Source: an uncultured Alphaproteobacteria bacterium
GTDB lineage: Bacteria > Pseudomonadota > Alphaproteobacteria > Rhodobacterales > Rhodobacteraceae
NCBI GenBank assembly: GCA_902556405.1
Contig: CACDWF010000017.1
Location: 1-38,551, forward strand
DNA length: 38,551 nucleotides
Reading direction: 5' to 3'
Shown here: positions 1-38,551 of the stretch, piece by piece
How the letters are laid out: each line of letters opens with the position of its first letter
How positions within the stretch are numbered: the first letter of the stretch is position 1
The notes under the pieces: generated by a model
Told to the model about the DNA's origin: nothing
The model's input: the letters and a program-made list of their open reading frames with translations, nothing else
The model's database searches: none
Position numbers and translations under genes: made by a program

Positions 1-57
1 AAGCTATTGTTTTTTTATGAAGATTTCCTGCTGACTAAAGCTAAGGTTTTATTCTAA
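1..57 (+). CDS. Possible C-terminal tail of a gene entering from the left edge
   Basis: Frame 1 is open from the first base and ends at a TAA at 55-57, giving 18 residues ending in KAKVLF. Frames 2 and 3 hit stops within about 35 bases. A hairpin with a following T-run begins eight bases after the stop, which is what a gene end would look like. Eighteen residues are too few to assign a family, and an open frame this short could be chance. Confidence 0.3.
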   Translation, partial: KLLFFYEDFLLTKAKVLF

Positions 58-64
58 ACCCCAT

Positions 65-97
65 GTTACCCGATCCATACATCTGGTAACAGTTTTT
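65..97 (+). terminator. Candidate rho-independent terminator
   Basis: GTTACC at 65-70 pairs with GGTAAC at 85-90. Inside this stem, after one mismatch, GAT (72-74) pairs with ATC (81-83). A T-rich stretch (AGTTTTTC) follows on the plus strand and none follows on the minus strand, so it would end a plus-strand transcript coming from the left edge. It lies just past the possible gene tail ending at 57. Confidence 0.4.
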
Positions 98-165
98 CTC
101 CATAAACTTCTCTCCACCCAGCTTAACGACTATTCTCGGTAGTTGTTTAGAAAAAAATTGTGATT

Positions 166-2196
166 TCAAGAAAATGAACTATTACTAAATAGATTTTTTT
201 GTTTTGAAAAATTTTCCTTAAAAACGGTGTTAATAACCTCAACCTCCTCAAGAAAATCTTTATGAAAGCCTAATTGTCCTTCAACGCTGGAGTCCGCTCT
301 CAATCCAGCTGATAGAATGTGAATGTTTTTTTGAAGTGCCAGACTATAGAAATAATTTTGCCCCATCATTTTTATGACTTTTTTTTGTGTTTTATTAAAT
401 CTTTTTATGTCTGCATCAGTCTTACAACCTTTTTTAAGTAATAAATTAAGTTTTTTTAAGGAAACTGATATCTCACGTGTCAAATTAATATTAGCACCAA
501 TAAATTTTTTCATTTTATTCGAACGATCTTTAGACTCAATTTCATCTTCAGAAGAATTAAAAAAGACATTATCAATTTGTTTTCCTAGGTTGGCAGAACA
601 TTCGTTATTAAAAAAGTCTTCTAAAGAACAATTTTTGAATCCCTCAATGAACATCCCTCCCTCCGTACAATTAAAAAGTCTTACATTCGAAGACTGTAAT
701 GCATTTCCAAACAACGTGAAGAGATTAGCAAATGACAAGAAAACTTCACTGGTTAAAATGGGATTTCCATCATAACCTGTGACCTCAACATCTTTGCCAT
801 AATTATCTTTCATAAATTGATCTCCTTTTTTACGTCCCAACCCTCCTGACGCGTATGCCGCCCCATCTCTACTGTAAGCCAGATCTTGTCCAACTAAAGC
901 GATTGGATTACAGCCAAACTCTACCATAAGATCGAAAGCAGAATGGGCTACTGAACCACCGACCCTGTGATAATCTGTAATACTTAGTGGCACCTCATCA
1001 CCAAGAGGCAATCCAGCATTCATCCACATAATATTTTTTACCGGTAACTCAAATATTTCAGGCTTAGCATAAAGGGAGGTAACAAAGTGATTTACTTTTG
1101 ATAGATCATTTTTTGTTATCCATTCATCCCAAACGCTAGTTTCCTCGCCATTTTTTTTGATTTTATCTTTCTTAAGATCTTTCGGATCGACTTGAATAAC
1201 GATATCTGGATCAATATTTTTCTCTTGAAGATAGACAAGAGCGTGTAAAACACAAATTATAAGAGCTTTGCCTTTTATCCTTTTAATAATATCGATGTTT
1301 TTTTGCAGTGATGGGCCGGGACATACAACGATAGCAGGAACTCCGCAAAACTTACCATGAAACTCTGACGTCTGTCTGCACACAGTCATATTATACAAAT
1401 TTTCGAGAACTCCTAACGCGTCACCCCTATTAACAGTATTAAACCTTTGCCAGCATGCTGTTCGGCCAAGTTTGGCCTCCGACTCCATTTCTCTGGCACT
1501 TTCTGGAGAAATTCTTTCTAGGCCACAATCGATAGAAATAATCTTGTATGGTGGACGACCGGTGACAGATCTAATCAGGTCTTTTAACACAGTTGGATCC
1601 TGATGAAACCAGTAACTCACCCCTTTTTTATCGAGCCTCTCGTCAAAAATTTCTTGTGTCAATGAACCTCCGATAAGAAAAACTCTTTTCTGTCCTCTAG
1701 CGGATATGTAGTCCAATAATCGTGGATCGTTGAGATTTATTAGAATAATAGCATCATATTCAAAATCCCATGCCAGGGGTAACAGATAATCAAGATAAGC
1801 ATCAGTAATTTCTTCAGACGAAAATATTAGTGGTGTGAAGGGAACAGAGGATACAGCCAACCTAGCATTTTCAATAATTTTCAAATTATGTCTTAGATTG
1901 GCGACAATACTCGCTAAATCTTTTTCCGACGATGTTTTTTTTATTTGGCTATCAATATTATCTTGATCGAAGTGATCGCTGAGTTTAACTGAGTTCGTAG
2001 TTATATAACTTAAAAGTGGGCGCATTTTATCGGTGAAAATACTAAACTTTTTCATATCCTTATTTTTTAGGGCTGATACTGCGTCACTCGACAAGTTGCT
2101 TAACGTCTTGTAAATCCGATTTGTTCGTGCCCTGTCTAAACCTTCAAGCCGTATTACGTAGGAAGGGGTATTTTTTTCTTCTCCACCTATCGACAT
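166..2196 (-). CDS. Maf/DUF115 motility accessory factor (6-hydroxymethylpterin pyrophosphokinase MptE-like fold)
   Basis: A 676-residue protein with the DUF115 signature: a CPGPSL loop at residues 292-297, a long alpha/beta stretch, VDP at 336-338 and a VGQDLAYS segment near 436-445. Proteins of this family beside flagellar genes (Maf in Campylobacter and Aeromonas) are needed for putting nonulosonic acid sugars on flagellin and are thought to be the transferases. The gene follows fliD on the minus strand with a 31-base gap, so the two probably form one transcript from the sigma-54 promoter upstream of fliD. A weak AGGAT ribosome site precedes the ATG. No signal peptide or membrane segment is visible, so it should act in the cytoplasm before export. 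The family is confident; the exact sugar is unknown. Confidence 0.85.
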   Translation of the reverse strand: MSIGGEEKNTPSYVIRLEGLDRARTNRIYKTLSNLSSDAVSALKNKDMKKFSIFTDKMRPLLSYITTNSVKLSDHFDQDNIDSQIKKTSSEKDLASIVANLRHNLKIIENARLAVSSVPFTPLIFSSEEITDAYLDYLLPLAWDFEYDAIILINLNDPRLLDYISARGQKRVFLIGGSLTQEIFDERLDKKGVSYWFHQDPTVLKDLIRSVTGRPPYKIISIDCGLERISPESAREMESEAKLGRTACWQRFNTVNRGDALGVLENLYNMTVCRQTSEFHGKFCGVPAIVVCPGPSLQKNIDIIKRIKGKALIICVLHALVYLQEKNIDPDIVIQVDPKDLKKDKIKKNGEETSVWDEWITKNDLSKVNHFVTSLYAKPEIFELPVKNIMWMNAGLPLGDEVPLSITDYHRVGGSVAHSAFDLMVEFGCNPIALVGQDLAYSRDGAAYASGGLGRKKGDQFMKDNYGKDVEVTGYDGNPILTSEVFLSFANLFTLFGNALQSSNVRLFNCTEGGMFIEGFKNCSLEDFFNNECSANLGKQIDNVFFNSSEDEIESKDRSNKMKKFIGANINLTREISVSLKKLNLLLKKGCKTDADIKRFNKTQKKVIKMMGQNYFYSLALQKNIHILSAGLRADSSVEGQLGFHKDFLEEVEVINTVFKENFSKQKNLFSNSSFS

Positions 2197-2227
2197 TAGT
2201 TTTTATCCTGTGAATATTACATCATGT

Positions 2228-3868
2228 CTAGTCATTTTGATTTAGAGAGTCGATAAATCCTGTTAGAAATTCACCAGTCTTCTTAAAACTAGTCACTGCA
2301 GACTCCATCGCCGCGAATTGGGCAGTATAACGATCAGTCAACGAAACTATTTTATCTTCAATTTTAAGTCTTTCATCGTTATACTCTGATATCGAGGTGT
2401 TCGCATCAATTGTTCCCTTGGCAAGACTTCCCAAAGGGGATGTGACATCATCAAGATAGGTTGTCAACTTGCTCAAGAAGCTCTCTCCATAATAAATTTT
2501 TGCCGAACCTACTGTTCCTGGCATCTCTAACTTTAAGCCAGAAATATCACCAGAAACCCCCGAATATCTATAGTCGCCATTTGAAAGTATACCACCGGAT
2601 ATGGATGCACCCCCTAATGTTGCTCCGACACCGTCTGTACCCCCTACAAAGTCATATACTCCACCCTTTGGTTTAAGGATTGTGCTATCGCTATAAACAC
2701 GCACAGAAGGATTATCAGATCGTCCTATTGAATTAATCATGACATCGAATAGCATCGGCTCTCTTTCGAATGCCTCTTTAAAGTCCGTCTCAGATAAACT
2801 TATTGAGCCATCCCTTTCAGTCTTGATACCAAGCTCCGAAATGTATCGTGTAGTGTCATCATAACCTTCCAACCCATTAGAAATCATATTTCTTAGCTCT
2901 CTCTGAATTCCCTGAATTAGTGTATCTCTTGCTAATGCCCCAGCTTCCTCTCCATTAAGCCCTTTTTTAGTTAATTCATTTATTGTATTGTGAGCACTAT
3001 TAAAAACATCAACAAAATCCTTAACCTGTTTGAAGGCAAGATCCGGATCAACACTTCCTGTAATAGAGACTGCAGTCGAGGTGGTCGAACTTAATTTAAA
3101 TTCGTATCCATCTATCAAATCGGTAATAGTATTTGAACTTCTTGAAATCTGAACGCCATTAATATTCAATTGTGCGTCTGATGCCGCTACTACTTGTTTG
3201 GTACTGTTCGTCGTTGAGTTATCAAAGTCTGATAACCCTGAGCTACCGCTATCTTCGGTAACCGTCATTTTTAATGCATTATCTTCACCTGTAGCGGAAT
3301 TTACAATAAGAGAATAAGTTCCATTGCCTTTATTTGTAACAGTAGCTGTTACCCCATCCAAATCATTAAGTGCCTTTGCTAAATCACTCAGCGTATTATT
3401 AGAAGAGTTAATGGTCACACTATTACTAGCTGTACCACTGTTTGGTGAAAAGTTATCCGAATCCCATTTTCCATATTCAATATTTATTGTTCCTGTGCCT
3501 ATTGTTTCCGTTTTACTGGTGAACCCCGTAAATTCTAATGTTTGAGCTGAAGCAAGCGCGGATATTGAGAGATTGGCGTTGAAGTCCGTTGCTTGCGATT
3601 GGTCAGAAACTTTCACCGAAACTGCCGAACTATCAGATGATACAGAAAATGCCGTTGATCCTTTTATACTTGCAGCATAGTCTTTCATCTTTCCCAGTTC
3701 CGCCGCGACTAGTCCATAGCCAGATATTTGCTGGTTCTTTTTTTGTATTTTTTTGTCGATTTGACTTGTCAGAGGCGCAGTCTCTGCTTGGACTAAACTA
3801 TCGACTATCTGCGTTATGTTTAGTCCTGAACCCTGGTTATTCAAGGCACTTAAATAATCAACACTCAT
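2228..3868 (-). CDS. fliD: Flagellar filament cap protein FliD
   Basis: The 546-residue protein begins with the FliD N-terminal region (Leu-Asn-Ile near residue 16, then DSLVQAE) and a coiled-coil heptad stretch. A serine/threonine-rich variable middle follows, and a C-terminal coiled coil with LTDRYTAQFAAMESAV matches the FliD C domain. FliD forms the cap at the filament tip that folds exported flagellin. The ATG at 3868 has an AAGGA site about nine bases upstream. A sigma-54 promoter at 3930-3945 points at this gene, and the maf-like gene follows directly. The filament-related neighbour fliS is divergent across a 298-base gap. Length and domain order are normal for the family. Confidence 0.95.
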   Translation of the reverse strand: MSVDYLSALNNQGSGLNITQIVDSLVQAETAPLTSQIDKKIQKKNQQISGYGLVAAELGKMKDYAASIKGSTAFSVSSDSSAVSVKVSDQSQATDFNANLSISALASAQTLEFTGFTSKTETIGTGTINIEYGKWDSDNFSPNSGTASNSVTINSSNNTLSDLAKALNDLDGVTATVTNKGNGTYSLIVNSATGEDNALKMTVTEDSGSSGLSDFDNSTTNSTKQVVAASDAQLNINGVQISRSSNTITDLIDGYEFKLSSTTSTAVSITGSVDPDLAFKQVKDFVDVFNSAHNTINELTKKGLNGEEAGALARDTLIQGIQRELRNMISNGLEGYDDTTRYISELGIKTERDGSISLSETDFKEAFEREPMLFDVMINSIGRSDNPSVRVYSDSTILKPKGGVYDFVGGTDGVGATLGGASISGGILSNGDYRYSGVSGDISGLKLEMPGTVGSAKIYYGESFLSKLTTYLDDVTSPLGSLAKGTIDANTSISEYNDERLKIEDKIVSLTDRYTAQFAAMESAVTSFKKTGEFLTGFIDSLNQND

Positions 3869-3929
3869 ATTGCTTTTCCTTAACCTATAGTTTTTAAACG
3901 ACTATCTTGAGCATATATTTAATCTTTTT

Positions 3930-3945
3930 GGCAAATTATGTGCCA
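3930..3945 (-). promoter_or_regulatory. Sigma-54 (-24/-12) promoter of fliD
   Basis: On the minus strand this reads TGGCAC-N5-TTGCC, with the invariant GG and GC separated by exactly ten bases. Transcription would start about 12 bases downstream, leaving a leader of roughly 50 bases before fliD. Confidence 0.85.
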
Positions 3946-4018
3946 TTTACTAAAAAACTTACAAAAGATTATCAAAACTTCTATAAAAATAAAAGATTTA
4001 TAGAAATTAATGCATTTT

Positions 4019-4046
4019 TAATTGTGTCAAAACTTCTCACCGATAA
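4019..4046 (+). promoter_or_regulatory. Weak candidate sigma-28-like promoter of fliS
   Basis: ACCGATAA at 4039-4046 differs by one base from the flagellar sigma-28 -10 box GCCGATAA. The matching -35 region (TAATTGTG at 4019-4026) agrees only poorly with TAAAGTTT. It lies about 120 bases upstream of fliS, which has no visible sigma-54 site close by. The evidence is the -10 box alone. Confidence 0.2.
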
Positions 4047-4166
4047 ATGTTATCAATTCAAGCGATCTCATTAATGTAGATATATTTTTTATTAGGTGAT
4101 CTTCTTTATTAAACAAATTTTCTTACTCGTCGTTCACGAATTTAGGTTCAAAAAAGGAGATATACA

Positions 4167-4538
4167 ATGAATTACGTTAATGCCGCAACATCCTATAAAG
4201 AGACGGACAATTTTTACGTTGAAGGAATTGACTCAGCGCATGGCCGCATACAAATATTGTTTGATCAGCTGGAAATAAATTTAGAAAAGCTGATTGTGAA
4301 GCACCCAAAAACAGATTTTGTAAGCTATGGCAAAGTATTACAATGTTTAACAATTCTTGCTGGCTCACTAGATCATGAAAAAGGTGGAGATTTGGCTGAG
4401 CAGTTAGTTGAACTATACGATTATTGCGTTCGAACTGTTAAAAAATACTTAGTCGAAAAGGACGTCAAAAAGTTGGAGGAAGTTCTATCGTTAGTTTCCG
4501 AAATATCAGATGGTTGGAAAAGTATCACACCAAAATAA
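4167..4538 (+). CDS. fliS: Flagellin export chaperone FliS
   Basis: This 123-residue, mostly helical protein matches FliS throughout: the N-terminal AATSYKETD segment, a central LDHEKGGDLAEQLVELYDYC stretch, and an EVLSLVSEISDGW C-terminal helix. FliS binds the C terminus of flagellin in the cytoplasm, preventing early polymerisation and delivering it to the export gate. The ATG has a strong AAAGGAG site seven bases upstream. It is divergent from fliD. A second, more diverged FliS-like gene lies at 7412, so this cluster has two. This copy is closer to the canonical sequence and probably serves the main flagellin, which is outside the window. Confidence 0.9.
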   Translation: MNYVNAATSYKETDNFYVEGIDSAHGRIQILFDQLEINLEKLIVKHPKTDFVSYGKVLQCLTILAGSLDHEKGGDLAEQLVELYDYCVRTVKKYLVEKDVKKLEEVLSLVSEISDGWKSITPK

Positions 4539-4672
4539 GTTATTTTAGGCAAGTTTTATAACGGCTGCAGTTTTTATATATCTTAAAAAGTCTGAGAAGT
4601 TCATTTTTTTAAAGATTTGAAATTCAATTATTAAGGCACTATACTCTCTCTTATTGAGGTTTTGGCATAAAA

Positions 4673-4678
4673 TATAAT
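4673..4678 (+). promoter_or_regulatory. Possible -10 box upstream of the unknown gene at 4711
   Basis: A perfect TATAAT lies 32 bases before the GTG start at 4711. The best -35-like match (TTGAGG at 4654-4659) is only 13 bases upstream, which is too close, so this is a weak call. Confidence 0.2.
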
Positions 4679-4710
4679 TACAAACATATGCCTTAATGAC
4701 GGGAGATAGC

Positions 4711-5202
4711 GTGAGCAATTTTTGTCCACTTTGGATTGCTAGCATAGTGACTGCGCACTCAGCTATGGATTTTTTGACTGGCTCTAGTCCTCTTGACGCC
4801 ATAACAAAAAAATATGCGCGCGGGTTGTCCTCTGAGTATAATGATGTTCATCCAGGATATATTTCCTCGATTGCAGAAGATAAGTTACGAACATTATCCG
4901 AGATTGAAGCTGCAGAAAATGCGACATTAATTTTAAATGCTTACATTTTTAGATGCTTTAAATACCACAGAGATAATAAACCAAGAAAAATTATGGGTAT
5001 GTTTAGGTCGGAATTTAGTGGAGCAAAGACACCACTGCCTGAGGAAAAAGAAATGGTAAAAATGTTCAAAGCATTTATTTTTAGCATCCGGTCTAATGTT
5101 TACAATTATGCTCCAACCAGTTGGAGTATTATGGCAGAACCTGAAGCTGGTTGGCTTGGAGAGTTGGTTGCTGAACCAGCCTCTATATTTGACGGATTGT
5201 GA
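4711..5202 (+). CDS. Uncharacterised protein between fliS and the ClC gene
   Basis: I do not recognise this 163-residue protein. I chose the GTG at 4711 because GGGAG sits just upstream; an ATG at 4696 in the same frame has no ribosome site and would add five residues. The N-terminal part is mildly hydrophobic (PLWIASIVTAHSAMDF) but is not a clear signal peptide. The middle is charged and the C terminus is acidic and tryptophan-bearing (EAGWLGELVAEP). It contains histidines spaced through the first half and a basic KYHRDNKPRK patch. It ends 37 bases before the ClC gene on the same strand, so co-transcription is likely. The open frame is convincing; the function is unknown. Confidence 0.65.
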   Translation: MSNFCPLWIASIVTAHSAMDFLTGSSPLDAITKKYARGLSSEYNDVHPGYISSIAEDKLRTLSEIEAAENATLILNAYIFRCFKYHRDNKPRKIMGMFRSEFSGAKTPLPEEKEMVKMFKAFIFSIRSNVYNYAPTSWSIMAEPEAGWLGELVAEPASIFDGL

Positions 5203-5239
5203 TTTTTCCATAGACTAAAGATAAAAAATCGGCTTTTTT

Positions 5240-6925
5240 ATGTTTTGGAGAACTATTAATATTATATTTCAGGTTTCCGTTACAGGGATTGTCATAGGAA
5301 CCATAGTATCGCTGTGTTCTATAGGCTTTGTTTTTGGAGTTCAAAATGCTTCAAACTTCAGAACAGGCTTTGACTCATGCCTTTTTGATATCGCAGGTTT
5401 GTGCTTTAGTATAGCACCATTAATTTTCTTGATAATTACGGCTACAGTAATAATCATAGTAAAGAAGTATCTCAATATAGCTAGATACCACGGTCCTGCA
5501 GATGTAATCTTAAGCGCACACAGTAACGGTACGGATTTAGACATAAAAACAGGGTTTTTATCTACTTTTGCGGCCTTTGTGTCAGCTTCAGGCGGTGCTT
5601 CTGTTGGTCAATATGGGCCATTGGTGCATCTCGGTGGTACTATCGGTTCACTTATAAAAAGATATACCCAAAATATTCTTACGAGGGATGTTTTTATTGG
5701 ATGCGGTGTTGCGGCGGCGATTTCAGCTGGTTTTAATTCACCTATTGGCGGTATGATTTTTGCTCATGAGGCGATACTAAGACATTTTTCATTCAGAGCT
5801 ATTGCTCCCATAGCGATAAGTAGTGTCGTAAGCGCCACGATCGGCAATCAATTTTTCCCGTCAGGAATACTTTTTCAAAATACAGACGCGGATATTGCAG
5901 TATTGCCTTCAGTAAGCATATCTCTTTTATTAGGACCTATATGTGCAATTATAGCTGTTGCCTTCATGAGAGGGTTGTTATCCCTCCAAGCAAACTTAAA
6001 TAAAATATCATCTTCTGAAGTTCAAAGGATCTATATTGCGGCACTTATCTGTGGTTTATGCGGAGGACTGGTACCTGAAATCTTAGGATTGGGTGGTGAT
6101 GCAATTGAGGGAATATTAGCAAATTCATACTCTTTAGCAGTTTTGTTTATTATTTTAGGTTTAAAATTATGCGTAACAATTGTTTGCTTGAGCATGGGCT
6201 TTTTTGGAGGAGTATTCTCACCAGCATTAGTTTTAGGAGCGAGCGTTGGAGCAATTCTCACGGCAATAGCCAGTCAAGTTGGGATCGATATACTAGGCGA
6301 TTCACTTATCTTGGCTGCAATGGCCGCATTATCAGCGTCAGTGATTGGGGCACCTATCGCTTCTATTGTAATTATTTTTGAGCTGACCCAGTCTTATGAC
6401 CTAGCGTTCGTTGCAATAACTTGTGTAGCTAGTTCGTGTGTTATAAGTAATGTAATATTTGGGCACTCATTCTTTGATAAACAGCTTCTCAATCGAGATT
6501 TTAAAATCTCTAGAGGGAGAACAGAAATCCTGTTGTCTGAGATTACCGTTGGGGACCTCTTAGGAAAAAATGACTTTCTGAAAGTAAAATCAACTATCGC
6601 GAAAAAAGATTTATTGCGCGTATTTGAAAAGTCAGAGTTTACAGAAGTGTATTTTGTTAATGATAATGGACTCTTGCTAGGTAAAACAAAGGTAAATGCC
6701 TTGTTACAAAAGAACAATACAACACTTATAGAAGATACGTCACCATTGACACTAAATATTGACCTAGATGTTTCTGATGCAATAGTAAAAGTGAGTAACT
6801 TTGTAGGTGAAAGCATTCCTGTAGTAGATAACGATGGTAAACTTTTAGGAGTTTTAAACGAGGCAGATCTGTTCCTGCAGTATCTAAAGGTACAGGACGA
6901 AATTTCTCATATAGAAAAAGATTAA
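5240..6925 (+). CDS. ClC-family chloride channel/transporter with two CBS domains
   Basis: The 561-residue membrane protein aligns with the ClC core: GQYGPLVHLGG (123-133) is the second selectivity segment, FNSPIGGMIF (165-174) the third, and GGVFSP (323-328) the GxFxP anion-binding motif. Two CBS domains follow (about 434-488 and 497-551). The gating glutamate of exchangers such as CLC-ec1 (GREGP) is replaced by Tyr125. The proton-pathway glutamate (E203 in CLC-ec1) aligns with Ala178, while the preceding Glu177 is kept. The GSGIP motif is also degraded to HGPAD (84-88). By family knowledge, loss of both glutamates argues against coupled chloride/proton exchange and for a passive conductance. 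Anion selectivity is not predictable. It sits inside a flagellar cluster without an obvious link to motility. Confidence 0.88.
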   Translation: MFWRTINIIFQVSVTGIVIGTIVSLCSIGFVFGVQNASNFRTGFDSCLFDIAGLCFSIAPLIFLIITATVIIIVKKYLNIARYHGPADVILSAHSNGTDLDIKTGFLSTFAAFVSASGGASVGQYGPLVHLGGTIGSLIKRYTQNILTRDVFIGCGVAAAISAGFNSPIGGMIFAHEAILRHFSFRAIAPIAISSVVSATIGNQFFPSGILFQNTDADIAVLPSVSISLLLGPICAIIAVAFMRGLLSLQANLNKISSSEVQRIYIAALICGLCGGLVPEILGLGGDAIEGILANSYSLAVLFIILGLKLCVTIVCLSMGFFGGVFSPALVLGASVGAILTAIASQVGIDILGDSLILAAMAALSASVIGAPIASIVIIFELTQSYDLAFVAITCVASSCVISNVIFGHSFFDKQLLNRDFKISRGRTEILLSEITVGDLLGKNDFLKVKSTIAKKDLLRVFEKSEFTEVYFVNDNGLLLGKTKVNALLQKNNTTLIEDTSPLTLNIDLDVSDAIVKVSNFVGESIPVVDNDGKLLGVLNEADLFLQYLKVQDEISHIEKD

Positions 6926-6926
6926 T

Positions 6927-7367
6927 TTAAGCAGAAATATCCACAGATTGTTGTAGCTCTGTGTTCTGATCCGTCATCATGGTAATCGCGTTCGCATTAT
7001 TTACCGACATCTCTGAGTCACTTTCATCAATCTCGTTATTGGGGGTTATCTCGATGTCAGCAATTCTAGCCTCGAGTGCGCGCTCCGTTGTGAGTTCCAA
7101 AGGCCGGAAATTTTCCAAAGCTGGTCTAAGCTGTGCTCCAGATGTTATGTTGTTTTCGATCGGCGGCCTCAGTTCTGGTGAGCCTGCGTTAGAAAACGCA
7201 TTATTGCTATCGCTATCCATTACTCTCGGCGTCACGTCTATAACATCGTCCATCACGTCGTTGTCTGGCATTGAACTTGCATTGGATACAGCAGCATTAC
7301 CAACAGACCTGTTTTGCACAGGCTGTAGCTGTGGAGCTGTAGAGTTTGCAATTATAGAATCAACCAT
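6927..7367 (-). CDS. Uncharacterised, probably disordered acidic protein
   Basis: The 146-residue product is rich in Asn, Ser, Asp, Glu, Pro and Gln, with no hydrophobic core, signal peptide or cysteines, and resembles a disordered linker. Two similar segments (SPELRPPIENN and AQLRPALENF) form a loose internal repeat. The start is uncertain: an ATG at 7388 would add seven hydrophobic residues, and neither start has a clear ribosome site. It ends one base from the ClC gene stop (convergent) and is divergent from the second fliS-like gene. The opposite strand also has a 131-residue open frame, but it is serine/leucine-rich in the way typical of a shadow. A regulator or export-related protein is possible; no family is recognised. 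Confidence 0.5.
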   Translation of the reverse strand: MVDSIIANSTAPQLQPVQNRSVGNAAVSNASSMPDNDVMDDVIDVTPRVMDSDSNNAFSNAGSPELRPPIENNITSGAQLRPALENFRPLELTTERALEARIADIEITPNNEIDESDSEMSVNNANAITMMTDQNTELQQSVDISA

Positions 7368-7411
7368 TTTGTAAACGTACCATAACATGAGAAAGAAGGC
7401 AACATTTTAGT

Positions 7412-7795
7412 ATGATGAACAATAAAATCGCGAACCTTTACAAAAATACTGATACAATAAAAGCTCCTGCAACGGATAATCCTAGAGCAATGCTTATAAG
7501 GATTTTTGATGAATTACTAAATTCTATCAATGCTTTCCATTCTAATATAATTCCTTCGCCAGATAAGTTAAGAAAAAAATCCTCAAGTTTCTCAAAGGCA
7601 CTCACTATCCTTTATACTCTACAAGGTAGTATTGATTTTGAAAAAGATTTAGGAGTTGCAAAGAGCTTATTTCAGATATATGAGTACACTAGAGTTGCTC
7701 TGATTGAAGAATTCAGAAGCTGTAAAATTGATAAAAGCCTAAAGGCCGTTAATGCGTTATCGGAAATACGAGCGAGCTGGAGTAGGGTAGATTAG
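7412..7795 (+). CDS. fliS: Second FliS-like flagellar chaperone
   Basis: This 127-residue protein has the FliS pattern in diverged form: a first helix with MLIRIFDELLNSI, a central ALTILYTLQGSIDFEKDLGVAKSL-type segment, then IYEYTRVALIEEF and a final NALSEIRASWSRV helix. These align with LTILAGSLDHEKGG, LYDYCVRTV and LVSEISDGW of the FliS encoded at 4167. It is followed after eight bases by a FliT-like gene, the usual fliS-fliT order. The ribosome site is weak and ATG at 7415 is equally possible. It may serve a second flagellin or another late export substrate; that is inference. Confidence 0.75.
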   Translation: MMNNKIANLYKNTDTIKAPATDNPRAMLIRIFDELLNSINAFHSNIIPSPDKLRKKSSSFSKALTILYTLQGSIDFEKDLGVAKSLFQIYEYTRVALIEEFRSCKIDKSLKAVNALSEIRASWSRVD

Positions 7796-7803
7796 AGTTC
7801 ACT

Positions 7804-8106
7804 ATGGCTGAGACCATTTTCACCGAAATATCAGGGCTGAAACATAAAATAGATCTTGCTCTAGATAAAAAAAATTTTGAAGAGCTAAACAATCTTTCCA
7901 ATAGTCTAGAGGCCATAGTAAAAACTTTAGTGGGAGACAGAGACACAACACATAACCTTTCAAAAAGCGAAATTAATACGCTTGTAGAGCTACTTGAGGA
8001 TGTTGCTCGCTACGAGGAATTAACTAAAAAACAGTTTAAAGACTATACCTATGGCGTATCAAGAAGTCGAAAGATGCATGAGGCCTACAAGCAAAACCGT
8101 GGCTGA
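7804..8106 (+). CDS. FliT/FlgN-like small helical flagellar chaperone (putative)
   Basis: The 100-residue, charged, all-helical protein has heptad-like leucines (KIDLALDKKNFEELNNLSNSL, LVELLEDVARYEEL). Its size, composition and position directly after a fliS-like gene fit FliT, the chaperone for the cap protein FliD and related export substrates. Sequence identity to named FliT proteins is not evident by eye, so the call rests on context. It ends seven bases from the convergent fleQ-like gene. There are no cysteines and no signal peptide. Confidence 0.55.
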   Translation: MAETIFTEISGLKHKIDLALDKKNFEELNNLSNSLEAIVKTLVGDRDTTHNLSKSEINTLVELLEDVARYEELTKKQFKDYTYGVSRSRKMHEAYKQNRG

Positions 8107-8113
8107 GCTTTTT

Positions 8114-9184
8114 TTATTTTGAAATTCCGTATTTCTTCATTTTTTCGATTAAAGTTGTTCTTCGAAGTTTTAAAGCATCAGAGGCTTGACTCACCATTCC
8201 ATCCGTCTTTTCTAAGGCCGCTTCGATCATCACAATCTCTATTTCGCTAAGATGCCTTCTAAGGTCCATTTTATCAAAATAAAGAAACCAATCCTTGTAT
8301 TGCTCTGGTTTGGGAAGAGGCAGGCTGGTAACCTCTTCTTCTTTGTTATCGGTGGCCTCCACCAAGTCAGTCGATGCAGCCCATAACTCGTCTTGTTCCT
8401 CATCGGGGTCAGGAACCTTTAACCTTAGTAGATTTTCCTTTACATTGTCTCCAGACACCGATCTTTCGTTAAATAAGACAGATGCTCTTTCAATGACATT
8501 CCTTAACTCTCTTACGTTACCTGGCCAGCTGTAATTCGATAAAACCTTTATCGCATCTTCACTAAAGTTGACATTAATTTCTTGGCCAGAAAATTTCATT
8601 TTCTCCATGATCCCTTGAATCAGGATAGGAACATCTACCGTTCTCATGGCTAGGTTTGGCACTTCTATAGGAAATACATTTATCCTGTAAAAAAGGTCAG
8701 CTCTAAATTCCCCCTTTTCCACTTTTTTATCTAAATCTTGGTGGGTGGCGCATACCAGACGAAAATCAACGTCTATTTCTTTACTTGAACCCACTCTCTG
8801 GATCTTCCGACCTTCCAATACCCGCAATAATTTCGATTGCAAAGGCAAGGGCATGTCTCCTATCTCATCTAAAAAAATCGTTCCATGATTTGCTTGTTCA
8901 AACCTTCCAGCTCTCGCTCGATCTGCCCCAGTAAAGGCCCCTTTTTCATGCCCAAATAGCTCGGACTCCAAAAGCTCCGAAGGAATAGCAGCACAATTTA
9001 CTGAAATATTGCTTCCTTTCCTGCCCGATGCTACATGTAATGCCTCCGCGACCAATTCTTTTCCGGTCCCCGTCTCTCCTTGTATTAAAACAGTTGTAGC
9101 GGAAGCACATACCATCTCAATAAGCCTTTTCATTTCTTTTATTGCTAATGAGTTTCCTAAAATTATTTTTTCTATTGCCTGCAT
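8114..9184 (-). CDS. fleQ: Sigma-54 activator without receiver domain, FleQ-like flagellar master regulator
   Basis: A 356-residue enhancer-binding protein made only of an AAA+ domain and a Fis-type helix-turn-helix. Walker A GETGTGKE lies at 36-43, the sigma-54-contacting GAFTGA loop at 82-87, Walker B FLDE at 104-107, a SWPGNVREL segment near 218-226, and a C-terminal HTH (about 315-356) ending KLRRTTLIEKMKKYG. It starts almost directly with the AAA+ domain, so no phospho-receiver is present. By analogy with R. sphaeroides FleQ and Pseudomonas/Vibrio FleQ/FlrA it should open the flagellar hierarchy together with RpoN. No -24/-12 site is visible upstream of it. It is divergent from the FleT-like gene, with 229 bases between them. 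The activator class is certain; the symbol is inferred from context. Confidence 0.85.
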   Translation of the reverse strand: MQAIEKIILGNSLAIKEMKRLIEMVCASATTVLIQGETGTGKELVAEALHVASGRKGSNISVNCAAIPSELLESELFGHEKGAFTGADRARAGRFEQANHGTIFLDEIGDMPLPLQSKLLRVLEGRKIQRVGSSKEIDVDFRLVCATHQDLDKKVEKGEFRADLFYRINVFPIEVPNLAMRTVDVPILIQGIMEKMKFSGQEINVNFSEDAIKVLSNYSWPGNVRELRNVIERASVLFNERSVSGDNVKENLLRLKVPDPDEEQDELWAASTDLVEATDNKEEEVTSLPLPKPEQYKDWFLYFDKMDLRRHLSEIEIVMIEAALEKTDGMVSQASDALKLRRTTLIEKMKKYGISK

Positions 9185-9368
9185 ATATTTTTCGTTTTCT
9201 CGTCAAAATTCTTACTAACATTAGCACAAAATTAGAAAAGATATAAGTAAAAAGTCAAAATATTGAACTACCATCTATAAATCCAAAAAAATAGTACAAT
9301 AAAAAATTCACCTAAAAAATGCAATTAATTCAATACGTTAGTTATTTATTGCTTTTTTAAAATCTGTT

Positions 9369-9384
9369 TGGCTTACTTTTTGCC
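9369..9384 (+). promoter_or_regulatory. Sigma-54 (-24/-12) promoter of the fleT-fliE operon
   Basis: TGGCTT-N5-TTGCC, with GG and GC ten bases apart. It lies 29 bases before the fleT ATG, which has a good AAAGGAG ribosome site. The adjacent upstream intergenic DNA is where FleQ would be expected to bind. Confidence 0.8.
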
Positions 9385-9413
9385 TTTATAAAAACGTCAA
9401 AGGAGATTTAGGT

Positions 9414-10604
9414 ATGTTAAATGTTATAATAGAGGCCGAGAGGTTCCCCTTCTCAACTAGGTTAAAAGAAATTCTTGAAGAACGACAAGCAGTTGTCGAG
9501 TATACGGGAAACGATAATGAAGTGTGTAATAAAAAACAGCCTTCTAGAGAAACAGAAAACTGTTTTCTTTGCTCCAAAGATTATTTTAATTCAATAGATG
9601 GACAAGCTGGTCTGATAAATATTGCTAAAGGTCATAAAGCAAACTCTATTGTGATTGTAGGCCAGATTGATGATACTTTTTCCGTCAAGGAGGAGTTAGG
9701 TGGCAAATTATTGCACATTAATTTTCCGAAAGATAATGAACACGAGGATACTATTAACGAGTATGGCTCTCAGATGGTTGCAACACTTGTCATGAAGAAC
9801 AACCAATTCATTGCTGGAGACGAAAACACAAAGAAACTGATAAAACTTGCTGAAAAGGTTGCTAGGACAGATGTTACGGTTTTTATAAATGGACCAACCG
9901 GAACCGGCAAAGAGGTATTATCAAAATTTATCCATAATAACTCGCCAAGGAGCGATAATCCTTTCGTTGGAATTAACTGTGCAGCTATTCCAGAAAATAT
10001 GCTCGAGGCAATTCTATTCGGGCATGAAAAAGGAGCGTTTACGGGTGCATCTAGCCCAAATAAAGGTATATTCAGAGCTGCAGATGGTGGAACTTTGCTA
10101 TTAGATGAAATTAGTGAAATGCCCCTAAGTTTACAGGCAAAAATTCTCAGAGTTTTACAGGAAAAAATAGTAACTCCTATTGGCTCACAGAAAGATTTGC
10201 CCGTAGATGTCAGAGTAATAGCGACTACTAACAGAAATATGCTCGAAGAAATAAAAAAAGGCACCTTTAGAGAAGACCTGTATTATAGACTGAACGTCTT
10301 TCCTCTTGCCACTTCACACCTAAGAGACAGAAGAAATGATGTAATACCTTTAACTACTGCCCTACTTTATAGACATTGCAAATCAGTTAGTGAACTTCCA
10401 TGGCTAAAAAGTTCGGCATTAAAAACGCTTATAGATCATCACTGGCCAGGAAATGTTAGAGAACTAGAAAATATAGTCCAACGAGCCTTAGTCCTATGCA
10501 CAGAAAAAGAAATTTGTTCAAATGATATTGTTATCGATAACAATCCTTTAAACGTTTCAACGCACTCTATAACAGATGAAAAGACACAACAATTAGCAAT
10601 TTGA
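9414..10604 (+). CDS. fleT: Sigma-54 activator lacking a DNA-binding domain, FleT-like
   Basis: The 396-residue protein has an unusual N-terminal region (1-130) that resembles a degenerate receiver, with four cysteines including CFLC at 50-53. A complete AAA+ domain follows: Walker A GPTGTGKE at 160-167, GAFTGA at 207-212, Walker B LLLDE at 228-232, and HHWPGNVREL at 342-351. After about residue 375 only some 20 polar residues remain, so the Fis-type helix-turn-helix found in FlbD, FlrC and NtrC is missing. The frame ends cleanly and fliE starts nine bases beyond the stop behind its own ribosome site, so this is not an obvious frameshift. R. sphaeroides FleT is likewise described as lacking the DNA-binding domain and working with FleQ, and it also lies beside fliE. 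I expect a FleQ/FleT hetero-oligomer here. Confidence 0.82.
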   Translation: MLNVIIEAERFPFSTRLKEILEERQAVVEYTGNDNEVCNKKQPSRETENCFLCSKDYFNSIDGQAGLINIAKGHKANSIVIVGQIDDTFSVKEELGGKLLHINFPKDNEHEDTINEYGSQMVATLVMKNNQFIAGDENTKKLIKLAEKVARTDVTVFINGPTGTGKEVLSKFIHNNSPRSDNPFVGINCAAIPENMLEAILFGHEKGAFTGASSPNKGIFRAADGGTLLLDEISEMPLSLQAKILRVLQEKIVTPIGSQKDLPVDVRVIATTNRNMLEEIKKGTFREDLYYRLNVFPLATSHLRDRRNDVIPLTTALLYRHCKSVSELPWLKSSALKTLIDHHWPGNVRELENIVQRALVLCTEKEICSNDIVIDNNPLNVSTHSITDEKTQQLAI

Positions 10605-10612
10605 GGTTTCAA

Positions 10613-10927
10613 ATGTCCCAGATAGGATCCATAACAAATAAAGTATTATCCACTCACAAGCAGATTATCGAAAGTGCAAACAGCACGCTAGGTAATGATA
10701 ACAATATTGGAAATTTCAGTTCTAAAATGGAGAAAGCTCTCGACTCAGTAGCAGACGCCCAGAAGATCGCAGCTGATTCTACAAGAAACTTTGAACTTGG
10801 AATTGAAAATGATTTGACAAAGGTAATGATTAATCAACAGATATCTTCGTTAGGTTTCCAGCTCACATTAAATACTCGAAATAAAGTGCTTTCAGCGTAT
10901 AAAGATATAATGAGCATGCCCGTCTAA
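10613..10927 (+). CDS. fliE: Flagellar MS-ring/rod junction protein FliE
   Basis: A 104-residue protein with the FliE C terminus (LTLNTRNKVLSAYKDIMSMPV-like) and a helical body. FliE joins the MS ring to the rod and is an early export substrate. I chose the ATG at 10613, which has GAGG six bases upstream; a TTG at 10601 would overlap the end of fleT and has no better site. It is the second gene of the operon that starts at the sigma-54 promoter at 9369, and is followed by fliF after 21 bases. Confidence 0.93.
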   Translation: MSQIGSITNKVLSTHKQIIESANSTLGNDNNIGNFSSKMEKALDSVADAQKIAADSTRNFELGIENDLTKVMINQQISSLGFQLTLNTRNKVLSAYKDIMSMPV

Positions 10928-10948
10928 TTAAATCTAAAGGTATAAAAT

Positions 10949-12667
10949 ATGGCAGATACAACAGAATTCATAGGTACGCAACAAACACGACAGGGAACCG
11001 GTTTAATTCCTCAAGCAGGTCAATTTCTGTCAAATGTTCAGCAAATTGCTAGTCAACCAAGCGTACAAAGATCTTTACCAGCGGTAATCGCGGTAGTTGT
11101 TTTAGTACTTGGACTATTTGTTTACTCTCTTTTACAACAGCCAGAACGAACAACCTTATACGCATCTCTTCCAGATTCTGAAAAATCCAAAGTTCAAGAT
11201 GCATTGAAGAACTTGGGTGTCGATGTGACTTTGGATCCTACTACTGGAGAAATACTCGTGCCTGTTGAAGATTATCACCGTTCCAGAATTAGTCTTGCAG
11301 CACAAGGCTTGCCGAGCAGTGCGCCAGATGGATATTCTACATTAACAGATTTACCTATGGGTTCGAGTAGGTCCGTAGAGCTTATGCGGCTGAAACAAAC
11401 CCAAGAAATAGAGCTCGCTAAATCAATAAGAGAAATCGAAGGTGTTATATCTGCTAGGGTTCACTTAGCACTACCAGAAAAGTCAGTATTTGTAAGAAAC
11501 CAACTACCTCCCACTGCTTCAGTATTTGTACAACTGCCTAACGGAAGATCAATGGCAAGTGGGCAAGTCAACGCCATCATTCACTTGGTGTCCTCGTCAA
11601 TTCCAAATATGACTAAAGAAGATGTAACCGTTATTGACCAAAACGGACAGCTATTATCAAAGTCTTTAGATGATCCAGATAGTATGCTGAACGATGCGCA
11701 ACTTGAACATAGAGTTAAACTCGAAAATATCTATCGTAGTCGGATCACAACCTTGGTAACCCCTATTGTCGGCCCTGGAAATGTGAGTACTCAAGTAAAT
11801 ATTGATATTGACTTCACGAGGAGTGAAATAACAGAGGAAATCGTGGATCCAGATGGAACAGCTCTAAGAAGTGAACAAAGCACATTAGATTTAACCACCG
11901 ATTTACCAGCAAAAGGGATTCCCGGAGCCGTGTCAAATACTGCGCCCACAGAGGCTGAATTGAGCCAAAGCCCTGTGGCGGGAGACTCCCAGGGGCAAAT
12001 TAGAAATAGGTCATCTAGCGATATAAAAAACTATGAAGTAAGCAAGCGAATAGCCACAACGATGGCTCCATCAACAAAGATTTTAAAGATAAATGCGGCT
12101 GTTCTTCTTAGGAGTCCTAAAGTAATAGATCCAGAAACCGGGCTTGAGGTTTCGCAACCGTTGTCCGACGAAAAAATTGAGGAGATTAGACAGCTCATTA
12201 CAAGTGCGGTAGGGATTGATGAAGAGAGAGGAGATAAGCTTACCGTCAGTAGTGCTCCCTTTATTTCCACTCTTGAAGGAGTAGAAGTTACATGGCATGA
12301 GATCCCTCTAGTAAAAAATTTGATCAAACAATTGATTACAATTTCGATTTTGGCCATTGTCGCGCTGGGTGTCATTAGACCACTTTTAAGCAGATTGCTT
12401 GTTCCAGTTGGTGCGGGTGTTGCTGGTGAAATAACCTCAGGTATGGACGATGATCTTGATCTGGATACAATTGAAGTTAAAGAAGGTGAGAGCTTAGACG
12501 ATATTAAAGCAAAGCTCAAACCAAAGAAGGCAGCAATATCTGCTGAAATGCTTGATACGGCAAATACTTATGATGATAAAGTCGCTGTAATAAGGATGAT
12601 AGTTCAGGATGAAGCAGGTAGAGTATCGAATGTTTTCAAGAACATGATGCAAAGAGATATGAATTGA
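10949..12667 (+). CDS. fliF: Flagellar MS-ring protein FliF
   Basis: This 572-residue inner-membrane protein has two transmembrane helices (about 43-63 and 462-480). Between them is the YscJ/FliF ring-building region, including TLYASLPDSEKSKVQDAL and the ISARVHLALPEKSVF motif. A low-complexity linker follows around 330-355. The acidic C-terminal tail after 480 ends in VIRMIVQDEAGRVSNVFKNM, the FliG-binding segment. FliF is the platform on which the basal body and export gate are built. Length and order are standard. Confidence 0.97.
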   Translation: MADTTEFIGTQQTRQGTGLIPQAGQFLSNVQQIASQPSVQRSLPAVIAVVVLVLGLFVYSLLQQPERTTLYASLPDSEKSKVQDALKNLGVDVTLDPTTGEILVPVEDYHRSRISLAAQGLPSSAPDGYSTLTDLPMGSSRSVELMRLKQTQEIELAKSIREIEGVISARVHLALPEKSVFVRNQLPPTASVFVQLPNGRSMASGQVNAIIHLVSSSIPNMTKEDVTVIDQNGQLLSKSLDDPDSMLNDAQLEHRVKLENIYRSRITTLVTPIVGPGNVSTQVNIDIDFTRSEITEEIVDPDGTALRSEQSTLDLTTDLPAKGIPGAVSNTAPTEAELSQSPVAGDSQGQIRNRSSSDIKNYEVSKRIATTMAPSTKILKINAAVLLRSPKVIDPETGLEVSQPLSDEKIEEIRQLITSAVGIDEERGDKLTVSSAPFISTLEGVEVTWHEIPLVKNLIKQLITISILAIVALGVIRPLLSRLLVPVGAGVAGEITSGMDDDLDLDTIEVKEGESLDDIKAKLKPKKAAISAEMLDTANTYDDKVAVIRMIVQDEAGRVSNVFKNMMQRDMN

Positions 12668-12709
12668 AGTAAATTATTTATAGAATAAGATCAAGATTAG
12701 GAAATAAAT

Positions 12710-13744
12710 ATGGCTGAGCAGGAGAGAGAAAATAAAAGCAAAGTTTTTGATAACCTTAGCGGAACACAAAAATCAGCAATATTGATGATGCTCTTAGGTG
12801 AAGATGAGGCTTCAGAAATTCTTAAAAATCTAACACCTAAAGAAGTTCAGCATATTGGAACAGCAATGTACTCTGTGGAGGGGCTCGATCAGGATACTGT
12901 AAACAAAGTATTAGATGAATTTCTTGCAATTATAAAAGAACAAACAAGCCTTGGATTAGGAGCTGGAGACTATATTCAGAATGTTTTGAATAAGGCGTTG
13001 GGGAATGATAGAGCGCAATCCATCTTAGGGCGAATAACTCCAACCGAAAGCAGTAATGCTATAGAAATCCTAGAGTGGATGGACTCAAGAGCTATTTCTG
13101 AACTAATTTCTGATGAACACCCTCAAATAATTGCTCTTATAATTTCATACTTGGACCCAGCGCAAGCATCTGATGTTCTAGTAATGTTAGATGAAAAATT
13201 GCAACCAGAAATTATAAAAAGGATTGCAACAATCCAAACAGTTCAGCCTGACGCACTTAAAAACCTGGAATTGGTGATGCAAAAGAAATTCGCCGCGAAC
13301 ACATCATTGAGGGCCTCCCAAGTAGGTGGTGTGAAAGCTGCAGCCTCAATAATGAATTTCATGAAAGGTGAAGATGAACAGAAAATATTTAAAGAGGTAG
13401 CCAAGTTCAGCAAGAACTTAATGACTGATATTCAGGAAGCTATGTTTGTTTTTGACAACCTTATTAAATCAGACGATAAGTCCATGCAGGTTATTATCAG
13501 AAGTGTAGAGACAGAGGATCTAGTTTTAGCGATGAAGGGAGCTGATGAAGAGCTTCAAGAGAAAATGTTCAGTTGTATGTCACAAAGAGCCGCAGCAAAT
13601 GTACAAGATGAAATGGATGCTCTAGGACCAGTCAGACTAAGTGAAGTTCAGGAAGCGCAAAAACGGATAATTAATACTGCAAGAAGACTATCCGATGAAG
13701 GGACTATTGTGTTAGCGGGCCGTGGTGGAGATGATTATGTTTAA
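12710..13744 (+). CDS. fliG: Flagellar motor switch protein FliG
   Basis: The 344-residue protein shows the three FliG parts: an N-terminal FliF-binding region (KSAILMMLLGEDEASEILK), the EHPQ motif of the middle domain at 136-139 followed by an armadillo-like segment, and a C-terminal torque domain with the charged ridge (RSVETEDLVLAMKGADEELQ, then KMFSCMSQRAAANVQDEMD). It couples stator ion flow to rotor movement. The partner stator here is the PomAB-like pair at 26.9-28.8 kb. Confidence 0.97.
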   Translation: MAEQERENKSKVFDNLSGTQKSAILMMLLGEDEASEILKNLTPKEVQHIGTAMYSVEGLDQDTVNKVLDEFLAIIKEQTSLGLGAGDYIQNVLNKALGNDRAQSILGRITPTESSNAIEILEWMDSRAISELISDEHPQIIALIISYLDPAQASDVLVMLDEKLQPEIIKRIATIQTVQPDALKNLELVMQKKFAANTSLRASQVGGVKAAASIMNFMKGEDEQKIFKEVAKFSKNLMTDIQEAMFVFDNLIKSDDKSMQVIIRSVETEDLVLAMKGADEELQEKMFSCMSQRAAANVQDEMDALGPVRLSEVQEAQKRIINTARRLSDEGTIVLAGRGGDDYV

Positions 13745-13749
13745 AGAAT

Positions 13750-14904
13750 GTGAAAAATAAGATGCAACCCTTAGAAGAAAAAGATAGCTCGCCATTGGAG
13801 GATACCGAAATAACAAGACTGATTAAAGTTTCAAGGGAACTTGGCTATAAAAAGCAAGATAAAATTCCTGAACGAAACTTAGTGGATTTTAAACCGATCT
13901 CTATTACTCAGATCGCTACATCCTCAGATAATAAAATTAACGAGCCTATTGACGGCTCAGAACGTACAGACCCAGCCGAGATAGCAGAGAACGAGATCGT
14001 GATTGAGAATACAGAAGCTCCAGATAACAAAATGTCTGCTAATGAGCCAAATTTAGAACCCCTAAATACTGAATCGAGCGTACAAGAAACACGTGAGCAT
14101 AAGGAGATAAGAGAGCCTTTAGATGACACATTAACGAATGGAACAGAAACATTGGAATCCCCTACCCAGTCCAAAAAAATACTTACAGAGGAAACTTTCG
14201 AAGACAAGGGCCCTGAGGTAGGCTCTGCCGAAGAGAGGCTAGCCGAACAAACGGCAGTCGAAGAGACACCTGTTCTCTCAGCACAAGATGACACTGATAG
14301 TATGGAGCAGGCTAAACAAACAGATATAGATATTGGGAAAAAAGCTGCTATTGCAGATTTTCAGAATAAACAAAAAGAGGCTCTGGAAAGTTTTCATACA
14401 ATTTTGGATAATATAAAAAAAAAAGAGGCAGTTGACAAGACCGCTCTAACTGAATCCATATTAAGAGCAGTAACCAGACTTGCTAGTGAAAGAGCCGGGA
14501 CAATAATTGATGACCATCCCGAGACTTTTAAAAATAAAATAATCTCATTTGCCGATAAAATTGAACAGTTATCAACAAACTTAATACTAAATTTAAATCC
14601 AGTAGACGCTGACTTACTGAAAAAAACCTTATCAAAATCTTTAAGTGACAAAAAAGTCGAAATAAAAAAGAACTCTGAGTTATTTCGTGGAGATTTTATT
14701 TTTCAAATGGGGGCAATAGAAATAGGTGACCTTCTTTCAGAACAGATATTGGCTGCAGAAAAAGAGAATGTACCCACGATACAAATGGGTAATTCTGAAA
14801 TAGATAGTGAGAAGATTGAGAAGAAAGTTGTGTCAGAAGACATAGTAGCAACCGAAGGAAATAAAAAAGAAAGTATGGCAGAAATTGATGATGATAAAAA
14901 ATAG
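13750..14904 (+). CDS. fliH: Flagellar export stator protein FliH with a long acidic N-terminal extension
   Basis: The C-terminal 190 residues match FliH: a helical KKAAIADFQNKQKEALESF coiled coil, then LNLNPVDADLLKKTL and the SELFRGDFIFQMGAIEIGDLL segment. FliH binds and restrains the FliI ATPase. The first 190 or so residues are acidic, rich in Glu, Thr, Ser and Pro, with no predicted fold, so the protein (384 residues) is well above the usual 220-300. The start is uncertain: GTG at 13750 or ATG at 13762, both with weak ribosome sites. The end overlaps fliI by 17 bases. Confidence 0.85.
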   Translation: MKNKMQPLEEKDSSPLEDTEITRLIKVSRELGYKKQDKIPERNLVDFKPISITQIATSSDNKINEPIDGSERTDPAEIAENEIVIENTEAPDNKMSANEPNLEPLNTESSVQETREHKEIREPLDDTLTNGTETLESPTQSKKILTEETFEDKGPEVGSAEERLAEQTAVEETPVLSAQDDTDSMEQAKQTDIDIGKKAAIADFQNKQKEALESFHTILDNIKKKEAVDKTALTESILRAVTRLASERAGTIIDDHPETFKNKIISFADKIEQLSTNLILNLNPVDADLLKKTLSKSLSDKKVEIKKNSELFRGDFIFQMGAIEIGDLLSEQILAAEKENVPTIQMGNSEIDSEKIEKKVVSEDIVATEGNKKESMAEIDDDKK

Positions 14905-16219
14905 CTCGCTTTCATTAATCGAAACCATTGATAGCATAACGTTGTCCGGGAAGTTAACTACTTCTGGACGGGTTAATAAATATGACGGGCATTTCTTGGA
15001 GTGTGATGGCTTTCCAGCAAATCTTGGTTCTATTTGCTCTGTAGAAACATCGGATGGAACAGATACATTGGCAGAGATTATAGGGTTTAAAAAAGGTAAT
15101 AACATCCTGTCTATGTTTGAAAGTGATACTAAGATTCAATCGGGGGCGAAAGTTTCAGTAATTGATGAGGGTTACGATGTTAAGGTTGGAGAATCTTTAC
15201 TAGGGAGAGTAATTGACGCGATGGGGAACCCTTATGATGGTAAACCAATGGGCTCGCTACAAGAAACTTGGCCTTTAAATGGGAAATTCTTGAACCCTAT
15301 GTCTAGAAACGCGGTCGACAAACCACTTGATGTAGGAGTTAGAGCTATAAACAGCTTATTAACCGTGGGCAGAGGACAAAGATTAGGTATTATCGCTGGA
15401 TCCGGAGTGGGAAAATCCGTATTACTGGGAATGATGTGCAGATACACAGAGGCCGAAATAGTTGTTGTTGGACTTATAGGAGAGCGTGGACGAGAAGTAG
15501 GCAGTTTTGTGAGAAATTTACTTTCAGGGGATGCAAAAAACAAAACAATAGTAGTTGCTGTACCTGCTGATAGATCACCATTGCTGAGAATTCGAGGAGC
15601 CAATAGAGCAACAGCAATAGCAGAATACTTTAGGTCTAAAGGAAAGAATGTGCTGCTGATTATGGACTCTCTTACTAGAGTTGCGCATGCAAGACGAGAA
15701 ATTGGCCTAGCCCTAGGTGAACAACCAACAGCAAAAGGATATCCCCCATCGGTAGTGTCACTAATACCAAAACTGATCGAGAGATCTGGGCCTGGCATTG
15801 ATCAGCAAGGGTCAATAACGGCATTTTACACAGTATTAGCAGATGGAGATGATGAGAATGATCCAGTAGTCGATACTGCCAGAGCGATACTTGATGGACA
15901 TATTGTACTATCAAGACAGCAGGCACAGTTGGGTATCTATCCTGCTATTGATGTACAAAGTTCAGTAAGTCGCGTGATGAATGAAATTATTGACGAAACT
16001 CACAGTGAGTATGCACGTGCCTTTAGGAAATTTATCACGCTCTACTTAGAAAATAGAGACCTAATCTTAATGGGTGGATACACTCAAGGAAAAGATCCAG
16101 ACCTTGATATAGCTGTTGCTCTTTGGCCAAATCTAATTGCCCATATTCGCCAACTAGAAGGAACAGCATCGAACTTTGAAGAAAGCAAGGCTGGTCTGCT
16201 AAAATTACTTAAGGGTTAG
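14888..16219 (+). CDS. fliI: Flagellar export ATPase FliI
   Basis: With a start at the ATG at 14888 the protein has 443 residues. Walker A GSGVGKS lies at 171-177 and Walker B LLIMD at 256-260, followed by the SLTRVAHARREIGLA stretch of FliI/YscN and F1-beta relatives. IGERGREV at 197-204 is also diagnostic. The enzyme hydrolyses ATP to help unload chaperones and feed substrates to the export gate. The open frame extends three bases further to a TTG; two ATG codons in tandem (14888, 14891) make the exact start uncertain. It overlaps fliH and is followed by fliJ after four bases, so translation is probably coupled. Confidence 0.96.
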   Translation: MMIKNSSLSLIETIDSITLSGKLTTSGRVNKYDGHFLECDGFPANLGSICSVETSDGTDTLAEIIGFKKGNNILSMFESDTKIQSGAKVSVIDEGYDVKVGESLLGRVIDAMGNPYDGKPMGSLQETWPLNGKFLNPMSRNAVDKPLDVGVRAINSLLTVGRGQRLGIIAGSGVGKSVLLGMMCRYTEAEIVVVGLIGERGREVGSFVRNLLSGDAKNKTIVVAVPADRSPLLRIRGANRATAIAEYFRSKGKNVLLIMDSLTRVAHARREIGLALGEQPTAKGYPPSVVSLIPKLIERSGPGIDQQGSITAFYTVLADGDDENDPVVDTARAILDGHIVLSRQQAQLGIYPAIDVQSSVSRVMNEIIDETHSEYARAFRKFITLYLENRDLILMGGYTQGKDPDLDIAVALWPNLIAHIRQLEGTASNFEESKAGLLKLLKG

Positions 16220-16223
16220 ACTG

Positions 16224-16637
16224 ATGAGCTTAAATAAAAATATCTTTGATCGTCTCTCGCTCAAGAAAAAAATAACACTTAATAGGCAAAATAAAATATC
16301 AGAGCAATTGTCATCCGAGTCTGAAAAAAATGCTAGCCTTATTGGAAAAATAAAGGATTTGCAGAATGAAAGAAAAGTGGATAACTCTACTCTTCGGTCT
16401 GGATATTTTCTTAAATCTCAAAATTGGTACTCACAAAAATTGATTGACGAACTTAACCAGACAGAAACAAAGCAAAAATTTATACAAAAAGAGCTAGCGG
16501 AATTACAAAAAAAAATTGCTGTTGAGCATCAAAATATGAAAAGAGCTCAGACAAAAGCCGATGAAAAAAGAAAAAAAGAGGCTTCTTTGCTTGAGACTAA
16601 AAAAGAACTCATAGTCCCAAAAATAAATAAACTTTAA
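16224..16637 (+). CDS. fliJ: Flagellar export protein FliJ
   Basis: A 137-residue, lysine-rich coiled-coil protein immediately after fliI. FliJ sequences diverge strongly; the call rests on position, size and the antiparallel coiled-coil pattern (SEQLSSESEKNASLIGKIK, then TKQKFIQKELAELQKKIA). FliJ fits into the FliI hexamer like the gamma subunit of F1 and links it to FlhA. AAGGG precedes the ATG. It is the last gene before the sigma-54 promoter of fliK. Confidence 0.85.
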   Translation: MSLNKNIFDRLSLKKKITLNRQNKISEQLSSESEKNASLIGKIKDLQNERKVDNSTLRSGYFLKSQNWYSQKLIDELNQTETKQKFIQKELAELQKKIAVEHQNMKRAQTKADEKRKKEASLLETKKELIVPKINKL

Positions 16638-16652
16638 GCGATTACTTACTAT

Positions 16653-16668
16653 TGGCACCTATTTTGCA
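16653..16668 (+). promoter_or_regulatory. Sigma-54 (-24/-12) promoter of the fliK-L-M-N operon
   Basis: TGGCAC-N5-TTGCA, a full match to the consensus with ten bases between GG and GC. It lies 15 bases after the fliJ stop and 25 bases before the fliK ATG, and shows that the longer open frame beginning at 16652 is not the real fliK start. Confidence 0.92.
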
Positions 16669-16693
16669 GAGTTTTTTAGAGGAAAAAGCTTAC

Positions 16694-18064
16694 ATGACAG
16701 AAATAGTAAAAAATAATAGCAGCATTAAATTTGATCTCCTAGAAACCGGTAATGGTGGTACAGATCAACGAGACAGAGACGGTGTTTTTACTAATTTATT
16801 TGGTGGCATAGATACGGTAGACAAGGCTGAGATGAAGGACACCAATAAAAAGGCAGAGGAAATTGACGGCGCTGATATGGATATAACAGAGATTGTTAAA
16901 ACGTTAAGGAATCCCGATTTAAACTTATCAGAGGATATGATTGCGGATATTAAAAATCGATTAAAAGAGCTGTTTGAAAAAATAAAATTAGGCAACACAG
17001 ACGTAGCTAGTGTTGAGTCGGAACAACTAAATAACTCTGTAAACGGAAGTTTTGTCCACGTAATGAAATTTCTAGAAGAACTAGAGAATTTAATTACTTT
17101 GACCCAGAATGGTAAAGATATAAAACAGAAGCTCGAAAAAATTTTAGATCAAGTGAGAACAAAGCTGAACGACCAGGTAAAAGATTATATTGAGCAAAAA
17201 ATCAAGGCAAATTATATAACAAAGGATGATAAAAAAAGCAAACACCCCTTAAACAAAGAACTAAGTAAAAGTTTATTCGAAACAAATCCAAATGGAAATG
17301 AATTCGAGAAATCTAATTTAGATTTGCAGAAGAATGCTGCCAAAGCTGAACGCAAAAAAAAACATTCATCTAAAAATTTGGCCTTAAATATTTCTCAGAG
17401 CTCAGAAAAAAAATCAGACCTATCAAAAGATTTAGGGGAAAAAGTTTCTCAATTAAAAACGGATACGCTAACTCAAACTTCGACAAATATTGGACTTTCA
17501 AAGGATTTAAATTTAGAAAGTAATTTGCTTAAACAGCCTTTAACTTTAACAAACAAATTAGACACATTTTCTAATTTTGTTCAATCTAACATGCAAAAAC
17601 CTTCCCTATTCAACCAAGAAAATAGTGATAAATTACTCCAAAACTTAAATATGTTGTCAAAAAGCTGGGGAACTGATCTGATAGAAAAAATAGAAAAGTC
17701 TATAGTGGATGGAGTTGAGAAGATTGAAATATCATTGATCCCCAAAAGTCTAGGTAGATTGAATGTAACAATAAACATGCAAGATACTATCGCGAAGATT
17801 AGTATCACAGCCGAAAGTGCTAACGCTGCTGCCCTCCTCGCAGATGCAGGATCAAAACTATCACAAATGATGGAAGTTTCTGGACTGAAGTTAGCATCAC
17901 TTCAAACACAAACGCATCAATTTGGGGGCAATCAAAAAGGAAGAGAGCAGGCCCAAAAGCTTGCTTCAACCACAAAAAAGGCTAACATCGACGAAAATTC
18001 AAAGCCAATAGAAAATATAAATAAAATTAAAAGTACAAATGAGGGTCTCAACCTCATAGCATAG
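16694..18064 (+). CDS. fliK: Flagellar hook-length control protein FliK
   Basis: The start is the ATG at 16694, preceded by AGAGGA; an upstream TTG at 16652 would place the sigma-54 promoter inside the coding region. The protein has 456 residues. The long N-terminal part is polar and lysine/asparagine-rich, as expected of the flexible ruler. The C-terminal domain (about 335-415) has the FliK core: EISLIPKSLGRLNVTINMQ, then AKISITAESANAAALL and LSQMMEVSGLKLASLQ. FliK measures the hook and switches FlhB from hook to filament substrates. It heads an operon with fliL, fliM and fliN. Confidence 0.92.
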   Translation: MTEIVKNNSSIKFDLLETGNGGTDQRDRDGVFTNLFGGIDTVDKAEMKDTNKKAEEIDGADMDITEIVKTLRNPDLNLSEDMIADIKNRLKELFEKIKLGNTDVASVESEQLNNSVNGSFVHVMKFLEELENLITLTQNGKDIKQKLEKILDQVRTKLNDQVKDYIEQKIKANYITKDDKKSKHPLNKELSKSLFETNPNGNEFEKSNLDLQKNAAKAERKKKHSSKNLALNISQSSEKKSDLSKDLGEKVSQLKTDTLTQTSTNIGLSKDLNLESNLLKQPLTLTNKLDTFSNFVQSNMQKPSLFNQENSDKLLQNLNMLSKSWGTDLIEKIEKSIVDGVEKIEISLIPKSLGRLNVTINMQDTIAKISITAESANAAALLADAGSKLSQMMEVSGLKLASLQTQTHQFGGNQKGREQAQKLASTTKKANIDENSKPIENINKIKSTNEGLNLIA

Positions 18065-18081
18065 AAAAAAGGACAGGCAAA

Positions 18082-18657
18082 ATGGCAGAAGAAGAACAAG
18101 AAGAAGAGCCTAAAAAAGGCGGCTTAATGAGAATCATAATGATTGCTCTTGGAGTTATCGGTTTAATAAGTGTAGGGATAGGAACAGGATATTTTTTATT
18201 CGGTGGCAAGCCCGCTGACCCGTCTGTAGAAATAGAAGAAATAATTGAAAGAAAGATGAAGGAAGCTGAAGAGGCGAAAGCTGCAGAGGAAGCCGCTAAT
18301 GCTGGGCCTCAAAAAAAAGAAGCACCAGAAGTAGAGAAGTTTATAACAACTTACTACGAGTTCCCAGGCAACTTCACAACAAACTTAAGAGGCTCTAGAA
18401 AATTTTTACAAGCTGGAATTGGAGTTTCAACACAGTATGACGAAAACGTAATAACAAATGTTGAAGATCATCAATTATCATTAAGATCTAGTATTTTAGC
18501 CGTAATGAGCGAATTTTCTGAGCAGGATATTGAAGGCAAATCTGGAAGAGATGCACTTGCAAAAGCAATCGCAGCAGAATTAAACACAAAATTAGAGGCA
18601 TTAGAAGGATTTGGGGGGATTGAAAATGTTCACTTTACTTCCTTTATGCTTCAATAA
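18082..18657 (+). CDS. fliL: Flagellar basal-body-associated stator protein FliL
   Basis: A 191-residue single-pass membrane protein: acidic N terminus, one transmembrane helix (about 16-40), an alanine/glutamate-rich helical linker (60-95), and a periplasmic stomatin-like domain with YYEFPGNFTTNLRG and KFLQAGIGVSTQ. FliL surrounds the stator units and strengthens torque or surface sensing. It lies between fliK and fliM as usual. ATG at 18082 has an AAAGGAC site. Confidence 0.93.
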   Translation: MAEEEQEEEPKKGGLMRIIMIALGVIGLISVGIGTGYFLFGGKPADPSVEIEEIIERKMKEAEEAKAAEEAANAGPQKKEAPEVEKFITTYYEFPGNFTTNLRGSRKFLQAGIGVSTQYDENVITNVEDHQLSLRSSILAVMSEFSEQDIEGKSGRDALAKAIAAELNTKLEALEGFGGIENVHFTSFMLQ

Positions 18658-18676
18658 GATGGAAACGAGGACTTAA

Positions 18677-19654
18677 GTGGTATCATCAAGGAAATTATCT
18701 AGCGAAGAAGTTGATGCATTAATTGAGGGTTTGCAATCTGATGAGAATGGGAGTCCATTATCCTCTGATGTATCAGAAGCCGCTAACGTAAGGCCTTACA
18801 AGTTTGGGTCAGATGAGTTATCCTTGTTAGGAGATTATTATGCTCTTAGGCTTGTTAATGAAAGATTTGCTAGACAAGCTAGAAGTGTTTTTCTTCCGAT
18901 GCTTAGAATACTTCCACGAATATCCTCTTTCCCCCCAGAAGTAAAAACATTTGATGAATACTCTTCTGGTATCGAAAGCTTTATGAGTTTAACCTCAAAC
19001 AGATTAGAAGAGCTTAGAGGAAATATGTTGTTGGTTATGGATCCGAACTTCATATCAATTCTGACAAATTCCTATTATGGGGGGGAAATCGAGTCGATAA
19101 AGGAAAAAAGGTCTGAGTTTACAAGCACTGAAGAGCGATTAATAGAAATCATATCGGAAGGTCTTAACAGGATGCTTGAAAAAGCATGGTATGACCTTAT
19201 GCCGATCACTCTTACTGAACAAAGCAGAGAGGTGAACCCACAATTTGCTTCATTTGTTGACAATGCAGAGATGGTAATTATTTGTTCTTTTGTAGTCCAA
19301 TTGCCTGGTGTTGATGCAGCAACTTTTGATATCATATACCCACTACAGACGCTTAAGCCTATAGCCTCACAGCTTAGATCAAGAGTACAAAGTGAAGTTA
19401 TCGACGATGATTATACATGGAAAGAAAAGTTAGAAAGGATGATAATGGAGATCCCATTAAATGTCAGTTGCCGATTAAGTGAGCCAACTGTACCAATGAA
19501 CAAACTACTTCAGACGAAGACAGGCGACACTTTCCCTATATATGTCGGCGAAGGAATTCAAGTATTAATTGAAAATCAATTAGTATTTCTCAGTGAACTA
19601 GGGGAACTCTCTGGGCAAGCTGCAGTAAACATAAAAAAAAGACTAAGTAAATAA
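18677..19654 (+). CDS. fliM: Flagellar motor switch protein FliM
   Basis: 325 residues starting at a GTG with GAGGA five bases upstream. The N-terminal LSSEEVDALIEGL motif is the CheY-P-binding peptide. The middle CheC-like domain (FARQARSVFLPMLR to about 230) and a C-terminal SpoA domain (ETTVPMNKLLQ-like, with KTGDTFPIYV) follow. FliM sets rotation direction at the C ring. The conserved CheY-binding motif implies control by chemotaxis proteins, which must be encoded elsewhere. Confidence 0.96.
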   Translation: MVSSRKLSSEEVDALIEGLQSDENGSPLSSDVSEAANVRPYKFGSDELSLLGDYYALRLVNERFARQARSVFLPMLRILPRISSFPPEVKTFDEYSSGIESFMSLTSNRLEELRGNMLLVMDPNFISILTNSYYGGEIESIKEKRSEFTSTEERLIEIISEGLNRMLEKAWYDLMPITLTEQSREVNPQFASFVDNAEMVIICSFVVQLPGVDAATFDIIYPLQTLKPIASQLRSRVQSEVIDDDYTWKEKLERMIMEIPLNVSCRLSEPTVPMNKLLQTKTGDTFPIYVGEGIQVLIENQLVFLSELGELSGQAAVNIKKRLSK

Positions 19655-19670
19655 TATATGGGGTTATGCA

Positions 19671-20012
19671 ATGGGTGAAGAAGAAAATATAGAAGGTCAA
19701 ACTGAAGAGCAGTCAGCTAATTTAGAAAATACAGATCAAAATTCAGCCTCTGCAGATAATCTTCGGGTGCTAGAAAATATCGATGTTAGACTAACAGTTG
19801 AAGTGGGTAGCGCTGAGCTAAAAATTAAAGAGTTACTCAGGCTAAATGAAGGATCAGTTATAGAGTTAGATAGACTGGCAGGAGATCCCTTAGATATTTT
19901 AATAAACGGAACAATGATCGCTAAAGGTGAAGTGGTTATGGTTGGAGAAAGATTTGGAATAAGGTTTGTTGAAATAGTAGATCCTCAAAAAAGAATTGAA
20001 AGCGTCAAATAA
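19671..20012 (+). CDS. fliN: Flagellar motor switch protein FliN
   Basis: 113 residues: a short acidic, polar N terminus and a single SpoA domain (VLENIDVRLTVEVGSAELKI, GSVIELDRLAGDPLDILING, GEVVMVGERFGIRFVEIV). It builds the lower C ring with FliM and docks FliH-FliI. It is the last gene of the fliK-L-M-N transcript; a 119-base gap with a new promoter follows. Confidence 0.97.
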   Translation: MGEEENIEGQTEEQSANLENTDQNSASADNLRVLENIDVRLTVEVGSAELKIKELLRLNEGSVIELDRLAGDPLDILINGTMIAKGEVVMVGERFGIRFVEIVDPQKRIESVK

Positions 20013-20091
20013 TTAACTCAATTTTTTGACTACTAAGAGCAAAAAAACTCCTTTTCCCAATAAATACACGCTAAAACACCTATAAACTCTT

Positions 20092-20107
20092 TGGCACGAT
20101 ACTTGCC
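20092..20107 (+). promoter_or_regulatory. Sigma-54 (-24/-12) promoter of the fliO-flhB operon
   Basis: TGGCAC-N5-TTGCC with ten bases between GG and GC, 24 bases before the fliO ATG. The fliO ribosome site AAAGGAGGT is a near-perfect match to the 16S rRNA tail. Confidence 0.9.
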
Positions 20108-20131
20108 TTTCTATTTAGAAAGGAGGTACAC

Positions 20132-20557
20132 ATGCAGGTTCAAGACATAAGCTTAACACAGATTATTGTCGTATTGTTATTTTTAGGTGCGCTGATTCTT
20201 CTACAACAGTTACTGAAAAATAATAAGTTCAGTTTCCAGACTCATTTAAATAAGAAGAAAAGAATAAGATTAATTGATGAATTTGGCATGAGTAATGCGG
20301 AACGAATAAGATTAATAAAGGTTGATGACAAAGAATACCTCTATTTCTTTGCCAAAGGATCTTCACCAACAATTATTCCTCATGAAGGAAAGAATACAAA
20401 CAGTATTAAACGAAATTTAGAGCTTAAAAAACTTGCGAGAGACAGACATGAAGAAACAAGCAATGAGAAAGAGCAAAAGAACAGTACCCCCAACATATTG
20501 TCATCTGCAATATCTAATGCTCGAAAAATGAACCCAAAGTTAGGTTTTAAGAAATGA
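20132..20557 (+). CDS. fliO: Flagellar export scaffold protein FliO
   Basis: A 141-residue protein with one N-terminal transmembrane helix (about 9-27) and a basic cytoplasmic part containing RIRLIDEFGMSNAERIRLIKVDDKEYLYF, the weakly conserved FliO domain. It assists assembly of the FliP ring. The stop overlaps the fliP start by four bases, and the gene order fliN-fliO-fliP supports the call. Confidence 0.88.
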   Translation: MQVQDISLTQIIVVLLFLGALILLQQLLKNNKFSFQTHLNKKKRIRLIDEFGMSNAERIRLIKVDDKEYLYFFAKGSSPTIIPHEGKNTNSIKRNLELKKLARDRHEETSNEKEQKNSTPNILSSAISNARKMNPKLGFKK

Positions 20558-21333
20558 TAAAACTTAAAAGTATACTAATATTAATCTCAGCTCTATTGAT
20601 ATCTTTCTTCGATAGCACAGCCTTTGCGCAAAATGACTTATCAAGTTTTGCCGAAGGGCTTCCCGCTTTGAAAATTGAAAGTAATGGTGAGGCTGAAACA
20701 ACCTACTCACTATCCCTTCAGATCCTTGCATTAATGACTGGACTGACCTTGCTTCCTTCAATAGTCCTTGGCGCGACTTCCTTCACGAGAATAATAATCG
20801 TTCTTTCGATCCTAAGACAGGCAATGGGAACCCAACAAACCCCACCAAACCAGGTTTTGATAGCAATAGCTCTCTTTTTAACTTTCTTTATTATGACACC
20901 AACCCTCACGGAAATAAATAGAACTGCCCTTGATCCATATTTAGAAGGAACATTGCCGGCAAAATCTGCACTATCAACGGGTTCAAATACGCTAAAAGAA
21001 TTTTTGGTAAAAAATACCAGAGAAAATGATTTATCAATGTTTACTGATTTGATTGGAGATCAAGGATATGAGGATCACAGAGACATACCATTAACCGTGA
21101 TACTTCCAGCTTTCATCACATCTGAACTGAAAACTGCTTTTCAGATAGGATTTCTGCTCTTTCTTCCATTTTTAGTTATAGACATGGTGATTGCATCGAT
21201 ATTGATGTCTTTAGGAATGATGATGCTTAGCCCAATGTTAGTTGCTTTGCCTTTTAAGCTTCTTCTATTTGTTTTAGTTGATGGGTGGGCAATGACAGTA
21301 GGATCGCTTGTGGCAACTTATGTATCAAACTAA
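20554..21333 (+). CDS. fliP: Flagellar export gate protein FliP
   Basis: 259 residues with a cleavable signal peptide (hydrophobic 6-20, cleavage near AFAQ-N) and four transmembrane helices. Hallmarks are LPSIVLGATSFTRIIIVLS, LRQAMGTQQTPPNQVL and the late TSELKTAFQIGFLLFLPFLVID. FliP forms the core pentamer of the export gate with FliR and FliQ. Confidence 0.97.
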   Translation: MIKLKSILILISALLISFFDSTAFAQNDLSSFAEGLPALKIESNGEAETTYSLSLQILALMTGLTLLPSIVLGATSFTRIIIVLSILRQAMGTQQTPPNQVLIAIALFLTFFIMTPTLTEINRTALDPYLEGTLPAKSALSTGSNTLKEFLVKNTRENDLSMFTDLIGDQGYEDHRDIPLTVILPAFITSELKTAFQIGFLLFLPFLVIDMVIASILMSLGMMMLSPMLVALPFKLLLFVLVDGWAMTVGSLVATYVSN

Positions 21334-21348
21334 CGGAGGAGCTCCAAT

Positions 21349-21621
21349 ATGGAATTCGATACTAATGTTAATTATTTAGAAGATGCTTTTTGGCAAATTA
21401 TAATATCTGCAGGACCAGTATTGTTAGTAGCTCTCGGAATAGGCCTTTTGATTGGTATTATTCAGGCGGCTACTTCTATCAACGAGATGACGTTAAGTTT
21501 TGTACCAAAGCTAGTGCTCGTTCTTCTGACGTTAGCCTTAATTGCCAACTTTATGTTGACCGGATTATCCGATTATTTTGCTTTCATTTTTGATCAAATA
21601 GCCTCAATTGGTCAAGCATAG
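21349..21621 (+). CDS. fliQ: Flagellar export gate protein FliQ
   Basis: 90 residues with two transmembrane helices (about 15-38 and 50-75) and the conserved GIIQAATSINEMTLSFVPK segment. Strong GGAGG site upstream. FliQ packs around the FliP-FliR core. Confidence 0.97.
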   Translation: MEFDTNVNYLEDAFWQIIISAGPVLLVALGIGLLIGIIQAATSINEMTLSFVPKLVLVLLTLALIANFMLTGLSDYFAFIFDQIASIGQA

Positions 21622-21624
21622 TAA

Positions 21625-22440
21625 ATGGACCAATCACTTAACGATATAATTCCAGGCTTAGGTCTACAAAATATTATAGAAGTGTTATTAGCATTTTTTT
21701 TGTCCAGTATCAGGTTAAGTGCGTTCATTATTGCTTCTCCTCTTTTCAGTGCTCGTTTTATTATGCTTAGGGTTAGAATTTTGATCGCATTTGTTATAAC
21801 TGTAATAGTCTTTGCATCTCACCCAATAGAGATTGACACCAAGATACTGACCTCAGCGCATGGTATTGCTATTATTTTCAAAGAGATCGCTATTGGCGTC
21901 ACTGCTGGCTTAATACTTTCTATAATGTTTTCTGCTGCCTCCTTAGCAGGAGAAAAAATAGCAACTAGTGCTGGCTTAAGTTACGCTGCGCAAGTGGACC
22001 CAATTTCTGGAGTCCAGACCCCCGTAGTTAGCCAAATTTTGTATTTATTTCTAATAATGATTTTCTTAACAGCTGATGGTCATTTGATAGCGCTGCGAAT
22101 AATAATAGAGAGTTATAAACTAATCCCTATAGGCACTCTGCCGGTACCCTCAGCTCTAATTGATGGGGGAATGGCCGCTTCCGGCTCAATGTTCTTAAAC
22201 GCTTCAATAATTATGTTACCGGTTGTACTAGTGGTACTGCTGATAAATGTTGCAATTGGAATAATCACTCGATCAGCTCCACAACTTAACTTATTCTCTT
22301 TTGGTTTTCCTATTACTATGCTTGGTACTTTTGTGATTTTATACTTTTCCATAAGTAACTTGGCGTTTGCTTTTTCAGATCTAGTTGACTCCTCTCTTGA
22401 TCATCTAATGACAACAATTGAAAGCCTGAAAAATGGCTGA
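21625..22440 (+). CDS. fliR: Flagellar export gate protein FliR
   Basis: 271 residues with about six hydrophobic helices and the FliR signatures RLSAFIIASPLFSARFIMLRVR and AAQVDPISGVQTPVVSQ. One copy sits in the FliP5-FliQ4-FliR1 gate. It starts four bases after fliQ with little ribosome site of its own, suggesting coupled translation, and overlaps flhB by eight bases. Confidence 0.96.
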   Translation: MDQSLNDIIPGLGLQNIIEVLLAFFLSSIRLSAFIIASPLFSARFIMLRVRILIAFVITVIVFASHPIEIDTKILTSAHGIAIIFKEIAIGVTAGLILSIMFSAASLAGEKIATSAGLSYAAQVDPISGVQTPVVSQILYLFLIMIFLTADGHLIALRIIIESYKLIPIGTLPVPSALIDGGMAASGSMFLNASIIMLPVVLVVLLINVAIGIITRSAPQLNLFSFGFPITMLGTFVILYFSISNLAFAFSDLVDSSLDHLMTTIESLKNG

Positions 22441-23587
22441 AGAAAACCAGGATGGCCAAGAGAAGACGGAGGAACCTTCCCAACGGAAAATTGATAAACA
22501 TAAAGAAGATGGGAAGGTTCTGACGTCTAAAGAAATGTTTGTCTTTACCGGAATTGCTGGTGCTTTATTACTTATGTATGCTTTTTCCTTTAACTTTAGG
22601 GCGCTTTTATTTGAATGGGGCGATCTTTTTGTTTTCTCTGGCAATGATAAACTTGAGGACTTGTCTGCCACGAAATCTTTGCAAGCACTATTTTTTATTA
22701 CAAAAATTAGTTTATTCGTTGGCGTTCCGATGTTGATAATCGTCTTAGCAACGCAATTTGCAGTTGGCGGAATAAATTTTGCTCCTAAAGCACTTGCTTT
22801 CAAATCAAACAGAATTAACCCTTTAAGTGGGTTAAAGAGAATGTTTTCTTTAAAGAGCTTAGTTGAGCTCGGTAAGGCTTTACTGAAAGTTGGTTCTTTA
22901 TTCGCAAGCGCTGCAGGGGTTATATACTACTTACTCCCACAATTGTTACGTATTACTGATGGAAGCTTGAAATCTGGGTTAGAACTCACCCAATCCTCAT
23001 TTCCTCTTTTGATAGGAGCTTTGTTGGTTTGCTTATTGGTAATAGCTGCGCTGGACTATTTCTATCAGAGATTTGAGCACATTAAGTCTCTTAGGATGAC
23101 TAAGCAAGAAGTTAAAGATGAGTATAAACAAACAGAAGGTTCACCTGAAGTGAGAGCAAAAATAAGACGGCTCCAGATGGAAAGTGCTACAAAATCTGCC
23201 AAACAGCAAGAAGCCTTAGAAAACATGGGTAATGCCACAGCTATCATTACGAATCCAACTCATTTTGCAATAGCGCTTAAATACGAAGTAGGTCAATTGG
23301 GAGCCCCTAAAATTATTGCAATGGGTAAAGGGCTGATCGCAAAAAGAATTATGGAGATAGGAGTTGAAAAGAATATAACAAGTTTTAGAAGTCCTCTACT
23401 TGCAAGGGCATTGTTTTTCACAGGTGAAATCGGAGAAGAAATTTCTGAAAAGCTTTACAATGCAGTAGCCGTAGCACTAGCATATGTTTATAAATTAGAT
23501 AGAGGGGAAGACATAGATGCCCCAGACATTGATGTTCCTGTAGATTTAAGGTTCAATGAAAACGGAACAATTTTGAAGGAGAATTGA
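22433..23587 (+). CDS. flhB: Flagellar export switch protein FlhB
   Basis: 384 residues: a charged N terminus (EKTEEPSQRKIDKHKEDGKV), four transmembrane helices, then the cytoplasmic autocleavage domain with NPTH at 274-277. Self-cleavage between Asn and Pro is required for the change from rod/hook to filament export, triggered by FliK. The C-terminal tail after about 350 is the variable segment. In many gammaproteobacteria flhA and flhF follow; here small unknown genes follow instead, so flhA must be elsewhere. Confidence 0.97.
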   Translation: MAEENQDGQEKTEEPSQRKIDKHKEDGKVLTSKEMFVFTGIAGALLLMYAFSFNFRALLFEWGDLFVFSGNDKLEDLSATKSLQALFFITKISLFVGVPMLIIVLATQFAVGGINFAPKALAFKSNRINPLSGLKRMFSLKSLVELGKALLKVGSLFASAAGVIYYLLPQLLRITDGSLKSGLELTQSSFPLLIGALLVCLLVIAALDYFYQRFEHIKSLRMTKQEVKDEYKQTEGSPEVRAKIRRLQMESATKSAKQQEALENMGNATAIITNPTHFAIALKYEVGQLGAPKIIAMGKGLIAKRIMEIGVEKNITSFRSPLLARALFFTGEIGEEISEKLYNAVAVALAYVYKLDRGEDIDAPDIDVPVDLRFNENGTILKEN

Positions 23588-23588
23588 T

Positions 23589-23816
23589 ATGCCGAGACGA
23601 AGCCATGAGTCTCTTGGAGACTATATAAGTTCAGCCTGCTTTGGAGGAGTTGCTTTTCTTTCTCTATTAAATGGTCTCGAGGCGTTTTATGCAGGTAACA
23701 TTTTGCGCGCAATCTCTATCTGGTTTGTTTGTTTTTTGTTATGCCTTGCTGTTTTTAGATATGCAATAGCGAGGCTTTTTGACTCTATAACTGAAAAAAA
23801 GAACAAAAAGTTATGA
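23589..23816 (+). CDS. Small membrane protein downstream of flhB
   Basis: An unrecognised 75-residue protein with a short polar N terminus, two hydrophobic helices (about 15-33 and 39-60) and a basic tail (ITEKKNKKL) that should stay in the cytoplasm. It starts two bases after flhB with a GGAGAA site and overlaps the next gene by four bases, so it is part of the fliO-flhB transcript. Function unknown; co-transcription with export-gate genes suggests a basal-body or inner-membrane role. Confidence 0.7.
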   Translation: MPRRSHESLGDYISSACFGGVAFLSLLNGLEAFYAGNILRAISIWFVCFLLCLAVFRYAIARLFDSITEKKNKKL

Positions 23817-24007
23817 ATACTTGTAATCAATGCATCCATTTGTTTATTACACACGACCCACGACGAAGATGGGGATGCAGAAAATTTGGTTTCAAATCGT
23901 CAAAGATTCCTTATCAGGAAGTCGTAGCAACAACTGGCATGAAATGTGCTTATTACAAAAGAAGAAGTATGAATAAGCAAATTGAAACTCGTAGGAGGTC
24001 ACCTTAA
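23813..24007 (+). CDS. Small four-cysteine protein, putative metal-binding
   Basis: 64 residues with a CxxC pair (Cys4, Cys7), a WGC at residue 22 and GMKC at 45, around a conserved-looking HDPRRRWGCRKFGFKS core. The spacing suggests one zinc site. I recall similar short uncharacterised proteins (C-x-x-C...P...GC...FGFKS...P...TG-x-x-C) in other motile bacteria, but cannot verify it here. The tail is strongly basic (RRRSP). It overlaps both neighbours (ATGA with the gene before, TAATG with the gene after), so translation is coupled. No known catalytic motif. Confidence 0.7.
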   Translation: MNTCNQCIHLFITHDPRRRWGCRKFGFKSSKIPYQEVVATTGMKCAYYKRRSMNKQIETRRRSP

Positions 24008-24756
24008 TGAGTTCAGATCTAAGTACAATAGAAGAAAGTATAAAAATCGCCTTAGATGCAGCGGATGCGGCGACCGACGTAACCTCTGAGTATAATAAAG
24101 TTAAAAGAGAGCATAAAAAACTGGAGGCAAAAGTGAAGCAAATACATCGTTATACAACCATAATTTTTGGGAGTTCTATGATTGCCGCAATCGTAGCCAT
24201 GATATTTTCATCGGTGCTATATTTCCGCTCAATGTCAGACTTAGGCGTGATGACTACTACCAACAGAGAGGCTCTAGTAATTTTTGCAGAAAATGTTGAT
24301 GACTTAAAAGATAATGTTAAAGCTTTATCGGTAGCAATGGAAAGTCAGGTTGCTCTTGAAAAGCAGAATGCGAAATTAGTTGAAGAATTATCCTCTTTAA
24401 GAAGAGAAATTTCTGTTGCCACAAATGCACTTGCAAGTAGGGTTCTCGAGCAAAATAAGGGCCTGCAGGAGGTAATGACTAAGAATACAGAGCAAGCGGT
24501 CAATATATTTGCCGAAAAAGTTGCTCAATCTTTTGAAAAGAGGCTAAATGAATTGAGCAAGGGAATTGACGCTTATCAAAACCAGCTCATTGCGTCGTTA
24601 AAAGAGATGAACACTTCTGACGGTAATAACGTTGTAATGAAGGAGATATCTAAATCTCAGAACCAACTAACAAAAGAAATTAGATCTCTTTATAAAAAGA
24701 ATGAAGAAATTTTCAGCAAAATTAAGAGTTCTGACGGACTTATAAAATTTCCATAG
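24007..24756 (+). CDS. Membrane-anchored coiled-coil protein in the flagellar operon
   Basis: 249 residues, not recognised by family. The N-terminal 48 residues are a charged helix, followed by one transmembrane segment (about 49-73). A long helical part (80-240) with heptad repeats comes next, rich in Glu, Lys, Ala and Gln, resembling the signalling helices of chemoreceptors but without the receptor hairpin tip. The ribosome site AGGAGG is strong. Topology is probably N-in with the coiled coil outside or the reverse; this cannot be fixed by eye. It is co-transcribed with flhB and with a PDZ-like membrane protein. Confidence 0.75.
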   Translation: MSSDLSTIEESIKIALDAADAATDVTSEYNKVKREHKKLEAKVKQIHRYTTIIFGSSMIAAIVAMIFSSVLYFRSMSDLGVMTTTNREALVIFAENVDDLKDNVKALSVAMESQVALEKQNAKLVEELSSLRREISVATNALASRVLEQNKGLQEVMTKNTEQAVNIFAEKVAQSFEKRLNELSKGIDAYQNQLIASLKEMNTSDGNNVVMKEISKSQNQLTKEIRSLYKKNEEIFSKIKSSDGLIKFP

Positions 24757-24775
24757 GTTTTAAAGGCCAAAAATC

Positions 24776-25642
24776 ATGCAAGACTTAGACACACAACAAT
24801 CTCAAAGCCTAAATGGTGATAATCCTGACTTAGATATGTCGAACGATATTTTAAATGAATTGGAGGAAGGTGCGTCTGAAGAAAATGTTTTACAAACCTT
24901 TTTAAAACTTAAAGAACACGGGCAATCCTCCAGAACAAAAGCGCTGAGATTAAAAGAAAACGACGTAATAGTGGCGATAGACGGCAATAGCTACCACGAC
25001 AGTGTCGATAAAATGGTTGATCTATTATCAAGTGGAGAAGAGGGCGACCTTTGGCTATTAACAATCTGGAGAAATGGAAAGTTTTTTGAAGTATTTACTA
25101 GAGGTCCATTAGGAGGCATTTTTGAGTTCACACGCCCAGATGAGTCCCAAATGATATTTGAGTTATTTCAGAAAAGGGAAATGGGTGAGAAAGAGGAATA
25201 TCGTATTTTTGAAGCACTAAGAGACATAAAAAGAGTGGTAGATGTGTACGACACTACGCCTAGTCAAGTAGCAGTAATATTACCTCCTGTATGGTTATTG
25301 CAACAAAAAATGTGGGAACCATTGCTGGCTATCCTCTCCGTATACCTAATAACCTTTAGCGTGAATATATTTCTTTTTATTTTAGCAGTCATTTTAATCG
25401 CTCTATACTTGAGGAAAGGCCAGGTTACACTTAGAAGAAGCTATGGCATGTTTCAAGACAGAAATGCATGGGCGATTTTAGCTGCTCGATCAGACAAAGA
25501 GGCTCAAGAGATGTGTCGTGGCCTCGATGAGAAAGTTAATTTTATAAATGCTCAAGTGAAACCCTATAATAAAGAGGTTACTAAACCTAAAAGAATTAAT
25601 AAATCTGGGAATGTTCTTAAAGCTCCACAACAATACACGTAG
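24776..25642 (+). CDS. PDZ-like domain membrane protein, last gene of the fliO operon
   Basis: 288 residues. After an acidic N terminus, residues 52-110 read like a PDZ fold (LRLKENDVIVAIDG, then a WLLTIWRNGKFFEVF pair of strands). A hydrophobic hairpin spans about 181-212 with WEPLL before it, and a basic, helical cytoplasmic C terminus ends the protein. No protease triad is present, so the PDZ-like part would be for binding. The membrane hairpin plus the following FQDRNAWAILAARS segment recalls DUF2628-type proteins, but weakly. It ends 19 bases from the convergent methyltransferase gene. A scaffold or targeting role for the flagellum is plausible from context only. Confidence 0.7.
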   Translation: MQDLDTQQSQSLNGDNPDLDMSNDILNELEEGASEENVLQTFLKLKEHGQSSRTKALRLKENDVIVAIDGNSYHDSVDKMVDLLSSGEEGDLWLLTIWRNGKFFEVFTRGPLGGIFEFTRPDESQMIFELFQKREMGEKEEYRIFEALRDIKRVVDVYDTTPSQVAVILPPVWLLQQKMWEPLLAILSVYLITFSVNIFLFILAVILIALYLRKGQVTLRRSYGMFQDRNAWAILAARSDKEAQEMCRGLDEKVNFINAQVKPYNKEVTKPKRINKSGNVLKAPQQYT

Positions 25643-25661
25643 GAAAGCTGAATAGATTTAA

Positions 25662-26789
25662 CTAAGTTCCAAGATAAGCATTTAATCTTAGTGTCTTAAG
25701 TATCTCTTTAAAAGGGTATATTGGTATCTTACTCTCCCTTTTTGCAATAAGCAGATGAATATGGGGCTGGATTTCTGAAGGGAAGGAATACAGCGGCGAC
25801 CAATAAGTATCAAAAGGATAGTCTGCAAATCGGTTGATTTCGATATTATTTGATTGGTTGATGACCTTTTTCAGATATCTGTTAATACAAACAAAAACCC
25901 CATCCTCTCTAAGACTAGATTGAATTACTTTGAAATAATTTTCAATGACTGATCTATTCATTTCCATCATTGATCGCACGTTAATAAAGGCATCCACTAG
26001 TTTACTTCGCAATAGATCATTTGCAGTCCATCCAGGCATTACTAAAAAATCAAAATCTTCTTCGAGTATTTTTGATCCATATTGCAAAAAATCTTGATAC
26101 CCTAAAATCTTTTGTTCTGGAAACGTATTTAAAAGATAATAACTTTGAACTGCATTTACCTCAGGTAGATCAAAAATAATTATCTTGGATTTTTTTATTT
26201 TATTTTTGATCTTGGATGCCAAACCACCATAACCAGACCCTATTTCACAAATGATTGGATGCTCTCTTTTTAAATGATTTAATTGATTTATTATAAACCA
26301 CGAATGATAAATATCGTCATGGTCATGACTATTATAATATATCTCGTAGTTTTTGGTATTTTCCGCTTTTACATTCATTTTGTAGACAACAGGATTGCCA
26401 ATTTTGCCGATACAGCTTGAGGCTACAAATTCAATGTCTGTGGACAAAATAAGTTTTTTAACTGCCTCTGTTATCGACCTAAACAAATTTTGATCATTTT
26501 CTTCTTTAATTAAATCAGGTAGCTCCCCTTGTTTCATTTCTTTCCATAGTTCTTCATTGCCTTTTTGAAATCGTTTGTTTCCATGGGATATCAAAGAATC
26601 ATTAAAGCCAATTGTAAGGGCATTTCTAAGCATTCGCGGCCAAATCTCTTCATTTCTAATTAGGTCTGAGTATCCATTTGGGAAAGCATCCCAGTGAAAA
26701 CTTTTGAAATCACAGGGCATTGTTTTTTCTGCTAATTCGAAATTTTGCAACATAAATTCAAATGTTCTTTTTTTGAAGTTAAGGTCCAT
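25662..26789 (-). CDS. Putative sugar O-methyltransferase
   Basis: 375 residues. A Rossmann-type SAM-binding motif CEIGSGYGGLA lies at 181-191 with an acidic strand end (IIIFDLPEV) about 20 residues later. Other features (YNSHDHDDIYHSWFI, WSPLYSFPSEIQPH near the end) fit the family annotated as putative sugar O-methyltransferase (TIGR04371). Such enzymes methylate sugars on surface polysaccharides. Its position inside a flagellar cluster that also has a Maf-like gene suggests flagellin glycan decoration. It lies downstream of motA-motB on the minus strand with an 85-base gap. The substrate is unknown. Confidence 0.75.
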   Translation of the reverse strand: MDLNFKKRTFEFMLQNFELAEKTMPCDFKSFHWDAFPNGYSDLIRNEEIWPRMLRNALTIGFNDSLISHGNKRFQKGNEELWKEMKQGELPDLIKEENDQNLFRSITEAVKKLILSTDIEFVASSCIGKIGNPVVYKMNVKAENTKNYEIYYNSHDHDDIYHSWFIINQLNHLKREHPIICEIGSGYGGLASKIKNKIKKSKIIIFDLPEVNAVQSYYLLNTFPEQKILGYQDFLQYGSKILEEDFDFLVMPGWTANDLLRSKLVDAFINVRSMMEMNRSVIENYFKVIQSSLREDGVFVCINRYLKKVINQSNNIEINRFADYPFDTYWSPLYSFPSEIQPHIHLLIAKRESKIPIYPFKEILKTLRLNAYLGT

Positions 26790-26874
26790 ATTAAAACCAA
26801 TAGATCTTACATTTTAGATTATTGCTAGTAAAAATAAATACGTTACCTATTAACTTAAGTACACTGAAAAATAA

Positions 26875-28035
26875 CTAGAAATTTATTTCAATTTCAATTC
26901 TTCTATTCTTCTCTCTACCAGCAGAAGTCTCGTTTGTGTCAAGTGGCTTTGACTCGCCAAAACTGACTGCTTTCATTCTATCTGTGCTAATGTTTCCTGA
27001 CTTCTCAAGCTCTTGCACAACGCTTGAGGCTCTTGCCGCAGCCAGATCCCAGTTATCTCTAAAGTTACCACCAAACATCAAAGGAACGTTGTCGGTGTGT
27101 CCAGAAACAGTTACTGTCCCAGTCTCCCCTACCCCTTTATCTGCGATTTTAGCCATTATCTGTCTGGCTTGAGAAGTTAATTCTGCTGATCCTGATGAAA
27201 AAGCTCCTCCAGATCCAACAGTTACAAATACCTTACCATCTTTTCTCTCCACACTGACCAGCCCCTTGTCAATTTCATTTTTCAACGCCACTTCAAGCTC
27301 ATTAGCAGCTTGGCCAGCTGAAGCTTCCTTTGAAGATTTTTCACTATCATCAACACCTGAACCAGAATCTACTGAAGACCCTTTAGTTTCACCATCCGCC
27401 TCTGTTTGAGCTAGTGACGCGAGTTCTTTTAATTTCTCCTCAAGCCCACCAAAAAGAACCTCTTGATCAGTGTTTCCAGTTTTATTCTTAGCCTTGTCAA
27501 TAGCTTCCAAGGTCTCTTGTATCAACTTAGGTAGGTCTTTTGCAGCTGTAACCTGATCACGTATTTCCACTTTCACTGCTTCGCCAACCGCTTCGACTTT
27601 AATTTCTCCTTTGTCAACAGCCTCTTGAAGAGCTTCAACTAGATCCTTGGCGCTTTTGTCTTCTTCTCCTCCCTCATCCTCTTTCGTTTTTACTTCAAGT
27701 TCTTTTTTTTCTAAGTTAGTAGTCTGCTGGGTCATCTGCTTTGTAACTGATGGACTAGGTGAAGGACTGAAGTTTAGGGATAATACAGTGGTTCCTTTTG
27801 GTTGTTCAACAACGGGCACTAGTCGCTGAACACCGAATGCATTCTTTAATGAACCAGATATTTGCTTAAATTTGGGTACGTTAAATTCTGCAAATGAGAG
27901 AATTAGAACAAAGAAAGCCATCAAAAGGGTAGCCATGTCAGCAAAGGTTGCCATCCAAGCTGGCGCTCCAACTGGAGGACACTTGGGACATTCCTCTTCC
28001 TCTTCCTCTATCTCTGCTTCTACTTCTTCAGCCAA
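26875..28035 (-). CDS. motB: Sodium-type flagellar stator protein MotB/PomB
   Basis: 386 residues. The N terminus is acidic; a transmembrane helix contains the ion-binding Asp33 (TFADMATLLMAFFVLILSF). A plug-like segment follows (KFKQISGSLKNAFGVQ, close to PomB of Vibrio), then a long Glu/Lys/Ser-rich periplasmic linker (about 95-250) and an OmpA-like peptidoglycan-binding domain (VSGHTDNVPL ... REKNRRIEIEI). The start is TTG at 28035: an in-frame stop lies immediately upstream, no ATG occurs before the transmembrane helix, and GGAG lies nine bases before. The linker is longer than in E. coli MotB. It is encoded after motA in one transcript. Confidence 0.95.
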   Translation of the reverse strand: MAEEVEAEIEEEEEECPKCPPVGAPAWMATFADMATLLMAFFVLILSFAEFNVPKFKQISGSLKNAFGVQRLVPVVEQPKGTTVLSLNFSPSPSPSVTKQMTQQTTNLEKKELEVKTKEDEGGEEDKSAKDLVEALQEAVDKGEIKVEAVGEAVKVEIRDQVTAAKDLPKLIQETLEAIDKAKNKTGNTDQEVLFGGLEEKLKELASLAQTEADGETKGSSVDSGSGVDDSEKSSKEASAGQAANELEVALKNEIDKGLVSVERKDGKVFVTVGSGGAFSSGSAELTSQARQIMAKIADKGVGETGTVTVSGHTDNVPLMFGGNFRDNWDLAAARASSVVQELEKSGNISTDRMKAVSFGESKPLDTNETSAGREKNRRIEIEINF

Positions 28036-28066
28036 CTATTTATACTCCAAATGAACACCTAACAGG

Positions 28067-28831
28067 TTAGGCGGCATTTTCTAATTTCTCTTGGATAGCT
28101 GGGGGAAGATTGGCCAACATTTGATCTTGAATGTTTCTGGGAGACTCGCCCCTAGCAATGTTTCTCAGTCCCATCACAACCATGTCTCTGTAAGTAGCCT
28201 CGTAGGCCGTGTTCGCCTCTAAAGTCGTTTGCATAGGCATAAACATCACGTTCGCAAAAAATGCCCCATACAGAGTTGTTAATAGTGCTATCGCCATTGC
28301 CGGACCAATTGCTTTGGGATCTGCCATGTTGCCCAGCATAAGAACGAGACCTATCAGTGTACCAATCATTCCCATTGCAGGTGCAATATCTACCCAAGCC
28401 TTGACAATACCTTGGTTTGTAGCGTGACGAGCTTTCATAGCCTTGATTTCCTGGTTAAGCTGTACAGTTAACTTTGCCTCGTCTGCTCCATCGACGAGCA
28501 TTTGCAAACCTTTAGAGAAAAATTTGTCCGGAACATCTTGTCCTTCCAACGCCATCATGCCGTCTTTTCTAGCAATACCCGCTAACTCGATCATCTTTGT
28601 TACTAAATCTTCTTGTGATGGTAATCCTGGCATAAATGCTTTTGACATCACTTTGAAAGAGTTTAAAAATTGAGGCAATGTACATGTATACATCACAGCG
28701 AAAAAAGTCCCGCCGACAACAATTAACGCTGAACCTCCATGAAGAAATGGACCTATTCCACCTCCACTAGCCATCGCGTAAACTATCATTCCAACAGCAC
28801 CCAAAAAACCTATAAGCGAGCCGATATCCAT
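28067..28831 (-). CDS. motA: Sodium-type flagellar stator protein MotA/PomA
   Basis: 254 residues with four membrane helices. Residues known to matter in Vibrio PomA occur at the same numbers: Asp148 (VDIAPAMGM), Thr158 (MIGTLIG), Thr185 and Thr186 (LLTTLYGA). The N terminus (MDIGSLIGFLG) and NMADPKAIGPAMAIALL are also PomA-like, so sodium is the likely coupling ion. The cytoplasmic loop carries the charged FliG-contact region. AAGAGGA precedes the ATG, and a sigma-54 promoter lies 36-51 bases upstream. Confidence 0.95.
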   Translation of the reverse strand: MDIGSLIGFLGAVGMIVYAMASGGGIGPFLHGGSALIVVGGTFFAVMYTCTLPQFLNSFKVMSKAFMPGLPSQEDLVTKMIELAGIARKDGMMALEGQDVPDKFFSKGLQMLVDGADEAKLTVQLNQEIKAMKARHATNQGIVKAWVDIAPAMGMIGTLIGLVLMLGNMADPKAIGPAMAIALLTTLYGAFFANVMFMPMQTTLEANTAYEATYRDMVVMGLRNIARGESPRNIQDQMLANLPPAIQEKLENAA

Positions 28832-28866
28832 ATTTTTTCCTCTTGCTAGAATTACAACCTTTACTT

Positions 28867-28882
28867 TGCAAAAATAATACCA
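28867..28882 (-). promoter_or_regulatory. Sigma-54 (-24/-12) promoter of motA-motB
   Basis: On the minus strand TGGTAT-N5-TTGCA, with GG and GC ten bases apart. The -12 element is perfect and the -24 element keeps TGG but not CAC. It lies at the right distance for a leader of about 25 bases before motA. Confidence 0.7.
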
Positions 28883-28981
28883 ATATCATACTAATCAACA
28901 AAAAAATATTTTGCAGCGTGCTTGGAGCTGTGACGCATTCATGTTATGTATCTTGTATAATTACAATGAAGGTCAATAGTT

Positions 28982-29461
28982 TTGAAACATCTTCTAATCT
29001 TATGTTCTTTTTTATTGTTTAATACCACAGCTGTCGCCGATGACAAAAGATATGTGGAAAAGGAACATATAATTTATGATAAGAAAAACGCCATTGAATG
29101 GTTGCGTTGCAGTGTTGGGCAGACATGGAACGGTTTAACCTGCACAGGAGAAGTAATTAATTTAACAATGGATGATGTTGATTTTGCTATAAAAGTTGCT
29201 GACAAACAACTAGGTGGAAACTGGCGCTTGCCCAATAAAACCGAATTAATGTCTATCGTATGCAAGTCGTGTGGAGTACCTAAAATTGATGAAAGAATTT
29301 TTCCAAATACCGACAATGCACCCTACTGGACAAATGACAAGAGTTTTTTTGACACTAACCACCTCGTAAGTGTTAGCTTCCATACTGGATATTCCTATAA
29401 TAAATTTACTAAGATTAAGCCCTTAGCTGTGAGGCTTGTTAGAGACCCTTCCAGGGAATAA
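28982..29461 (+). CDS. Secreted protein with a DUF1566/Lcl C-terminal domain
   Basis: 159 residues with a signal peptide (MKHLLILCSFLLF..., cleavage near AVA-DD). The mature part has the Lcl C-terminal pattern: KKNAIEWLRCSVGQTWNG, NWRLPNKTELMSIV, IDERIFPNT, a YWTND strand and VRLVRD near the end. Four cysteines probably form disulfides in the periplasm or outside. The start is TTG at 28982 with AAGG about eight bases upstream; a nearby ATG at 28966 is in another frame. Related domains occur in adhesins and lipoproteins; a specific role is not known. It is divergent from motA. Confidence 0.75.
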   Translation: MKHLLILCSFLLFNTTAVADDKRYVEKEHIIYDKKNAIEWLRCSVGQTWNGLTCTGEVINLTMDDVDFAIKVADKQLGGNWRLPNKTELMSIVCKSCGVPKIDERIFPNTDNAPYWTNDKSFFDTNHLVSVSFHTGYSYNKFTKIKPLAVRLVRDPSRE

Positions 29462-29464
29462 TAA

Positions 29465-29695
29465 CTATTTGGGCCTTTGTTCTTTTTTCCATAGATAAAG
29501 TTTCACAAAAAATAAACACGCCCCACTTACCACTATTGTAATCCCGATAAGATCAATAGTGATAAATCGAAGATAATGCATCTTATCTCCCACAAGAAGA
29601 GCCATTAATCCTAGCATTGCAACCGCTAAAATAAAGGAGCGTATTATCTTACAGGTTCTGCAATCTTTAGTATTAAAAAACGTACTTTTTTCCAT
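29465..29695 (-). CDS. Small two-helix membrane protein
   Basis: I start this at ATG 29695, giving 76 residues. A GTG at 29743 in the same frame has no ribosome site and lies inside a hairpin. The product has a CRTC pair near the N terminus, two hydrophobic helices and a basic end (LWKKEQRPK). It is convergent with the DUF1566 gene, three bases apart. No family is recognised. Confidence 0.5.
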   Translation of the reverse strand: MEKSTFFNTKDCRTCKIIRSFILAVAMLGLMALLVGDKMHYLRFITIDLIGITIVVSGACLFFVKLYLWKKEQRPK

Positions 29696-29739
29696 CAATA
29701 GTAAATAACACAAACTGTATAATTTTTCAAAATTTTTTG

Positions 29740-29766
29740 ACACTTAAAAAGTGTGTGTTTTTTAAA
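29740..29766 (+). terminator. Hairpin with T-run upstream of rpoN
   Basis: ACACTT (29740-29745) and AAGTGT (29749-29754) form a perfect six-pair stem with a three-base loop, followed by GTGTTTTTTT on the plus strand. It would isolate rpoN from upstream plus-strand transcription. The stem is AT-rich, so it may be weak. Confidence 0.4.
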
Positions 29767-29889
29767 TTCTGCTCAAGGTATTGAATTTATTGAAAAAATA
29801 TTTCAAAAAGCTGACATGAAGGTTTGTCAAATTGATTTTTTTGAATTTTGGAAAAATCTTGGTTTCATAATCCCATAAGGAGATTTGAA

Positions 29890-31380
29890 ATGCAATTATC
29901 ACAGTCTTTAAACATAAAACAAAAACAGTCATTAGTAATGACTCCGCAACTCCAACAAGCTATCAAATTGCTTCAATTAACTAACCTTGAACTAAAGCAG
30001 TTTTTAGAGGAACAAACTTTTGATAATCCTTTTATAGATGTTGAAGAAGAAAACAATGCATCAGAGAAGAATGACGCAGGGGTTAGCTCATCAGAGAAAA
30101 ATGACTCTAACAGTGAACAAGTTCTATCAAAAGAAATAACTGATTTTTCTGATGATCCAACTAATAATGATGATTATGATAATCGCTTTGACAATGCAGG
30201 TATCGACTATGGCGAGATAAGTAATAATAAATCGAATAACGGAGAGGATTGGGACTTAATTGCGTCAACTGTACCCAATCATGAAAAATCATTAATTGCG
30301 CACATTGAAGATCAACTACCTTACATATTAAATTGCCAAAAAGAACATTTCATCGCCAGATATTTTTTAGAGGCACTGGAGCCTTCGGGTTGGCTTGGAA
30401 AATCACTAGATGAAATTCACGTAGCTACACGTGTGGATTATGTTGATCTTGAAAATGTTTTGATGAAGTTACAAGGCGCGGAACCAACGGGGCTATTTGC
30501 TAGAAACCTATCCGAATGCATACGACTTCAAATATCAGAGAAAGGCTTAATGTGTAACCAACTTTCGGTGCTTTTAGATAATCTTTCCCTTCTAGGCAAA
30601 GGTGATTTAAAGGGTTTGATGAAAAAAATAAGTTGCGATGAAAAGAAATTTAAGGACTTTCTAACAATAATTAGAAGCGTCGACCCAAAACCCGGGTCTT
30701 CATTCTTGTCAGAGACTTCAAATATACACAAACCAGACCTTCTGGTTAGGAAAACCGGTAAAGATTGGATAGTTGATCTCAATCGATCTACGCTACCATC
30801 AATAAATATAAATGAGGACTATGCTCAAAAGTTATCGCCAGCAGGTCGTGACAGCACAAAAATTGATAGCTATGCAAACCAAGCTCTTTCATCTGCCAGA
30901 TGGCTAAAAAGGGCTTTGGAGCAAAGAAATATTACAACGCTGAAGATCACAGCAGAGATAATAAAAAGGCAAAAGAACTTTCTTGAAAAGGGATTAGATT
31001 TTCTTGAGCCTCTATCACTTAAAGATATTGCGCAAGCAGTAAAAATGCATGAGAGCACTGTGAGTAGAGTAACAAACGGCTTGATGGTTTCTACTCCTAA
31101 GGGCACGGTTCCATTAAAATCACTATTCAGCGTTACCATTGAAACTGATGACAGAGAAAACAGTAAGTCAGCCGCTGCCGTCAGAAACATGATAAAGAAA
31201 ATTTTAAATGAAGAAACAGGTGAAAAACCGCTGAGTGACGATCTGATAGCAAAAATAGTAAGCAAAAATGGTGTGAAGCTCGCTAGGAGGACTGTAGCTA
31301 AATACCGAGAAATGTTGAATATTCCTTCTTCTTCAGAAAGAAAAAGGAGAGCTAAATTGGATGCAATGACTGCAAGCTAG
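29890..31380 (+). CDS. rpoN: RNA polymerase sigma-54 factor RpoN
   Basis: The ATG at 29890 has AGGAG seven bases upstream and gives 496 residues; the frame runs 42 bases further back to a TTG without support. Region I (MQLSQSLNIKQKQSLVMTPQLQQ-type, glutamine/leucine-rich) binds activators. An acidic, asparagine-rich linker (about 50-110) follows, then the core-binding domain, the HTH near KDIAQAVKMHESTVSRV that contacts -12, and the RpoN box ARRTVAKYRE at 465-474 that reads -24. Its location at the edge of the flagellar cluster, with five cognate promoters nearby, suggests a flagellar-dedicated copy like RpoN2 of R. sphaeroides; whether the genome has another rpoN cannot be seen. Confidence 0.96.
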   Translation: MQLSQSLNIKQKQSLVMTPQLQQAIKLLQLTNLELKQFLEEQTFDNPFIDVEEENNASEKNDAGVSSSEKNDSNSEQVLSKEITDFSDDPTNNDDYDNRFDNAGIDYGEISNNKSNNGEDWDLIASTVPNHEKSLIAHIEDQLPYILNCQKEHFIARYFLEALEPSGWLGKSLDEIHVATRVDYVDLENVLMKLQGAEPTGLFARNLSECIRLQISEKGLMCNQLSVLLDNLSLLGKGDLKGLMKKISCDEKKFKDFLTIIRSVDPKPGSSFLSETSNIHKPDLLVRKTGKDWIVDLNRSTLPSININEDYAQKLSPAGRDSTKIDSYANQALSSARWLKRALEQRNITTLKITAEIIKRQKNFLEKGLDFLEPLSLKDIAQAVKMHESTVSRVTNGLMVSTPKGTVPLKSLFSVTIETDDRENSKSAAAVRNMIKKILNEETGEKPLSDDLIAKIVSKNGVKLARRTVAKYREMLNIPSSSERKRRAKLDAMTAS

Positions 31381-31419
31381 GCTTGATTTTAGATCAATTT
31401 ACATTTACAGCCTGGAGGG

Positions 31420-31590
31420 CTATTGCTGTCTGGCCGAATGTCTTTCAACACTAAAAGTGCTTATTTCTTTGTACTGAGCCGGTTCCACTTCGTTATCATT
31501 TTCATCAAAAAACACTAGTTTGAAAGCCAGATTAAAATCGTCACTCAAAATAATTGGGTCAACTACTTTTTCAGCTGAATTACTAACCAT
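31420..31590 (-). CDS. 56-residue small protein, conserved status unknown
   Basis: An open frame of 56 residues beginning at the ATG at 31590 with a strong AAAAGGAG site six bases upstream. The product is acidic in the middle (FFDENDNEVEP) and ends SVERHSARQQ; it has no membrane segment. It lies 57 bases downstream of the potassium channel gene on the same strand and is convergent with rpoN. The ribosome site is the main evidence that it is translated. No family recognised. Confidence 0.6.
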   Translation of the reverse strand: MVSNSAEKVVDPIILSDDFNLAFKLVFFDENDNEVEPAQYKEISTFSVERHSARQQ

Positions 31591-31647
31591 ATCCATCTCC
31601 TTTTAGTTGATAAGCTGCACAATACATGCCAACGTTATCACCAAACA

Positions 31648-32550
31648 CTATTTTTTTGTATCTTTGAAGACCTCAATAATCGCGTCGACATGATCTTCAC
31701 TCAAATCAAATCTTTTTCTTAACGATTCAATCTTCGCTTGTTCTTGATCGGAAATTTCGCCATCCAAAAGAGCATTAGCCACCTCTGCCTCTAATATCGC
31801 TTTTCTTGTTGCTACTTGATTAGCAAACGCGTTAGCAACAATACCAGTTAAAAGAGCAACTACACAAACTCCCATTATTGCCGTTACTGCACCAATGATC
31901 TTTCCCAAAGGAGTAAGCGGAGAAACATCACCATAACCGACCGTTGTCAACGTAATCAAAGACCACCACATCGTTTCTGGAATTGATTTAAATTTATCAG
32001 GTTGTGCGTTATTCTCAGCCACATACATCATTGCGGAAGAAAAGAATAGAGCGATGGCGAAAAGATAAAGAGCAGCTACGAATGAACTTCTTTCATGTTT
32101 TATCGCAGACCAAAGATCTTCTAGTGCGGAAGAGTAGTGCGAAATCTTCAGTAATCGAAGTAACCGTAGGACCCTTAGCCACCTCAAGTCTACACTTGTT
32201 ATAAAAATGGCTAAAATACTTGGAACAATAGCTAGAAAATCGATGATACCTGTAAAGCTGAAGATATAGCTTAACCTTCTTCCATACCCCGTACTGTATT
32301 GAGTATCTTTTTTCTCCGAGCTAGCCCATATACGAGCGATATATTCCAAGCCAAAAATTACTACTGAAAATATCTCAAAGTAAAGAAAATAAAGTGAATA
32401 TTTTTCACTCAAATTAGGAACTGACTCCAATGAAACAGCTATCAAGTTCATTATTATTAAAGAAGATAGTGCGATCTCAGTATAAAAGCTCACCTTGTCC
32501 TCTGGCTTACTTTTTTCTAAAATCTCAAGAAGACGTTCTTTTGTAATCAT
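31648..32550 (-). CDS. Voltage-gated potassium channel (Kv-type, six-helix)
   Basis: 300 residues with six membrane helices. S4 has arginines every third residue (Arg123, 126, 129, 132, then Lys135), and the pore loop has the potassium filter TVGYGD at 203-208. After S6 a short cytoplasmic tail contains LEAEVANALLDGEISDQEQAKI, a SHOCT-like oligomerisation helix, and no RCK or cyclic-nucleotide domain. It should be a depolarisation-gated potassium channel of the KvAP class. It lies 21 bases after a small gene, within a minus-strand group that starts at 34844. Its physiological role in bacteria of this type is not established. Confidence 0.92.
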   Translation of the reverse strand: MITKERLLEILEKSKPEDKVSFYTEIALSSLIIMNLIAVSLESVPNLSEKYSLYFLYFEIFSVVIFGLEYIARIWASSEKKDTQYSTGYGRRLSYIFSFTGIIDFLAIVPSILAIFITSVDLRWLRVLRLLRLLKISHYSSALEDLWSAIKHERSSFVAALYLFAIALFFSSAMMYVAENNAQPDKFKSIPETMWWSLITLTTVGYGDVSPLTPLGKIIGAVTAIMGVCVVALLTGIVANAFANQVATRKAILEAEVANALLDGEISDQEQAKIESLRKRFDLSEDHVDAIIEVFKDTKK

Positions 32551-32571
32551 TGCCGAGACCGCGAATAAGTT

Positions 32572-32793
32572 TTAAACCCAAGCTTTATTTTTTCGTCTTT
32601 TGCTTGCATCACCTTTCATCATTTGACTAAAAGCGTTTGCAAACCTTTTGTGAGCTTCTCTATTTTTTTTGAGCGTACTATTAAGAGGTATAACCAAATC
32701 ACCATCCGCACGAAAAAAGGGAGGATCAAAATCTGGATGATTTTTCATTACTAATAATATTTCATCCAATAATTTTTTTTCTTTCTCGTTCAT
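32572..32793 (-). CDS. Small basic hypothetical protein
   Basis: 73 residues: a charged N-terminal helix, a DFDPPFFRADGDLVIPLNS middle and a strongly basic C terminus (KRRKNKAWV). It lies nine bases downstream of the transglycosylase and 21 bases upstream of the potassium channel, so co-transcription is likely. No ribosome site is obvious and no family is recognised. Confidence 0.55.
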   Translation of the reverse strand: MNEKEKKLLDEILLVMKNHPDFDPPFFRADGDLVIPLNSTLKKNREAHKRFANAFSQMMKGDASKRRKNKAWV

Positions 32794-32802
32794 AAATTAT
32801 AT

Positions 32803-33726
32803 TTAATCGTTATTTTCTAATTGATTCCTTATTGATACCACAATTGTCCAGTTATCACGAATATATTTAGGTAGAGCAGTGTTTTTACGACTCAAGCTTT
32901 TAACAAAACTTGTAAAATCGAAATCAGCTTCTGCATCTACCGATTTCTGAAAATTCACTGTGCTGACTAGAATGGGGTTATTTTTCTCGACATTAAGCTT
33001 GATACCCTTCATTTTCTCAATATTTAAACTTTGATCACTTTTATTAATCTTTATCAACGGCACTTCTTTTTCATTCTTCTTCACAACATTTAACTTTTTA
33101 GTTTCAGACTTTAATGCTGCAGCGACTAATATTGGTTTAAATGAGCTTTCATTATTTTCTCGCTTCCATACTGCTTTTACTTTTTTATAGTATCTCACGT
33201 TGAATTTACTCTTTGACGAGTGATAGTATTTTACCGCTTTTTCCCAAGACCCGTGTCTCTGAAATAGTTTTTTTAAAAACCTCGCTCCATAATCGACATT
33301 TTTTATTGGGTTTATCATCTCACTTAAATTACTAAAGAACTTGTTGTGCCACCGATAATTAAGCTGCATACAACCAACATCAATATTAGTGACACCAGAC
33401 TCAACTCTCTTTTTTAGAGAATCCAGAGCTGCTTTTTTTGTTTGAAAATATGCACTGTCACCCCCAGCATTTAAAGTCCAGGGCCATGCTCTAATAATGC
33501 CATCTACCTTTTGATAACCAGACTCAACTCTTGATATACTCAATAAGATGTTTTCCGGCAATTCGTACTTTTTCTCTGCATCTTTTGCTAAATACTCACA
33601 TCGTAATGTAACTTGATGATGATTCAGAGGCTGAGAATAAACCCCATAAACGGGTATCACAAACGAAAATAAAAAAAATAAAAAAGAAAATTTATACTCT
33701 AGAGTTCGTCTATTTATCATAATCAT
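32803..33726 (-). CDS. Lytic transglycosylase (SLT domain), exported
   Basis: Starting at ATG 33726 the protein has 307 residues; the open frame reaches a TTG nine codons upstream without support. A signal peptide (hydrophobic 13-29) is followed by the SLT fold: ILLSISRVESGY with the catalytic Glu68, VGCMQLNYRWHNKFF, and NVDYGARFLKKLF followed by GSWEKAVKYYHS. It should cleave peptidoglycan glycan strands in the periplasm. The C-terminal 110 residues are lysine/asparagine-rich and not recognisable. Flagellar clusters often carry such an enzyme for passing the rod through the wall, but this one is outside the core operons and next to a coiled-coil membrane protein. Confidence 0.85.
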   Translation of the reverse strand: MIMINRRTLEYKFSFLFFLFSFVIPVYGVYSQPLNHHQVTLRCEYLAKDAEKKYELPENILLSISRVESGYQKVDGIIRAWPWTLNAGGDSAYFQTKKAALDSLKKRVESGVTNIDVGCMQLNYRWHNKFFSNLSEMINPIKNVDYGARFLKKLFQRHGSWEKAVKYYHSSKSKFNVRYYKKVKAVWKRENNESSFKPILVAAALKSETKKLNVVKKNEKEVPLIKINKSDQSLNIEKMKGIKLNVEKNNPILVSTVNFQKSVDAEADFDFTSFVKSLSRKNTALPKYIRDNWTIVVSIRNQLENND

Positions 33727-33764
33727 GCAACAAAATTGCAATGAACATGCCAAGCCGATCGGTT

Positions 33765-34844
33765 TTATCTTTTTATTACTTCAACAATCTCCAGGCCTTT
33801 CATAATTGGGCCATTTTTATGAAAAAGTAACCGAGCTATAATGGTTGCGGCGCATCGTGTCTCATTTTCACTTGAGATAACCGGCAACCCGCACTCTCCG
33901 ACTAAAGTTCCCGTAAAGTTATCTTGAACCATCATTATTTTTTGACCTTCCTTTGTCATAAAAATTATCTCCTTACGTTCCAGGTCATAACCCATAAACC
34001 CGGAAAAGACAACTTTGATACCATTTAAATCATCGAAGTTACCTCTGTATTTTTCCGTTCGTACTATCTCATTTTTTAACCTTCCAATCTCATTTCTGTG
34101 CTCTTTCTTCAACTCAAGTATTAACTTCTTATAATTATCATTGTTAACAGTTTCAGAATTGGTAACACTATTCAATTGGATCTGTTGATTTGATTCATAA
34201 CCTTCGATAAGCATTTTTTGCGTGGTTAGCTGCTCGTTTAGCGAAACTATTTTTTGCTTAAGCTCTTTTGACCTCTCCAATAGTTTTTCTTTGTCAGGTA
34301 CACCTTTTACTTGATCCATTAAACTTCTGTTTTTTTCTTCTAAATTATTTAATGCCTTTTCTAATTCAGTTTTGTCCAAAGCCACCTTATCCAAAACATT
34401 TATTTTATCTCTCAACCGATCATTTTCTGTTCTAAGAGCATCGAGCTGTGTTTCAAATTTTCCCGCATTACTTTCGGCCAACTTTTTTTTGTTTTGTTGG
34501 TCTACCAGTTCAAATTTAAGCTTTTCGATGCTTTGCTTTAGTTCTCCTTCCTCAGCTTGCAAACCCTTTCTAGACATTTCCAATTCAGATAATTTTTGAT
34601 TGCTCTCTAGCAACATTTTTTCTGCATTACTGAGTTGCGAGGTAATTTCTTCAAACTTTTGATTAGCTAGCATCGTTCTATTTTTGCTTCCGCCATCATC
34701 ACTTATTTGTTCAAGATTGAGTGATAATAAATTTGATTTTACTAAAGCGGCTATTATTTCACCGGAATAGAGAGTGATACTAAAAAGAGCTACTCCTAAG
34801 ATCAGTATCATCGTCTGAATTCTTCTGGGGGTCTTTGAGATCAT
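33765..34844 (-). CDS. Membrane-anchored coiled-coil protein of unknown function
   Basis: 359 residues: a short basic N terminus, one transmembrane helix (about 11-33), then 200 residues of nearly unbroken heptads (60-265; Leu/Glu/Lys/Asn-rich) and a C-terminal globular part (270-359) with GFMGYDLERKEIIFMTKEG and two cysteines in a GECG...TRCAA context. The arrangement suits a periplasmic spacer or a tether. It lies 39 bases upstream of the transglycosylase on the same strand and is divergent from hisB. No known family. Confidence 0.8.
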   Translation of the reverse strand: MISKTPRRIQTMILILGVALFSITLYSGEIIAALVKSNLLSLNLEQISDDGGSKNRTMLANQKFEEITSQLSNAEKMLLESNQKLSELEMSRKGLQAEEGELKQSIEKLKFELVDQQNKKKLAESNAGKFETQLDALRTENDRLRDKINVLDKVALDKTELEKALNNLEEKNRSLMDQVKGVPDKEKLLERSKELKQKIVSLNEQLTTQKMLIEGYESNQQIQLNSVTNSETVNNDNYKKLILELKKEHRNEIGRLKNEIVRTEKYRGNFDDLNGIKVVFSGFMGYDLERKEIIFMTKEGQKIMMVQDNFTGTLVGECGLPVISSENETRCAATIIARLLFHKNGPIMKGLEIVEVIKR

Positions 34845-34958
34845 TTTTTTCTCGTATTGAAATAACTTTGATGTTAAAAATACATCGGAACTTTTCTAAC
34901 CCCTTTTATACCCTAATGTAGAGCAAAATTAAAGACCAAAAACGATGAGAGTGACACA

Positions 34959-35543
34959 ATGCGAAGCGCGATAATTGAAAGAATTACTAACGAAACTAGC
35001 ATTAATTTGGTTTTGAATCTCGACGGTAATGGGATAGGTGCGATTAATACAAATATCCCATTTTTTGACCATATGCTTGAACAACTAATTTTTCATTCTT
35101 CAGTTGATCTGGAACTAAATGCTCAGGGAGACGTTAAAATTGATTATCATCATACAGTTGAAGATTGCGGAATTTGTTTGGGAAAAGCCTTTATGGAGGC
35201 TCTGGGGGATAAAAAAGGAATTAATAGATACGGATTTTTTTTACTTCCTATGGACGATGCCTTAATAAGGGTTGCCCTAGATTTTTCAGGGCGGTCGTTT
35301 CTCAGTTGGAAGGTAAGCTTTCCAACAAACAGAGTTGGTGATTTTGATCTAGAGCTTGTGCGTGAGTTTTTTAATGCATTCAGCACAAACTCGGGTGCTA
35401 CACTTCATGTGGAGAAGCTTGACGGTTTCAATTCACATCACATATCAGAGGCCATTTTTAAGACAATGGGTAAATCTATTAAAATGGCTATAACAAAAAA
35501 TAAAGGTACGGAAATTATACCCTCCACTAAAGGAAGCTTGTAA
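34959..35543 (+). CDS. hisB: Imidazoleglycerol-phosphate dehydratase HisB
   Basis: 194 residues, the single-function form. Motifs: FFDHMLEQL (35-43), HHTVEDCGI (64-72, metal-binding His and Glu), and later a second NSHHISEAIFK segment. It makes imidazole acetol-phosphate in histidine synthesis. It heads the run hisB-H-A-F-E; hisG, hisD, hisC and hisI must be elsewhere. The intergenic region before it (114 bases) has no promoter that I can call with confidence. Confidence 0.97.
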   Translation: MRSAIIERITNETSINLVLNLDGNGIGAINTNIPFFDHMLEQLIFHSSVDLELNAQGDVKIDYHHTVEDCGICLGKAFMEALGDKKGINRYGFFLLPMDDALIRVALDFSGRSFLSWKVSFPTNRVGDFDLELVREFFNAFSTNSGATLHVEKLDGFNSHHISEAIFKTMGKSIKMAITKNKGTEIIPSTKGSL

Positions 35544-35546
35544 AAG

Positions 35547-36191
35547 ATGAACATTGCCATTATCGATTATAGAAGTGGCAATCTGCATTCTGCTCTCAAA
35601 AGCTTTCAAGCTGCTGCGTCAAACTTCAAGAATGTGAATGTCAAAATTACTTCTTGCTACAAAGATATTCGAGTAGCAGATAAAGTAGTTTTACCCGGAG
35701 TTGGATCATTTTCTTTTTGCAAGTCAAAATTGCTAGAAGATACCGATCTTTATAAATCTCTTTTAGATATAGTAACGGAAAAGAAAAAGCCGTTTCTAGG
35801 AATCTGTGTTGGAATGCAACTTCTTGCAACAACAGGACATGAAGGGAAAAGGGACAACCTAGGTTTAGACTGGATCTGTGGTGAAGTGAAGAAAATTACT
35901 GTAGATCAAAGTTTAAAAGTACCTCATATGGGTTGGAACAACCTTTTTTTTAAAAAATCCCATCCATTATTCAATAATATTGACATAAATGATCATTTTT
36001 ATTTTGTTCATTCTTATGAATTCATATCTCGTAATGAAAATGATATTGTGGCCACCACTAATCATGGAAAGGACATAGTAGCAGCCGTAGCTAAAGAAAA
36101 TATTATTGGATTACAATTTCATCCTGAGAAGAGCCAAAATCCAGGATTAAAAATTATAAGAAATTTTATTGAATGGGATCCTTTACATTAA
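35547..36191 (+). CDS. hisH: Imidazole glycerol phosphate synthase glutaminase subunit HisH
   Basis: 214 residues of class I glutamine amidotransferase. Nucleophile Cys87 sits in GICVGMQ and the His192-Glu194 pair in LQFHPEKSQ; PGVGSF is at 50-55. It supplies ammonia to HisF. It begins three bases after hisB. The next plus-strand his gene is delayed by an opposite-strand insertion. Confidence 0.96.
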   Translation: MNIAIIDYRSGNLHSALKSFQAAASNFKNVNVKITSCYKDIRVADKVVLPGVGSFSFCKSKLLEDTDLYKSLLDIVTEKKKPFLGICVGMQLLATTGHEGKRDNLGLDWICGEVKKITVDQSLKVPHMGWNNLFFKKSHPLFNNIDINDHFYFVHSYEFISRNENDIVATTNHGKDIVAAVAKENIIGLQFHPEKSQNPGLKIIRNFIEWDPLH

Positions 36192-36196
36192 GGAGC

Positions 36197-36601
36197 CTAT
36201 TTTATTTTACTCCATTCTTGTGCTTGACAAATGAACAAAACACATCCCGACACGCCGATTTTATTCTTTGTCAGTATTTCCATTTTTGAATTATAGACTT
36301 TCCCATCACTATAATCTTTGATTTTGCCCCCTGAGAAATTTTTATCTCCCTCTTTTTTCATGTCCCAAACAACATACTTGCCCTTGTGTTCATAATTTTT
36401 TATCACTTTCCCATCTTTAGAGAAAGCCTTCATCAAGGTACCACATGTTAGGTGTTTATTATCTTTACATGCTCCAAATTTTACATGAGCCCAGCCCCCA
36501 GTTTTTTTACTTGGCATAGTTTTGTACGTACCTAAAAAGGCCCCTGCGAAAACATTAGTGCTAATCATAAAAGAAGCGACTATCGCTATAAGTGTTTTCA
36601 T
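36197..36601 (-). CDS. Exported DUF2147-family protein inserted in the his operon
   Basis: Starting at ATG 36601, which has GGAG nine bases upstream, the protein has 134 residues; a start at 36616 would add five residues. A signal peptide (MKTLIAIVASFMISTNVFAG) precedes the DUF2147 pattern: GTYKT, a VKFGACKDNKHLTCGTL cysteine pair, an FSGGKIKDYSDGKVYN segment and GVSGCVLFICQAQEWS at the end. These proteins are small periplasmic beta-rich domains of unclear role. It lies five bases from the hisH stop and is convergent with hisH and divergent from hisA, separating the two. Confidence 0.8.
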   Translation of the reverse strand: MKTLIAIVASFMISTNVFAGAFLGTYKTMPSKKTGGWAHVKFGACKDNKHLTCGTLMKAFSKDGKVIKNYEHKGKYVVWDMKKEGDKNFSGGKIKDYSDGKVYNSKMEILTKNKIGVSGCVLFICQAQEWSKIK

Positions 36602-36633
36602 AATTATCCGCTCCATAAGAAAGTCTTTAAATC

Positions 36634-36662
36634 TTGTTAATAAATAAATTACATTGTATTAA
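36634..36662 (+). promoter_or_regulatory. Candidate sigma-70 promoter of hisA-F-E
   Basis: TTGTTA (36634-36639) and TATTAA (36657-36662) are spaced by 17 bases, each matching four of six consensus positions. It lies between the DUF2147 gene and hisA, where a new promoter would be needed because of the insertion. Confidence 0.35.
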
Positions 36663-36708
36663 ACTTACTAGTTATTTTACTAAAAAAAATAAGCAAAGGA
36701 AAGGTAAG

Positions 36709-37428
36709 TTGAATTTTTATCCAGCTATTGATCTGAAAGAAGGTCAGTGTGTAAGATTGAAGCGAGGAGATCTTGACACTGCGATTGTTTACAATGAGGA
36801 TCCTGTTGCGCAAGCAAAGATATTTCAAGAGGCAGGGTGTCATTGGCTACACGTAGTGGACCTAGATGGTGCCATTTCTGGTAGTAAGAAGAATGTGAAA
36901 ACCATTGAAGAGATAAGACGTTCTACTGCCCTAAAAATTCAAGTTGGTGGGGGGATAAGAAATCTGAAGCAAATAGAATTCTGGAAGTCAAAAGGTATAG
37001 ATCGTGTTATTTTAGGGACTGTAGCCGTTTCTAACCCTTCTGTAGTACAAGAAGCATGTAGACTATTCGATGGCATCTTAATTGCGCTAGACTCTAGGGC
37101 GAACAAGGTCGCTACTGCAGGCTGGAAGACTACATCAAATAAAAACACAATGGACCTAGCAAAAAGTTTCGAAGATTGTGGGGTCGATGCGATTATTTTC
37201 ACAGATATAGATAGAGATGGCTTAATGAAGGGATTGAATTCTAATGATACAAAGAGACTATCGGATCATGTAAGCATTCCTGTAATTGGATCAGGAGGCA
37301 TTAATGGCCGCGAGAATCTTGAAAACGTAAAAAAAAATATTCCGAACTTAGAGGGAGTTATCGCTGGAAAAGCCATATATACTGGAGCCTTAAGAATTAA
37401 AGACGCATTAACAATTTTAAAGGATTAA
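36709..37428 (+). CDS. hisA: Phosphoribosylformimino-5-aminoimidazole carboxamide ribotide isomerase HisA
   Basis: I place the start at TTG 36709, preceded by AAAGGAAAGG, because the protein then begins [17 protein letters not shown] as other HisA proteins do and has 239 residues. The longer frame adds 25 lysine-rich residues that do not belong to the family. The (beta/alpha)8 barrel has catalytic Asp8 and Asp128 (ALDSR), plus QVGGGIR and GSGGI phosphate loops. Converts ProFAR to PRFAR for HisF-HisH. Confidence 0.95.
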
Positions 37429-37429
37429 A

Positions 37430-38194
37430 ATGTTGAAAACGCGTATTATACCATGCTTGGATGTTAAAGATGGTAGAGTTGTCAAAGGAACGAATTTTAT
37501 AAACCTGCGTGATGCTGGTGATCCTGTCGAAATAGCAAAAATTTATAATGATAAAGGTGCAGATGAATTATGTTTTTTAGACATTTCAGCTTCTCAAGAG
37601 AAGAGGAATACAACATATGAAATTGTAAAAAAAACGGCGGAACAATGCTTCATGCCATTAACTGTTGGTGGAGGTGTACGACAAGTATCTGAAGTTGAAA
37701 CATTACTTAATCATGGAGCGGATAAAGTAAGTTTCAATAGCGCTGCCGTATCTAATCCTCAATTGATATCTTTAGCTGCGAATAAATTTGGCAGTCAATG
37801 CATCGTTGTAGCTATAGACGCCAAATTTAGTTTGCGCATAAACGATTGGGAGGTTTTTACACATGGTGGGACTAGGGCCACTGGTATAAAAGTTAAAGAG
37901 TTTGCAAAAACTATGGAAGAAAATGGTGCCGGAGAGATTTTATTAACCTCTATGGATAAAGACGGTGTCCAAGATGGGTATGATATAAAACTCCTAAAAA
38001 GTATAACAGAGCTTTTGGGCATACCAGTAATAGCATCCGGAGGTGCTGGCAAGGTAGAACATTTCCTTGACGCTGTTATATGCGGTGGAGCGTCAGCTTT
38101 GCTAGCAGCATCAGTTTTTCATTTCAACGAAATTTCTATATCAGAAGTAAAAGAGTTTCTTAATAAATCAAATGTACCCATGAGGATAACATGA
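37430..38194 (+). CDS. hisF: Imidazole glycerol phosphate synthase cyclase subunit HisF
   Basis: 254 residues, barrel homologous to HisA. Catalytic Asp11 ([16 protein letters not shown]) and Asp130 (AIDAK), plus the LTVGGGVR and VIASGGAGK phosphate-binding loops. It closes the imidazole ring using ammonia from HisH. It starts one base after the hisA stop and overlaps hisE by four bases. Confidence 0.97.
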
Positions 38195-38511
38195 ACAAAA
38201 TACTTGAAAGATTGGACTTAACAATTCAAAGAAAAATAACGGAGTCTCCTAAAAAATCTCATACTGCAAAGCTTTTTAGCAAGGGAACAGAAAAATGTGC
38301 AGAAAAATTTGGAGAGGAAGCAATAGAACTTATAGTGGCCTGTATCAAAAAGAAAAAAAGGGCAATTATAGAAGAAGCCGCTGACACCCTGTATCACATG
38401 TGCGTTTTACTGAGGTCAAAAAACATTTCAATAAATGAAGTGCTGTCAGAGCTAGTTTTGCGAGAAGGTGTGTCGGGAATTGAGGAAAAAAAAAATAGGA
38501 ACATAAAATGA
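38191..38511 (+). CDS. hisE: Phosphoribosyl-ATP pyrophosphohydrolase HisE
   Basis: 106 residues with the MazG-like helices and metal-binding acidic motifs [13 protein letters not shown] and [10 protein letters not shown]. It hydrolyses phosphoribosyl-ATP at the second step. It is encoded separately from hisI, as is usual in Alphaproteobacteria. It overlaps hisF by ATGA and the next gene by ATGA. Confidence 0.95.
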
Positions 38512-38551
38512 TAGAAGAATCGATAAAGATAACGGAAAAGGTTCTTTTGAC
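38508..38551 (+). CDS. Start of a gene running off the right edge
   Basis: ATG at 38508 overlaps the hisE stop (ATGA) and the frame stays open to the edge, giving [18 protein letters not shown] lies seven bases upstream. The four-base overlap suggests co-translation with hisE. Fourteen residues are too few to name a family. Confidence 0.5.
   Translation, partial: MIEESIKITEKVLL

Follow-up and report, generated by a model that had tools for sequence, protein, structure and literature searches.

The window, the whole 38,551-nt stretch of alphaproteobacterial DNA that was analysed, very probably encodes, as judged from sequence, one half of a flagellar system of the Fla1/fla3 type, covering export, basal body and stator, together with a sigma-54 cascade of its own. 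Laterally spread systems of the Fla1/fla3 type are a kind already described, and the window adds another example. According to excerpts of PMC12363192, the Fla1 clade was named fla3 by Tomasch et al. in 2025, with 23 fla3 clusters in 306 Rhodobacterales genomes. New in this study is that a related RpoN, at least 40% identical to that of the window, was present in 36/36 tested genomes with this FliF type. In this apparently marine, small-genome lineage, the Fla1/fla3 cascade would be a package that includes the sigma factor as well as both activators. Such a package would make it easier to understand how a complete flagellum, once passed to another bacterium, is still turned on.

The window's genome has relatives among marine single-cell genomes, and its GTDB family is shared by a reference genome, here called C. 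sphaeroides-like, which was taken as Cereibacter (Rhodobacter) sphaeroides on its four rpoN genes, one of them beside nifW. An earlier sequence-only reading had been surprised to find such a system in this host. The surprise is removed by the shared family, and fla3 was already known in Rhodobacterales (excerpts of PMC12363192). Cultured strains that have such a system include Nereida ignava and Rhodobacterales LSUCC0031. The window's genome is about 80% complete, and this is the scope of every single-copy or absence count below.

Gene content compared with known clusters

The genes and -24/-12 sites of the window are listed in Table 1. The Pfam scan gave no family for the motF-like candidate, which has the same place in the C. 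sphaeroides-like cluster, with 26% identity confined to residues 8-119; excerpts of PMC7277832 put the membrane segment of MotF at 54-74. An open frame of the C. sphaeroides-like cluster matched the sltF-like protein at 48% identity across residues 52-194. The sequence-only reading had described the hierarchy as self-contained in one cluster. This description is wrong, since contig C3 of the same genome holds flhF, flhG-like, fliA and flg genes and additional -24/-12 sites. Contig C3 also carried FlgP- and FlgT-type genes (LPP20 and FlgT_N domains).

Table 1. Genes and -24/-12 sites of the window. Site scores are out of 15, and counts of readable genus genomes take in the window's own genome.
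Feature	Position	Strand	Evidence
fliD, filament cap	2228..3868	-	NCBIfam FliD models, best E 1e-47, below cut-off
site 5' of fliD	3930..3945	-	TGGCACATAATTTGCC; exact match; 13-14 in 3/3 readable genus genomes
site 5' of second fliS	7266..7281	+	TGGCATTGAACTTGCA; exact match; 14 in 4/4 readable genus genomes
second fliS-like export chaperone	7412..7795	+	TIGR00208 E 6.5e-5, below cut-off
fleQ, sigma-54 activator	8114..9184	-	Pfam PF00158, PF25601, PF02954
site 5' of fleT-fliE operon	9369..9384	+	TGGCTTACTTTTTGCC; 12, at -29, in 4/4 readable genus genomes
fleT, activator with AAA+ core	9414..10604	+	Pfam PF00158, PF25601
fliE, fliF, fliG, fliH, fliI, fliJ	10601..16637	+	NCBIfam FliE-FliI (FliH weak); fliJ from position alone
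site 5' of fliK	16653..16668	+	TGGCACCTATTTTGCA; full score in 6/6 readable genus genomes, at -24 to -27
fliK, fliL, fliM, fliN	16694..20012	+	NCBIfam FliL, FliM, FliN; fliK from position
site 5' of fliO	20092..20107	+	TGGCACGATACTTGCC; 13-14 in 9/9 readable genus genomes, at -23 to -25
fliO, fliP, fliQ, fliR, flhB	20132..23587	+	NCBIfam FliO, FliP, FliR, FlhB (FliO, FlhB below cut-off); fliQ from position
motF-like candidate	24007..24756	+	place in cluster; one hydrophobic stretch, residues about 51-73 (by eye)
motB and motA, PomA/PomB-like stator	26875..28831	-	NF006508 MotB family over cut-off; PomA the best motA model, below cut-off
site 5' of motA	28867..28882	-	TGGTATTATTTTTGCA; 13-14 in 10/10 readable genus genomes, at -35 to -51
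rpoN, sigma-54	29848..31380	+	TIGR02395 387 bits (cut-off 277); AID, CBD, DBD domains
sltF-like lytic transglycosylase	32803..33726 (ATG at 33726)	-	Pfam SLT domain E 1.5e-9
candidate site at sltF-like gene start	33737..33752	-	TGGCATGTTCATTGCA; 14 in 9/9 readable genus genomes

Gene content and order were close to those of C. sphaeroides Fla1 (fla3). Both systems have a FleQ without a receiver, a fleT gene immediately 5' of fliE whose product lacks an HTH, a cluster-borne rpoN, and SltF-like and candidate MotF-like genes, with FlgP- and FlgT-type genes in the genome and FliF in a common clade. The sequence-only reading had matched the split-domain activator pair to R. sphaeroides Fla1, and gene order, activator domain layout and FliF phylogeny all agree with this match. 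However, FliF of C. sphaeroides Fla1 is only 45-47% identical to that of the window. The window's genome showed one rpoN against four in the C. sphaeroides-like genome, the flg genes lie on another contig, and a FliF search of the roughly 80% complete genome detected no second flagellar set, unlike C. sphaeroides. Excerpts of PMC7277832 add two differences: motAB lies inside the cluster in the window and outside it in C. sphaeroides, and fliD, which has a sigma-54 site in the window, is FliA-driven in C. sphaeroides, which counts against the cascade reading.

Plasmid pOA238_118 of Octadecabacter arcticus 238 also has two sigma-54 activators arranged as in the window, together with fli genes, an flhB-type gene, rpoN, motAB and a FliA-type sigma, but there the cluster sits on a 118-kb plasmid with flg and transposase genes, and its FliF is 52% identical. 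The sphingomonad-type cluster (alphaproteobacterial group f13; Qipengyuania and Sphingomonas plasmids) was sister to the fla3 clade in both FliF and the FleT-like activator (100/99 each), whereas its fliE-adjacent activator keeps the HTH in 3/3 scanned (two f13 rows and Qipengyuania).

The FleQ and FleT activators and the predicted cascade

As found by the Pfam scan, FleQ had a Fis-type HTH and no receiver, with GAFTGA present. The FleQ of the C. sphaeroides-like genome has the same layout and is 55% identical over residues 4-356. The FleQ tree placed the two in one clade, and support is claimed for this grouping and not for deeper placement. FleT also had GAFTGA, its N-terminal extension had no Pfam family, and neither an HTH nor a receiver was detected by the Pfam scan; identity to the C. 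sphaeroides-like FleT was 54% over residues 53-378. The residues following the WPGNVREL-type motif were compared in 66 rows, 7 of which lacked the motif. They numbered 38-53 in 21/21 FleT rows and at least 87 in 38 other rows. In the activator tree, the FleT rows were nested among FleR-position activators of non-alphaproteobacterial Pseudomonadota. By its sequence, FleT resembles FlrC/FleR minus the DNA-binding domain.

The polar cascade of Vibrio and Pseudomonas (FlrA/FleQ, then FlrBC/FleSR) was similar in several respects. Among solved structures, the best PDB match of FleQ was P. aeruginosa FleQ and that of FleT was FlrC (292 bits), and FlhF, FlhG-like and FliA are present on contig C3. In contrast to gammaproteobacterial FleQ/FleSR, fleQ, fleT and fliE are too closely spaced in the window to admit a sensor kinase gene, a receiver and an HTH were both absent from FleT in the Pfam scan, and rpoN lies inside the flagellar cluster.

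In C. sphaeroides, FleQ alone and then the FleQ/FleT complex activate successive tiers, according to excerpts of PMC7277832 and PMC11999139. By analogy, FleQ and RpoN would be made from promoters other than the sigma-54 type, and FleQ on the DNA, with RNA polymerase carrying this RpoN, would open the fleT-fliEFGHIJ promoter. FleT would be unable to bind DNA and so would join FleQ in a mixed ring, and this ring would then open the later sigma-54 promoters. These may be the promoters of fliK-N, fliO-flhB, motAB, fliD and fliS, along with the flg and flhA-flhF-flhG-fliA promoters elsewhere in the genome. FliA would then drive the last genes. The assignment of sites to tiers in the window's genome is putative. 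The gene set, the activator domains, the conserved sites, the one rpoN, membership of the Fla1 clade and the co-occurrence of a related RpoN are consistent with this cascade.

Sigma-54 sites and the range of RpoN

The five -24/-12 sites named by the sequence-only reading were all present at their positions and were kept across the genus. They lie close upstream of flagellar operons, at 61 (fliD), 29 (fleT), 25 (fliK), 24 (fliO) and 35 nt (motA) from the ATG. That no site precedes fleQ or rpoN also held, with mean best scores of 9.5 and 9.8 of 15, as in control genes. Family and domain scans recovered rpoN and two activators, as claimed, but rpoN lies to the right of all five sites and not between them. 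Two sites beyond these five were found. One is 130 nt before the second fliS in the window (-130 to -133 across genus genomes) and falls within open frames of 132 aa on the same strand and 154 aa on the opposite strand. The other is only 10 nt before the first ATG of the sltF-like gene, so its function as a promoter is uncertain. Other upstream regions also scored high (x24007, 13.1; ClcB, 12.0; x28982, 11.8; FlhB, 11.3 of 15). The x24007 site (23935) was set aside as a promoter because it lies inside an apparent small coding frame (by eye).

The sequence-only reading had proposed searching for a second rpoN. A TIGR02395 search found one copy in the window's genome, which, being about 80% complete, could be missing another rpoN or activator. 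Four PF00158 proteins were found in this genome; GAFTGA was kept in FleQ and FleT and was absent from both of those outside the cluster. Because one rpoN was seen and GAFTGA occurred in FleQ and FleT alone of the four activators, sigma-54 in this organism may serve the flagellum alone. If true, this would offer an unambiguous natural example of a sigma-54 with one purpose, and would open the ancestry of the four Rhodobacter rpoN genes to testing. Among 22 genomes of the genus, both rpoN and fliM occurred in 13, rpoN only in 2, fliM only in 3 and neither in 4; this co-occurrence carries little weight, given that rpoN and fliM are neighbouring genes and that the genomes are incomplete.

It is very improbable that AT-rich DNA produced the -24/-12 sites by chance. 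The window held six exact matches to TGGYAYN5TTGCH against 0.20 expected, 0/100 shuffles reached six, and the positions are kept across the genus. The pattern was relaxed once the reported sites were known, which flatters this count; the two extra sites and the conservation are independent of it. The six include 4/5 of the reported sites (the fleT site at 9369-9384 is not an exact match), and three of them (fliS, fliK and sltF-like) lie inside longer open frames. On the side of chance, TGGCACN5TTGCW with up to two mismatches gave 21 sites against 15.7 expected, with as many in 13/100 shuffles, and enrichment was not clear. The whole genome contained 22 exact sites compared to 8 for the reversed pattern, and 9/22 stood before genes named or placed as flagellar. 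Eleven of the 22 fell outside contigs C17 and C3 (3/11 intergenic), as might be expected if RpoN had a broad regulon with the flagellar genes only a part, and the genome is incomplete. We consider such a regulon unlikely, as the outside count is near the whole-genome reversed-pattern control of 8, and the other two PF00158 proteins found are those without GAFTGA.

Origin of the flagellar cluster and of RpoN

In the FliF tree, the window and the C. sphaeroides-like Fla1 fell in a 45-row clade (100/99), and FliF of the window stood with Fla1, SAR116, PS1 and sphingomonad-type FliF amid gammaproteobacterial-type rows. The FliF and RpoN trees called for by the sequence-only reading both argue against a place among classical alphaproteobacterial flagella. 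The horizontal origin it had named for this kind of system is supported, since FliF of the window nests amid gammaproteobacterial-type FliF, apart from the classical alphaproteobacterial rows (AU p 0.005). The AU groups were chosen once the first tree was seen, and the p values therefore lean to rejection.

An ordinary, vertically inherited alphaproteobacterial flagellum (CtrA/FlbD-type) with a few sigma-54 sites might be expected from a host that shares its family with the C. sphaeroides-like genome, and the vertical type makes up most Rhodobacterales clusters in excerpts of PMC12363192. This explanation is hardly credible for the window, since 14 classical rows were set apart at 100/100 in the FliF tree and joining fla3-type with classical FliF rows was rejected at the p value given above. 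In addition, at an E threshold of 1e-20 the roughly 80% complete genome yielded one FliF match and no classical FliF. Within the lateral reading, the window's genus may have made a separate acquisition, which the free trees favour. These trees paired the genus with SAR116/PS1 rows (FliF 99/97, concatenation 99/100), and FliF alone rejected a single Rhodobacteraceae clade (p 0.014, the group being named after the tree was seen). However, neither nine concatenated proteins (p 0.154) nor RpoN (p 0.18; p 0.41 with RpoN1/3/4 let in) rejected a single clade. There is an appreciable chance, although clearly short of even, that all Rhodobacteraceae copies come from one acquisition that later spread to SAR116 and PS1, with the window's genus no separate recipient.

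How the RpoN factors of R. sphaeroides arose is reportedly the subject of a paper by Domenzain et al. In our RpoN tree, C. sphaeroides RpoN1-4 were all nested among cluster-linked RpoNs, some on long branches. We judge it just short of an even chance that a flagellum-borne rpoN, arriving with a gammaproteobacterial-type flagellum, was the ancestor of RpoN2 (flagellar), RpoN1 (nitrogen fixation), RpoN3 and RpoN4, and that in the window's lineage this import still runs the flagellum only. If so, a sigma factor of flagellar origin would have been co-opted for nitrogenase. RpoN1-4 as one clade was rejected (p 6e-60). The RpoN2 clade joined with RpoN1/3/4 as one clade was not rejected (p 0.34), so there may have been an older duplication inside the flagellar-type RpoN lineage.

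Flagellar gene content and sigma-54 promoter sites

NCBIfam models named FliD, FliS, FliE-FliI, FliL-FliN, FliO, FliP, FliR, FlhB, MotA, MotB and RpoN in the window, several of the flagellar matches falling below the curated cut-offs; fliJ, fliK and fliQ were named from position. The sequence-only reading had described this hierarchy as self-contained in one cluster. This was not the case, as further flagellar genes and -24/-12 sites were found on another contig of the genome, C3. There, a scan identified FlhF, a FlhG/MinD-like gene, FliA, FlgA, FlgE, FlgH and FlgI, some below cut-off, and also LPP20 (FlgP-type) and FlgT_N genes. The 1285-residue FlgE-type hook protein of C3 resembles FlgE at its ends and has a very long middle part; an Octadecabacter plasmid carries a hook-basal body gene of 4.2 kb.

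The pattern TGGYAYN5TTGCH matched six times in the window versus 0.20 expected, a number reached in none of 100 shuffles, and all six exact matches precede flagellar or flagellum-related genes. For 29 genes, the best site within 200 nt upstream was scored out of 15 and averaged over genomes, the window included. As shown in the table, fleQ and rpoN had low scores, resembling those of FliF, FliG, FliI, MotB, Kch, HisB and HisA (8.8-9.8), which agrees with the earlier claim that no site lies before either gene. The split was not clean, with high values also for x24007 (13.1), ClcB (12.0), x28982 (11.8), FlhB (11.3) and FliE (10.8).

Coordinates and mean upstream site scores of features (window unless stated)
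Feature	Coordinates (strand)	Mean site score	Genomes
fliK		15.0	6
fliS2 (second fliS)		14.0	4
sltF-like		14.0	9
fliD		13.7	3
fliO		13.6	9
motA		13.3	10
fleT	9414-10604 (+)	12.0	4
rpoN		9.8	10
fleQ	8114-9184 (-)	9.5	4
PseD-like gene	166-2196		
168-residue protein	4696-5202		
CLC-type chloride channel gene	5240-6925		
NanM-type sugar O-methyltransferase gene	25662-26789		
Voltage-gated potassium channel gene	31648-32550		
FlgE-type hook gene (locus L063, contig C3)	7900-11757		

The whole genome contained 22 exact matches versus 8 with the reversed pattern. Nine of the 22 precede genes counted as flagellar. Six of these are in the window; the three on C3 lie upstream of frames assigned, from place and sequence start rather than by scan, to flhA (699 residues), flgB and flgG. 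Another C3 match lies 31 nt upstream of a 105-residue gene without a Pfam match, and for another, no frame of 60 residues begins within 200 nt. The remaining 11 comprised eight in or opposite open frames of at least 120 residues and three intergenic matches; since three of the six window sites also lie in longer open frames, this open-frame test is rough.

Origin and relatives of the structural genes

The window (37% GC) comes from a 2.19 Mb assembly of 65 contigs that is about 80% complete. FliF was detected at E 1e-20 or better in 214 of 385 genomes of the class; besides the window's own, nine were 50-63% identical to it, and the next was 35%. Among 394 family genomes, nearly all of different genera, 25 including the window's had FliF at E 1e-60 or better. 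Within the best 80 of 363 relatives, the closest named FliFs (92-98% identity) were from uncultured Alphaproteobacteria, isolates AG-892-M03 and others, presumably marine single-cell genomes. Rhodobacteraceae bacterium NAT102 and others followed at 71-72%, and beyond these came other Rhodobacteraceae, SAR116 and PS1 records.

In a careful 82-row tree, FliFs of the window's type, the C. sphaeroides-like Fla1, SAR116, PS1 and an Octadecabacter plasmid copy formed a 45-row clade (100/99), supporting the proposed match to R. sphaeroides Fla1. Its sister (100/99) was the alphaproteobacterial group f13, called sphingomonad-like on the basis of four of its five members, which share 51-54% identity with Qipengyuania FliF. 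Both branched from within 18 rows belonging to other classes, labelled gammaproteobacterial although the data say only "same phylum". The 14 classical alphaproteobacterial rows were separate (100/100). Joining them to the fla3-type rows was rejected (p 0.005; here and below, AU tests on groups chosen after the first tree was seen, leaning to rejection), as expected from the horizontal origin suggested earlier. Inside the fla3 clade, the window's genus grouped with SAR116/PS1 rows (99/97). A single Rhodobacteraceae clade was rejected by FliF (p 0.014) but not by nine concatenated proteins (p 0.154) or by RpoN (p 0.18, or 0.41 with RpoN1/3/4 admitted). Those parts of the open-licence literature searched contained no report of SAR116 or PS1 bearing a fla3 set. 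One MAG, JAQCLA01, carries two loci of this FliF type (L129, L132) and two full-length RpoN matches.

In the loci of nine other genus genomes, the cluster and its neighbours had a constant order, as far as the K-channel and his genes when these were included, with two exceptions: a methyltransferase gene was undetected in four genomes, and two had additional DNA near fliS. This NanM-type gene, between motB and x24776, was present at that position in four genus genomes and undetected in four others; together with the PseD-like gene, it may belong to flagellin modification. The potassium channel gene adjoins rpoN and is conserved across the genus, with relatives in some other fla3-type loci. The CLC-type gene lies within the cluster. 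In many of the loci compared from Rhodobacteraceae, SAR116 and PS1, one is found near the cluster, and the annotation of the Octadecabacter plasmid cluster likewise includes a chloride channel gene. The 168-residue protein has no Pfam family; many fla3-type clusters encode it close to fliS or fliD.

Ancestry of the activators FleQ and FleT

A Pfam domain scan showed that FleQ has an AAA+ core, lid and Fis-type HTH with no receiver, and that FleT has core and lid only. The same layouts were found in a same-family reference genome (4.6 Mb, 7 contigs, four rpoN genes), which we take to be C. sphaeroides 2.4.1; its FleT stretch as scanned ends about 10 residues early, and the tail was examined separately. 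The split-domain pair is thus as in Fla1. The window genome has four PF00158 proteins. GAFTGA is present in FleQ and FleT and absent from an adjacent pair on contig C5 that is NtrC/NtrX-like by arrangement. Two other genus genomes had four and two PF00158 matches, also with C5-type pairs lacking GAFTGA. Published work describes GAFTGA as essential for sigma-54 contact (PMC3162934).

In an unrooted activator tree of 66 rows, the FleQ rows formed one clade (100/98), as did the 21 FleT rows (99/97). The FleT clade was sister to the fliE-adjacent activator of f13 (100/99), and both sat among other-class activators in the FleR position (99/96; 99/91). Among solved structures, FleT best matched FlrC (292 bits; FleQ-labelled chains 224), and FleQ best matched full-length FleQ (300); for the FleQ AAA+ part alone, FleQ (260), FlrA (254) and ZraR (253) were near-equal and FlrC scored 205. 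FlrC was also the first Foldseek hit of the predicted FleT fold (54% identity), whose long alignments extend to receiver-bearing activators. The N-terminal 125 residues were modelled as alternating strands and helices (mean pLDDT of the FleT model 74, middling), and this part may be of receiver origin.

FleT looks like an FlrC/FleR without kinase partner, phosphorylation control and DNA-binding domain, and with these lost it would act only through FleQ. A two-component checkpoint would have become an AND-gate between two activators. The FleQ/FleT heteromer and the missing domains of FleT are known in C. sphaeroides from published work (PMC7277832, PMC3162934, PMC11999139); the open-licence literature searched, as far as accessible, contained no statement of FlrC ancestry.

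RpoN accompanying the flagellum

RpoN related to the window's was present in all 36 genomes tested, which were drawn from the named genomes behind the best 80 of 363 FliF loci. Best identities were 40-55%, except in the single genome belonging to the window's genus, where the value was 86%; a contig end truncated the gene in two of the 36 matches. RpoN was on the fliF contig in 22 of 30 genomes and elsewhere in 8, six of the 36 being outside this tabulation. From these comparisons, the sigma factor appears to travel with the flagellar set.

Careful trees of 67 and 72 rows, rooted on other classes, united the cluster-linked RpoNs with the flagellar RpoN2 of C. sphaeroides and with RpoN1, RpoN3 and RpoN4, separating all of these from the main alphaproteobacterial group (100/99). 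The 67-row tree sampled 24 of the 36 cluster-linked RpoNs, all of which fell inside the cluster-linked group. RpoN1 is the copy adjoining nifW, with a NifA gene (over cut-off) about 18 kb away. Joining RpoN1/3/4 to the main group was rejected (p 8e-5), as was a cluster-linked clade without them (p 0.004). A single clade of RpoN1-4 was ruled out (p 6e-60).

RpoN1 and one of RpoN3/RpoN4 have long branches. From the first quick tree, 21 of 88 rows, long or redundant, were dropped, including second RpoNs of six fla3-bearing genomes; of these six, that tree placed two close to the main group and four with RpoN1/3/4, the latter four on long branches. Five extra family RpoNs in the 72-row tree were also divided, two with the main group, one with RpoN1/3/4 and two on a long branch outside both. 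Because of the long branches, omitted rows and divergent additions, the apparent nesting of RpoN1/3/4 among flagellum-linked RpoNs is a strong lead, not proof. Nesting of nif RpoN within flagellar RpoN was not stated in the accessible part of the open-licence literature searched. In two genomes of the same genus, G001 and G019 (90% and 84% complete), neither rpoN nor fliM was found, which would fit joint loss of the flagellum and sigma-54.
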